Source: Nigrospora sphaerica (lineage: Eukaryota > Ascomycota > Sordariomycetes > Amphisphaeriales > Apiosporaceae). From it: a stretch of 64,000 nucleotides of DNA. Position 1 is the first letter of the stretch; each line of letters opens with the position of its first letter. The notes beneath the pieces are model-generated. The model had not been told where the DNA came from, searched no databases, and saw only the letters and a list, made by a program, of their open reading frames with translations. Made by a program: the position numbers and the translations under genes. Positions 1 to 64,000 of this stretch are shown in pieces. The DNA is taken from contig JAGVVL010000017.1 of NCBI GenBank assembly GCA_018287875.1, positions 3,472,001 through 3,536,000 of the forward strand, written 5' to 3'.

Positions 1-901
1 GGTTCGTATAAATAGTAGCTATACTGCTAAATAAGGCCGTCTCGATATAGCTGTTCCGTATGTTAAACCGTGGGTACTGTAATATATAGGGCCGTGACCT
101 TCCTAGACGAGTTCTTAGCGTTGCGAGGGAGCTTGGCCTCTAGGACGTCGATAGGGCAGCCGGGCTGGTTCCGGAGTTGGACTTCTAGCTGCCCTTAGTT
201 CGTCTTTATAGCCTCCTTGTTAATACTATAGGCCACCACTAGGATCTTTCTCTTCTGGATAAAGGCGTTCTCTTTAAAGGTCTCGGTAGTCTAAGCTTAG
301 TCGGTTTCTAGCTATCGCTTCTCTTCTATTATCTTATAGGTAATAGCATAGTCTCTGTTAAGAAGCTTCCATATAGCTATTGCTGTTTCTTTACCTGTTG
401 CTACATTAACTTTCCGCACGATCTCTTTATAGGTGCGGCCTTTGGTTCCTGCGGCCTTAACTGTTACCTCCCGTTCGTGTCGAGGAGGTAGAGTCTTAGC
501 TACCTGGAGGGCCCTAAGTGCCAGGGAGGCGGTAAGGGCAGTAGCAGCTGTAGCATACGCTTTAAGAGCTTTAATTTCCTTATAGATAGCTTATAGTATG
601 TTCTCGATAGTATTAATATAACTTTCGACGCTAAGCTAGCTGTTCGATTCCTTAGCCATTATCTTAAGACTAGAATAGCGGCTTAAACTGCTGCAGCTAA
701 GGCTGTAATGTTGACTTCACTAACTAGGAAGCGTTTGAAGTCGTCTATAGTGCTGCATATATCCTTTAAACTGCGTCTAGATGTTGTAATGCTGTCTGGC
801 GATGGTGTTTTTGAGTCCGGAGGTGACGGGTTAGGGGGTGGGGCGGGCTTATGGCGGCTCCCACCACCCGCGCTTTGCCTCGAGGGTGGTGAATCGACCA
901 T
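1..901 (-). pseudogene. degenerate LINE ORF1 (gag-like), runs off the left edge
   Basis: Reading leftward from an ATG at 901, the first 72 codons are open and rich in Pro/Ser. The frame then continues with in-frame stops and probable frame changes to the window edge. Near 60-180 a stretch reads EAKLPRNAKNSSRKVTALYI, which resembles the RNA-binding gag-like ORF1 of fungal Tad-type LINEs. Stops are TAG/TAA where Gln or Trp codons are expected, as in RIP decay. The family assignment rests on weak similarity, and the rest of the element lies outside the window. Confidence 0.4.
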
Positions 902-1257
902 TTCTAGGCTAAATGAAGCCCTAGGAACAGTTTCCGGGCTATCCGGTAGCTTATAGAGTCGCGGTTGTGAAGTTATCGCTGTGTGGGGTCGGTTTCGAAA
1001 AGTTTTTTTATTACGCTCCTACCACACGCAATTAGTTCTTTGTATTATTTTCACAGCACAATAAAATTTCGCGCCGCTGTATCTTTCGCGGCGTGAGCTT
1101 CGGCCGCCTTCGTGAGCCAGCTCTCCAAGAAACAACGCAGTATCCGACTTATCCGGTCCCCGCCCGCTTTGACCTCACCAACTCTCCTGAACCAGGCTGG
1201 GACTATCAGTATAGGAAACAACCCATTCGCCAACTTGAATCCAATCCCTGCTCCTTA
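902..1257. other. LINE 5' flank and NmrA-like gene 3' flank
   Basis: No supported gene. The part next to 901 is probably the untranslated leader of the LINE. The part next to 1257 is the 3' flank of the minus-strand NmrA-like gene. Short ORFs here and across 1093-1408 on the plus strand have no recognisable product and partly overlap the real gene. Confidence 0.4.
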
Positions 1258-2190
1258 TCATTGCTTAGCCGGCAAAGTATCTAGAAGGCGTGCCTTGTCT
1301 CTTTCAACTGCGGCCTCAAACGAAGTAAGCGGGATACCAAACTCAGTCTCCACCTCGTGCGCAGCGGCGGCGATGCCGGAGAAGTCCTGGACATTGGCCC
1401 AGAGTTGAAACTTCTGGCCGTAAACGAAGTGGCCGGCGGCAGCGAGGTCCGCCTCGGCGGACCATCGGACGACGCGGACATCCTCGCGGCCGCTGACGCG
1501 GGCAAGAACGTTGCGGATCTGTTCGAGTGATAGGACGTCGCCGGCGAGGTCGATCTCGCGACCGTGAAAGGCGGGCGGGTTGCGCAGCGCCGCCGCGGCG
1601 AAGCGCCCGATATCGTGGCAGTCTGTTAATGCCAGGCCGGCACCCTCGACCAGCAGCGAGTCGAGAATAGCCTCGCTCGCAAGGCGCGGAAAGTTCTGCG
1701 CTGCGCCTGGGGAGAAGACATCGTGGTGGATGACAGCCGGGCGTAGGATCGTGAAGGCAGCGAAGCCCGCGTCACGCACCATGGCTTCGATCGAGGCCTT
1801 GGACTCGAAGTAGTCGTAGAGATGCATGCCCTTGGTGGCTTCGTTGTCCCAGTTTTGCCGGTTGCCCGTTAGGTATGATGTGGCGGCTACAAGGTTCCGA
1901 ATGCCGGCCTTCTGGGACGCCGCTATGACGGTCTCGGCCTGTAGCTTCTCAAGGCCTGGGAAGGGCACCGTGTTCAGAAAAGCGCCGCTGCAGCCCCTCG
2001 CCGCTTGATACACATCCTCGAACGTCTTGCTTTCTCCTTGGAAGAGCGTCACGCCGGGCTGCTGTAGGAGATAAGGCACCTTTTGCACGTCGCGGACTAG
2101 GGCGTGAACATAGTCACCTGCTTCCAGCAGATGCCTGATCACCCACTGGCTTTGTTGGCCGGTTGCTTGTGCGATGAGATAGGTGGCCAT
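1258..2190 (-). CDS. NmrA-like NAD(P)-binding protein
   Basis: An intronless 310-residue protein of the NmrA/HSCARG type: atypical short-chain dehydrogenase folds that usually sense NAD(P) redox state or act as reductases, in the cytosol or nucleus. It begins with a beta-alpha-beta nucleotide-binding region (residues 3-12, YLIAQATGQQ, a variant of GxxGxxG). An Asn-rich NLVAATSY strand near residue 100 and a YF/K segment near 127-130 follow (DYFESKASIE). The C-terminal half is the usual substrate lobe. Length fits the family. The ATG at 2190 leaves about 690 bp to the divergent transcription-factor gene. GC-rich third positions contrast with the AT-rich transposons nearby. Whether it is an enzyme or a regulator cannot be told from sequence. 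Confidence 0.85.
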   Translation of the reverse strand: MATYLIAQATGQQSQWVIRHLLEAGDYVHALVRDVQKVPYLLQQPGVTLFQGESKTFEDVYQAARGCSGAFLNTVPFPGLEKLQAETVIAASQKAGIRNLVAATSYLTGNRQNWDNEATKGMHLYDYFESKASIEAMVRDAGFAAFTILRPAVIHHDVFSPGAAQNFPRLASEAILDSLLVEGAGLALTDCHDIGRFAAAALRNPPAFHGREIDLAGDVLSLEQIRNVLARVSGREDVRVVRWSAEADLAAAGHFVYGQKFQLWANVQDFSGIAAAAHEVETEFGIPLTSFEAAVERDKARLLDTLPAKQ

Positions 2191-2883
2191 GGTAGCGTCA
2201 CAGTCCTTTTCGAAGCGTTGTTAAATGACAGCTCAATGGTGTAAAAGACAGACTAAGATGATGCTGAGGGGTATGGCTGTGTGTGTGATGTCCAGAATAT
2301 AAAGTTTTTTTTGACTGAGGTGGGAAGGAACGTATTTATATATAAACGTCAGCAGCCACGATCTTTATTTCCCGGGCAATTCCAAATGCCTCACAACCGA
2401 GAACAGCACAGGTGATAACCCCCCCCGGGGGGGTGCCTACACTTACATCGCACAGACAAAGACAAGGGTATCGTTAGACTCGATAAAAGTTACCTTGTGT
2501 GGGGCATATGAGAAAGGATGAGGGGAAATCTGGAAGGCTAACAGCCTAGAAAGAGGGGTTACCCAAGAGGATAGGGCCCATGCAATTGGGTGGGCTCTCC
2601 AGCTGCCCTATGCAGACTAGCCTCCCAGCGGTATTTCAGCATTCCGCCTGCTGTCGGGACCGAAGACGCGCCACAAAATCCCTTAACTCCGGAGGGGTGG
2701 CTAAATGCAGCAGACAGAGGCTGCCAGATCTCGTCCATTTGTAAGCGCCCCATCAATGGCAGCTTTGTCCGAGGCGGCGGTGCTTCCGGCTATGTCGCCT
2801 CGTCATTCAATGGATTTTCGAGACCACGTGCGCGACTATGCCGGTCGGCCTTCAACTATCGCAGCATAATACCCCCTTTCATA
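2191..2883. promoter_or_regulatory. shared divergent promoter region, NmrA-like gene / C6 regulator
   Basis: This is the 693 bp between two divergently transcribed genes. A near-symmetric TATA-like block (TTTATATATAAA, about 2334-2345) lies roughly 145 bp upstream of the NmrA-like ATG. A palindromic run of C then G occurs near 2420. No other gene is seen. Co-regulation of the pair is an inference from the arrangement only. Confidence 0.35.
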
Positions 2884-4699
2884 ATGAGAAGCCGGAAAGG
2901 ATGCTGGACTTGTACAGGTAAGAGCCTGCTGACAAGCAGCAACAATCTGCGGCAGCAGCCGACAACTCTTAGGTCATATCTGCTAACGGCGCGTCCCCAG
3001 CCCGCAAGGTTCGGTGCGATGGCGGTCGGCCGACATGTAAGAACTGTGTTCTGACACAGCGAGAATGCGAAGGTTACAGCCATCGCCTTTCCTGGCCCCG
3101 AGACGACGACAGGAAGCGGCTGGTCCTCGGCGACGAGATAAAGATGGAGGTCACACGGTGGCGTCGGATGTCGCAGAGTCTGTTCTTCATCAACACTACT
3201 GTACCTGATATGAAAAGATACACTTGGATATCCCTGCGAACACATCCCACACCACTCGTACCAGTCGTCCCCGAAACGTGGAAAGGGGCCCAATTGCCTG
3301 TCCCCCAGGCCGACCTGATCTCATATTGTGAGTTGGCAAGACCACAGTTTCCATTTATACGTGACCTAGCATGACCAAAGCTTACCAAAACTTCATAGTT
3401 CACGACTTTGCATATCTATCACTCGTCACTTTCGGTGACATAACGACGCCTGCACTACGAGACTGTATTTTAAGAATGGCACTAGCACTGGACGGCCAGG
3501 CGGGACTTGCCGTGTACCACGCTCTCTTAGCCTTCTCGTCGCTATGTCGGCAAGGGAACCGGCAGCAAACCACGGAGCTGGAAGCAGCGGCACTGCACTT
3601 CCTTTCCCAGTCGACGAGGAGCCGATACCTGCCGCCGGCGGCCCAAGCAGCGCAGCGCGTGGCAGCCTCGATGCTTCTCGCAGCTTTAGAGGTGAGTTTG
3701 GTTGTAACTAATTCATAGTGATAGTAGGAAAGCAGCCCGTTGTGGATGCTACACGCCACATGGAAAAGATGCAACGAGAATCTCCAACCTCGGGTGCTTG
3801 GATTTGGCATGTCTGGGGAGCTATGGACACGGTGCGAGCCAGTGACCTGCTCGCCCGCCGGCAGGGGAGCGACATCGACGAGCTGCTTGGTTGGGTCTAC
3901 CTACACGACGCGATGTCTTACTTCGCCCTGCGCCACTGGCGACACCGATCTCTAGTAGCGGACGCGCAGGCAGTCACGGCTGACGGCGGCGGTACCGCTG
4001 TTCCCCCGTACCCGCCGCTAACAAGATATCGACCGGTACGTTTATATCTTTTCTTCGTTGTAGTTTTTGGGGGCTCCTACAAGCACCATAGCGCCCCGAT
4101 GAACGCAGATTAATATTTACCCTTTATAGGCCTCTCAATGCCCGGACCCCGCCTACGCCATCCTCGAACTTCTTACCGAAACCTGCTCGGCACTGTCCAA
4201 TCCTGGTGATCCATCGAGCTGCGACCCAGCTTACCGAGACAACATTATGGCTCTAGATGCACGCATCGAAGCAGCGGCAAGTAAATCATCTGCGGTCGAA
4301 AATGATAAGGTCGGAGCAGAGCTCTACCGTATCGCGACACGCGTCTACCTGGCACGGTCCTCGTCGTATCATGCATGGGATGTTGATCGCGTACTTGAGG
4401 ACACGTTCATCCGCGATAATGTCCTCAAGTCGTGTGACGCTTGCAGGCACTTCTTCCCTCTCTTTGTCCTGGCTGGCGAGGCACGCAGAGATGAGCACCG
4501 TACTGCTATACTGCAACTAATGGAGAGGACCGAGATGGCTAACGCCAGCGCGCGACGTAGCATCGCCTGGCTCCGTGATGCGGTCCGTGCCGTCTGGGCA
4601 CAGCACGATTTGCATGCTGATGTAGAGCTGTTTGTAGATTACGCTGGTATTATGAGTGCCATCGTGAGCTCGAGTAGTACTATTCAGTCTTTCGTGTAG
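2884..4699 (+). CDS. Zn(II)2Cys6 transcription factor, five exons
   Basis: Predicted exons are 2884-2917, 3001-3327, 3399-3691, 3769-4035 and 4130-4699, coding for 496 residues. Exon 1 codes MRSRKGCWTCT. Splicing to 3001 completes a perfect binuclear zinc cluster with spacing C-x2-C-x6-C-x6-C-x2-C-x6-C. Intron 1 has donor GTAAGA, a CTAAC branch site and CAG acceptor. The other introns (71, 77 and 94 bp) were placed by frame continuity and by the fungal-specific TF middle homology region (about residues 125-300). That region includes the SYFHDFAYLSLVTF-like segment and WHVWGAMDTV typical of acriflavine-resistance-regulator-like factors. It is expected to be a nuclear DNA-binding regulator, with targets unknown. 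It is divergent from the NmrA-like gene. Introns 2 to 4 are inferred and need transcript evidence. Confidence 0.8.
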
Positions 4700-5498
4700 G
4701 GGCATTGCCTTTTCAAGCAGTTCATACTTAGGTCGGCCGAGCATCTTCATGAACATCCAGCTAAAGCGCATTGCGTCTTCACCTCGTAGTTGAGGGGCCC
4801 TGTTGCACGACCACGCCCGTTTAGCTTACCTTGCGAAGCACACCGGCGTTATCGCTCAGCAGACGGCGTGCTGCCTCGACGTTGTGATGTTCGCATATGT
4901 TAGACCACGCTAACGCCCGGCGATTGTAGGAAGACTTGGTCGCACCCACTGGTCATACGTTTCACATGTGCATATAATGGCGGTCCCCTCCATCCGCTGA
5001 GTCGTTCTGTGATACGCTCTGTAATTCTTCAAGAAGCGCTATGGCCATAGTGGCCTCGCGGTTAGATATTGCTCTTCTTAATTAGCAGGTCCCTTGAAGT
5101 GGGGTTAGCAGTTCATGACGTCTTGTTAGTGTTACCTGTGCTGATGGCTTTGCCTCGAGCAGGGGCGATGGCGATGCTGGGGTCGGTTTGGCCCGTGGTT
5201 GACTTTGCAATGCTCGGTTCAAACAAAGGAAAATAATAAACAAAGTGCCTTGGTTCCTTCTTTATTAGATATGATTTCAAATGCAGGCAGGAATGAGATA
5301 TTACGAGTATTTCACGACTGCTTGTCTCAATTAGCCCCGGAGAGGGAAATTAAATAGCGCAGAAATTAAAGAAAATCATACCCCGCCTGGTACCAGCCAT
5401 CTTGCTGTGCCGAAGCGGGTACGCTATGCATATACACCCATGTTCCACTGAAGATTTTTGCCAATCGCTGTCATGAATCCACCGGGGCATTGTACCGA
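4700..5498. other. intergenic, upstream of secreted hydrolase
   Basis: About 800 bp with no supported gene. Reading frames are short on both strands and no repeat seen elsewhere in the window was recognised. The right end should contain upstream regulatory sequence of the hydrolase at 5593. Confidence 0.4.
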
Positions 5499-5506
5499 TA
5501 TAAATA
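5499..5506 (+). promoter_or_regulatory. TATA box of the hydrolase gene
   Basis: A perfect TATAAATA lies 87 bp upstream of the ATG at 5593. It is followed by a C/A-rich stretch suitable for a fungal transcription start. Position and consensus fit a core promoter; function is inferred. Confidence 0.5.
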
Positions 5507-5592
5507 GGCCCCAAAATGACACATCCATTCCCCCCTTGTCCGCTCCAAGCCTAACGCAAGCAAAGATCTATTGCTCGCAAAGCCTTTCAACT

Positions 5593-6850
5593 ATGCCGTC
5601 TCTCTGGTTCCTGGCTGTAGGCCTGGCTGCCGTACTTCCTGCCGTCTCAACTACCAATTGCGCAGGCATCCATGCCTTGAACCCGCGATGCAGCTCAGCC
5701 GAGGTATCGTACATACGGGACTACTTCTACGTCGGTGGCGAATACGTGCCCTCGGCGATTCCGGGCCAGAGCATGATGTCGGGCCAGATGTACGTCGAGA
5801 AGCTTACGCCATCTCGGGGTCCCAACCAGACCTATCCGTTGGTCTTCATTTCAGCCGGCGTTCCGTCGGGCACGGCAAGTCTAGGTCACCAGCCCGTGAT
5901 CTGTAAGGGCAATATACGCTAACTGATACCAACAGGTATGGCTCAACACGCCCGATAACAGAAAGGGCTGGGCATCTCACTTTATCGAAGCAGGGTACCA
6001 AGTCTACATCGTCGACATTACAGGGAATGGGCGCAGTGGGCAAAACCAAATAGCTCACTTCCCGCTCAAGATGGGCTCGACAGACAATATCACCCAAAAC
6101 GGCTTCACCGCCCCTGGGCTCGTACAACCATACCCGCAGGCTATTAACCACACACAGTGGCCCGGGAGTGGTGTGCGTGGCGACGCCGTCTTCGACGCTT
6201 TCCAGGCTTCCATGGTGCCTCTGACGTCCAACAGCACCAGCCAGGAGGCCACGATGCGGGCCGCTGGATGCGCGCTGCTTGAAATCATTGGCGAGGCTGT
6301 TACCGTCTGCCATTCGGGTTCGTGCCAGTACTCGGTCCTCATGGCCGACGAGTGTCCGGCTCACATCCGTGCCGCCATCAACCTGGAGCCGTCGTGTCTA
6401 CCTTTCCAGTCCCTCATCGGGAACGCAACCGTACCTTCGGTTGGCCGTACCGCCGCCCGGCCCTGGGGCCTAACCAGCACGCCCCTACACTACGACCCCC
6501 CGGCCGCCGCACCGGAAGATCTACGGCCTGTCGAGGTTGGCGTCGACGCCCCAGACCATCGCTCTTGCTTCCTACAATCGGTCGACGATGGCGCGGCGCC
6601 TCGTACCTTACCCCGGATCGCCCAAGTGCCCTTTGTCATGTACACAGGCAGCGCGAGCCCACACGCTGCGTACGATCACTGTGTGGCACTGTATCTGAAC
6701 CAAACGGGAGTCCCAAACGAATGGATCCAGTTAGCGGACCGCGGCATCCAAGGAAATGGTCACTTCTTCTTCCTAGAGAAGAACAACCTTGAGATTGCGG
6801 CTTTAGTAAGGGAGAAGTTAGACGATCTAGTATCGGGCGAACCTTCATGA
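5593..6850 (+). CDS. secreted alpha/beta hydrolase (esterase-like), GC-AG intron
   Basis: Exons 5593-5874 and 5936-6850 give 398 residues. The N-terminus MPSLWFLAVGLAAVLPAVS is a signal peptide. The mature part follows fungal esterase-like alpha/beta hydrolases: WLNTPDNRKGWASHF then VYIVDITGNGRSG, and a C-terminal DRGIQGNGHFFFLEKNN that supplies the catalytic His. The intron (5875-5935) is best explained by a GC-AG pair: donor ACG|GCAAGT, CTAAC/CTGAT branch region, acceptor AACAG. It gives SGT-VWLNTPD in frame; the nearby GT would break the frame. The nucleophile elbow is unusual: the usual HSxxG region reads VCHSGSCQYS, so Ser is present but the following Gly is Cys. Several NxT/S sequons support secretion. 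Substrate is unknown. Confidence 0.8.
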
Positions 6851-7323
6851 TTATTCAAGGTAAGTCAGAACTGTCAAGTTAGAATCAGAAGCAGCCTACT
6901 GGACCTCGGGATCGAGAATGGTTTAACATACGTTCTTATCAGAGGTCATGCGGCCCTCCAGAAAGGCCGGAAAGAAGGGCTCGCGCGAAAGGACCTGCAC
7001 ATATAAGGGGATCGGAGAACCTGAGAGAAGGGGGGAGATCGAGGGATTATTGGACCATTCTTTGAACAGTATAGCGAGCTACTTACACAGCTGGATAGAG
7101 AGGAGTCCCTTATTTTTCCGCATATCAATTCCTCCCTCTTACATGGTGATCTCTCATCACAAACAATGTAACGAACCGAAAAGGGCCCTTCTTGAAATTA
7201 AACCCACGGGATGGGACTTTGAGCCCCTAGAGGCCATCTCATAGAGCGTCTCGGACGTTCCCGGCCGGTCGGATGAAGAAAACGCACATTATAGAGAAGT
7301 CTGGAGACATTTACCTCAGTAGT
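6851..7323. other. intergenic, LINE target region
   Basis: No supported gene. This is the 3' flank of the hydrolase and the left host flank of the LINE insertion. Joining it across the LINE target (7324-7336 with 10826-10838) gives the original intergenic sequence toward the RidA-like gene. Confidence 0.4.
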
Positions 7324-7336
7324 GATATGTGTGCGA
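7324..7336. repeat. 13-bp target-site duplication of the LINE
   Basis: GATATGTGTGCGA here is repeated exactly at 10826-10838, immediately after the A/T-rich LINE tail. A duplication of this length is typical of target-primed reverse transcription. Confidence 0.9.
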
Positions 7337-7581
7337 CTCCGTTGACCATGACAGACTCCTCGGCAACCTACGAGCGCTCCGAGTACCTATATGGACCATT
7401 AACTGGATACGCAGCTTCCTTTTTAACCGATCCACCACACTGCTCTTCGACGGCCAGGAATCAGACGAGATCCCGATCCCGGCAGGCGTCCCGCAGGGCT
7501 CACCCTTATCGCCTATCCTCTTCTGCCTCTACACAGCCGGCCTTTATAAGGCCCTCCGTGCCATTCCCGGGATAGCCACTA

Positions 7582-9438
7582 AGTTAGGTGACCCCCATTT
7601 CGCCACCCCCCACTTTTCGCCACCTTAAAATATTCACCGCCATCCCAACCACCAGAATTAATATCTTTTATTTCTTCGCCAGTTTTACTCTAAATAACCT
7701 ATAATTTAATTTAGAAGTGTAATAATTAAAGATGAAGCTATACGAAGAACAAGATCTCCAAAGTGCTCTCGATTCCGTCGCTAATGGGGCTTCAGTCCAG
7801 CAATCCGCTTAAGAATACGGAATTCCGAGGTCAACACTTCGGAGCTGAATTAAAGGGCATCAACGCAGGTCAGAAGCCTTCGCACACCAGCAGAGGCTTA
7901 GACCAGTCCAAGAAGAGCTACTTACGACTTGGATCCTGACCCAAGCTGCCCTGGGGCTTCCACCTTCACACGCCCAAGTTAAGGAGTTCGCCGAACGCAT
8001 CCTCCGGGCTCAAGGCGACAGCGAGCCACTCGGAAAGAGGTGGCTGCAGGCCTTCCTACGCAGGAACCCAGCTGTACGGGTCCAGAAGAGCCGGTCTATC
8101 GACTCGCAGCGTGTTAATGGCGCCTCAGTCGAGGTAATTCGCCCATGGTTCCGATATCTTCAGCTGCCGGAGATCCAGAGGGTGAAACCGGCTAACCGCC
8201 ACAATATGGACAAAGCAGGACTCCTAGAAGGTGCTGGATTGAACGGTCTAGTACTTAGAGGTTCGGAAAAACGCTCAGTCTAAAAGAAACAGCCTGGTTC
8301 TCGTGCTTGGACCTCCTTTATCGAATGCATCTCTACTTAAAGCTATACCCTGCCCCTATTGGTCATTTTTAAGGGCAAGACAGTTCAATAGCAATGGTTC
8401 CCGCTTAATTTAAGCCAATTCAGAGGCTAGAAGTTCACTGCAACCGAAAACGGATAGATTACAGACCAAACAGCGCTCGAGTGGCTCGAGAAGGTCTTCA
8501 TCCCGAATACCGCCTTAGGACCTTCCGAGTACCGCCTACTCGTTATGGACGGCCATGGTAGCCATATAACAACTGATTTTATGTTTCAGTGCTTCTCTTA
8601 TCGGATTTATCTTCTTTTTTTGCCCCTTCATACCTCTCATATCCTCCAACCTCTCGATTTAGCCGTTTTCAGTTCTTTAAAATCGGCGTACCGGAAAGAG
8701 CTTAAATTTCTAACCTAACTAACGGACTTAACGGTAGTTAGTAAGCGGAATTTTCTTGCCTACTATTAGAAGGCTCGCTTAACTGGCCTTACCGACTAGA
8801 ATATCCGGAATAGGTGGAAAGCAGCTGGTCTTTAGCTAGTGAGTATAGTTAAACCACTTCTAAGCCGGAATTTGGTTCAAAATATACACCAAACAACACC
8901 CAATACAACAAAATCGAAGGAATCCCACTCGAACAAGGTCTTCTCGATACCTCTAAAAAGATCCGATACTTCTATAGTAGTTTAGTCTACTCTAAAGAAG
9001 ACGTCGGACTTTAAGGACTAAGTGCAGCTTTCGAACCAGCTAGCGGAACACTCAACTATATAACGACTACTCTTCCGGAAGATCTAAAAGGCCTTTGATA
9101 AGAAGAATGTCCAATTAGCTACTGCTTAAAGGCAAATTCAAGCCCTCGAAGCTAAGATTGAGACCATAAGACTAAAGAAAACGAAGAAGGTAGATTTAAG
9201 CCCAAATTCGAAGTTCGCGAACATCGAAGACATCCACCGAGCTTAATTAGCAGTCGGAGAGGCTGAAAGTGGTCTAGATAAAGAGAGCGATAGCGAAAGC
9301 CTAAGTAAGGCTGGTTCTTGTATTATGGTTCTTATAAAATAAGAATATGTAGTCGGTTAAAGTAATAAGATTGATTTTGATGCGGTTAAGCTAAGGGTGG
9401 CGAAAAGTGGGGGGTGGCGAAATGGGGGTCACCTAACT
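7582..9438 (+). mobile_element. Fot/pogo-like DNA transposon, copy 1
   Basis: A 1857-bp element flanked by TA (7580-7581 and 9439-9440). Its inverted ends start AGTTAGGTGACCCCCATTTC and match over more than 40 bp. Each end holds two CGCCA-type submotifs (CATTTCGCCACC, CTTTTCGCCACC). Size, TA duplication and transposase make it a Tc1-mariner superfamily, pogo/Fot-type element. It sits inside the LINE reverse transcriptase. Confidence 0.93.
7732..9342 (+). pseudogene. Fot-like transposase, copy 1, heavily RIP-mutated
   Basis: The reading frame runs MKLYEEQDLQSAL to a terminal TAA at 9342 with more than fifteen in-frame TAA/TAG codons and no obvious large indel. It has an N-terminal helix-turn-helix (EYGIPRSTL), then a CENP-B-type DNA-binding domain (LGKRWLQAFLRRNPAV). 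The DDE domain holds MDGHGS and LQPLDLAVF. Most stops stand where copies 2-4 have CAA, CAG or TGG, which fits C-to-T change at CpA on either strand. The first catalytic Asp context reads NMDKAG instead of NMDEAG. No activity is expected. Confidence 0.9.
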
Positions 9439-11077
9439 TATCGCCTTTGCAGACGACACGAACCTCGTAGGCTTCGGCTTAGACCCCGAGCAGACCTGCG
9501 AGCGGCTGGAAGCCGCTTACAGAACCTGTAAAGAATGGGCAGTTAGCCACGGCATGACCTTCGCAGTCCAGAAATATCACCTAGTCCACTTCTCTCGAAA
9601 ACGGAAGGGTCCGGACATGAAGCTAGCCTTAGAAGGCCACGAAATCGAACCAGAAGACTCCTACCGCGTCCTCGGGGTCCATATAGATAGACGCCTCCGC
9701 TGGGACACCCATATCCAATCGATCTCCAAGAAGATGACCACGCAAGTCTACGCCCTAGACCGCATAGCAGCTTCGACATGGGGCGCGTCCTTCCAGCGGG
9801 CCCGCCAAGTCTACACCGCGGTCGTCAGGACCGCTATAAGCTACGGAGCCTCGGAATGGCACCGGCACATATCGAAGAATAGGTCTAAAATGCTTAACGA
9901 TATCCAGACTAAGTGCCTCCGCAAGGTCACAGGGGCCTTTAAAGCGACAGCAACCGAGATACTAGAAATAGAAGCCTATATGCCACCTCTAGATATATGG
10001 CTTAACAAGAGAGTGGCGGCGTCGGAAGAGAGGCTCCAACAGCCACGCATCGCATCACTTATCCAAGCCAGATATGATAGCGCAGCTAGATGGATCCTAA
10101 CGAGACCGACTCGCCGGCGCAGACCGAAAGGCCCCGACGTCCCTGACCGTAAGGGATGGCTAAAAAAGTGGCTAGCCGGAGACTCGGCATGCAAGGCCGA
10201 AAAGAGAGACTGGCAACAGAGATGGCAGCAGATACGGCAAAACCGAACAGCGCGAACCCCGGCAGCAACTAAGATGCCGCCAGATAAGCACATCCTTAAG
10301 CTCTATAAGGGACTCCATAAAGCCGAGAGCTCTATCCTCGTCCAAGCGAGGACTGGCAACATCGGACTAAGAGACTTCCTTTTTAAACACAGGGTTCCGG
10401 GCATCGGCAGCCTATAATGCGACTGCGGTTAAGGCAGGGAAACCGTCCGATATATCCTCGTCTTCTGCCCACAGGAAAGAGTAAGACGAGAGCGCCTAAT
10501 CCAGGCCTTAGGAGAACCGATAGACACAGACAGGATACTCGACTCCCCAGGGAAAGCAGGGATTATCGCGAGATAGCTACTCCGTTTAGGCAAGCTAGGC
10601 ATGTTCCAGCTTGCAAATCAACTCATTAGCTAGGAAGCGGGCACGATGAGCCCGATCTTGGTATGGCAGGTCAAATAGCAGGAGGAAGCGGAGCGACGCA
10701 GAGGGACCCAGGTTTTTCACCCGGTCGGACGGCAGCCCGGAACAGTTTTCCTGGGCTTAGACATGCAGGGGGTCCTCATGGCCTAGAAAGGTCGCTAGGC
10801 GTAAGAATAATAAATAAATAAATAAGATATGTGTGCGAGTGATACGTGGACAGCCCCTGGCAGCCCTGGCAGCCCCTGCCAGCTGACCTACAGGTGACCC
10901 GTGCGCTGCAGCACCTACTTAGAACCCCACACCTGCTGCGCAGTTAGTCAGGCCTTGCAATGCACATCTCTTTCCACACAAACACCAGTACCAGCACCCA
11001 TCGCGTGTCAAATCTGTTCAATACTTGCAAAGTCACGAATGCATATAAATTCATCCATTCATTGATGTGCTGGTCCG

Positions 11078-11582
11078 TTATAATGGCGGGGGGGGCGCGG
11101 CCGACGCATCGTCAACGCCAGCGGGTGGTAGCGCGGACCCCTTCCGCGCCGTGACCTCGATCTCGACCTTCATGGCGGGCTCCATGAGGCCGGCGACCAG
11201 CATGGTGGCGGCGGGACGGGCGCGGCCGAGGTAGCGTTGCAGCACCGGCCAGCAGGGGGCGAAATCGGCGCGGTCGGCGAAGAGGTAGCGCACGCGTACG
11301 ATGTCGTCGAGCGAGGTGCCAGCTGCTGCCAGCGCCACCCGCACGTTCTCGAGACACTGCTCGGCCTGCGCCACAGCGTCACCCGCCAGTATGCCAGTCG
11401 CGTAGTCGTAGCTAGGGGAACTTAACCGGTGCTGTCCTGAATAGCAGTCATGGAAGGTCAGGGAAGAAATGAACGCACCCAGTGCAGCCAGAGACAAATA
11501 CCCAGTCACCCGTCACAACGGCGCGCGAGTAGCCAATGGCGGCTTCGAAGGTGGAACCAGAGCTGATGAGTTTGCGTGCCAT
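11078..11582 (-). CDS. RidA/YjgF/YER057c-like protein, two exons
   Basis: Exons 11479-11582 and 11078-11411 (minus strand) code for 145 residues. The RidA family hydrolyses reactive enamine/imine intermediates, releasing ammonia, in cytosol or mitochondria. The protein begins MARKLISSGSTFEAAIGYSR and continues VVTGDWVFVSGCTG. After a 67-bp phase-2 intron (donor GTGCGT, acceptor CTAG) it resumes YDYATGILAGDAVAQAEQ. The end PAATMLVAGLMEPAMKVEIE matches the conserved C-terminal strand, where the usual Arg before the PAAT segment is present (GRARPAAT). The proline-rich tail PPPPL is not conserved. Without the intron the frame would start from a GTG and lose the family's N-terminus, so the spliced model is preferred. 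Confidence 0.85.
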
Positions 11583-12245
11583 AGTCTCTTCTCTTCTTGT
11601 TGGGGGAAGTGTAAAAGCCGAGGCGACTTAAGAAGGGCAACGGTTACTTATGGGTATTTGAGTGACGATGCTAGGCGAATAGGTATGACGTCCAAGGAAA
11701 GAAAGACAAGCCTTGTAGGTTTAAGTACTTCTGCCCCGTGGCGCGACTACGGCCTTCATTACGCAACCAGTATGAAGGAAGCTTAACATACATCACAACC
11801 AAAGGCGCTGGGGCGGGGCTATTGCTGGTGCTGAAGCCGACGCCGGACACGCCTTCTAATGAGTCACACCCTTCTATATCATACACCTATCCCAATAGTA
11901 ACAACCAATGTCAGTTATAGCGCTGACCTACTAGTACAAGTCATAATTAATCAAAACCTCCCACTATAAGCTCTCGCTACGACTAGGATCTGTACTTTCA
12001 ATGTGGCGTAAGTACTTATCAGCCTCCAGAGTTAAACTTGCGTTCATTGGTTTATTTAAGGTTTAATCAGAATGGCTGTCACGGCACGCAGTTGGACAAG
12101 TCGACAACTGATCGTAGATTGACTGAGGATAGCAACGTGAGGAAGAAAAGAAGGAAAACACACGATGGCTCTGGCAGTCTCAAGGTATCTAAGTACCCTG
12201 AGACGCACAGGCCCTCCCTTCTGCCAATGTCCACCACCTGTTCCA
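11583..12245. other. intergenic; nothing recognised
   Basis: Upstream flank of the RidA-like gene. Several 60-100 codon frames exist on both strands, but none shows a recognisable domain or codon bias like the neighbouring genes. Confidence 0.4.
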
Positions 12246-12444
12246 TCGTGCCCTTCTAATTTAGCGGCGTGTTAAGTTCGTAGGAGTGTCCTCTTATCCC
12301 TTTAATAGTGTAACATTACTGCGTTAAAGGGAACGTTAAGGCGTCGCCAAGTTAGTTCGTTATTTATATCCGTTTAAGAATAACCACCTTATCCTTAACC
12401 TTGAAGTCTAGCTCGCGTCGCGACTTATTAGCTTAGTCGTATAT
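12246..12444 (-). repeat. chromovirus 3'-region fragment
   Basis: About 200 bp matches the 3' internal region of the chromovirus family (compare 36566-36760 and 47850-48040, same strand). It shares blocks such as GAGTGTCCTCTTATCC and CGCGTCGCGACTTATTAG. It carries extra C-to-T changes. It ends abruptly at TATAT where a different LTR begins. Confidence 0.8.
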
Positions 12445-12745
12445 TGGAACCAAGAAACCCCAAACTGGAGGGAGTCTGGTGGAAAGACACGGTCGTGAGG
12501 TCGATCCCAAGGGACAATCAGGTGAGGATATCGTTGATCAAGATGATCCTTAACGTAGGGAAGTAAAAGAAGCTCAAAATAGTCACGAAAAATGAGCGTG
12601 AAGTGCCATATTAAGAGTAGCAGTGTATTAAAAGGAGGGAAAAAGCACATTGTATTTTTAATTATAAATTGGATTACTAAAGCCTAGCTTATACTTATGT
12701 AAACCCTTAATTAAGGCTTATATAAAAGCCCTGGCCTAGTCTTAA
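12445..12745 (+). repeat. solo or truncated LTR of gypsy family D
   Basis: This 301-bp block begins TGGAAC and ends GGTCTTA. It matches the split LTR at 35742-35904 plus 43776-43912 (300 bp together, beginning TGGAAC and ending GGTCTCA). Shared stretches include AGAAACCCCAAACT and AAAGGAGGGAAAAAGC. No gag follows, and no clean 5-bp duplication flanks it. It reads in the plus direction, whereas the adjacent minus-strand family D pol would need a minus-direction LTR. Confidence 0.7.
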
Positions 12746-14118
12746 CTGTCCCCTATAGCGAAGTTTGTCGAAAGAAAAGAACTGAAAACATTGTAAAAGC
12801 TTTTAAGTAGAAAGGAGATAGATAAGCTAGTTATAGAAAGGCCAGGTCTGTAATTCCTCTTAATCAATATCACTTCTTCCTCCTTATGCTACGCATCACA
12901 GCTTTCAAACCCCTACTGCGTATACTCTCAATCCCCTTTATTCCCGCTTCTTATCTCTATATTGAGCGCGCTTTACCTGGCTTGTCCGCTAGGTATCTAT
13001 TCCTTGTCCAGCTCGGTTGAGTGCCTCCACTCGTGCTCGTATATCCGCCTATCCTCTCTAGTCTGGCGGTGCTATAAGGATTGGTCGAGACAGTGCATCG
13101 TTTCGGGTGTCACCTTCTCTGGTATAATTAATACGTGCGCTATTATCCAAAGCTCTAAAGGTGTTATTAGTTAAGTGCCTAATAAGTAAGCTATCGTTGC
13201 TTTATATTAAGTTTTTTTAAGTTATGTCCGCACTGTAACTATATATAGGGATCTTTAATTAAGTAAAGTGTTGCGTTAAGGTAAGAATACCTCGTTAAGG
13301 GAGTATTCCTTTAAACAGAGGTTAATTAACAATCTTCTCAAGTATAGGAAGAATAGATAGCTGACGCTAAGATGTAAAGTGTAGTTGTGGTATATTAGGA
13401 GCCGATCGCGCAGGCTCTACTAAGGTCATCTACTAGTTAGCTGTTCCCCCTTTTGGAGTCTAAAGCCGGCTTAATCGTCGCAGAGTTGGTGTGTTTTGTG
13501 CTGGGTTATCATTGTATATTTTAGAGGGCCTGTTATTATTTTTTAAGATAGATGTAAACGCAGTAGTTTTTAATCTCAGGCTCCGGCTAGGGGTTGCAGG
13601 TGGTGGCATATTACGTGCACACCGATTTTAAGGTGTTATTAATTTAAGGTTATCAAGGAATTAGTATATATCTTCTCTTCTTATAGCTAATCTTAATGTA
13701 CTCGTTAAGGACTGTATCCTGTTACTTAGTATAGCTGGAGCTTATACTTCCCCTTAATTAAGGCTTAAACTAGCTGCTAATTTCTTTTCCTTAGAGTCTA
13801 AGGTTAGAGGGAAGGGTTAAGAAAGGAGGATAGCAGTTCGTGCTTCGCTTAAACCCGTGACAGTTTTAAAGTGAGACCAATCGACCTCTAAACCTACATT
13901 AGCCGCTAGATCCTTAATTATAATATAGTCCACTATATTCGACTTTCCATGTAGCTTACTAAGCTAATAAACAAAGTTAAACTTATTTAGTAGTCTGGTT
14001 AGTGCCTAGAAGATACCAAAGGATATGTACTCTTCCTACTAGAGATACTTATTATAATAGGGTATAGTGCTAATTATTACCTCTTAAAACTTATTATCGA
14101 GTTTAGCTTTACAAAGTG
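12746..14118. other. AT-rich degenerate sequence, no gene recognised
   Basis: About 1.4 kb with high AT and frequent stops in all frames. It is probably RIP-decayed transposon sequence, perhaps the 3' part of family D, but no domain could be read. Confidence 0.35.
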
Positions 14119-14665
14119 TGTTGGAAGTGGTGGTTCGATTGAAAAGAGGAAGCAACCCCTTTATAAGGGCTCTTTCGATCTCGGAGGTCGTTTCTATAAA
14201 GAAACACAGAAGAGTAAGAACTTCTCTTGAGGGGGGTAGAGAGTGAGATCTCTAAGTTGCTTGCTTGCTTGCTTGCTTCGGGACAGACTAGTTACACGAA
14301 GAGGGGAGATTCAGCCTTTACTTATACCCGTTAAACCCTTATCCTCTTAGTAATACAAGAAAGAGAACGCGTAAGTGATTGCGTAAGTGATTACGTGGCT
14401 TAGAAGCATATGAAACCTTATAGAGGTTTGTGGAGCCTCATGGGGGCTCGTGGGAGCTTTAGGGAACCACGTAGAAACTCGTAGAAACTCGTGGAAACTT
14501 GCAGAAGCTTCCGCGTGGCGAACGCCACGCTTGTGGGTAAAGCGGGCGATGCTTGCGGGTAAGCTGGCCCGTGCTCCAGGGTAAGCTGGCCCGAGCTTTA
14601 GGATAGGCTCGGTTAAAGGACTAGCTTTCCGTTAAGTGCATAGCTAAGTCCTTAACAAAGGATAA
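14119..14665 (+). repeat. left inverted terminal repeat
   Basis: Matches the complement of 16880-17412 with scattered transitions and small indels. It holds a (GCTT)5 run near 14260 and a series of near-repeated GTAGAAACTC/GTGGAAACTT blocks near 14470-14510. Confidence 0.8.
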
Positions 14666-16879
14666 CGGTATAGGGAAAAGCACTATACTTTTAACAAAGT
14701 GCCTTTATAAAGTGATTACCTATCTTTATAGCTGTTACCTATTGTTTATCCTTTCCGAAGGTAAAGATTATAACAACTTATACCTTAAGCACGAATAATA
14801 TTAGAGGCTAAGGGTTATCCGATCCTTAATTAACATATTCGAAGATTATAAGGACGTCTTATTTACCGCCGTCTTCTCTTAGTTTGTTCACGATATCTAT
14901 ATTTATCTTAGTGTTAGCAGTATCGAGTATAAGAGGGGAGTTCTCTATATACCACCAGCTATAGAAGTCCTTAATTATCGTTTGTAAAGTCTTCCAATCG
15001 TAGGTAAAGAGAGGTTCGCAGTTTATAAAGCTAAAGATAGTTCTTATTATAGTTTCTTTATGGCCTTATATCTAGAGCCTATTGTTAGTGAAGGCTATTA
15101 GCTGCTTTAGCTATCTTAACACCTCAGCGATTAGCTTTATTCGATTTGTATTATAGACCTTTACTGGTGCGTTGTATAAGATCTAGTTCTCCTAAATCGT
15201 AGCAGCGTTCTACAGTCTTTCGGCCTTAATGATATTACCAACGATTTTTAATTCTGCCTAGTGTATCCTCTTAATCGGCAGTGGTCCTCCTAGAATTGTG
15301 CGTAGGTTAATGGTTCTCTTAGGTATATATATATACTGGTCTGTGCCTTCGCCGAAGGACGCAATACGTAGTTGGAATCCGTAGTGGTTTTAGATTGTTT
15401 TATAAACTTCTTAGGTTGCTTTCGTTAAGCCTGACTCTTATCCAATCGTATTAAGTACCTCGCGGGCTCTGCCGTGGATCAAAGTCTATATGGTTAGAAT
15501 AAGTATATAGTTGTCTTACCAGTCTTGGAGGCTTCCAAAACAGCTGTAGACAGCAATTATCTTGTCCCACGTGTGTCCTCGTCTGTTATATAGGAGCTCT
15601 GTTCTAATCCGCTCGCCGGTATAGTAGGCGTACTTAATATCTATAGCCTTATGCGGGTTAAAGACGTGGAGGATAAAGCCGTTAAAGAAGCATAGGAGGG
15701 TGGCTAGTCTGTCGTTATTGGGGTGCTTTACCTTGATTAAGAGGGACAGTATTTTAGTTAACTTGTCTTTCTTTTATTTGTCTTATTCCTTTAAAGAGAA
15801 GGCGAATTCGGTTATTAGTTTGTTAGTATTCATTGTTCTTAAGAACACAACTTGCTTATTTCCTTATAATAGCAGGTATGTTAGTTATTAAGAGTGCTTA
15901 GTTAATACTGGCTCTTTTATTATAAAGTGGCGTATATATTCCTATACTTCTAGAAAGTATTGGATCGTTTCTTACAACGACCTTGCTATACTTGGCTCTC
16001 TGGCAGTTCTAGGTATAACTTAGGGTGCTTTATTCCTTAGTTTTAGTAGCAGGATCTCGAGGTCCGTAATGTTAGACGCGTTTTCCTACTCCGAAGCGTC
16101 GTATATAAGGTTAGTCTGTAGGTTCCAAAGGGTAGTCTTCGTGCCTTCCTTCATAGTGTAGGTACGCGCCTAGTAGAGAGTTTTAAGAGCTTCTATATTA
16201 GTGGTATATCTTAATTGTGAGTTTAAATAATGCTAGCATAAGTACTTAGGAAGTCTTAAGTAAGGTATAGACCTATTTACAATGTTCTAATAGAAGGCTG
16301 GTGTAAGAAAGTGTGCTATTTAGATATATAGGTGATATTCTCTTAAAGGGAGCAGATAAAGTTGTTTTTATAATAGGGATAGAGCAGTGCTCTGTAATCT
16401 AAGTGTAAAGGGGGGGTTCTTATAACTATGTTGTTAGTTAAGTTAAAATGTAATTGCAGTTACGTATCCCTTCGTTAAGTTTGGTGTTATTCGATGCCTT
16501 TGTTTATTGTTCGTCTAATGTTTTCGTACGCTATAACTTATTCAGGGTTCTTCCGGTCTCAAGGTTCTTCTTATAGTTTCTGTCTCGTCCTTTTTCTTCC
16601 CTAAGGTGGTGCTATTGTTATTATCCTTCTTTTCCATTATAACACTTTTAATAGTTTCTACGCGTTTACTGTCCTCGTCCCCTAAAACATCGGCCACACC
16701 TGAATAGCTTTTTCTTTTTCTTAATTAACTGTTTCCACTATACTATATCTTTCTATAATAAGTACCGGCTTCCTAAGGTTCCGTATAAGCAGCGGCGCGA
16801 GTTTTATAATAGTGCTAACGTATATAGTCGAGAGTGTAATAAGTATTGCAGGTATAGGACTTATCCTATACCGTTCTCT

Positions 16880-17412
16880 GTCACTACGGACTAAGCTATG
16901 CACTTAACAAGAAGCTAGTCCTTTAACCGAGCCTATCCTAAAGCTCGGGCCAGCCTACCCTGGAGCACGGGCCAGCTTACCCGCAAGCATCGCCCGCTTT
17001 ACCCACAAGCGTGACGTACGCCACGCGGAAGCTTCTACAAGTTTCCACGAGTTTCCACGAGTTTCTACGTGGCTCCCTGAAGCTCCCACGAGCCCCCATG
17101 AGGCTCCAAAAACCTCTATAAGGTTCTATATGCTTCTAAGCCACGTAATCACTTACGCAATCACTTACGCGTCCTCTTCCTTGTATTACTAAGAGGATAA
17201 GGGTTTAACGGGTATAAGTAAAGGCTGAATCTCCCCTCTTCGTGTAACTAGTCTGTCCTGAAGCAAGCAAGCAAGCACACGAAATACACTCTCGTTCCTC
17301 TTAAAGAGAAGTTCCTTATTCTTCCGTGTTTCTTTATAGAAACGACCTCTGAGATCGAAAGAACCCTTATAAAGGGTTGTTTCCTCTTCCAATCGAACCA
17401 CCACTTCCAACA
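16880..17412 (-). repeat. right inverted terminal repeat
   Basis: Partner of the repeat at 14119. It has three AAGC units where the left arm has five GCTT, so the arms have diverged by slippage as well as by transitions. Confidence 0.8.
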
Positions 17413-18832
17413 ATAAGGCAGTGTACTTTATACCTGCCGTTAATTTACCCGAACTTATTTTTAATGATAAGTCCTAAGTTCGTCGCCTGTTTTTAAAGAC
17501 TTCGGTGTTTAATGCTAGCAAAAAAAGTAAGGGCGATTTTAAAGCTTTGTCTTTTATCCACCTTTAAGTATATAGTTTCTACTTATTATACTTTTAATCT
17601 CGCTTATAAGTACTTTATATTGATTAGGTCCTTAAATATCTTACTATTACGACTATACCTTTAACGAAGTATCGGTATATCGAATAAATTTTCGATCGCT
17701 AGTTATTCGAGGCTAGTTAAGCAGCGCTAATTATCGAGATACTTACCTATACAAAAGGTGGTCCGCAGCTTCCTCCTATTTATATCAACATCCTTAAGGG
17801 GGGTCTATATAGTTCTATTATTTCGAAACTCCTAAGGCAGCCTAAGATACACACTGCAACTTTAGCGTAGTCATCATGTGAGGCTACGCTCCGTAGCACT
17901 AACGAAGGAAGCCAAATTGCAATCTATTTTCTAGATAAGGAGAGAAGAGGCTACATACTTCGGATTCCCTCACGAATGTCCGGTAAGTAGGGTCCGAGCC
18001 GTGTTCGGACTTCGCGCGCTCGGGCCACTCCGCGGCCCGAGCTTCTTCATTGGGTCTTGACCCGTCACAGTCACTTAGGAAACCGAATCTCTTCCTTTGT
18101 TCGCACTATAAGAAGCTGTTGTCCGACTTTGATTATAAAGAGCAGCGCGGTATAAATCTCTTTTTAGGCTGTGTCTCTTATACTCCGTATTACCGAGCCT
18201 ATAGTAACTGCTTAATAGTGGGCTATTGGATAACTTACGAATAAGTAAATAGCGGTGAAGATCTTACAAATATTTAAGATAAGGGCAAAGCTCCTCTTGC
18301 TCTTAATCACAAGCGTATAGAAAAGGGGGTGGTCTTTAAGGGCAAGGAATTAGTGGACATCGCTTAGCAGGAATTCGAAACTAGAAAACCTTCGTGGTAG
18401 ATATAAGGTATTTATGCTGCGATCTAGTTTCTAAATATGGTCTCTTAATTAGGTTTATAGGGACTTGTAAAAGTAGTATAAGGTAATATAGGCGTCCCTT
18501 ATAGCTCTTAAATTTCCGTTGTTCCCGTTTTATAGGTTAATAAAATCGCTTTAGCTTCTTACAATTTTTCTAAGGGTAGAAAAAGCCCGGAATATGTTTA
18601 TATCCTTGCAAGGTACTGGAAGGTATTAGGATTTCAAGCTTTATTTAGTTAGTTCGTTTCTTATATATTGTGGGATTCTTAGCTAGTGCTGGCTTTTCTT
18701 TATTCTTAAGCGGTTATCTGTGGCGCCTTTTTAATACTTTCTATTAATCGGAACCGGTTAGTGGTGCTAATAGGTTATCCCGACTCTAAATGTCCTTATT
18801 TACATCCACTGGCTCCTAAGTTCCGTCCGGGT
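17413..18832. other. degenerate AT-rich sequence, probable 3' region of family D
   Basis: Minus-strand reading beyond the end of the family D pol frame gives only short open segments (for example 18330-18070) with many stops. A GC-rich patch near 17990-18060 is unexplained. No LTR of the D type was found here. Confidence 0.35.
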
Positions 18833-21800
18833 TTTTAATGAATGCTTTCAGTTGGTCGCCGTGGAAGATTCCTTTAATAGGTTGTCTAGTAATATTTTTT
18901 AGCTTAAAGTAGTTATATAGTATAATTTCCTCGATCTTATAAGGGCCTATCTATTAATACTAGAGCTTCCTATTATTAAATATATCGATATAGCAGATAT
19001 AGTTATACGCAAAAACCAGGTATTCTTTTATTAAGGCTATTGGGCGTATCTTATAGTGACTCCTTTAATTAACAGCTTACGCTTTTCGTCTTTATTAGGT
19101 GGCAATTGCTTTACAAGTTACTTCGATATCCTCGGGTTGTTTTTCCAATATCCGGATTCTTTACTTTAGCAGCTTATTATAGTCTATAGTTTTATCTTAA
19201 TTAAGTACTTGCTATATTGGTATACTGAGTTTAAAGGGCATTAATAGTTTCCTTCTATATAGGAGGCAGTATAAGGATATACCGAAATACCTCACCACTG
19301 TCCTATCAGCCTAGATAGCTAAAGGGAGTGCTGCCACTTAGTTGCGACCACTGCCATTCGTCATTTTCATTAGGCTCTTTATAATACTCTTGTGCCCTCC
19401 CTCGATTAGGCCTTGCGTTTTCGAGCTATAGGGTGGCCTAATGTTAACTTAAAAGCCCAGCGTATTAGCGATCCTCAGAACCTCGCCTTTGTTCTCTAGT
19501 CCACCGTCGACCTTAAGGAGTCGAAAATAACCGTGCTAGTAGATAATTCGACTCTTTAAGAACTGTGAAATTACTAACAAGTTAACCTTCTTAAGTGCTA
19601 TAGCTTCTAAGTAGCCTAAGGCTTTGTAACAGGCCTTAATAATCGTATTAAATCCTTAGCAGGGTGGCATATATTAAACATTTATAACCTAGGTCGTAAG
19701 GATATCTGCTAGCTTTGTCTATAGCTAGGCGTCGATAGGTCGCTAATCGGATACTTTAGTATAGCGAAAGCAAGCTGCTTATTGATCTCGGATATCCGTG
19801 TATATATTGTCCCACTAGTATAAGTTGGCGACTTGTTTATAGGTAGTATCCCTTCCTTTGTATCCAAGGTCCTAGTGTGCTTACTAAAATATCTCCTTCT
19901 TTTAATTAACGGATTCCACCACTTTTCGGATTCGTACTTTATGCGTTCCTTTCTTAAAGAGGACTCCGTCTTAGAAGAAGAAGTGACTAGCCTGGGTTCT
20001 GAACTTAATCGCTAGCCAGTGTAGGTTCTTTATGGAAGGGTTCTGAAGTCTCGTTAGCAACTGTAAGGTGGTTAAATAATGGCGGTATTCGTTAATTAAG
20101 TTAAGTATATCTTATAGGTTTACTATAGTCACTAAATTAATCTATGTTTTAATAAAGTCGTCCACATCTCCCTTAGCCGCATTATCTTTATTATCTGATA
20201 GTCCTCTTCCTTTCCACGACAGCGTGTTAGCAATGTGGTTCCGTCTACTAGGGATATATCTAACTTCGAATACAAATAGCTTAATATAGGCTAGCTAGTA
20301 TATAAGTGGTGCTAAAGGTAAGAGGTTTATGGAGCCGTCGTTCAGCTAGTCCTATAGAGTCCTTATATCTGTCTTTAAAAGGAACTCGTCTTTAAAGAGG
20401 TACAACTGTAAGCAGCGTAGAGCCTTTATAATAGCGAGGCACTCTTACTTTCCCGAGTTGTATCTCGTTTTAACATTATTCCAGCACCCGGATTCGAAGC
20501 GAATAAGTCGGTGCTCTCCGTTAATAAGTTATCTAAGCTCAGCTCCCCAGCTAATACTGGAGGTATCGGTCTGCAGGTAGAATTTATATTTGCCGTACTC
20601 CGATTTAACGAGTGCTATAGTATTAGCGATCTCAGTCTTAACGACATTAAGTGCTTTGTCTTAATTAGAGCCCTATTTATATAGCTCATCCTTCCGTAGG
20701 AGTTTGGTAAGTGGCTTTATCTTTTCTATATATCGGTCGATCCACGCCCGAAAGCAGCCCGCTAGCCCTAGAAAACTCCTTAACTTAGTGACGTCTTTAT
20801 AGATGTTCCATTCTATAATCTTGATCACCTTCCTCTCGGGTGGTTTGCGTTTATCGGAGCCGTATAGATAGCCCACGATCTTAATCTGCTTCTGGCACCA
20901 AGTCAATTTTGGTCTGCTAATTGAAACCCCGGCTAGTTCTATATTAAATAGGACAGCGTTTAAGTTCTCGAGGTGTTCCAGTATAAAGCGCCGGATCCTA
21001 GGGTAAAGCTTTTAATCGGCGTATCGTGTAATTGGTCCTTTAACTAGAACGTCGTTAAAGAAGAAGTCGGCCTTTTCCTTTAGTATATCGAATAAGATTC
21101 TTACTATAACGCGGATAAAGTATCCTAAGGAATTAGTGAATCCTTAAGGTAGCGTTATTATTCGTAAGACTCTTAGCAGTGTTGAAAAGGCCGTCAAGTC
21201 TTTAAAGGCCGGAGCTAAAGTGCAGTGGTTGTATTTAGAAAGGAGATCTAGTCCCGAGAGTATTTAGCAATTCACGAAGGATTCCGCGAATTCGTTGTAG
21301 CCCCTTAGTAGGAGTGCGTTTTTAATCGTAACTCCGTTAAGCCTAATAGTTGAATTAATAAGTCTAACGTTGCTGTCCTTTTTCGCGACCACAAACCAGC
21401 TATTCCTATAAGGGCCGTGGCCTTCCTCCAGCCATCCTTTAGCAAGTCGTTTCTTAAGGACCTTAATTGCCTTTAGCATCAGCGCCCTTAGGATTAGTAC
21501 ACTCTTAGCTTGCTATACGACGTGTAGTACCGTGCGGATTTCGTATAGGGGTGAGATCTCTAGCCGAATATAGCCCATATTTATAGTGTCCTAAGCTAGG
21601 TATGCTTCTCGGTTCTGGAGGATTTACTTAAGAATGGCCGTTTCTTCCGGTTTCATTTTTAAGGGTTTTAGCTAATTAAGGATTTCCGCTTATCGCTTAT
21701 CTATTAATCGCTCTTTAAGTCCTATAGTAGTGAACCTTAGCTGTATGTTCTTTATCGGGCTATCTAGCGGCTTAAGTGTAAGCCTGCCTGCGATTTCTCC

Positions 21801-21969
21801 CAGGGCCTTTTATTTCTACGAAGTTGATCTAGCTAGGACTGATCTGTCCGAAGGGTAGTCGTCTACTGGCTGCACTTTCTAGGCGACTGTTTTATATATA
21901 GTGTTAATTTATTCGGTTATTCCGTTCTTATGGGCGCAGCTTAAGTGACACTCTTATTATCGTGAAGTG
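18833..21969 (-). pseudogene. Ty3/gypsy family D pol, RT to integrase, RIP-decayed
   Basis: Reading leftward from 21969, the frame shows RT motifs (WFVVAKKDSNVRLINS at about 21400, FFFNDVLV near 21060) and the RT-RNase H connection (LRSFLGLAGCFRAWI, about 20790). RNase H follows (FYLQTDTSSISWGAEL, about 20570), then an integrase-like region. The end near 18850 reads IGPYKIEEIILYNYFKL and FHGDQLKAF, typical of the end of gypsy integrase. TAA/TAG stops are frequent. The gag-protease half that belongs with it lies at 43913-46995, moved there by the inversion. The element that separates them is the chromovirus with AAGTG duplications. Confidence 0.8.
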
Positions 21970-22183
21970 TGTTACGGCATGGGTACATAGGTACAAGGGC
22001 ATGGCAACGCATGGACGACTTACCGCTGCCTGGCGGTACGTACCGCCGCTCGCTGGATATATTCCTGCCAAACAGTGACTGAGAGGAGCCTGTTCCTCTT
22101 CTTTTCCTCTTCACCTGTAGTTTTCGCATCTCAATAGAACCCTTGGGTCATCAACAGATTCTTCGTTCCTTGAACCGTGACAC
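21970..22183 (+). repeat. 5' LTR of chromovirus copy A
   Basis: A 214-bp LTR begins TGTTACGGCATGGG and ends GAACCGTGACA. It matches the LTRs at 35905-36120, 43555-43770 and 46996-47208 in complement. It contains the palindromic GGCGGTACGTACCGCC block shared by the family. Confidence 0.9.
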
Positions 22184-22250
22184 AACTACAGGTCTCCTCA
22201 TCCGCCTAGGAAGGCTTCTATCAATATCCCAAACCCCACATACACCGCTG

Positions 22251-25023
22251 AGATGCCGGCCAAACGGGGTGGATCCCTCCACCGGATCACAGAAACTCAC
22301 AAGGATAACCCCGACAATACCCGTGAGGGTTCCGCCGAGACGAATAACACCAGCGACGTTAACGACACCGAGTCCAGATTCGTCTAAGAGCGCCACAGAC
22401 GCCTTAAGCTAAAGAGACAAATAATGGATCTCCAATAGCAGATAGCTACCTTAATCTGGCAGACAGCAGGAAGTACCTAAAGCACACTACCGCCTGTGCT
22501 TCCTAATGTTGAGGGCTCCCGACTAGAGGTTGAGCGCCTCCCTGACCCCCCGGTTTTCTATAACTAGAAGTTTAAGGACACCGTTAAGTTCGAGACTTGG
22601 TTTCGCCAGGTTAAAAACAAGATTCTGGTGAACGCTTCCCGTTTCCCCACGGACCTCTCTTAACAGGCCTATATCGAAGGTCGCTTAGGTAGAGATGCCA
22701 GCGATAATCTTTAACCTTACCTTTAAGACACGCACCCTAACCCGATCTAGTTGTACCAGGCCTTAATATCGCATCTTTGGCAGCAGTACTATGACCTTAA
22801 CTAAATGGAGGCCGCCTCCTTAGAATTCGAGAACCTTTATATGACTGCGGGAATAGATTTCTAAGTTTTTAAGAACAAGTTCCTTTGACTTGCCAGCGAA
22901 ACTGGCTAAGTTAAGACGGATTAGAAGCGCCTCTTTAACCGAAAGCTTACAACGGAGTTACAAACGGCCCTTGCCTCCTCCTATATTAAGAGCAGCATTG
23001 GATTTGATACGTTCATAACCGAGGCCGCCTAGATCGCTCTGGTCCTCCAGTCTGCTAAGAGTGACGACCCTGGACGTCGCACGAACCGCGGAAACCGTGG
23101 CGGCACTCGCCGAACCCCTATCCCCGCCGTCGACCAGTCGGAGTCTGCCAAGCTATCGGAGAAGCGTTACACTACCTCAACCCTAGCACGTCAACATGGA
23201 CCCGACAAGCTCCGACGCCTTTTGGAGAACCGACTCTATCTTAACTGTGAAAAGCCTGGCCACTACGCCAATAACTACTTGGAGAAGCAAGTCAATATCG
23301 ACCGCTCGAACTATATCAACGCTTTAGTCAGCTAGTGGACAGGAGCTCCCCGTCCCTATTCGAACGCCGATAGTCTTACGACCGAGATTCCTAACTCCGA
23401 CTAAGTCGAAGATATCACGGATTCGAAAAGCTAGATACCCTTAAATAAGTGGACTCCGATTTAAGGGAAGTCGTCGATATTAAGAACACATAGGATAAGC
23501 GATCCTCTAGTTTTTTAAGTAAGCACCTAAAGGGAAGACCGTTTACCTTCCCCTATACTATAGCTTATAATAGATCGTCTCTTTCCGCCTATGCCCTTAT
23601 CGACACCGGAGTAAGCGGATACCTGTTTATAAACGTGGCCTTCGCTTAAAGGCTCCTCCGATACCTACACCTCCTTACCGTTTGTGACTTTCATCCTTAA
23701 CCTGTCGGCGGATTCGACAGTACCTTATCGCAACTGGTGGACATTGCCCTACTAGGACACTTCTAAATCTAGAGCCGTCTCACCACCCGAACCCATTTTT
23801 TAGTCCTTAATATACGCCACGACGTGATAGTCAGTCGCAAATAGTTGGAAACACACGATATAACGCTGGATATTCGCTGCCGTCGTCTTCTCTTTCCTAA
23901 GGAATGGACCCCCCAGTATATGGAATATTATGTCGCTATAGACTAAGCCGGATAGCTTCTATAAAACCCTACCTTTAATACAAACGCTTAACGCCGCAAG
24001 TAAAAGATGGCTATAGAAGACCAGCGACGCCTAGTAGGCCGAAGATCACGATATCCGGATCCTTTGGTTATCTGCAGTCCATATGCGACCGACACCGATC
24101 GTAAGAAGTCGCCACCGATAATTCGATGTGAGAAAATCCTGACATGATCTATAGCCACTCGTGCGCAGGGACAACGAAACGATGAAGGCATCGCGAAGAT
24201 AAAACGCACGTTAGCTAAACTAACCGACGTGCCCCCACTATCGCTGATACCGCCACCGAGGGCACCGTCGTCCCTAATGGAACGCGACTCTCAAGGACCC
24301 TTTATCCGACGCCGGAGCTCGGCAGGAAGTTTTAAAGAACGCATCGACGTCGCTTTTATCTCCACACCGGCGATGGAAATGTCCTACCGCCGAAACCCTC
24401 AAGATTGGCACGTCATTAGCCTCCACGCGATAAACAAGATTATCCTCGAGAAGTAAACGTCACGAGGGGACGTGTTACCCTCGGACTCGGACACTCTTCG
24501 CGAAAAAGCATTACAAATGGTACCAAAGCAATACTATAAGTACTTAAATGTGTTCAGCAAGTTCGAGTCCGATAAGTTACCACCGTATCGCACCTGCGAC
24601 CATAAGATCATCCTAAATAATGACGCTAAGCTAGACGAGCTCCTAGGATACTCGGGCTTACGGAAGATGTCGCTTAAAGAAATGGAGACATACTGGAAGT
24701 ACGTGACCGAGAACTTAGCAAAGGGATTCATCGAGCTAAGTGAAGCGCCTTAAGCGGCACCAATCCTCTTCGTGCCTAAAGGGAATAGAGGACTACGCCT
24801 CTACATGGACTTCAGAAAGCTCAACTCTGTCACTTGTAAAGACCGACACCCACTTCCCTTAATCGAGGAGACTATAGCCTGGATTTCTAAGGCAAAGGTC
24901 TTTATAAAGCTGGACATCCGATAAATATTCCACCGGATCCGAATAGCGCCAGGATTAGAAGAGTTAACAGCGTTCCGTACCTGTTATAGCACCTTTCAGT
25001 ATAACGTACTCCTATTCGGATTA
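22251..25023 (+). pseudogene. chromovirus gag-pol, N-terminal part, RIP-decayed
   Basis: From MPAKRGGSLHRITETHKDN the frame continues through gag to a decayed zinc knuckle (NCEKPGHYANNY, near 23250). The aspartic protease is visible as ALIDTGVSGYLF (near 23595). The RT N-terminal part follows (LFVPKGNRGLRLYMDFRKLN near 24765). Many Gln and Trp codons are TAA/TAG, so no full polyprotein can be made. The frame stops at the Fot-like insertion right after the YNVLLFGL block of RT. Confidence 0.88.
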
Positions 25024-26884
25024 AGTTCGAGGACCCCCATTTGGCCCCCCCCCACATTTGGCCCCCCCAAAATATTCACCGCTATCCCAGCCACCCGAAT
25101 TAATATCTTCTATTTCTTCGCCAATTTTACTTCGAATTAGCTATAATTTAATTTAGAAGTATAATAAATAAAGATGAAGCCATATAACGAACAAGATCTA
25201 CAAGGTGCTCTCGATGCCGTCGCTAGTGGAGCTTCAATCTATCAATCCGCTTAAGAATATAGGATACCAAGGTCGACACTTCGGAACCGAATTAAAGGGC
25301 ATCAACGCAGGTCAGAAGCTTTCGCATACCAGCAGAGGCTTAGACCAGTCCAGGAAGAGCTACTTACGACTTGGATCCTAACCCAAGCTGCCCTAGGGCT
25401 TCCGCCTTCACACGCCCAAGTTAAGGAGTTCGCCGAACGTATCCTCCGGGCTCAAGGCGACAGCGAGCCACTTGGAAAGAGGTGGCTACAGGCCTTCCTA
25501 CGTAGGAACCCAGCTATACAGGTCCAGAAGAGCCGGTCTATCGACTCGCAGCGTGTTAATGGCGCCTTAGTCGAGGTAATTCGCTTATAGTTCCGATATC
25601 TTCAGCTACCGGAGATCCAGAAGGTGAAGCCAGCTAACCGCTACAACATAGATGAAGCAGGACTCCTAGAAGGTGCTGGATCGAACGGTCTAGTACTTGG
25701 AGGTTCAGAAAAACACTCAGTCCGAAAGAAACAGCCTGGTTCTCGTGCTTGGACCTCCTTCGTTGAATGCATCTCCGCTTAAGGCCATGCCCTTCCCCCC
25801 TTGGTCATTTTTAAGGGCAAGACAGTTCAACAGCAATGGTTTCCACTCGATTTAAGCTATTTCGGAGGCTGGCAGTTCACTGCAACTGAAAACGGATGGA
25901 TTACAGACCAAACAGCGCTCGAGTGGCTCGAGAAAGTCTTTATCCCGAATACTGCCCCCGAGGACCCTTCCGAGCACCGCCTACTCGTTATGGACGGCCA
26001 TGGCAGCCACACAACCACTGATTTTATGTTCCAATGCTTCTCGTATAGGATATATCTTCTTTTCTTGCCTCTTCATACCTCTCACGTTCTTCAACCTCTC
26101 AATTTAGCCGTTTTCAGTTCTTTAAAATCGGCGTACCGGAAAGAGCTCGGATTTCTAACTTAATTAACGGACTCAACGGTAGTTGGCAAGCGAAATTTCC
26201 TTACCTGCTATCAGAAGGCTCGTTTAGCCGGGCTTACTAGTCAGAATATCCGGAATAGGTGGAAAGCAGCCGGTCTTTGGCCAGTGAGTATGGCCAAACC
26301 GCTTCTAAGCTGGAATCTGGTTTAAAATACACACTAAACAACACCCGATACAACAAAATCAAAGCAATCCTACTCGAACAGAGCCTTCTTAACACCCCCA
26401 AAGAGATCCCATACTTCTACAGTGGTTTGGTCGACTCCAAAGAAGACGTCAGACTTTAAAGATCAAGTACAACTTTCGAACCAGCTAGCGGAACACTCAA
26501 CCACACAACGGTTACTCTTCCGGAAGATCCAAAAGGCCTTTAATAAGAAGAATGTCCAATTAGCTACTGCGCAAAGGCAAATTCAGGCTCTCGAAGCTAG
26601 GATTGAGACTATGAAACCAAGGAAGAGGAAGAAGGTGGATTTGAGCCCTAATTCGAAGTTCGCGAACATCGAAGACATCTACCGAGCTCAATTAGCGGTC
26701 GGCGAGGCTGAAAGTGGTCTAGATCAAGAGAGCGATAGCGAAAGCCTAAGTGAGGCTGGTTCTTGTATCCTGGTTGTTATGAATTAGGAATATGTAGTCG
26801 GTTGAAGTAGCAAGGTTGATTTTCGTACGATTAAGCTAAGGGGGGCCAAATGTGGGGGGGGGGCCAAATGGGGGTCCTCTAACT
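25024..26884 (+). mobile_element. Fot/pogo-like DNA transposon, copy 2 (left inversion breakpoint)
   Basis: A 1861-bp element with TA on both sides (25022-25023, 26885-26886). Its ends are AGTTCGAGGACCCCC and the complement of AGTTAGAGGACCCCC. Each end holds two ATTTGGCC-type submotifs. The left flank is chromovirus pol; the right flank is a P450 gene. An element inserted at one site cannot have such flanks without rearrangement. It is nearly identical to copy 4 at 50093-51952, which lies in the opposite orientation. Confidence 0.93.
25174..26787 (+). pseudogene. Fot-like transposase, copy 2
   Basis: The frame MKPYNEQDLQGAL runs to a TAG at 26785-26787 with a handful of nonsense codons (for example in QSA-stop-EYRIP). 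Segments 25801-26163 and 26422-26787 are open. The domains are the N-terminal HTH, CENP-B-type domain and DDE domain with DEAG and MDGHGS. The third acidic residue is Asn (LQPLNLAVF, against LQPLDLAVF in copies 1 and 3), so catalysis would be lost even without the stops. The C-terminal region is charged (PRKRKKVDL, a likely nuclear signal). Confidence 0.9.
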
Positions 26885-27636
26885 TATATCGAAGACAAGA
26901 TAGGCGTCTGAACCCTAAGTCAGATGCGTTCTGTCCAATGGTTAACGCATATAGGTAAGCGGTACTCACACCAGTTGGAGACATTTACAGGCACCCCTTG
27001 TAACGCATTTATTTCCATGACGGAAATGAAATTTTGCACTTGCAGCTTCATCAAACCCTCAAATCGGCGCATTGCACTGTTCGTGAAGAGGTACCACAGC
27101 GCCGGTCGTTGGCGAAGATGTGCAGCGTTCAGGGCAAGGCTCACACTCGTCCCTCCGTCGATTGCGCCTACCGCCCCGAGGAATATAGGACTTTTCTCCA
27201 TGTTCAAGCCACCTTTCTGTCGTTGCCTTTAGCTAACATCCCAAAAGTGGATTGAATGTGGGGAGACTTACTCTCAAACGATAGATGTCTTGGCGGGCGC
27301 CGGTGCTAAGAAAACTGATCTCATTGGGAGACACACGAACCTCAGGGCCATATTTCTCATGCAATGTTTGGTAGTAGACATGCTGGTCACCCATTACCAG
27401 AGCCAATGCCGCAAGCACCTCGGTGAGGTTGTTGATCCAGGGACCAGGGATCGAGCGAAGACGGTGAAATCGCCGTTTCCAGAAGATCTGGGCGACGCCG
27501 GTCACGGCGGCCTTAGTGCGCTCAGCATGAAAGGCAATAAACGACCACTATTGGAAATTTTACTCATCATCACGGCGATTACTAAAATCAAGGCAGCATC
27601 GTCCTCCATAATTGCAACGAGGAAAAGTGTCAACAT
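26885..27636 (-). pseudogene. cytochrome P450, 5' half, cut by inversion
   Basis: Minus-strand exons: up to 27272 (with RSIPGPWINNL, the proline-rich hinge, and YGPEVRVSPNEIS), then 27216-26970 and 26907-26885. The introns (27217-27271 and 26908-26969) have GTAAGT and GTGAGT donors. Exon 2 carries EKSPIFLGAVGAIDGG and NSAMRRFEGLMKLQVQ, typical of fungal trichothecene-type P450s. Coding ends at the transposon with VFDI. The missing remainder, beginning MGDLCFAEPFG, starts at 51955 on the plus strand. The N-terminal membrane anchor is unclear: an ATG at 27634-27636 needs a very short intron or a frameshift to reach the conserved frame. Confidence 0.88.
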
Positions 27637-28299
27637 GTCGGTGAATATGGATGTCAGTGTCTCAAAATTTGTATGTTGTGCGTGTGCGGCCTAAATTCCT
27701 GAACGTGCCGGCCAGTATACGACAGGAATGGTTCAAAACGTGTGGGTACTTGGCGGCCTCTGGACATAAGAAGCTTTTGCGACATTTGTTTCGCGAAGCG
27801 TGAAGCGGAGGACAACCGATTGCTGCCAAGCGGAGCGGGGGAAGTCGGCGGTGATTGTGATCAGTGGCAGAAAGCTCGTTACAACTTGCTTACACCCGGG
27901 AAATTACTGATACTGCACCCTTAAGCATATATTCGTATCCGAGGCCGCTGGCACATTCTTTGAAAGATGCTTGGACGCATGTGAGGAGAGAGATTGAATG
28001 GTAGCCCGTAATGTGCTCAAATGCCCTCACCACGACGTGTGTGGAGGTCTCCTTGCAGCGATGGTGCAACTCGCTTGTAACTGACTCGGTGCCGAAACAG
28101 GAAGTCAAGCTCCTAATGGATTAGGCTCCGCGACGGAATTAAAGCTTTTTTTTGTTGGTCCATCCGATCCTCGGGCGTGCATTAGTGGAAAGGGGCTTTC
28201 AAGGCCGCCAAAATAAACATGAGCGATTTCTTTGCATGTGAGAATCATATCATGCTCTCATACTCATATCATTTCAACGGGCCACGCAACGACCCAAAC
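27637..28299. promoter_or_regulatory. divergent intergenic region, P450 5' half / methyltransferase
   Basis: About 660 bp between the start of the split P450 (-) and the methyltransferase (+). Small ORFs here have no recognisable product. It is presumed to hold both promoters; no motif stood out. Confidence 0.35.
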
Positions 28300-29136
28300 A
28301 TGGCTGATACTAAGGAACTTGCCCAGACTTATACCACAGTCAACAACACACAGTATGACGCCGGTCTCTTCCTCCTGAAAGAACTCAGACTAGAAAGCGG
28401 CATGGGCGTCCTGGACGTCGGCTGCGGGCCTGGCAACATCACGTCCTACCTGGCCAACGTGGTCGGCGAGTCTGGGGAGGTCGTCGGCATCGACCCCAGT
28501 GCCGAGCGCATCACCCTGGCGCGGGAGAAGACAGTGACGATTGCCAACAGCGGCGGCCCGGGGACGTGCATCGCGTTCCACGTGGGTGGCGCCGAGGACC
28601 TCTCGCGCTTCGCGACGGCCAGCTTCGACGCTGTATACTGCAACTCGACGCTGCACTGGGTGGCGGACCAGGCAGGCGCGCTGCGCGAGTTCGCGCGTGT
28701 GCTCCGCCCCGGCGGTCGGCTCGGTGTCTCGGGTCAGTCGGGCGACTTCGCCGCCGCGCACGAGACTATCCGGGCAGCTGTGCTCGGCCGCACGCCGTAC
28801 AACGCCTACAACCACGATGTCGGAGCGCCCCACTTTCTCAAGCAGCTGGACATGGCCACGCTCCTGGACGCCGCCGGCTTCGGAACCCGACGCTTCACCA
28901 TCAACACCATCTACAAGTCAGTCGCCAACGGGGACGAGATGGTTTCGTGGCTGGAGAGCAGCTCCTCTGGGGGCACGTACGGAGGGATTCCGGTCGACAT
29001 GCGGCCGGAGGCTCGCAGGGAGATGGTGAGGGAGTGGGACAAGCTTGCCACAGAAGAAGGAATTACGATGCAGCTAGACCTGCTCGTCACTGTGGCTACA
29101 AAGCCCCTCATCATAGCTACCAAGGTAGTTGCCTAA
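28300..29136 (+). CDS. class I SAM-dependent methyltransferase
   Basis: An intronless protein of 278 residues from the ATG at 28300 (MADTKELAQTY). An in-frame ATG at 28219 would add 27 residues of no evident homology. Motif I is VLDVGCGPGNIT, the acidic strand-2 residue follows in VVGIDPSAE, and the later motifs read FDAVYCNSTLHWV and RVLRPGGRLGVSG. This is the UbiE/arsenite-methyltransferase-like fold acting on small molecules in the cytosol. The acceptor cannot be predicted. It is divergent from the P450 and near opine-dehydrogenase-like and MFS genes, so a role in one small-molecule pathway is plausible. The gene is intact and GC-rich, without RIP signs. Confidence 0.88.
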   Translation: MADTKELAQTYTTVNNTQYDAGLFLLKELRLESGMGVLDVGCGPGNITSYLANVVGESGEVVGIDPSAERITLAREKTVTIANSGGPGTCIAFHVGGAEDLSRFATASFDAVYCNSTLHWVADQAGALREFARVLRPGGRLGVSGQSGDFAAAHETIRAAVLGRTPYNAYNHDVGAPHFLKQLDMATLLDAAGFGTRRFTINTIYKSVANGDEMVSWLESSSSGGTYGGIPVDMRPEARREMVREWDKLATEEGITMQLDLLVTVATKPLIIATKVVA

Positions 29137-29396
29137 ACAGACTATGCCGACCGTAACTTCTGCCCCTCCAACCCATTTAGCCAGTAAACACGAAAAGTGG
29201 CGTCAAACTTTTGCCTGTGAAATATGTTGTGGCATCTAGACTGAACCTTCTTCGTAACCCCAGATTCCATGATGGTAAGCGACGTGTGTAAACGTTTACG
29301 GCAGCACCACGTGTCCCTTGTGAGCTTATGCACGAAGTACATGGGCCCACAAAATTTGGCGTGAGCCTTTTTGAGCATGTTTATATTTTAGCACCC

Positions 29397-29476
29397 AGGG
29401 GGTCCGAGATAGAAATGGCTCAACTACACCAGGAAACTAGCCATTCTAGTTGAGCCATTTCTATCTTGGACCCCTG
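29397..29476. mobile_element. 80-bp foldback MITE-like element
   Basis: Two 30-bp arms (AGGGGGTCCGAGATAGAAAT... and its complement) pair almost perfectly around a loop of about 20 bp. The arms differ by one base and one extra G. The element is flanked by GCACCC on both sides (29391-29396 and 29477-29482), a candidate 6-bp target duplication. No coding capacity. The parent family is not visible in this window. Confidence 0.65.
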
Positions 29477-29743
29477 GCACCCATATTAATACTCAATATG
29501 ACGCACTTCACCAGGCCCGCTATTGTACGTACCGGCTCCGTTTATATGCAGCGCTAGCGACCGTTTGAAGCGCCCTGTCAGGTGCATTCCTCTACAACTG
29601 GTGAACTGGAGCCGAAATTCCAGGGAAGTAACCCGTTTTTAAACGGCAGTATCATCTTATTGCTATACACGCTGGATACTGGTACGATACATCAGGTTTT
29701 TTTTTATGAAGCCGCGGGCACATGTGCTTTTGTTGTTCATCCA

Positions 29744-30690
29744 ATGGAGCCGAATCGCACAACTCTGCCCTCTACCACTGTTGCACCTGACGATGGCGCA
29801 GCCAGTAGTGCAACCACTCCTGTTTGGTGGGAGGAGCCTGAGGAGGAGGATCCTGCAAACCCCCTAAATTGGCACCAGAGGAAAAATGGGCCAACATACT
29901 GACCATCTCCGTTCTCGGCTTCCTCGTGTAAGTTGCAGAGCTATCATACGCCTGAGATATACTAACCTGTATATTTCGTCTTATCTCACGGCGGGGTCGA
30001 CTTTTAGAAAGAGTATCTTCCGCCCGATCAAGATGCTGCTCTGTTGCCCCATCGTCACCATCATGTGCACTTATGTTGCCATTCACTACGGTACTCTCTA
30101 TCTCCTCTTCTACACGTACTCTTTCGTGTTCCAGGAGGTGTACGACTTCTCGACCATAGGTTCTGGCTTGGTGTTTGTTGCCGGAGGCCTGGGAACGTTA
30201 GCAGGGCTCCTGTACATCGGCTACTTCAGCGATCGCAACGTCCAGAGCCTTATTGCGTCGGGGAAGCCCGTCCTGCCTGAAGTTCGACTGTCTCTCGTCA
30301 TCAAACTGCCGGGGGCCTTGTCGTTCCCGTTCGGTTTCTTTATCTTCGGTTGGAGCACTGAGGCGCGCCTCCACTGGATCGTGCCCCAGATCGGGACCGC
30401 CATTACTGGGTTCGGTTCCATCCTGAATTTTGTGGCCGTGCAGACCTACCTGATCGATACTTTTGAGGGTCATGCTGCTAGCGTCGTAGGTGCCAATGCT
30501 GTGCTACGGGGTCTCTCTTGGGCCTTGCTTCCACTAGGGGGGTTGGGTCTGTACAATTTGCTGGGATGGGGGTGGGGGAATAGTATATTGGGGTTTGTGG
30601 CACTGCTGTTTACACCATTACCTTAGATAATTGCTTCACGGGGCCCGAGACTTCGGGAGATGAAAAGCAATAAGATCAACTTATAATCTA
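29744..30690 (+). pseudogene. MFS transporter, internally deleted and frameshifted
   Basis: The N-terminus MEPNRTTLPSTTVAPDDG and VWWEEPEEEDPANPLNW is typical of DHA1-type fungal drug/polyamine transporters. A one-base loss in an A run near 29882 moves the next segment (WANILTISVLGFLV, TM1) to another frame. After about 100 bp the sequence resumes at the central loop (FRKSIFRPIKMLLC, near 30003). It runs through TM7-12 to 30626, so about five membrane segments (TM2-TM6) are missing. The end has TAG where Trp is expected (FTPLP-stop). Originally it would have exported a small molecule at the plasma membrane; it lies between methyltransferase and opine-dehydrogenase-like genes. Confidence 0.8.
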
Positions 30691-31028
30691 TATAAGGCTG
30701 CAACTTGGTTCCAGCTTCGGTAGCCTGACGAATCTTGTACAAGGCCGCCCGTTTAAAAATATCAGAAACAACTAAACGCTCGGCATCAGTGGTGACACGG
30801 AAAGATTATGCCCTGCAGGGTGAATACAAGCCTAGACATCACAACGGCACGTAAACGGGAATCCAGATAGTACCCGGGGTCGATTGCTTCTAATACTTTT
30901 GGGTTACTTCGATCAGAAATATGCACTAGGCATTCAATATAAGGCTTCGGTAATAATATACTTCATGCGCGCTATAACTTCGATTTCTAAGATGAAAACA
31001 CGTACACAGAGTCTTATTTTCGAAACAG
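30691..31028. other. intergenic; nothing recognised
   Basis: Convergent 3' flanks of the decayed MFS gene and the minus-strand opine-dehydrogenase-like gene. AT-rich, with no repeat or gene seen. Confidence 0.4.
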
Positions 31029-32162
31029 CTATAGCCGGCTTTCATGTTGAGTGATAAACGGGCTCAATCTTGAAATCAACTCTTCCCGCGGCAGTTTATC
31101 CAAGTTCAACTTCCTCAGATTTCTGCCCGTTTCCGTGAAGTTCTGCCCCGTCGCCATCTCGGCTAAAAGTATGATGGCGGCAATAGGCGAGGCATCGATA
31201 CCCAGCGCCTCTGCCAGTGCACACCACGGCACCAGCAGGTCTGGCACATCCTCTGCGACGTTGCGGTGGGCGGCGAAGGCGGTGGGAGCGTGCAGGCGAT
31301 TGTGAGGCGGTGACTGGCGCGCCAGTGAGACGAGGTCGGGGAAGGCTTGCCCGTAGCACGCGTTGGAGACGGCGAGGGCTGAGGGGAGTTGCAGGCCTAT
31401 TGCAGCTCCGACGGCGACGCGCACACCGTCGACTGCTGTCATGGCGCGCGCCACAGCCGATGTCAGGCCATCATGGTACAGCAGGAAGTCGCCCCCGGTG
31501 CTTTCAATCCGGCCCGCGTTCATAAGCATCATGATCGGGTGGAAGACACCATTGATGTTGGCCAAGCACGCCTCAACCACGTTTTGGCACCACCGCAGCG
31601 TTATGCCGGCTGGGAAACAATCTTGCACCACCTCACGGAGCCGCCACACTGCTGCAGCTGACGCCGCCGTCTCGTCGTCGGAGGGGCTGTGCAGTGGCGC
31701 GACTAGGATGGATTTCTTGCGGCCCAGGACGTGTAGGCGACCCTGCTCCATCCGACATGAGTACGGTGAGATGTTGGCCTCTAAGATGTTTCCCACTTCC
31801 ATGCTGGCATGCTTGACGAAAGAAACAAGGTTGCCGGGGATGGCGACCAGCATGTGCTGACGAAGGTCGTATGCCTCCAATTCCCTCAGAATTGTTTCCT
31901 GACCGGTCGACGGCACCGTGAGGAATATGACGCGCGAAAAGGTGATAACCTCGGACATGTCTGTTGTCACGGGGATATCTAGGAAGCCTTCCATGATTCC
32001 GCTTATCCAGAGGCCGTTGTTTTCTCTCACCTCGTCCGCGTGCCGCGTATGGGTGGGGTGAGAATACAACAGGACGTCCCTCCCCTGCTGGACGAAGTCT
32101 GCTGCCAGGGCGAAACCGGCGGGTCCCGCGCCGATAATAGATACGTGTTGATGAAGCTCCAT
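31029..32162 (-). CDS. opine dehydrogenase-like NAD(P)-dependent oxidoreductase
   Basis: An intronless 377-residue protein. The start at 32162 (MELHQHVSIIGAGPAGFALA) places the dinucleotide-binding GxGxxG near the N-terminus; the open frame extends 70 codons upstream without conserved sequence. After the Rossmann domain (to about residue 170) comes the helical octopine-dehydrogenase domain, seen in NINGVFHPIMMLMNAGRIE and LLYHDGLTSAVARAMTAVD. This family joins an amino acid to an alpha-keto acid by reductive amination (octopine, nopaline, staphylopine and relatives). The catalytic His expected ahead of the NxxxHP segment is present (FHP). It is divergent from a metalloreductase 783 bp away. 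Substrates unknown; an NADP-binding relative with another reaction is possible. Confidence 0.82.
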   Translation of the reverse strand: MELHQHVSIIGAGPAGFALAADFVQQGRDVLLYSHPTHTRHADEVRENNGLWISGIMEGFLDIPVTTDMSEVITFSRVIFLTVPSTGQETILRELEAYDLRQHMLVAIPGNLVSFVKHASMEVGNILEANISPYSCRMEQGRLHVLGRKKSILVAPLHSPSDDETAASAAAVWRLREVVQDCFPAGITLRWCQNVVEACLANINGVFHPIMMLMNAGRIESTGGDFLLYHDGLTSAVARAMTAVDGVRVAVGAAIGLQLPSALAVSNACYGQAFPDLVSLARQSPPHNRLHAPTAFAAHRNVAEDVPDLLVPWCALAEALGIDASPIAAIILLAEMATGQNFTETGRNLRKLNLDKLPREELISRLSPFITQHESRL

Positions 32163-32945
32163 GTCGTCCCAAGGCCCAACTATTGATGAATTTTCAAAAT
32201 AGGAGACCGTGCGAAGGGGAGTCAGGAGCCGGCTTTTATCCGACCCTTTCTCGTGGAGAAAAGGAAACGATGAGATGAACTCTAAACAATTATATTGTCC
32301 GATAAAAGCCCATTGCACGACACTCGTCACTTGCAGTCTATATACTAGGTACGAGAGGGTGAAACTTCCCACCCCAGGGCTTCTAACTCATTGGGGAATA
32401 TCTCTCTCCAAAACCCTGCGAGATATTAGTGTGTAACAGTGCCACCCGGTAGTAAAATGGGGACCAGAATGGAGGACCCGTGCAAAGGCGACAGGGCCAA
32501 GTGAGTATGCAGAGTCGTCGCGTTAGTAATCCATGAACGGCGGTTCACCTCACTGGCGTGGCACTTGGTTGACCCACCCGAAGCGAACGGCGTGCTCTAA
32601 CTTGCGCAAACTTGCTCAAACATCCGCATCCATAATAAGCGATGGAACAGGGGTCCGGTTGAATCCATTCAGTACCAGATGATGAGCCTTGCGGTAGCTG
32701 AGCTGGTTGCAATTAGCCACCGAATCATCTTGCCACGGTCTGTTTTGAGAGTGTTCCAGGCGTTGGTAAAAAGCTTATTAGCAATCGTTTTTATCGACCC
32801 CGCTGCATGCACGGTGGCCTCGCCTCCGTAACCCCAAAGGCATCCATCTTCACCTTCTTATTCTATCAAGTTCAGGTGGTACCACTTGGCACTGAGCTAT
32901 CCGTTTTCACTCCGTTGCTTCGATATTCGAGCAAACCGGCTAACC
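32163..32945. promoter_or_regulatory. shared divergent promoter, opine-DH-like / metalloreductase
   Basis: 783 bp between two intact divergent genes. TATATA lies near 32339, on the opine-dehydrogenase side. No gene is supported within. Co-regulation, for example by metal status, is an inference from layout. Confidence 0.35.
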
Positions 32946-35393
32946 ATGCCTCGCGCCTTCGCCATGTTCTCCTTTATTCCTTGGCTACAGGTCTTCCTTG
33001 TGGTCTCAATCTCGTCTTCGCCCGAGACCATGTTTGCCCTCGCATCGTCAGGCATCGTCGGTTACGGCATAAATTTGTTCCCAGACCTCTGCTGCCAAGC
33101 ATGCTACGACTCGCTTTCCAGCCTCCATCTCAGCTGCACTACCGTTGATGATAGTGGCTCCATGTCTCCCATGGACATGGACATGGGAAGCATGGACATG
33201 CCCATGGCCATGACGAGCGACGAGTGCTATGCGTCCAACGTCCCATGGCTTCAGACGATGGCGTACTGTATCCAGCATAGCTGCAATGCCGTTGGGTACC
33301 CCACGGACAAGCAAGCCGAGTGCTTTGCTCAGCGAGCCATTATAGATGCTTTCCAGCCTTCTTTTAACGCCAGCCTTCCGCCCTCACCCCCGACGGAGGA
33401 GTTAGCGGACGATACCACATGGCTAAACAGTACCAGCCTCGTGAATGACGCTCTCTATCGGTCTACCTACGGGACATATCAGGAGTTCGAGAGGGAGGAG
33501 ATATTGCATTCAACATACTCGTGAGCGTCCCACCCCCCTCCTCCGAGAGTCGTCAACTGTTTCACCTTCTCAATCTAACCACCTCAGCGCGTAGCCTGAT
33601 TGTTGTTTCTACCGTCATTGGCGTGTGCATCATTTACGGCGCCTGGGCGCAGATAGAAAGTGCCTTTCCCAGACTCCTCCAACCGTTCCAGAACAGCTCC
33701 ATCTTGGCGCGGACTCGGCAGTACCTTGTCCTTCCTCCCATCCTAGGCACCCGCCGCCTCGAACCTCTCCCAGGTCAAATAGGGTACGCCCCAAGAAGAA
33801 TTGCCGGCATTTTCATCGCGGTTTACGTTATTCTCAATGTCGTGTTGTGTTCGGTTTCCTTTCGCAGTTTTCAGCCTAACCTTTACTTTCTTTCGACTGG
33901 ATTCGAATTGTGCGAATATGTTGGTAACCGGACTGGCGTTCTCAGCTTTGTGAACCTGAGCGTTGCCATAATGTTCGCTGGACGAAACAATCTTCTCATC
34001 TCTTTCACAGGATGGAGTCAGAGCACATTTCTCATACTACACCGCTGGGCGGCACGGATTGCCACCTTGCAGGCCATCGTACACTCCATTGTCTACACAC
34101 TGGCGTACTTTCAACCTGGGTATGATGGCGCCGCAGCATACGCCGCCAAAGCAACCGAAGCATTTTATGTAAGTTCGTATCAGTCCCTTTATGCCAGCGG
34201 ACTCAACCACTGACGAGTTGTAGCAATGGGGAATCGTTGCCACCATCACTATGTGTTTGGGACTCAGCTTCGCCATTCTTCCCTTCCGTGTTCGATTCTA
34301 TGAGATCTTTCTCGCAGTGCATATTGTCATGGCCCTGCTTTGCCTCGTGGGTTGTTGGTACCACATCGTACCCCACTTCGGCTACAATTATGGCTATCAA
34401 GTTTGGCTCTACATCGCGTTCGCTTTCTGGTCCGCCGACAGACTGGCCCGAATCGGTCGGGTGGCCTTTTTCAACCAGCTTGGCCGGTCAAAGGCGGTAG
34501 TCGAGTCGATCCCAGGCACCAATATCATGCAGCTGACTTTGTTCCCGCGCACGATTGGGGGCTGTGGCCCGGGGACACACACCTTTCTCTACTTTCCTGG
34601 CTTGGGAAAGAGTTGGGAAAGTCATCCTTTTACGATTGCTGGCTGGAGCTCACCGAAACGCGGGTCCACGGAGACTCCGACCAATGTTACGTTTGCTAAA
34701 ACGCCACCGACTAAGCAACCGGAGCCTACGATGAGGGACGCATCACACGACAGCGACGCTCACTTTCCCCCGTCCATCCGCATTCTCGCCCGGTCACATG
34801 CTGGTGCAACCAACGCGCTCCACAAGCAGCTTCTCGCCTCGTCCTCGCGTACGCGCACAGAAGTTTCGGTCTACAACGAGGGCCCTTACGCCGGCCATCG
34901 AACAATGCTCAAGCCGCTATTCACTACCGACACAGTTCTCTGCATCGTAGGAGGAATTGGTATCACCAGCGCTCTTGGATTTCTCCAATCCTATGCTGAA
35001 TCAAAGGTGACCGATCAGAGTCTGATGAAGAAAACAACACGATTCATTGTATCCTGGACCGCACGAGAGGCGCCCCTGATCCAATATGTCCGAAACAACT
35101 ACTTCGTGGACTTTGGGGATGTTGAGTACAGACTTTGGTGTACTGGTACCGCTGATGGTACTGAATTGTCCGCAATGGCATCGGAAAGTGTGGCTGGTAG
35201 TAAAGACGAAACTATCAATAGTGGGAGAATGGACATCCGCACAGTACTGAGAGACAGCCTTGAAGTCGGGGTTCACACTACAGTGATTTGTTGTGGACCA
35301 GGTGGTATGGCTGACGACGTTGCAACGCACGTTGCTCAGTATTTGGGACAGGGGTTCAATTTAAATCTTATAGAGGATCTTTATACTTGGTAG
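32946..35393 (+). CDS. ferric/cupric reductase (FRE family) with Met-rich ectodomain
   Basis: Exons 32946-33520, 33595-34168 and 34224-35393 code for 772 residues. A signal peptide (MPRAFAMFSFIPWLQVFLVV) leads a Cys-rich extracellular domain containing a Met-rich run from residue 73 (MSPMDMDMGSMDMPMAM). The ferric reductase transmembrane core has two His pairs with 14-residue spacing (HRW...VH near 340/354 and HIV...WYH near 416/430) for two b-type hemes. FAD-binding HPFTIAGW is near 517 and NADPH-binding GGIGITSALG near 626, with CCGPGGM near 739. It would reduce Fe(III) or Cu(II) outside the cell with cytosolic NADPH. Introns are phase 2 (GTGAGC...GCGTAG) and phase 0 (GTAAGT...TTGTAG), chosen because only they keep frame. 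Confidence 0.88.
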
Positions 35394-35741
35394 TAAATGA
35401 AGGATTCTAGGGACTGCCGTTCTATTGCATAGGTTTGGACGGTTAAGCTGAATTGTATCGCTTATATTAGACTTCTAACTAGGTTTTCTGGTTGATAATC
35501 AAAGCCCACATATATAATATCCTGGCTTTATACCGTTAAAACAGGAGCCATGAAATCAATGATTTCTATTACATTAGAGTATGATACATCGGCTGAGTGC
35601 TATAGTGTATGTACAGTGGGCCTTATGGGATCTGGTCTTCTCCCTCTATGAGTCTCGTTCATTACAGAAGACTGCGCGCCTTTGACCAGTGTCCTCTTAG
35701 TCGCGGATCAGGGTTCATTGTGGACGATAGCACCTTCCTAA
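35394..35741. other. intergenic; nothing recognised
   Basis: 3' flank of the metalloreductase up to the first retroelement LTR. No gene or repeat identified. Confidence 0.4.
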
Positions 35742-35904
35742 TGGAACGAAGAAACCCCAAACTATAGGGAGTCTGGTGGAAAGACACGGTCGTGAGGTCG
35801 ATCCCAAGGGACAATCAGGTGAGGATATCGTTGATCAAGATGATCCTTAACGTAGGGAAGTAAAAGAAGCTCAAAATAGTCACGAAAAATGAGCGTGAAG
35901 TGCC
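35742..35904 (+). repeat. gypsy family D 5' LTR, first part
   Basis: Begins TGGAACGAAGAAACC and is interrupted at GTGCC (35900-35904) by chromovirus copy B. It continues at 43776-43912. The two parts total 300 bp and match 12445-12745. Gag-like sequence of family D follows after the second part. Confidence 0.75.
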
Positions 35905-36120
35905 TGTCACGGTTCAAGGAACGAAGGATCTGTTGATGACCCAAAGGTTCTATTGAGATGCGAAAACTACAGGTGAAGAGGAAAAGAAGAGGAGGAACAG
36001 GCTCCTCTCAGTCACTGTTTGGCAGGAATATATCCAGCCAGCGGCGGTACGTACCGCCAGGCAGCGGTAAGTCGTCCATGCGTTGCCATGCCCTTGTACC
36101 TATGTACCCATGCCGTAACA
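35905..36120 (-). repeat. 3' LTR of chromovirus copy B
   Basis: On the plus strand it reads TGTCACGGTTCAAGG to CATGCCGTAACA. It contains GGCGGTACGTACCGCC at 36043-36058. Confidence 0.93.
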
Positions 36121-39100
36121 TTACCCCCCCTCAAGAAATGAAACTTGTCCGCAAGTTTCGGTCACTTCTTCCGGGCAATTCTCTTTCTCGTTCGGTTCGT
36201 CGAAGCCGGAGAGTTATCGTCGGCGTGAGGTGGGTCAATCTTATCGTCAGCTACGGCGTCAAGCTATAAAGCCAGTCGCTTCGGCGGTCCTGCGTTGTCT
36301 GGATACTCCTCGTGGTATTCCTAGAGAAGTGTGGCGCTGTTCTTGAATGACTCCGCGTTGTACCACGTTGCGTCCGGGTCCCAACCCTTCCAGCGCACCT
36401 AGTATTGAAGTTTCCTATAGTGCAGTCGAGAGGACAGCACTCGGTCTACCTCCCATTCTTCGTCCAACGAAGGATCCATGATTTCGCCCTCCGGATTCTC
36501 GGCCTGTTGTCCCGGGAGAGGGTCGTCTTAGAATCGCCGAAGGCGATTAGCGTGAAACACGTTCGTGCCCTTCCAGTCTGGCGGCGTGTCAAGTTTGTAG
36601 GAGTGTCCTCTTATCCCCTTAATAGTGTAATATTGCTGCGTTAAAAGGAACATTAAGGCGTCGCCAGGTTAGTCCGTCGTCTATATCCGTTTAAGGATAA
36701 CCACCCTATCCCCGACCTTAAAGTCTAACTCGCGTCGCGACTTATTAGCCTGGTTATATATACAGCGTTAGGATAAGGTAGCCTATTATCGTGCCGTTTT
36801 TATATATTAGTGGAGTATCTTTATAATCTTTTATATATCTTATCGTTCGAGACGTTCTATTATCGGAAGCTTGCTAATATCTTAAGTCTAGTCAGCTTTA
36901 GAATATAGCAGCGGTATAAGGAAACCACGCTCCACTTTATAAGGAGACAGTCCTATCGAGTCCTAGGGCAGGCTAGCTTAGATAGCGTCCAAAGCTGGAA
37001 TCACTGACGACCAGTTGTCTTAAAAGTGTGATAAGTAAGGCAGAATCCGTTGCTGGATAGCCTGGTTTATACACTCCACTTGCCCTTGTGACTGGGAGTA
37101 GCCGGAGGATCCCAGTTTTTAGGTGATACCCAGCAGCTTAAAGACTTCATCGGTGAAGTGAGAGACGAATTGGGGTCTATAGTCGCTCCCAATCTGCTAT
37201 GGTAGTCCAAAGACGTGATATAGACTATAGTAGTATATCTTAGTAACGTCTTTAGCTGTCACTAATCGGGTATAGGGAACACACTAACTCCTCTTACTTA
37301 ATAAGCAAACTATAATAAGGAGGTTATTAAACCCCTTTCGATCTTTAAGCATAGTTTTAAAGTCTATCTGAATCGACTGCTATAAGCGAAGCGGTATCGG
37401 AAGCGGATAGAGAAATCCTAGTGTCTTATCCCGGGGGACTTTAAACGATCGGCACACTCGACAGTTAACCACGAAATAGTCGACGTCTTTGGATAATCCT
37501 AGCCACCAGTACTGGCTCTGTATTAGCTTACGGAGCTTGTTATATCCCAGGTACGCAGATATTAAGCGCGAATAGAAATCTTCTAAGATGTGCGTCCTCA
37601 AATTGTCTTATTCGGGGACCACTAGTTTGCCGTTCCTTAGGAGGGTTCCGTTAGAGAGGGTCTAGGTAATGCCGTCGGTCGGCTCTAATGTAGTCTTTTC
37701 CCGAAACGGCTGGAGAAGGGGGTCGGTGCAGTTAAGTTCGACAGCACGATATACCAGCATTGACCCAGAGAGTGGTGGCGGTGGCAGGTCGTCCTCTAAG
37801 AGGGCCACCTCACTTAAGGGTTCCACTATAGAAAGCGCTGGTATATATCCGTGTTCGCCCTCCTAGAAGATAGCCAAGTGTTGCATCGCCTTGGTTTTCT
37901 CTTTCTGTGTTTTCAGATCTTCCGTTTTCTGTAATAAAGCGTCGGCCGCGGCATTCTGCGTTCCTAGGCGGTACTTTAGCAGGCAGTGGTATTCAGCGAG
38001 GAGCTCCGCCTAGTTCGCTTATCGTAAGTTAAGATAACGTTTTTAACTAAAGTATTCTAGCGCGCTATAATCCGTCACAATCGTAAACTGTGGGCACTGA
38101 AGTCCTATAAGCTTAGCGCGCTAATACTTAAGGGCTTAGACTACAGCTAACAGTTCTTTATTATGGATGCTATAATTAAGCTCCGAACCTTGGAGGGTCT
38201 TTAAGTAAAAGGCGACAGGGTGCCAGTTATTAGAAGCGTCATCCTTCTTTTACGATAGGACTCCAGTAATCACTTTATCGGAAGCATCTGTCTTTAATTG
38301 TATATCGTTCTCGTAGCCGAAATATACGAGGACTGGGGCCTCCAGCAGTCGTCGTTTTAAGGTATCGAAAGCTTCCTGGCACTCCTCTGTCTACTGGAAC
38401 ATCGGTAAACCTTGCTTCGTTAGGTTAGTGAGCGGTCGAGCAATCCGCCTATACTCGCGAACGAACTTGCGATAGAAATTGTAGAAGCCGAGAAATAATT
38501 GCACTCCTTTAATAGACGTCGGGGGTGCCCAGTCGCGGACAACGGACGTCTTAGTAGGATCCACGGCCACTCCTTCTGTAGAGATGATGAAGCTTAAGAA
38601 CTTCGTTTCCCGAATATAAAATTCGCACTTGTCGGTGTCGGCTTACAGTCCGGCCTCTCGGAGGCGCTGCAGGACCCTCCTCACATAGTCCTCGTGTTCT
38701 TTAACTGAATCCGAAAAAATAACGATATTGTCTAAGTATACCGAGCAGAAATTATTTAGATAGTCTATCAAGGTGTCATTTATAAAGCGCTGAAAGGTCG
38801 CGGGTCCGTTCGTTAATCCGAATAGGAGTATGTTATACTGAAAGGTGCTATAACAGGTACGGAACGCTGTTAACTCTTCTAATCCTAGCGCCATTCGGAT
38901 CCGGTGGGATACTTATTAGATGTCCAGCTTTATAAAGACCTTTGCCTTAAAAATCCGGGCTATAGTCTCCTCGATTAAGGGAAGTGGGTGTCGGTCTTTT
39001 TAAGTGACAGAGTTGAGCTTTCTGAAGTCTATATAGAGGCGTAGTCCTCTATTCCCTTTAGGTACGAAGAGGATTGGTGCCGCTTAAGGCGCTTCACTTA

Positions 39101-39710
39101 GCTCGATGAATCCCTTTACTAGGTTCTTAGTCACGTACTTCCAGTATGTCTCCATTTCTTTAAGCGACATCTTCCGCAGGCCCGAGTATCCTAGGAGCTC
39201 GTCTAGCTTAGCGTCATCATTTAGGATGATCTTGTAATCGCAGGTACGATGCGGTGGTAACTTGTCGGACTCGAACTTGCTAAATATATTTAAATACTCG
39301 TGGTATTGCTTTAGTACCACTTATAATGCTTTTTTGCGAAGAGTGTCCGAGTCCGAGGGTAACACGTCCCCTTGTGACGTTTGCTTCTCGAGGATAATCT
39401 TGTCTATCGCGTGGAGGCTAGTGACGTGCCAATCTTGAGGGTTTCGGCGGTATGACATTTCTATCGCCGGTGCGGAGATAAAAGCGATATCGATGCGTTC
39501 TTTAAAACTTCCTGCCGAGCTCCGGCGTCGGATAAAGGGTCCTTGAGAGTTGCGTTCCATCGGGGACGACGGTGGCCTCGGTGGCGGTGTTGGCAACAGG
39601 GGCGGCGCGTCGGTTAGTTCAGCCAACGCGCGTTTTATTTTCGCGATGCCTTCATTGTTTCGTTGTCCTTGTGTACGAGTGGCCATTGGTTGTGTTAGGA
39701 TTTTCTTATA

Positions 39711-41571
39711 AGTTCGAGGACCCCCATTTCGGCCCCCCCCACATTTCGGCCCCCCAAAAACCAGCCACCGAATTTCCAGCCCCTCGACTTCTTTTTGAAT
39801 TTACTTTAGCAAATTTGCTTTAATCTATCCGAAACTTGGTATCTGCATTCAATTTCTTATTATGAAGCAATATTCAGAAGCCGAACTTCAACAAGCCCTA
39901 ACTGCTATTGCAGCTAGGGGTGGAATCAAGCAGACCTCTCGAGATTACGGCATACCGAAGTCAACACTGCAAAGCCGAATTAAAGGCCATCAACCTAGGC
40001 CCGAAGCCTTTGCAGACCAACAGAGGCTCAGACCAGTCCAGGAAGAGTTACTTACGAATTGGATCCTGACCTAAGCTGCCCTAGGGCTTCCACCTTCCCA
40101 TGCCCAAGTTAAGGAGTTCGCCGAACGTATCCTCCGGGCTCAGGGCGACAGCGAGCCACTTGGAAAGAGATGGCTGCAGGCCTTCCTACGCAGGAACCCA
40201 GCCGTACGGGTCCAGAAGAGCCGGTCTATCGACTCGCAGCGTGTTAATGGCGCCTTAATCGAGGTAATTCGCTTATAGTTCCGATATCTTCAGCTGCCGG
40301 AGGTCCAGAGGGTGAAGCCGGCTAACCGCCATAACATGGATGAAGCAGGACTCCTAGAAGGTGCTGGATCGAATGGTCTAGTACTTGGAGGTTCCGAAAA
40401 ACGCTCAGTCCGAAAGAAATAGCCTGGTTCTCGTGCTTGGATGTCATTCATTGAATGCATCTCTGCTTAAGGCCACGCCCTGCCCCCATTAGTCATTTTC
40501 AAGGGCAAAACGGTTCAACAGCAATGGTTCCCGGTCGATTTAAGCCAATTCAGAGGCTGGCAGTTCACTGCAACCGAAAACGGATGGATCACAGACGAAA
40601 CAGCGCTCGAGTGGCTCGAGAAAGTCTTTATCCCGAATACCACCCCCGAGGACCCTTCCGAGTACCGCCTACTTATTATGGACGGCCATGGAAGCCATAC
40701 AACGACTGATTTTATGTTCCAATGCTTCTCGCACCGGATTTATCTTCTGTTTTTGCCCCCTCATACCTCTCATGTCCTCCAACCTCTCGATTTAGCCGTT
40801 TTCAGTTCTTTAAAATCGGCATACCGGAAAGAGCTCGGATATCTAACCCAGTTAACGGACTCTACAGTAGTTGGCAAGCGAAATTTCCTTACCTGCTATC
40901 AGAAGGCTCGTTTAGCCAGCCTTACTAGCCAGAATATCCGGAATGGATGGAAAGCAGCTGGTCTCTAGCCAGTGAGTATAGCTAAACCGCTTCTAAGCCG
41001 GAATTTAATTCAAAATACACACCAAACAACACCCGACACAGTAAATTTAAAGGAATCCCACTCGAAAAGGGTCCTCTTAACACCTCCAACAAGATCCCAT
41101 ACTTCTATAGTGGTTTGGTCAACTCTAAAGAAGACGTCGGACTTTAAGGACCAAGTACAGCTTTCGAACCAGCTAGCGAAACACTCAACCACACAACGAC
41201 TACTCTTCCGGAAGATCCAAAAGGCCTTTGATGAGAAGAACGTCCAATTGGCTACTGCTCAAAGGCAAATTCAGGCCCTCGAAGCTAGGATTGACACTAT
41301 CAGACCAAGGAAGAGGAAGAAGGTGGATTTGAGCCCTAATTCGAAGTTCGCGAACATTGAAGACATCCACCGAGCTCAGTTAGCGGTCGGGGAGGTTAAA
41401 AATGGTCTAGATGAAGAGAGCGATAGCGAAAGCCTAAGTGAGGCCAGTTCCTGCATTAGAGTTGCTATTAATTAAGGCTGCATCTTAACTTCTATTGATA
41501 TGGCTGGTTTTAAGCGTGGTGTTTTTAGGGGGCCGAAATGTGGGGGGGGCCGAAATGGGGGTCCTCGAACT
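39711..41571 (+). mobile_element. Fot/pogo-like DNA transposon, copy 3
   Basis: 1861 bp with TA at 39709-39710 and 41572-41573. Both ends begin AGTTCGAGGACCCCCATTTC, and each end holds two ATTTCGGCC-type submotifs. Removing it with one TA rejoins chromovirus copy B across the region matching 24120-24140 of copy A. This copy has the fewest mutations of the four. Confidence 0.94.
39862..41475 (+). pseudogene. Fot-like transposase, copy 3 (least damaged)
   Basis: The frame MKQYSEAELQQAL to a TAA at 41475 is about 537 codons, with roughly five nonsense codons. The DDE acids are visible in NMDEAG, IMDGHGS and LQPLDLAVF. The N-terminal 50 residues (HTH) differ clearly from copies 1, 2 and 4, while the rest is nearly the same. 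That fits a separate subfamily with its own terminal motif. A charged C-terminal tail (PRKRKKVDL) is likely nuclear targeting. Not functional as it stands. Confidence 0.9.
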
Positions 41572-43554
41572 TATCGAATTATCGGTGGCGACTTCTCGCA
41601 ATCGGTGTTGGTCGCATATAGACCGCGGATGACGGGAGAATCCAGACGTCGTGATCTTCGGCCTGCCAGGCGTCGCTGGTCTTCGATGGCCATCTTTCGC
41701 TCACGATGTTGGGCGTCTACATCGAAGGTAGGGTTCTACAGAAGCTGTCCGGCCTGGTCTATAACGACATAATGTTCCATGCGCTGGGGGGTCCATTCCT
41801 CGGGGAAGAGAAGACAACGGCGACGAATATCCAGTGTTACATTGTGTGTTTCCAACTATTTGCGACCGACTATCACGTCGTGGCGTATATTAAGGATTAG
41901 AAAATGGGTTCGGGCAGTAAGACGGCTCTGGACTTAGAAGTGTCCTAGCAGGGCAATGTCTACCAGTTGCGATAAGGTACCGTCGAATCCGCCGACAGGT
42001 TAAGGATAAAAGTCACGAATAGTAAGGAGGTGTAGGTATTAGAGGAGCCTTTAAACGAAGGCTATACTTATAAACAGGTATCCACTTACTCTGGTATCGA
42101 CAAGGGCATAGGTAAAGAGAGACGATCCATTATAAGCTATAGTATAAGGGAAGGTAAACGGTCTTCCCCCTAAGTGCTTGCTTAAAAAACTAGAGGATCG
42201 CTTATCCCGCGTGTTCTCAATATCGACGACTTCCCTTAAATCGGAGTCCACTTATCTAAGGGTATTTAGTTTTTCGAATCCGTGATATCTTCGACTCGGT
42301 CGGAGTTAAGAATCTCGGTTGTAAGACTATCGGCGTTCAAATAAGGACAGGGAGCTCCTATCTACTGGCTAACTAAAGCGTTAATACAGTTTAAGCGGTC
42401 GACATTGACTCGCTTTTCCGGGTAGTTATTGGCATAGTGGCCAGGCTTTTCACAGTTAAGATAGAGTCGGTTCTTTAAAAGGCGTCGGAGCTTATCGGGT
42501 CTATATTAACGTGCCAGGGTTAAGGTAATGTAACGCTTCTCCGATGGCTTGGCAGACTCCGATTGGTCGACAGCGGGGATAGGGGTTCGGCGAGTGCCGC
42601 CATAGTTTCCGCGGTTTATACGACGTCCAGGGTCGTCACTCTTAGCAGACTGGAGGACCAGTGTAATCTAGGCGGCCTCGGTTGCAAACGCGTCGAATTT
42701 AATGCTACTCTTAATATAGGAGGAGGCCAGTGCCGTTTGCAACTTTATTGTAAGCTTTTAGTTGAAGAGGCACTTTTAATCCGTTTTAACTTAGCTAGTT
42801 TCGGTGGCAAGTCGAAGGAACTTGTTCTTAAAGACCTGGAAATCTATTCCCGCGGCCATATAAAGGTTCTTAAATTCTAAAGAGGCAGCCTCTATTTAGT
42901 TGGGGTCATGGTACTGTTACTAAAGATGCGCTATCAAGGCCTCGTACAATTAGATCGGAGTAGGGTGCGTCTATTGGAGGTAGGGCTGGAGATTATCGCT
43001 GGCCTCTCCGCCGAGGCGGCCTTCGATATAGGCCTGCTTAGAGAGGTCTGTAGGGAAACGGGAAACGTTCACCAGGATCTTGTTCTTAACCTAACGGAAC
43101 CAAGTCTCGAACTTGACGATATCCTTAGACTTCTGATTATAGAAAACCGGGGGGTCAGGGAGGCGCTCAACCTTTAGTTAGGAGCCCTTAACATCGGGAA
43201 GTACAGGCAGTGGTGTACCTTAGGTACTTCCTGCTGTCTGCCGGATTAAGGCAGCCATCTGCTGTTGGAGATCCTTTATCTGTCTCTCTAGCTCAAGGTG
43301 TCTATGGCGCTCTTAAACGAATCTGGACTCGGTGTCGTCAACGTCGCTGGTGTCATTCGTATCGGCGGAACCCTCACGGGTATTGTCGGGGTCATCCTTG
43401 TGAGTTTCTGTGATCCGGTGGAGGGATCCACCCTGTTTGGCCAGCATCTCAGCGGTGTGTGGGTCGCGCTTGTAGCTGCGTACCCGTCGGAATGTCTGTA
43501 GGGTTTGGGATATTGATAGAAGCCTTCCTAGGCGGATAAGGAGACCTGTAGTTG

Positions 43555-43770
43555 TGTCACGGTTCAAGGAACGAAGGATCTGTTGATGACCCAAAGGTTC
43601 TATTGAGATACGAAAACTACAGGTGAAGAGGAAAAGAAGAGGAGGAACAGGCTCCTCTCAGTCACTGTTTGGCAGGAATATATCCAGCCAGCGGCGGTAC
43701 GTACCGCCAGGCAGCGGTAAGTCCTCCATGCGTTGCCATGCCCTTGTACCTATGTACCCATGCCGTAACA
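43555..43770 (-). repeat. 5' LTR of chromovirus copy B
   Basis: Identical to the 3' LTR except at two positions (GATACG for GATGCG, and GTCCTCC for GTCGTCC). Confidence 0.93.
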
Positions 43771-43775
43771 GTGCC

Positions 43776-43912
43776 GTAGTAAGAGTAGCAGTGTATTAAA
43801 AGGAGGGAAAAAGCGCGCTGTGTCTCTAGCTATGAACTGGACTACCGAAGCCTAACTTATACTTGTGTAAACCCTTGATCAAGGCTTACGTAAGAGCCCT
43901 GGCCCGGTCTCA
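43776..43912 (+). repeat. gypsy family D 5' LTR, second part
   Basis: Continues the LTR from 35904 after chromovirus copy B. It ends GGCCCGGTCTCA (43912), giving a TG...CA LTR overall. The block AGTAGCAGTGTATTAAAAGG is shared with 12610-12640. Confidence 0.72.
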
Positions 43913-46900
43913 CTATCCTAAGACGACTATATAAGAATCCTCCTAGATAACGGAAAAGCAATATAAGCACCAGATCTAATAAATAAACCGCGGATTAAGA
44001 GACTTTATATATAATAGAGTTCATAGAGCCTTCCTTTACGATAACCATGTATAAGTAATCAACTGCCCCTCTAATCTAAACGCCTAGCCCCTCCCCGAAC
44101 TTAACGATATCTGCCACTTCCACTCTTAAAAGTGAGACTCCTTAGGGTATCCCTGATTAAGGGAATCCACCTTTATAACTCTCGGACTTAAGACTCTTAC
44201 CTAACTTAGAGCACTACCTGTATTTAAAGTTCGACAGTAATAATATCACGGCCTTCCTAGAAGACTGGGAGAGACACACTTAGCGGTTCCGTTTCTCCGA
44301 AACCGATAAGATTGCAAAGCTGATAGCTTACTATATCGGTTAAAGAACACTCTCCTAGATCCATCTAGTAATCAAGGAGTGTACTACCTAGTCGGATTTT
44401 AAGCAGCGCCTCCTTTTTAACTTTAAGATAGGGGACCTCTTACACCAGCTTCTCTTAAGCGCGAAGTTGTCGGAACTCGAATCTAGACTTAAGCTGTCAG
44501 ACTATTAAGAGATATACAACTACCTTGTCGAGCATAAGCAAGTCGCTAATACTTTGAAGGCTACATCCGCAAGATAAGGAGGTGTCATTAAATTAACACG
44601 AGAAAATCTGATTAAACGTTTACACCCGGATATCCAGCACATGCTATTTAAGAAGAACCGGCTTATAGGATATGAAGACACCTTTAAGGACATCTCGGAC
44701 TGGTTAATCAAGGAGCGCATATTTAGTAACACTTTTGATACTGATGCTACTAAAAATACGTGCTACGAAGATAATACTAAATAGGAAGAACCTTATATAA
44801 AGAGAGAGGACTGAAAAAATAACTAAGGACGACACGTATATAGACGTTAAGATAATCGACAATGCAATCGACAAGATAACTAAGAAGTTCGAAAGTCTCG
44901 GGGTTAACCGGATTTAAGCTTTAATCGACGAAAAACTAAAGCAGTTATAGCCGCCTCACTTATAAGATAACTCACAGACCTATCCCTATGTCAGCAACAT
45001 TCAGGTAAAAGAGATGATAGCAGGCGTTATCGATCGAGACTCCTTTTAACGCGGGGCACCTGGATTAGGGTTTTCCTCCTATAGGAGAGGTGGCCGAGGC
45101 GGTAAAGGCTCTTACAACCGCATCCTCCCAGATAACAGCGTCCAGTTGCATAACACGTACGGACCTGGAGACTGCTATACTTATAGTGAGCCTAGCTATA
45201 GGAGCAATCGATGCCCTATATTAGTATACTGCACCGAGTAAGGCTTCCTACACTAGGATGCTGATGCCCAGAGATACCAAGCGGGTAGACGAGGAGAAGG
45301 CCACTGGCTAGATAAGTCGATCTTAGGAGACTGCCTCTACTAAAAGAAACCAGCCATTTGGATATACCTGATAGATATCTTCTTTGATAGACTAGAATAT
45401 ATTAGCAGCAAGTGCACGCTAGGAACAAACTATTTAAGCGAGACCTAATCACTTAAGAGGATATAAACGAATTTGTAGCCTATTATAAAAAGAGGCAAAT
45501 TGTTAATTAAGGACAAGTATAACCAGCTATAATAACTGTTAACTTAGTCGAGACCTGCGAAATATCTTATTAACCAGATATTGACTTCGAATTTATATAC
45601 GTCGGGCACAACTCGGATAGTCGAGAGATCCTGCGTGTTATAGAAAGGCAAGCCGTGCCACCACGAATTGCCTCGATTAAGGAAGTTCCAGATAAAGAAA
45701 CAGTAGCTATTATAGTGAACACGGAAGAAAAGAGAGTAAGATTAGAAGATAGCAGGTACGCCCTAAAGGATGCCACTTAGCTAACAAACAGCTGGGCAAA
45801 AAGAGATAATAACGCGACCACCTTATAACTAAAGAAAAAGCTTAATTAAGATAATGTCGACAAATAGATTAAGCGAATCCTTTAAGAATTTAATAATAAG
45901 AAGTTCATAGTTACTTAGTTAAACCTGATTATAGAAGTCCTTAATTTTAGCCAAGGACTGCTAAAAGTGGCGACAGACGTTATAAATAAATATTAAGGGA
46001 TTGAAGAAATAATCGACATATGTAGGGCTTCTTAAGACCCCGACTGCATTACTATAAGGACTAGTGGAGACCTTAGGAATAGCACTACGATTAAAGGATC
46101 AGTAAAGTTTACTAATAGAGCACACCTAGCTAATGAACTACGATAAGAGTAGAGAACACGGAATATTACGAAGCGCACTAATTAAGACTCCCTATATACC
46201 GTTAACGCGACCGACTTCTTTATAAGACTAGACGAGATCAAAGCAGCGAGACCTTTAAGACGCCTTCCAGTGAGAGTCGGACCCAACAGCGATAAGACTT
46301 TAATACAAGGTCTGCTGGACACCAGAGCCGCGATTAATGTTATCGTGGACACCTACTGTAAGAAGAACAACCTCCCTTTTATGGCATCCAGCATAGTCTT
46401 AAGAGGATGGACGGCAAATTCCGCACCCACCAAGTTAATAAGGACCCTAGCCGACTACCTTTGGATTAAGAGACGTAAGATCCGGACTTCCTTTTAAGTT
46501 GTTAAAGCTAAGAATAGCAGTTATAATATAATTCTCGGCTTACCTTTTATTTACGATAGTCGTGTGGTTATATTTTATAATGTACCCGAGGGCACTCCAT
46601 TAATAGCCCAGCTTATTATAGGCAATACGAAGCTCTATATTCCAGTGATCCCCAATAAGAGGAGCGCTAATTAAGGGAATGCAACTAAAGGCGGGTCCTT
46701 AAAAGGCGCGCTACTAAGGAAGACAGCCAGACTAGTAGCGATTATAAGCTAGTAAAACCGTCTCTCTCGGCTACACGCTATATATTAGCAGAATTAGTTG
46801 TTAACACGATCACAGCTGCAGAATCACCTGATTAAGACCTTCCACAACTAGGAAAAGATAAGACAATTGTTAACAAGATCTCCGATAACGGGCTCCTACT

Positions 46901-46995
46901 CCTGCTTTAGGGGCTAAGAGATAAGTGTATAAGGGATAAGAAGGCTATAGCTAGGAACGAGGAGATGCTCTTACCCCCTCAGCTTAAACACACTT
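43913..46995 (+). pseudogene. Ty3/gypsy family D gag and protease, RIP-decayed
   Basis: After the LTR, a leader is followed by a gag-like frame with many stops (FLEDWERHT near 44250, AKLIAYYIG near 44320, NLIKRLHPDIQHMLFKKN near 44610). Next is an aspartic-protease-like segment open from 46270 to 46497, where the active-site triad is altered (GLLDTRAAINVIVD, LDTR instead of LDTG). The frame leads to the start of pol (LLPPQLKHTL) and stops at the chromovirus 3' LTR at 46996. The continuation is at 21969 reading leftward. It is the 5' half of the element whose pol lies at 18833-21969. Confidence 0.75.
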
Positions 46996-47208
46996 TATCA
47001 CGGTTTAAGGAACGAAGAATCTGTTGATGACCCAAGGGTTCTATTAAGATGCGAAAACTACAGGTGAAGAGGAAAAGAAGAGGAACAGGCTCCTCTCAGT
47101 CACTGTTTGGCAGGAATATATCCAGCCAGCGGCGGTATATACCGCCAGGCAGCGGTAAGTCGTCTATGCGTTGCCATGCCCTTATACCTATGTACCCATG
47201 CCGTAACA
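46996..47208 (-). repeat. 3' LTR of chromovirus copy C
   Basis: 213 bp. It starts TATCACGG where other copies have TGTCACGG, a RIP-type G-to-A change. A polypurine tract follows at 47209 (complement). Confidence 0.9.
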
Positions 47209-47540
47209 TTACCCCCCCTTAAGAAATGAAACTTGTCTGCAAGTTTCGGTCACTTCTTCTGGGCAATTCTCTTTCTCGTTCGGTTCGTCGAAGCCGGAGA
47301 GTTGTCGTCAGCGTAAGGTGGGTCGATCTTATCGTCAGCTGCGGCGTCAAGCTATGAAGCCAGTCGCTTCGGCGGTCCTGCGTTATCTGGATACTCCTCG
47401 TGGTATTTCTAGAGAAGTGTGGGGCTGTTCTTAAATAAAGCCGCATCGTACTACGTTGTGTCCGGGTCCCAACCTTTCCAGCGCACCTGGTATTGAAGTT
47501 TCCCATAGTGCAGTCGAGAGGACAGAACTCGGTCTACCTC

Positions 47541-47723
47541 TGATATGGCGAAGACTGGGGTGAAGGGAAAGATCATGTATTCCGTCCGCCGGCCACGAAG
47601 TGGCTGTCAGGGCAGGAAACTATCTATGGTGCGATATCCCAACTAGGTAGGTGGGGTAGCAGGACCCCTCCTTGACAAGGATACCGCACCTTATTGCTGT
47701 TTACCTACCCCCGCCACGTATCA
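47541..47723 (+). mobile_element. 183-bp solo LTR-like insertion in chromovirus C
   Basis: Copy B reads GGTCTACCTCCCATTC without a break near 36440. Here 183 bp are inserted, flanked by ACCTC on both sides (47536-47540 and 47724-47728). The insert begins TGATATGGCG and ends CGCCACGTATCA, so it has TG...CA ends with imperfect inverted termini. Size and 5-bp duplication fit a solo LTR of an element not otherwise present in the window. No coding capacity. Confidence 0.8.
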
Positions 47724-50092
47724 ACCTCCCATTCTTCGTCCAACGAAGGATCCATGATTTCGCCCTCCGGATTCTCGGCCTGTTGTCCCGGGAGAGGGTC
47801 GTCTTGAAATCGCCGAAGGTAATCAGCGTGAAACACGGTTGTGCCCTTCCAGTCTGGCGGCGTGTCGAGTTCGTAGGAGTGTCCTCTTATCCCCTTGATA
47901 GTGTAACATTGCTGCGTTAAGGGAAACGTCAGGGCGTCGCCAGGTTAGTCCGTCGTTTATATCCGCTTAAGGATAACCACCCTATCCCCGACCTTGAAGT
48001 CTGGCTTACGTCGCGACTTATTAGCCTAGTTATATATACGGCGTTAGGATAAGGTAGCCTATTATTATGCCGCTTCTGTGTATTAGTAGAGTGTCTTCAT
48101 AATCTTTTATATATCTTATTATCCGAGACGCTCTATTATCGGAAGCTTGCTAATATCTTAGGTTTAGTCAGCTTTAGAATATAGCAGCGGTATAAGGAAA
48201 CCACGCTCCACTTTATAAGGAGACAGTCCTATCGAATCCTAAGGCAGGCTAGCCTAGACAGCGTCTAAAGCTGGAATCACTGACGACCAGTTGTCTTGGA
48301 AGTGTGATAAGTAAGGCAGAATCCGTTGCTAGATAGCCTGGTTTATACGCTCCACTTGCCCTTGTGACTGGGAGTGGCCGGAGGATCCCAGTTTCCAGGT
48401 GATGCCCAGCAGCTTGGAGACTTTATCGGTGAAGTGGGAGACGAATTGGGGTCCATAGTCGCTCCCAATCTGCTATAGTAGTCTAAAGACGCAATATAGA
48501 CTATAATAGTATATCTTAGCAATGTCTTTAGCTGTCACTAATTGGGTGCAGGGAACGCACTAACTCCTCTTACTTAATAAGTAAACTATAACGAAGAGGT
48601 TATCAAACCCCTTTCGATCTTTAAGCATGGTCTTAAAGTCCATTTAAATTGACTACTATAAGCGAAGCGGTATCGGAAGGGGATAAAGAAATCCTGGCGT
48701 CTTATCTTAGGGGACTTTAAATAATCGGCACACTCGACAGTTGGCTACGAAACGGTTAACATCTTTGGATAATCCTAGCCACCAGTACTAGCTCTGCACT
48801 AGCTTATAGAGCTTGTTGCGTCCCAGGTGTGCTGATGTTAAGCGCGAATAGAAGTCTTCTAAGATGTGCGTCCTCAGATTGTCTTATTTGGGGACCACCA
48901 GCTTACCCTCCCTTAGGAGAGTTCCGTTATAGAGGGTCTAGGTAATGCCGTCAGCCGGCTCCAACGTGGTCTTGTCCCGAAACGGCTAGAGAAGGGGGTC
49001 GGTGCGGTTGAGTTCGACGGCCCGATGTACCAGCATTGACCCAGAGAGTGGTGGCGGTGGCAGGTCGTCCTCTAAGAGGGCCACCTCACTTAAGGGTTCC
49101 ACCATGGAAAGCGCTGGTATGTATCCGTGTTCGCCCTCCTGGAAGATAGCTAGGTGTCGCATCGCCTCGGTTTTCTCTTTCTGTGTTTTCAGGTCTTCCG
49201 TTTTCCGTGATAAAGCGTCGGCTGCAGTATTCTGCGTTCCTGGGCGGTACTTTAGCAGGCAGTGGTATTCGGTAAGGAGCTCCGCCTAGTTCGCTTATTG
49301 TAAGTTAAGATAACGTTTCTGGTTAAAGTATTCCAGCGCGCTGTGGTCCGTTATAATCGTGAACTGTGGGCGCTAAAGTCCCACGAGCTCAGCGTGCCAA
49401 TGCTTAAGGGCTTAGACTATAGCCAACAGTTCTTTATTATGGATGCTGTAATTAAGCTCCGAACCTTGAAGGGTCTCTAAGTAAAAGGCGACGGGGTGCC
49501 AGTTATTAGAAGCGTCATCCTTCTTTTATAATAGGACTCCGGTAATCACTCTATCGGAAGCATCTGTCTTTAATCGTATATCGTTCTCGTAGCCGAAATA
49601 TACGAGGACTAGGGCTTCCAGCAGTCGTCGTTTTAAGGTATCGAAAGCTTCCTGGCACTCCTCTGTTTACTGGAACGTCGGTAAACCTTGCTTCGTTAGG
49701 TTAGTGAGCGGTCGAGTGATCCGCCTATACTCGCGAACGAACTTGCGATAGAAATTGTAGAAGCCGAGAAATGATTGCACTCCTTTAATAGACGTCGGGG
49801 GTGCCCAGTCGCGGACGACGGACGTCTTAGTAGGATCCACGGCCACTCCTTCTGTAGAGATGATGAAGCTTAAGAACTTCGTTTCCCGAATACAAAAATT
49901 CGCACTTGTCGGTGTCGGCTTACAGTCCGGCCTCTCGGAGGCGCTGCAGGACCCTCCTCATATAGTCCTCGTGTTCTTTAACTGAATCCGAAAAAATAAC
50001 GATATTGTCTAAGTATACCGGGTAGAAATTATTTAGATAGTCTATTAAGGTGTCATTTATAAAGCGCTGAAAAGTCGCGGGTCCGTTCGTTA

Positions 50093-51952
50093 AGTTAGAG
50101 GACCCCCATTTGGCCCCCCCCCACATTTGGCCCCCCTTAGCTTAATCGTACGAAAATCAACCTTGCTACTTCAACCGACTACATATTCCTAATTCATAAC
50201 AACCAGGATACAAAAACCAGCCTCACTTAGGCTTTCGCTATCGCTCTCTTAATCTAGACCACTTTCAGCCTCGCCGACCGCCAATTGAGCTCGGTAGATA
50301 TCTTCGATGTTCGCGAACTTCGAATTAGGGCTCAAATCCACCTTCTTCCTCTTCCTTAGTTTCATAGTCTCAATCCTAGCTTCGAGAGCTTGAATTTGCC
50401 TTTGCGCAGTAGCTAATTGGACATTCTTCTTATTAAAGGCCTTTTGGATCTTCCGGAAGAGTAACCGTTGTGTGGTTGAGTGTTCCGCTAGCTGGTTCGA
50501 AAGTTGTACTTGATCTTTAAAGTCTGACGTCTTCTTTGGAGTCGACCAAACCACTGTAGAAGTATGGGATCTCTTTGGGGGTGTTAAGAAGGCTCTGTTC
50601 GAGTAGGATTGCTTTGATTTTGTTGTATCGGGTGTTGTTTAGTGTGTATTTTAAACCAGATTCCAGCTTAGAAGCGGTTTGGCCATACTCACTGGCCAAA
50701 GACCGGCTGCTTTCCACCTATTCCGGATATTCTGACTAGTAAGCCCGGCTAAACGAGCCTTCTGATAGCAGGTAAGGAAATTTCGCTTGCCAACTACCGT
50801 TGAGTCCGTTAATTAAGTTAGAAATCCGAGCTCTTTCCGGTACGCCGATTTTAAAGAACTGAAAACGGCTAAATTGAGAGGTTGAAGAACGTGAGAGGTA
50901 TGAAGAGGCAAGAAAAGAAGATATATCCTATACGAGAAGCATTGGAACATAAAATCAGTGGTTGTGTGGCTGCCATGGCCGTCCATAACGAGTAGGCGGT
51001 GCTCGGAAGGGTCCTCGGGGGCGGTATTCGGGATAAAGACTTTCTCGAGCCACTCGAGCGCTGTTTAGTCTGTAATCCATCCGTTTTCAGTTGCAGTAAA
51101 CTGCCAGCCTCCGAAATGGCTTAAATCGAGTGGAAACCATTGCTGTTGAACTATCTTGCCCTTAAAAATGACCAAGGGGGGAAGGGCATGGCCTTAAGCG
51201 GAGATGCATTCAACGAAGGAGGTCTAAGCACGAGAACCAGGCTGTTTCTTTCGGACTGAGCGTTTTTCTGAACCTCCAAGTACTAGACCGTTCGATCCAG
51301 CACCTTCTAGGAGTCCTGCTTTATCTATGTTGTAGCGGTTAGCCGGCTTTACCTTCTGGATCTCCGGTAGCTGAAGATATCGGAACCATGAGCGAATTAC
51401 CTCGACTGAGGCGCTATTAACACGCTGCGAGTCGATAGACCGGCTCTTCTGGACCTGTATAGCTGGGTTCCTGCGTAAGAAGGCCTGCAGCCACCTCTTT
51501 CCGAGTGGCTCGCTGTCGCCTTAAGCCCGGAGGATACATTCGGCGAACTCCTTAACTTAGGCGTGTGAAGGCGGAAGCCTTAGGGCAGCTTAGGTTAGGA
51601 TCCAAGTTGTAAGTAGCTCTTCCTGGACTGGTCTAAGCCTCTGCTGGTATGCGAAGGCTTCTGACCTGCGTTGATGCCCTTTAATTCGGTTCCGAAGTGT
51701 CGACCTTGGTATCCCATATTCTTAAGCGGATTAATAGATTGAAGCTCCACTAGCAACGGCATCGAGAGCACCTTGTAGATCTTGTTCGTTATATGGCTTC
51801 ATCTTTATTTATTATACTTCTAAATTAAATTATAGCTAATTCGAATTAAAATTGGCGAAGAAATAGAAGATATTAATTCGGGTGGCTGGGATGGCGGTGA
51901 ATATTTTGGGGGGGCCAAATGTGGGGGGGGGCCAAATGGGGGTCCTCGAACT
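50093..51952 (-). mobile_element. Fot/pogo-like DNA transposon, copy 4 (right inversion breakpoint)
   Basis: 1860 bp with TA at 50091-50092 and 51953-51954. It is the near-identical, oppositely oriented partner of copy 2. The left flank is chromovirus pol (C); the right flank is the P450 3' half. Its ends have the same asymmetry as copy 2 (AGTTCGAGG at the transposase 5' end, AGTTAGAGG at the 3' end). Confidence 0.93.
50189..51802 (-). pseudogene. Fot-like transposase, copy 4
   Basis: Reads MKPYNEQDL from 51802 to a TAG at 50189. Open segments (50717-50517 and 50554-50249) are almost identical to copy 2, with one Pro-to-Leu change and one extra nonsense codon near the C-terminus. It has several TAA/TAG stops and the same LQPLNLAVF replacement of the third catalytic Asp. 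Inactive. Confidence 0.9.
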
Positions 51953-51954
51953 TA

Positions 51955-52932
51955 ATGGGCGACTTATGTTTCGCAGAGCCCTTTGGGTGTCTGGATAGGG
52001 CCACCAATACTGAGTGGTCTACCTCAGTTATTAACGTGTTCGTGGCCGCGACTTGGACGCAAGCGATCCGCAGGCCGTCCGGAACCGGCACCTGGCTTGA
52101 ATCCCTGACGACGCGACTTCTTGTGCCTGCAAAGGCCTCCGAATGAAGAAGGACATATCTCCGAAACTCCCATGAGAGAACACTTCGCCGGCTCGCGTGC
52201 TCGGAGCATAACTACCTCGACTTTATGTACCACATCCTGAACAGCGAGTCCAAGAGCTCGCTGAGCCATAACGAAATCATACTCAACGTAGCCTTATTCA
52301 TCATTGCAGGTACCGACACGACCGCAACGGCTCTTTCTGGTTGGACCTACTTTGTCTGTACGCATACAGATGTGTACAGGCGTTTGGTGGAAGAGGTGAG
52401 GGGCAACATGGTTACAGAGGATGACATTCGATGGGAAAATATTCGGAATCTTCATTACCTTGACGCCACGGTCCATGAGGCTCTCTGGTTGTTCCCACCC
52501 TCGACCGCAAGTCAGCAGCGCGTCGTCCCGCAGGGCGGAGCGACCGTTGATGGCTACTTTGTCCCCGCCGGCACGACAGTCGCCGTTCCGCCCTGGGTAT
52601 TGACGCATTCCGCGATGCATTTCCACGAGCCTGAGGCTTTCAGACCAGAGAGATGGCTTGGCACGGATGTAAGATACTCTAAGGACCATCACAACGCTTC
52701 TCTGCCGTTCGGGACCGGCCCTCGCATCTGCATCGGGAGGAATCTGGCCAACATGGAGATGAAACTGATCACCGTGAAAATGCTGTGGAACTACGACATC
52801 GAGTTAGACAACAAGAGTCACGCGAAAGAAAACTTGGCATGGGGCTCGGACGGCAAGATGGAACGCATGAAAATTTTCCACTCCATGGAGAAGCCGGACC
52901 TTTGGGTGAAGTTAACGAGGGCACATCGATGA
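51955..52932 (+). pseudogene. cytochrome P450, 3' half, cut by inversion
   Basis: Starts directly at the transposon target with MGDLCFAEPFGCLD and continues in one frame to 52932. It contains the oxygen-binding I-helix (AGTDTTATA, near 52310), the PERF-like FRPERWLG (52640) and the heme loop FGTGPRICIG (52707-52736, Cys ligand). Two faults are internal. TGA at 52144-52146 falls where similar P450s have Trp. The invariant ExxR reads HEALW, Arg to Trp at 52485-52487. With the other half (26885-27636) it would have been a microsomal heme monooxygenase, probably of specialised metabolism. It cannot be functional now. Confidence 0.9.
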
Positions 52933-53979
52933 GACATTCTGTATTCGAAATACTAGACTTGGCAAATCGCGGGAGGCTGGTCTTAATGAGTGCACGACTG
53001 GCGGAAGAGGTGGCGTTGCTCTCTCGGTTCGGGCCAATCTCGCAATGTTCTAAGCGCCTGCCGGCTGTCTAGAAGCTTCGTGAATTGCCTTCTTCATTTG
53101 TCGCACTTCAGGGGACGTGAGGAACGAGGTTCTGGTTGTTCTATTAGGAAAAAAACAAAGGAAAACTATCTGAGGATCCAGACGTAGATATAGTAGCTCC
53201 GTAGCCTGCCTGACAGGCTAGTTTCTTGAGCTTACATAAAGTCACGTGCCCTGGTAGGCTTGTTAGTGACAATAGGCTCGTCTCGCGACATCATTTCTAA
53301 GCATGCCTGCCAGATGGCGCGCCAGACTATGTCTGTTTGGTTAGAGAGCCATGCGCGTTGGGCCCCCCGTTCATTTTCTACGGCTTTCTTAATGTCATCG
53401 TTCAACTAAACGTTGGTTCGCCTGCCCGGGCGATGTGAAGGCGTAACCAGGCCGTCGGTCGGATGAGCTCACGGGTTAGCACCTCCGTGTACTTGCCGAT
53501 AGCCTCAAGAGTCCCTAGCGGCCCGAGATATAGCGGGTGTGCCGCTTCCGCTTTGCCTTGGTCGAAATCGGCCGGATAGAGTGGCTAAGGCCTGCGACCA
53601 AGCCCACAAACTGTCCAGGATGTCAAAATCTGCGCTTCAGACTGGTCGCTGACGATAATACCAGCTTCTGGACTACCTCCTTGCGTTGATTCAGGCTTTT
53701 TCTCCTTAGGAGTCTCAGTATTAGACCTTACGTTGTCACAAATTCGGAGGCACTCTTTAGTGACGACTTTCTTATCCTGCAGCTCTGTGCCGGCTTTTCT
53801 ACTTCCTCTCATCGTCAGAAGTAACATAAGCCGAATTTTCATCAACACGTTGGAGATGAAGTCCCACGCTGTATTTCGTGTCCTGAACCATCTCTTTGCA
53901 GTCTTCGAAGGTTTTGCTGGTTGTGTTCAGTAGTTTTCTTACGATGGTGAGAGCCCCTTTATTGTGGTCTTATTCTAAA
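52933..53979. other. unassigned region, possible decayed repeat
   Basis: About 1 kb without a supported gene. On the minus strand near 53410-53280, KKAVENERGAQRAWLSNQTD and VWRAIWQACLEMM can be read, and 53585-53848 is open with a charged composition. These may be parts of an old retroelement protein, but I could not assign them. A short palindrome (GCCTGCCTGACAGGCT) lies near 53204. Confidence 0.35.
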
Positions 53980-56804
53980 TTATACAACCACCTTAATCTC
54001 GTGTCTCCATACCTCCCAGCTTCCGGCCTTGCTCAAGTCAGCCAACGGCCTTGACGCCGCCACGCGCATCGTGTAGTTACCCGGTCCCACGATGGATCCA
54101 TTAGCCAGGTGGCCGAGCCACATGTATTGGTGTTGTGAACGAGAGAAAATTCCGTCGCGGGGCAAGTACCGGAAAGGGGTCGCGACCGTGTTGACCTTTA
54201 CGACGTTGGGGTTGGTCAGATTGACGCTGCTGCCTGCGTCCACCTGGTCACCTGTCCAGCGGGCCACGGCGCCCACCAGACCGTCCGCGGCGGTCGGAGG
54301 GTAAGCCCATCGGCTCTCGTCCCAGTCGGACTCAAAGAGGTCCCAGCGGAGCTCGTAGACGCCCCAGTCGAGGACACTGTACAGCTTAGGCCAGTTGAAG
54401 GACTTGGCCGTGGGGTCGAAGTTATACGTGGCGTCCACATTGATGTTCTTGTAGTTTACGCCTGACAGAGACAATGGATAGTTCTTCTGCGAGACACGCT
54501 TAGTGTCGTACAGGCTGGCGGCCACACCCATGTACGTGACTGACAGGCGCTCTCCGTTGGTACCGGCAACCTGCAACTTGCCGCTATATAGCGGCAGTAC
54601 CGTTGCGTTCCAGCCCTTGTTCTCGGGATTAAGGAAGGCGACGGTGACTTTCCGAGTCTCTCCGGAGGCGACCTCGACAGGCTCAGGGAGCTTCACGTCG
54701 GGGACCAGCTGTATAGGGACCAGGTTATCGAAGGTCTTGATGCCCCACGTATCCCACATTGCGATGTAAGGATCCTGGATCTCAAACCCAGCGGCTGGCT
54801 CTAGGGTGAAGTTATACGTGACCGCCTCGGTCCCGTGATTTGTGATGGACAGCTCATGCGTCGGCTGGAAGTTTGCAGTGTCGTTCAGGCTGAATTTGGT
54901 CTTGTCGAGCGTGGTATTTGCATAGAGCGTGCGTACAGCGTCGACCATACCGCTGCCCATCTGCACCGGCGGCGCGATAAAATCGGAGCTGGACGCCTTC
55001 TTGTCCGTCCAGGGCAGGGAAGAGCCGCTTGCGGTAACGCGTCTTTGGAAGTCCTTGGTAACTTCAGCGCCGCGCTCTTTACGCCCGCCGAAGACGCTGA
55101 CGTAGAGTGCAGCGATGCCGGCAATATAAGGAGTGGACATGGAAGTCCCACTCTGGACCATGTAGGTGTTGTTCGACCACGTGCTGAAGACGTTGCCACC
55201 AGGGGCGGCGACGTCGGGCTTCAACTGCAGGTCGTAGGTGGCCGCCCAGCCACTGTAGTAATTGGGTTTGTTGCCTGTGGAGTCGGGTACGCCCACCTCG
55301 CCGCCGGTGTATGAGAAGTCAGTCGTTACGGTTGCATTGTCCTGGAGAGCTCTCTTGATAGCCGCGCCGGCCTCGGCGGTTATGAGGCCTAGCGTACCGT
55401 CCGCGTAGGTGTTTCCAGGTGGTACGATGGCGCGGTCGTCATTCACGAACAATGCATACTTAATTCCGAGCTCGGCTAGCCATTGCTGTCGTAAGCTGTA
55501 CTTGCAACCTGCTGTACGTGTCACGAGAGCGACAACGTTGGTCCGGTTGGGCGTGTCTGAAGGGTAGGGCCCACAATCGTCGGTGGTTAGGTCGACTATC
55601 GGGAAGTCCTTCACTGTTGCGGGGAAGGTGTCATCCCCAACATAACCGGAAATAGTCGTGCTGGACACGCCGTTAACAGTGTATGTCAACTTGAACGGAG
55701 CAGCCGGAGCAACCGCGGCCTGGACTGAGGCGATGGCTAGGGATCCGGGGCTGGAGCCAGCATCAACTCCGCTAAATGCACCATTATCGCCCGTGTTGCC
55801 GGCGCTAACAGTAACGATAACACCAGCCTCGACGACGCGGGATACGACAACGGGCCATGCAGCATCGGACCACCCACCAGAGCCGCTGAAACTGCAGGTG
55901 ATGACATCCATGCCATCACTCTCAGCCCTCAAAAAGGCATCGATGAGAGCGGCATCGTCAGACCCCTCGCCGTTGCCCGTAACCTTATAAGCGTAAAGAG
56001 TTGCGTTGGGGGCAACGCCAACGAAGTTGTCGCTCACCGCCGCCTACAGAATCGAATATTAGCACACTGGCATATGATTTCCGGATCAGTAGTGAATACG
56101 TACGACAATACCAGCAACATGAGTCCCATGACCTTCGTCGGGCAGACTTATAGGGTCATCATCAGGCTGTTTTGCGTCCCGGTCTATGTCGACGTCCCCG
56201 ACGAAATCATAGCCTCCGGCGACCTTGAAGCCCGGTCCAAAGCCGCCACCAAGCGCAGGGTGCTTATACCAGATGCCGCTGTCGACCACGCCCACCTTAG
56301 CGCCCTGGCCGAAAACACCTGCCTTGTGGAGCTTGTCAACGCCGGTGGCGCGATGGGTGCTGTACTCGGTGGCCTGGACGTCATCGCTGAAAGGCCGGCT
56401 TTCCATCGGCCTTTCTAGCTTCACTCTGCGGTTTTGCCAGATATTTGCCACGTGTGACCTGGACGCGTAGGAAGCAACATCATCATCGCTGTCCAATTCC
56501 ACCGCTGCACCGGTGAAGAGGGCTGAGTCGTACGACTTGATGACCTTGACCGCCTTGTCGCTCAGATCTCGAGCGACTGAAGCACCCTATGAGAAGCGCA
56601 AGGATTAGTCCTATGCCGTGCGATTGGGTACCTACCTGTAGACTCTTGTGTACTCACCTTTACATACTCAACAATGTACTGCCTGGGTATTTCTAAAGGA
56701 CTGTCCGAGATAACTGGCTTGGGTGTCCCAGGTGCAGAGGAAGCTGTGCAGGCCACGCCCAGGGCCAAGGTGGCAAGAAGCGGCTTAAGGGTAACGTAAG
56801 GCAT
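53980..56804 (-). CDS. secreted subtilisin-like serine protease (S8), three exons
   Basis: Exons 56658-56804, 56104-56586 and 53980-56043 (minus) code for 897 residues. A signal peptide (MPYVTLKPLLATLALGVACT) and an I9-type propeptide region (YIVEYVK...AVKVIKSYDSALF) precede the S8 domain. Catalytic Asp151 is in VVDSGIW, His205 in GHGTHVAG and Ser511 in SGTSMSTPY; the oxyanion Asn is near 293 (SAGNTGD). A long insert between about 340 and 470 is the protease-associated domain usual in Vpr-like subtilases. A Fn3-like C-terminal region follows. Intron 1 (71 bp, GTGAGT...CATAG) and intron 2 (60 bp, GTACGT...TGTAG) are both phase 0. Intron 2 separates VAGIV from AAVSDN, right after the catalytic His. 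It would degrade extracellular protein. It is head-to-head with an aspartic protease. Confidence 0.92.
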
Positions 56805-57634
56805 TATAGATGTCTTGGGAGCCGTACATGGGAGTCCGAAGAGTCGTTAGGTCAGAAGCACAGTGGCGCCATCTCCATACTTAACAGTACGAAGCTGGCC
56901 TACACGATGCAGAGGCCTAAATGTGCTGTTAGACCTCTGCTATGATGCAGCGGTGACTCGACCGTGCCGATACACGGGACATTGGCGGAAAAATTGTTGA
57001 ATACGATATGTGAATGGACCGCAGTCTGCTTCGCATTAGTGACTAGTGGAAAAATAAAAGGATACGAGGTATGCACGGACACTAGTCTAGTTCGGCTGGA
57101 TGCATGACGGAAGATCTTCCACATTAGGCCTGCGGGCTGCTGCCAAGTCCAGAGTTACGAGGTAATTTAAGTGGCTTTCAAGGCCAGTGTTGGGTTTTAG
57201 CGCCTAGAGAACACCTGCCGAGCCGGCAAATCCGGCCGATTCCTAAAAAAGCAGGTGCTAGTGCTATATACAGCCACTAAACCCACATCACTTCCATGGT
57301 GTGCATCGCATCGGTTTTGGCTTCCTCCACTGACCGCAGTTTCATCGTTCGACTAGTATACTGCCCCGGTCTATGCCGTCACCGCCATCGCCATGTCGCA
57401 TTCCGTTATACGAGCACCGGTGATGCCACTAGCAAGGGACAAAGGTATCTGTCGGCAATTGAGAGGGAAAAGCATTGTCTAGTAGCCACAACCCGCCGCA
57501 ACTTGGCCAAGCATGCCGCATCGACAGCAATATGTATATAGATCTAAGCCCGAGCCCGAAGTATCAAGACTTTGTTTGCCTCCACCGCGGCCATCAGCTG
57601 TATCCAGCACACCCATCGAGCAGCCAACAACATC
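56805..57634. promoter_or_regulatory. shared divergent promoter of two secreted proteases
   Basis: 830 bp between the subtilase (-) and aspartic protease (+). TATATA-like sequences occur near 57265 and 57536, the latter about 100 bp before the aspartic protease ATG. No gene is supported here. Confidence 0.4.
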
Positions 57635-58933
57635 ATGAAGGCCAACTTACTTCTCTCAGCTGGTGCCGTCAGTGCTGCCGTCCCCACGGTGCACATGCCC
57701 ATCAACTTCAAGTACGGCGCCAATGAGAAGGTATCGACAGATCTGAAGCTGCCTTACTCTGATAAGACCATCAAAGTCTGTTATGATCTGGGCAGCTCCG
57801 ACTTCTGGCTCTTCCGGCCCAACGCCATCCAGAACTGGGGCAAGAACTGCCTCAGCTGCCAGGGTCTGTGCAACCGCACCGTCCCCGACGCTGGGATCTA
57901 CGATCCCTCCAAATCAGATTCAGCTTCTGAGGTCGGGCCCTGGGACGGCTTTTACGGTTACGGCGGTGGTCTAAGTAAGGCCTACTACACCAACGGCGTC
58001 GTTAACGACACCTTCGCCTTTTCTAACAATGCTGGCTACTCCACCGTTGTGCCTGACGTGCAAGTAGCCCTGGCATTCTACCTGCAACAGCGCATCCTGG
58101 ACCGCAAGGGCGACTGCAATCCCGTACCCACGTACGACTACTCCATCATGGGCATCTCGCCTTACATGTCCCCAGACCCAAAAATCCCGACCTTCGAAAC
58201 TGGCCCATCGTTTCGCCAACACCTGCTTAAGCAAGGTCGCGTCTCCAATAACGTGCAGTCGCTTTGGTTTGAGAAGGCGCCTGCCGAGATTGAGGGCACC
58301 TACACGGGTTCCGGCCTGCAGGGGGGTCTCGACTTGTCCAAGTTTTCAGGGCCACTGGTCAAGGTCCCTAGCTTCCTCGACAAGTACGGTGCGTTGGGCT
58401 ACTACACGACTCAGGCCAACCTCACATTTGTTGCCGACGGCGCCAACGTTTCGCTGCCGACCGACCGCTCGGGGGAGACAGGCTATAGGTGCCTCATTGA
58501 TTCGGGCGCCACGGCCGATGGTTTCGTGCCCATTGACCAGGACGGCTTCCTCAATGTGACGGGTCTACGCTATAACCCCCAGCGCCCTAACCCGGGCGAG
58601 TTGTTGAGCTGGCCGGCGCCCTGCGACACCATACCTACGGACGGCGATAAGGCCTTCCTGCAATACAGTTTCACCTCGGTCGATGGAAAGTCGTCCATTG
58701 AGATCGACATGCCACTGCGGTCGTACGCGCGCCAGCAGCAGCCTGAGGATGCCGAGATAGGGTGGTGCACTATGCGCATTTACCTCGGTAGCTGCATGCT
58801 CGGCGCGCCCTTCTCGACCAGAGCCTTCTTTGCGGCCGACGATGACCGTGTTGAGATCGCCCTAGCTAAGGGTGGTGTAGCCGAGCGTGGCAGCGGCGTC
58901 AATTATGATAAAGTTGTAGATAGAATTCCTTAA
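57635..58933 (+). CDS. secreted pepsin-like aspartic protease (A1-like)
   Basis: A single exon of 432 residues. The open frame extends 21 codons upstream, but the ATG at 57635 starts a clear signal peptide (MKANLLLSAGAVSAAVPTVH). The two catalytic motifs are YDLGSSDFW (Asp51) and LIDSGATADGF (Asp289), separated by a normal A1 spacing. The first is DLGS instead of the usual DTGS. A flap-like FYGYGGG follows near 106-112, and Cys-rich NCLSCQGLCN near 71-80 suggests disulfides. There are several NxT/S sequons. Expected extracellular. A close fungal A1-like family with altered specificity is likely; loss of the Thr may affect activity but does not prove it is dead. Confidence 0.85.
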   Translation: MKANLLLSAGAVSAAVPTVHMPINFKYGANEKVSTDLKLPYSDKTIKVCYDLGSSDFWLFRPNAIQNWGKNCLSCQGLCNRTVPDAGIYDPSKSDSASEVGPWDGFYGYGGGLSKAYYTNGVVNDTFAFSNNAGYSTVVPDVQVALAFYLQQRILDRKGDCNPVPTYDYSIMGISPYMSPDPKIPTFETGPSFRQHLLKQGRVSNNVQSLWFEKAPAEIEGTYTGSGLQGGLDLSKFSGPLVKVPSFLDKYGALGYYTTQANLTFVADGANVSLPTDRSGETGYRCLIDSGATADGFVPIDQDGFLNVTGLRYNPQRPNPGELLSWPAPCDTIPTDGDKAFLQYSFTSVDGKSSIEIDMPLRSYARQQQPEDAEIGWCTMRIYLGSCMLGAPFSTRAFFAADDDRVEIALAKGGVAERGSGVNYDKVVDRIP

Positions 58934-59009
58934 GCTAGTTTCTTGGGCTTCGTAATTTGGTAAAAAGGTATAATCTAGGCTTATATGACATATGGGCTGT
59001 GTTGATCTA

Positions 59010-60939
59010 AGCTAGGGTACCCCTTCGCGAGCCAGGTGCTTCGCGAGACACCGGTTTCAGAGACGTCGCACCAACACTTCGGTCACCGATATAACGAATA
59101 TATTAACAACAAGAGGGTCTCCTGCTATCCTAATAGATTTTCTAAAACCGCATTAATCCCCTCTATCTTATGGATCTATTCCAATGGACTCAGATCAGCT
59201 TATCGTTGCCCTAGACCTCATAGCAGCTGGCCAGTCGATTCGCTAGACCGCTAAGCAGTTCCATGTCTCTCGGGACTATATACACCGCCGGATCAATGGT
59301 GTTGACACCAGAGAGGACTTCAATAGCAAGCGCCAGACTTTGTCTCCTAGCCTTAAGCAACAACTAGTCGACTGGGCCTTATTGCAAGCCAGACTTAGCT
59401 GGGCGCCACCGCACTCTCGTTTTCGTCTATTCGCTCAGACGCTCGTGAGGGCCTCCGGCAGCGACCATCGCCTCGGAAAGAACTGGCACAAGGCCTTCTT
59501 TAAGAGGAACCCCAGCGTCAAGTCCGTCAGATCCACCGGCATTGATTTCCTTCGCCTCAACGGCACGTCGCGCACCAATATCGATGAGTTTTTCGATCGT
59601 CTCGATCACGCCAGCCTTGCTAAGGTGATGCCAGAGGATACATGGAACGTCGACGAGGCTGGCAGCATGATAGGGCTTGGAGATAACCCCTTAGTCATCG
59701 GCCCAGCTGCCCTACGCAAGATATTCACCATGGACCCCGGAAACCGCGAGTGGATGACGATTCTAGAGTGTGTGTCAGCTAGCGGTCGTGCGCTGTCGCC
59801 TCTTATCATCTTTAAGGGCGCAGAAGTGCAGCAGCAATGGTTCCAGGGCCAAGTCGACGATCCGGACTTCGATGACTGGCTATTCAGCACTTCCGAGAAG
59901 GGCTGGACGAATAATTTTATTGCCCTGAGGTAGTTAAAGGACATCTTTTTACCTTAGATAACGACAGCGCTAGACCGATAGCGACACCTTATTCTGGACG
60001 GCCATAGGAGCCATATTACGTAGGACTTTATGTTAGCTTGCCTTAAGGCGAAGGTCTAGCTCAGCTTTCTTCCGGTGCACGCCTGACAAGTTCTCCAGCC
60101 TTTAAACCTTGGCTCTTTTTCAGTGTTAAAGCGCAGCTATCGGAAGTCCCTTTATAAAGCTTACGCATTTAGCTTAACGATGACTCCGAAGAAACCAGAG
60201 TTCTTAGAGGCCTGGAATAAAGCTTATAAGGAGGCCTTCACACTAGCTAATATAGCAGCTGGCTGGAAAGCGACCGGAATCTTTCTAAGGGACTGTTCTA
60301 AGCCCTTAAACAGCAGGCTCGCAAGGCAACTGGACCAGGACCTGCTAGACCGGCCTTCAACACTAGAAACAAGGCCTTTAAAGACGGATTCTTTAGCAGC
60401 CATGTCTGCTATAGTGTTCGCCACACTGAAGAGTTCACAGCAAGTCAACGACGTCGCTCGAGATATGCGTACGCTGGAGCCAGTGTACGGTCTGCCAACG
60501 TTCCAGTTATTCGTTCGCAAGCTTGGTAAGACCCTTAACGAAGCAGCTGGCCAAATCTCGAGCCTCACGTATAAGCGAGACCAGCTAGCAGCTGCGTTAA
60601 AACGACAGAAGCCTCAGAAACGGCGTAAAGTGCATGCGACAGCGCAGGAGCAGTTCGTTGCTATTCAGGACGTCAAAAGAGTCAAAAGGGAGATAGGGAT
60701 CTTACCTGATAAACTAGAACTAGATTCGGACGGAGAAGGATGGGTAGGTTAGTCAGATTTAGAAGAAGAGATCGATAGCAGTGTAGAGGAGTGTATTATC
60801 GTCTCTCGAAAACAAAAACGAAGATCCTAGCTTATATGGTTATTGAGATATTCGTCTTTCTGTTAGAAGGGGGCATCTTAAGACGTCTCTGAAACCGGTG
60901 TCTCGCGATGCACCTGGCTCGCGAAGGGGTACCCTAGCT
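59010..60939 (+). mobile_element. pogo-like DNA transposon, second family (type E)
   Basis: 1930 bp, TA at 59008-59009 and 60940-60941. Inverted ends of about 58 bp, beginning AGCTAGGGTACCCCTTCGCG, differ at one position. A CGCGA motif repeats within each end. It differs from the four Fot-like copies in termini and protein but belongs to the same superfamily. It lies between the aspartic protease and the DHA2 transporter. Confidence 0.93.
59184..60830 (+). pseudogene. pogo-like transposase (type E), nonsense-mutated
   Basis: One continuous 549-codon frame from MDSDQLIVALDLIAAGQSIR to a TAG at 60830, without frameshifts but with several nonsense codons (first at 59244, a cluster at 59934-60090, another near 60750). 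The HTH (TAKQFHVSRDYI), CENP-B-type domain (LGKNWHKAFFKRNPS) and DDE region (NVDEAGSM, LILDGH) can be read. The third acid is Asn (LQPLNLGSF). The first part (59340-59933) and last part (60123-60752) are open. The damage is concentrated over the catalytic core. The C-terminal KPQKRRKV is a probable nuclear signal. Confidence 0.9.
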
Positions 60940-61072
60940 TATAAGTTCTAGATATCTCATTTGGTGTATATTATATAAAGTATTAATCATATTTATCTTA
61001 TAGAACATAGGGAACTCTTGATTGTTATTGGATGAAGCGGGAGAAGAACGGCGTTTATCCGATTATAATCAT

Positions 61073-62782
61073 TTAATCCTGCTCCCTGCGATTCAGTGTC
61101 GAATACAGCACATGCTGTTTCATAAGGCTCACAGCACCCAGGCTACAGAAACCTATGATAATGGTTATGAGCCAAACGCCACGAAAAGCATCAATGAAAA
61201 CACCTATAACAGCCGACTTGGGCCATGTTGGGGGGAGCCTCTGAAGCTCGTTCAGGTCTTCCAAAAGCTTAGAGATCTCTGTGCCTGCCCCGGGCTGGTT
61301 GCCAAAATGACTCCATAATCCCTCCTGTAGTAAGTTTTGGTATACAACCGACGCGATGGTGATACCCAAAGTACCGCCCACGGACCGAAACGCGTAGGTA
61401 GCTCCCGTGACGGTCGAGTGATGGGCATGATCGACTGCGGCAACACACGCCAGCAGAGCAACCGTCAGCATAGCTCCATAGCTGACACCTTGTAGAAGAA
61501 ATGAGAGAACTATGGGCCATCGGGGCGATTGGTCGTCAAGGGTGCATAGTATGGCCCCTTGTGCCAGCTGAAGTCCTGCGGCGGCGATTCCGAGTGCAAC
61601 ATATCGCCCAGTCATCCTCATAAGGTGACCGCTGCCGAGAGAGCCGATGCTGATACCAATGGGGGCTATCAGCGTGGTCAGGCCGGCTTGGACCGCGCTG
61701 TAGCCGCGCACCTGGAGATAGAGTTGCACATAGTAGAGCGCTAGGTAGCTGCCCATGGTGCCAAAGAGGTTCGTTACGCATGCGCCTAGGACCGTTCGCC
61801 GAAGGAGGAGCTTGACAGGTATGATGGGTTGCGATGCTCGGGACTCCCGTATGATGAATGCAATGGCGGTAACAGCTGAAAGTGGGATGGTGGTCAGTGG
61901 CAGTGGGTGGTTCCAGGGTACAATATTTCCTCCGGTGCTGAGTCCTATTAACAGAAGGCTGAGGAACAGTACCAGCAGAAAGGCGCCAACAGTGTCGATA
62001 TTTGCGAGGAGCAACTTGGTAGATTGGTTTGATGATTTGGGTGTTTGAATCAGGTACGCCGCGAGGCCAGCCGAGATCAATGCCGGCGGTACTTGGATCA
62101 GAAAAGCCAGTCTCCAGCCTGTACTAGAGAGGTTGTAAACCAGTCCGCCAAAGACGCCTCCACACATAGCCCCAGAGCCATACGCAATGTTAACGACGCC
62201 TTGTATGATGCCGCGTTTCCGTAAAGGAACGAGGTCCGTGGCCAAGAACGCGGGAATGGACAATAAGCCACCACCCCCGATTCCAGATATAACGCGGCCA
62301 AGGATCATGATCCACATGTTCCGTGACAGACCGCATATGAGGTTACCGCAGGCAAACACGAGATTGCTGAGGGCCAAGCCGGGGCCGCGGCCAAATATAT
62401 CAGTCAGCTTCCCACTGATTGGCTGAAAAGCGGCATTGGCAATGAGGTACGCCGTCGCAAGCCATGACATCAGACTTAGAGCTCTGAATTCGCTTGCAAT
62501 AGGTGCGGAAAGGGTCGTGAGCAAGGATATGTCGATAGCGCCCAAGAACACTCCCAGGTAAGCGCTTCCCAAAATGAGCCGAAGCCTTAAATCGTTAGGT
62601 TTGGGGACGACAGCGCCATCGCCTGTAGGGCCATCGGCCGTTGGTAATGCAGAGGTATTTTCGCCCTCGAATGCGTGCTCAAGGAGCGGAGTCGTCTCGC
62701 TATGCTGAGCGACTGGTATTACCACAGTCCTGGATACACTACTCCTCCTAGAGTCGTGGGAGTCGGTATCGTAGCATAACAT
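61073..62782 (-). CDS. MFS transporter, DHA2 type (14 TM)
   Basis: A single exon of 569 residues. After a cytosolic N-terminus (MLCYDTDSHDSRRSS... with SETTPLLEHAF, a possible dileucine sorting signal) come about 14 membrane segments. Motif A-like ISGKLTDIFGRGPG lies in loop 2-3, motif B-like LGRVISGIGGGGLLS in TM4, and motif C-like GSGAMCGGVFGGLV in TM5. Relatives are drug:H+ antiporters and vacuolar basic amino acid carriers; the acidic dileucine favours a vacuolar or internal membrane, but this is not decisive. Intact, with no RIP signature. It is convergent with the type E transposon and far from any recognised biosynthetic enzyme. Confidence 0.9.
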   Translation of the reverse strand: MLCYDTDSHDSRRSSVSRTVVIPVAQHSETTPLLEHAFEGENTSALPTADGPTGDGAVVPKPNDLRLRLILGSAYLGVFLGAIDISLLTTLSAPIASEFRALSLMSWLATAYLIANAAFQPISGKLTDIFGRGPGLALSNLVFACGNLICGLSRNMWIMILGRVISGIGGGGLLSIPAFLATDLVPLRKRGIIQGVVNIAYGSGAMCGGVFGGLVYNLSSTGWRLAFLIQVPPALISAGLAAYLIQTPKSSNQSTKLLLANIDTVGAFLLVLFLSLLLIGLSTGGNIVPWNHPLPLTTIPLSAVTAIAFIIRESRASQPIIPVKLLLRRTVLGACVTNLFGTMGSYLALYYVQLYLQVRGYSAVQAGLTTLIAPIGISIGSLGSGHLMRMTGRYVALGIAAAGLQLAQGAILCTLDDQSPRWPIVLSFLLQGVSYGAMLTVALLACVAAVDHAHHSTVTGATYAFRSVGGTLGITIASVVYQNLLQEGLWSHFGNQPGAGTEISKLLEDLNELQRLPPTWPKSAVIGVFIDAFRGVWLITIIIGFCSLGAVSLMKQHVLYSTLNRREQD

Positions 62783-63445
62783 TGCGAAAGTATGTTAGGT
62801 AGAGAAGACGATGGAGTCAGGAATAGTCTGAAGGGAAGATGTGGTGAGTGAGGTATCGGCTTCTTAATAATCATAGGATAGCCATCCTATGAATCGGTGT
62901 TAGCAGTCGAACTTTATAGCGTTTGGTTTTAGCTATCTATCTCTAGATGATAGCCCTAGGCTTACTCGGTCTCATAATCTATTTTTGTGGCCGTTCTGTG
63001 CCTTCATTTTCGGGCGGGTCGTATCGTCTTACTTGAAACATGTCATCACATAAGAAGCTAAAAACGCCTCAGGTTTGAAAGCTGGCTCTATGCCGTGCCT
63101 CGTTAGGGCTAAGACATACATGCGATGCGACCCTCACTAGCGCTTAATAACAAAAGGCAAGAGGCTGGTACACGTGGTACTACGGATATTCAGTGACTCT
63201 TTATGTACACATACCTCCATTTTATTTTAAGCGCGAGCCTTGCTTAGAACAACATATTTGTAGATCAAGGGATTGCTCTGTTTCATAGTGAATCATCTGT
63301 TTGACAAGTTTAATTAACGAAAGACATGGTCTGTTAAAAAAAAGATTCAAAGTACATGTCAGACTAAGGAAAATAATGACAGCATCTATCTAGAGGCGCG
63401 TTACCCAATAATGTGTGGAGAGCATCCTTAGTTCAGAACTAAAGG
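62783..63445. other. upstream region of DHA2 transporter; nothing else recognised
   Basis: AT-rich 660 bp with no gene. Directly upstream, a short inverted pair ATAGGATAGCCATCCTAT sits at about 62873-62890. It may be an operator-like palindrome. Confidence 0.4.
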
Positions 63446-63543
63446 TGTTATAGCATAGGTATAGAAGTACAACGCCATGAGAACGCATAGACCACTTACC
63501 ATTAGCTAGCGGTGTATACCGCCGCTAGCTAAATAGTTTCTTA
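63446..63543 (+). repeat. diverged chromovirus LTR remnant
   Basis: TGTTATAGCATAGGTATAG and following bases align with the LTR start TGTTACGGCATGGGTACATAGG. Most differences are transitions of the RIP type. It keeps the palindromic core in altered form and stops at TA where a pogo-like end begins. Only the first 98 bases of the LTR are present. Confidence 0.7.
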
Positions 63544-64000
63544 AGCTAGGGGGTCGATCAAGGGATAGGCCCATCAAACCGCCACGCGTTTTAAGACATC
63601 GCCATGTAACATTAAAGCAAACAAAACCAATTATCTTAACAACCACAATAGATACAGACAGACCGATTAGCTCAAAGAGACTGTTATCTCCTCCTCTATG
63701 TCAGAAATGCTTTCTGCAACCGAACTTCCCGACGCGATCGATGGCGACTGCGCAGTGACCGCACCAGTCTCACTACCAGGTGTCGCCAAGTCCTCCTTGA
63801 CTTTGCGAACGTCTAGCATGGTCACGAATCGCTCTTGAGCAGTTTTCTGGACCTTGCGACGTTTTTGGGGCTTCTGGAGATCCAGCGCAGCAGCCAATTG
63901 GTCGCGTTTATGCTTAAGGCTGGAGATCTCGGCGCTTGCAAGGTCTAAGGCCTTTCCGGTCTTCCTGAAGACCTGGCGTAAGGTGGCATTGCTATATACT
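63544..64000 (-). mobile_element. pogo-like transposon related to type E, cut by window edge
   Basis: The left end AGCTAGGGGGTCGATCAAGG follows TA (63542-63543) and shares the first eight bases with the type E termini. The transposase C-terminus is on the minus strand. The rest is beyond the window, so the boundary at the right cannot be given. Confidence 0.65.
63667..64000 (-). CDS. pogo-like transposase C-terminus, partial
   Basis: The frame is open from the window edge to the stop at 63667. The segment LAAALDLQKPQKRRKVQKTA matches LAAALKRQKPQKRRKVHATA of the type E transposase, followed by QERFVTMLDVRKVKEDL. The tail is acidic (SDIEEEITVS). No nonsense codon is seen in these 111 codons, unlike the other copies, so this copy may be less damaged. 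Catalytic domains lie outside the window. Confidence 0.7.
   Translation of the reverse strand, partial: VYSNATLRQVFRKTGKALDLASAEISSLKHKRDQLAAALDLQKPQKRRKVQKTAQERFVTMLDVRKVKEDLATPGSETGAVTAQSPSIASGSSVAESISDIEEEITVSLS

Follow-up and report, generated by a model that had tools for sequence, protein, structure and literature searches.

A 23-kb inversion in Nigrospora sphaerica probably produced by recombination between two opposed Fot-type transposons

The Drosophila buzzatii inversion 2z3 was traced by Delprat et al. in 2009 to ectopic recombination between copies of Galileo (PMC2775673), and in Leptosphaeria maculans lineages 30 inversions with a median size of 9.5 kb were described in 2014, 70% of them bordered by transposable elements in the isolates analysed (PMC4210507). 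We examined a 64,000-nucleotide stretch of the Nigrospora sphaerica genome, referred to here as the window, in which 23 kb lie between two Fot-type transposons. As in the account of 2z3 used here, two opposed copies of one DNA transposon occupy the breakpoints and the flanks have been exchanged, with a site of exchange mapped inside the element to 141 bp in 2z3 and, putatively, to 632 bp here (PMC2775673). According to the same account, 2z3 was compared with non-inverted chromosomes, revealing exchanged 7-bp duplications, and a maximum chi-square test as well as phylogeny backed its chimerism, whereas at our locus copies of the elements, together with homologous proteins, serve to deduce the ancestral order, and chimerism is putative (PMC2775673). 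The locus also resembles those of L. maculans in being a small intrachromosomal inversion bordered by transposable elements in an ascomycete, although the inversions in that study, as it presents them, were inferred from genome comparison without an exchange mapped inside the elements (PMC4210507). The mechanism is long known, and this locus is a clean new instance rather than a new kind. We found no report of it in the literature on fungal inversions bordered by transposable elements, which does not prove that there is none.

Fot1/pogo-type DNA transposons of filamentous fungi target TA, measure about 1.86 kb, and have terminal repeats and the domains DDE_1 and HTH_Tnp_Tc5. The transposon in the window shares these features (the DDE_1 transposase and CENP-B/Tc5-type HTH domains being seen in copy 2, PF03184 at E 1.7e-32 and PF03221 at E 3.9e-12, on two of three ORF pieces), but copies 2 and 4 have stops in every frame. 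These two copies look inactive, and they probably took part in the inversion merely as repeated sequence. They are homologous, lie at opposite breakpoints and are inverted relative to each other, and by BLAST they are 97.9% identical, with 36 mismatches over 1860 aligned sites and near-identical ends. The flanks of each combine sequence from two loci. A sequence-only reading of the window had described such a near-identical pair with two-locus flanks, and its coordinates hold. TA stands on either side of copies 1-4 and on both sides of 13 of the 18 Fot loci listed (the other five matches lack one end or both), and these duplications cannot show whether copies 2 and 4 exchanged sequence.

Three contiguity tests, on gypsy-type element A, on its host element D and on a P450 gene, were made without joining the pieces. 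At the site equivalent to the split in A (25023/50092), the related element B is unbroken, as are all 33 of the other matching places in the genome. All of these places run through the one point at which only A is split, which counts against chance. Specifically, B aligns to 47721-50093 plus 25024-24131, the two alignments sharing 4 bases at B 38813-38816 (BLAST), and so spans both pieces, in agreement with the proposal that reversal rejoins the pol region of this putative chromovirus. The predicted AAGTG duplications are also present at the two outer ends of A. The LTRs of A (21970-22180 matching 47208-46998) differ by seven mismatches, and an LTR pair was likewise found in B (BLAST). Because repeat-induced mutation breaks the clock, LTR divergence is unsuited to dating. 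The lengths proposed for the two elements hold only after subtraction: A measures 3054 + 3097 = 6151 bp and comes to the proposed ~5.96 kb once a dispersed repeat of ~184 bp (about 47541-47724) is left out, while B, described as intact at 6.0 kb, measures 7866 bp including the Fot copy inserted in it and ~6.0 kb without that copy.

The domain content of both elements fits Ty3/gypsy, with LTRs in each and, in the order seen in B, reverse transcriptase before integrase. In reading direction, B contains RVT_1 (38646-38912) and then Integrase_H2C2 (37383-37607). In A, the piece beginning at the break matches RVT_1 positions 124-182, the six other pieces gave no Pfam match to reverse transcriptase or integrase, and integrase was found in none of the seven. 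Pfam found no chromodomain among the seven pieces of A and six of B, whose frames mutation has broken.

The D sequences flanking A lie on opposite strands of the window, and they adjoin one another in all 22 D copies that were paired, out of 45 matches, with a gap of 5-18 bp in 17 of the 22. AAGTG is present once in each of the two other D copies that were read. This agrees with the proposal that the reversal rejoins D in one orientation.

The third test concerns the P450 gene, the halves of which were expected to be joined by the same reversal. Its pieces, which end near 26885 on the minus strand and run from 51955 on the plus strand, are collinear on single homologues in 11 of 12 chosen cases. 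Both C-terminal pieces match all 12 homologues, the N-terminal piece 26923-27228 matches 11, always upstream of the C-terminal pieces in the same protein, and the piece 27236-27547 matches one, again upstream. Only the longer C-terminal piece matches the P450 model (PF00067, E 1.8e-55, positions 227-445 of 462); the other three gave no match to it, yet all three match P450 homologues. A PDB sequence search with one N-terminal piece returned nothing. Each part of the P450 gene occurs at full length in a single genomic location, the further matches of the C-side probe (at least 39) being to a ~100-bp repeat at its end, and no second, uninverted version of the locus turned up when the same genome was searched. 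The nearest named relatives of the C-terminal piece are from Colletotrichum sublineola (66%) and, as a fragment, Pyricularia grisea (73%); for the neighbouring subtilase they are Apiospora proteins.

Together, the flanks of the two transposons have been exchanged at both breakpoints, and A, D and the P450 gene were each formerly contiguous. The sequence-only reading had counted five inverted host genes and one split gene; the split P450 gene stands, but the interval contains four recognisable genes plus the N-terminal part of P450. An ORF at 29558-29902 lies upstream of the MFS transporter piece, and another at 32832-33521, before the ferric-reductase-like gene, has no Pfam match.

Table 1. 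Features of the inverted locus, in window coordinates
Feature	Position	Strand	Evidence
Older element D, part left of A	18066..21969		Collinear with L070 and L071, one strand
Target-site duplication AAGTG, left of A	21965..21969	+	
Gypsy-type retroelement A, 5' part (LTR to mid reverse transcriptase)	21970..25023	+	LTR match; contiguous homologues
Fot/pogo-type transposon copy 2, left breakpoint	25024..26884	+	TA flanks; 30-bp terminal repeat with one mismatch; PF03184 DDE_1 and PF03221 on ORF pieces
Identical tract in copy 2, putative exchange site	25954..26585	+	0 of 36 differences here
Inverted interval, 23,208 bp	26885..50092		Flank tests on A, D and P450
P450 gene, N-terminal part, severed from rest	26885..27547	-	Homologue matches upstream of C-terminal part
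Methyltransferase gene	28189..29136	+	PF08241, E 4.7e-25
MFS transporter gene piece	29871..30623	+	PF07690 positions 192-347
Octopine-dehydrogenase-like gene	31032..32387	-	PF02317, E 2e-44
Ferric-reductase-like gene	33449..35390	+	PF01794, PF08022 and PF08030 on two pieces
Gypsy-type element B, relative of A	35905..43770	-	Unbroken where A is split
Fot copy 3, within B	39711..41571	+	BLAST match
Older element D, part beyond other end of A	43913..46995		Collinear with L071, opposite strand (with L070 as far as 44330)
Target-site duplication AAGTG, other side of A	46991..46995	-	
Gypsy-type retroelement A, 3' part (mid reverse transcriptase to LTR)	46996..50092	-	RVT_1 in piece starting at break
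Fot/pogo-type transposon copy 4, right breakpoint	50093..51952	-	Inverted relative to copy 2, with 98% identity
Identical tract in copy 4, putative exchange site	50391..51022	-	0 of 36 differences here
P450 gene, C-terminal part	51953..52929	+	PF00067 on longer piece; two open pieces, separated by one in-frame stop

The differences between copies 2 and 4 are unevenly placed: 30 fall in element positions 1-930, none in 931-1562 and six in 1563-1861. Within the middle tract, 15 sites separate each of the two from the nearest third copy. Its 632 bp make it the longest stretch of identity in any of the 465 copy pairs (the next is 410), and it is also, narrowly, the most significant. Using close copies, we found 57 consecutive concordant variable columns for this pair, a run that 0 of 100,000 shuffles reach. 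A test on the spacing of differences ranks the pair first of 465, with P about 1.2e-5 uncorrected and about 0.006 once corrected for 465 pairs, and the runner-up, L007 with L014 (161 bp, 1.6e-5), is close behind. Five other pairs fall below 1e-4 in the spacing test, with tracts of 77-161 bp, indicating exchange or shared mutation elsewhere in the Fot family. A coarser test, which used every variable column across 31 copies, places the pair only tenth of 465; the tests on close copies and on spacing are the stronger ones. The lack of differences in the middle tract suggests exchange between exactly copies 2 and 4 at this site.

We conclude, with a probability of roughly 0.88, that non-allelic homologous recombination between the two inverted transposons reversed the 23 kb after most of the repeat-induced mutation. 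The ectopic recombination put forward in the sequence-only reading is supported by the flank tests, and the identity tract in mid-element points to DNA exchange. In the likely course of events, one Fot-type transposon would have entered A, itself already inside D, and a second would have entered the P450 gene ~23 kb away in the opposite orientation. The two copies would then have diverged, chiefly through C-to-T and G-to-A substitutions like those of repeat-induced mutation, before pairing within one chromatid. A crossover inside their bodies, most likely in the 632-bp stretch in the second half, would have reversed the interval and swapped the flanks, leaving no difference between the copies at the point where the exchange was resolved. 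We infer that this tract marks the crossover rather than a separate conversion; reciprocal chimerism would call for the parental copies. That the tract reflects an unrelated gene conversion in a genuine inversion, with the crossover possibly elsewhere, is less likely but keeps some weight: short common tracts do occur in other pairs, as the five below 1e-4 illustrate, but the longest in the family is shared by the very two copies that border the inversion. Continuing recombination between the opposed copies, with the 23-kb segment, near a chromosome end, flipping to and fro in populations and repeated flipping keeping the tract spotless, is quite improbable.

Two independent insertions without inversion were considered and rejected, because A, D and P450 would each need to have been split by coincidence. 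An uninverted chromosome, misassembled by a crossing between the 1.86-kb near-identical copies, is very unlikely. The 632-bp tract, the longest identical stretch, is where a short-read assembler would go astray, and five of 12 contig ends inspected have no telomere-type unit, so the assembly is not complete. However, 33 contigs for 51.6 Mb, up to 9.3 Mb long, suggest long reads that would easily span 1.9 kb, the contig in question itself begins in a telomere-repeat array, and the 36 differences provide anchors on either side of the tract. We give hardly any credence to aberrant transposition, in which the ends of two copies are used together in place of homologous recombination. Both breakpoints do lie at transposon ends, and these ends are near-identical. 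However, a hybrid element at a new site leaves one breakpoint that was never an insertion site, whereas here both look like former insertion sites, and the inner junctions carry no extra footprint bases. The hybrid-insertion model, as outlined for Galileo, also predicts identical flanking copies (PMC2775673), whereas copies 2 and 4 differ at 36 sites, all outside one tract, although later mutation could add such differences.

With recombination between copies 2 and 4 as the preferred reading, element copies elsewhere in the genome stand in as the uninverted reference, and the breakpoints, the former insertion sites and the probable exchange tract of a natural inversion are all legible in one assembly. 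The locus ties the disruption of a P450 gene to transposon recombination, and it suggests that copies already marked by repeat-induced mutation can recombine with each other.

We interrogated the two Fot/pogo-type transposons bordering the inverted interval, copies 2 and 4. Both are full length and flanked by TA on either side, lie in opposed orientation and differ at 36 sites and by one indel. The terminal repeat of copy 2 measures 30 bp and contains a single mismatch, and pieces of this copy match DDE_1 and HTH_Tnp_Tc5. Since their best frames contain 12 and 18 stops, respectively, neither copy is likely to be active. A crossover between such opposed copies on one chromatid would invert the interval and exchange its flanks, and this expectation matches what is observed.

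Coordinates of features (window positions)
Feature	Positions	Strand
Inverted interval	26885-50092	
Copy 2	25024-26884	+
Copy 4	50093-51952	-
Middle tract, copy 2 / copy 4	25954-26585 / 50391-51022	
P450 N part	26885-27547	-
P450 C part	51953-52929	+
Element A, two parts	21970-25023; 46996-50092	
Element B	35905-43770	-
Element D, two parts	18066-21969; 43913-46995	
D search pieces, first; second	21300-21964; 46300-46990	
MITE-like repeat	47541-47724	
Inverted repeat pair	14119-14688 / 16852-17412	
AT-rich tracts	12000-22000; 44000-47000	
MFS transporter	29558-30626	
Dispersed repeat past P450	about 53096-53200	

The two parts of the split P450 gene were compared with homologues as separate pieces, never joined, using 12 proteins picked from 120 listed among 419 found. 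The C pieces (residues 109-171 and 173-433 on homologue P0002) match in all 12 and the main N piece (residues 1-85) in 11, the exception being P0003, which begins downstream of it; on P0006 this match is partial. A more N-terminal piece matches on P0006 only, the remaining homologues beginning later. Piece order is constant across all homologues used, bearing out the sequence-only reading that the halves were formerly one gene. An intron plausibly lies upstream of the break on the N side. The C part has one in-frame stop, so, apart from having been cut, the gene either was already defective or has become so. Past the P450 lies a dispersed repeat of at least about 100 bp, found in at least 39 other places; the right coordinate given for it, 53200, is that of the probe end.

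Element A, a gypsy-type retroelement, is likewise split, its parts ending at 25023 and 50092, and its relative B is unbroken at the corresponding point. Using 631 bp of B spanning this point, we found 36 matches in the genome: B itself, A's two pieces, which cover query 1-317 and 314-628, and 33 further places, every one of which crosses positions 314-317 (one by only nine bases). A reverse-transcriptase ORF of B passes through the break point (RVT_1 80-182), and in A the piece whose start is the break aligns to RVT_1 from residue 124 onward. B and the 33 uninterrupted matches uphold the proposal that the pol of A was continuous before the inversion. A MITE-like dispersed repeat of ~184 bp within A, present in at least 39 other places at 95-99% identity, accounts for most of A's excess length over B.

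Separate genome searches with pieces of element D, the older host of A, from left of A and past its other end gave 45 and 23 non-self matches, respectively. Pairing was attempted for the 22 of the 45 first-piece matches that reach at least 82% identity, and in all 22 the second piece lies close by on the opposite strand, at 5-18 bp in 17, 69 bp in four and 658 bp in one. One of the 23 second-piece matches is without a partner. Two D copies, compared over ~10 kb, are collinear with the window from 18066/18068 to 21972 and then from 46995 downwards, and both contain AAGTG once at A's site. Reversal rejoins D, and AAGTG duplications flank the rejoined A, as had been claimed. Two AT-rich tracts (38-42% GC), composed at least in part of D, have the pattern that repeat-induced mutation would leave. 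The window also contains an inverted repeat pair of ~570 bp (91% identity).

Searching the genome for the transposon yielded 207 candidates, and 40 of them were scored. In an alignment of 41 copies, copies 2 and 4 differ at 30 sites in positions 1-930, at none in 931-1562 and at 6 in 1563-1861; the corresponding counts for copy 2 against its nearest third copy, L002, are 19, 15 and 2. Against all four nearest copies, copies 2 and 4 have eight variants in common in the middle tract, and one and one outside. Their 57-column concordant run, among 154 variable columns in the six closest copies, was reached in 0 of 100,000 shuffles; the lowest count among 14 control pairs was 87 of 5000 (L002 with L005). 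A spacing test on 465 pairs of 31 near-full copies ranks copies 2 and 4 first (P ~1.2e-5 uncorrected, ~0.006 over 465 pairs) and L007 with L014 second (P 1.6e-5, 161 bp); P is below 1e-4 in five other pairs. Their 632-bp identical tract is the longest (next, 410), and a cruder all-column test ranks them only tenth. With the four nearest copies as reference, C-to-T or G-to-A changes make up 34 of the 36 differences, 22 of these falling in CpA/TpG, the pattern expected of repeat-induced mutation; because the middle tract is spotless, the exchange was probably later. Two truncated copies, L018 (contig C32) and L019 (C13), are identical over 1328 bp with the same 12 bases on both sides, and a gap-free comparison of the entire stretches retrieved for them shows 473 differences in 4328 positions, possibly a segmental duplication.

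The genome comprises 51.6 Mb in 33 contigs; the window occupies positions 3472001-3536000 of C9 (3,644,384 bp), leaving ~108 kb between it and the contig end. Among 12 contig ends inspected, telomere-type arrays occur at three (C9 start, 15 units; C5, 9 and 15), one or two units at four (C9 end, both C1 ends, C33 end) and none at five; C9 end, C1 start and C33 end have identical terminal sequence. For the neighbouring subtilase, the closest relatives bearing a name come from Apiospora (A. kogelbergensis, 76%; an unnamed source, 88%), which suggests that the fungus belongs in or close to this genus. The MFS transporter matches only the C-terminal half of its Pfam model (192-347 of 347; one piece scanned), and the gene may be without its N-terminal half.

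The flank tests of A, D and the P450 fit an inversion of the interval by ectopic recombination between the opposed Fot-like copies. We regard the inversion as real, clear and mediated by transposons, a conclusion of high though incomplete certainty. In Drosophila, marks of such inversions described by Delprat et al. (PMC2775673) include opposed copies, exchanged duplications and chimeric elements. Opposite copies are found here too, whereas exchange is shown by flanks rather than duplications, and chimerism is suggested, not proven, by the identity tract. A 2014 study of two L. maculans lineages describes 30 inversions, 70% of them TE-bordered in the isolates analysed (PMC4210507), indicating that such inversions are not rare in ascomycetes. 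The mechanism is already known.
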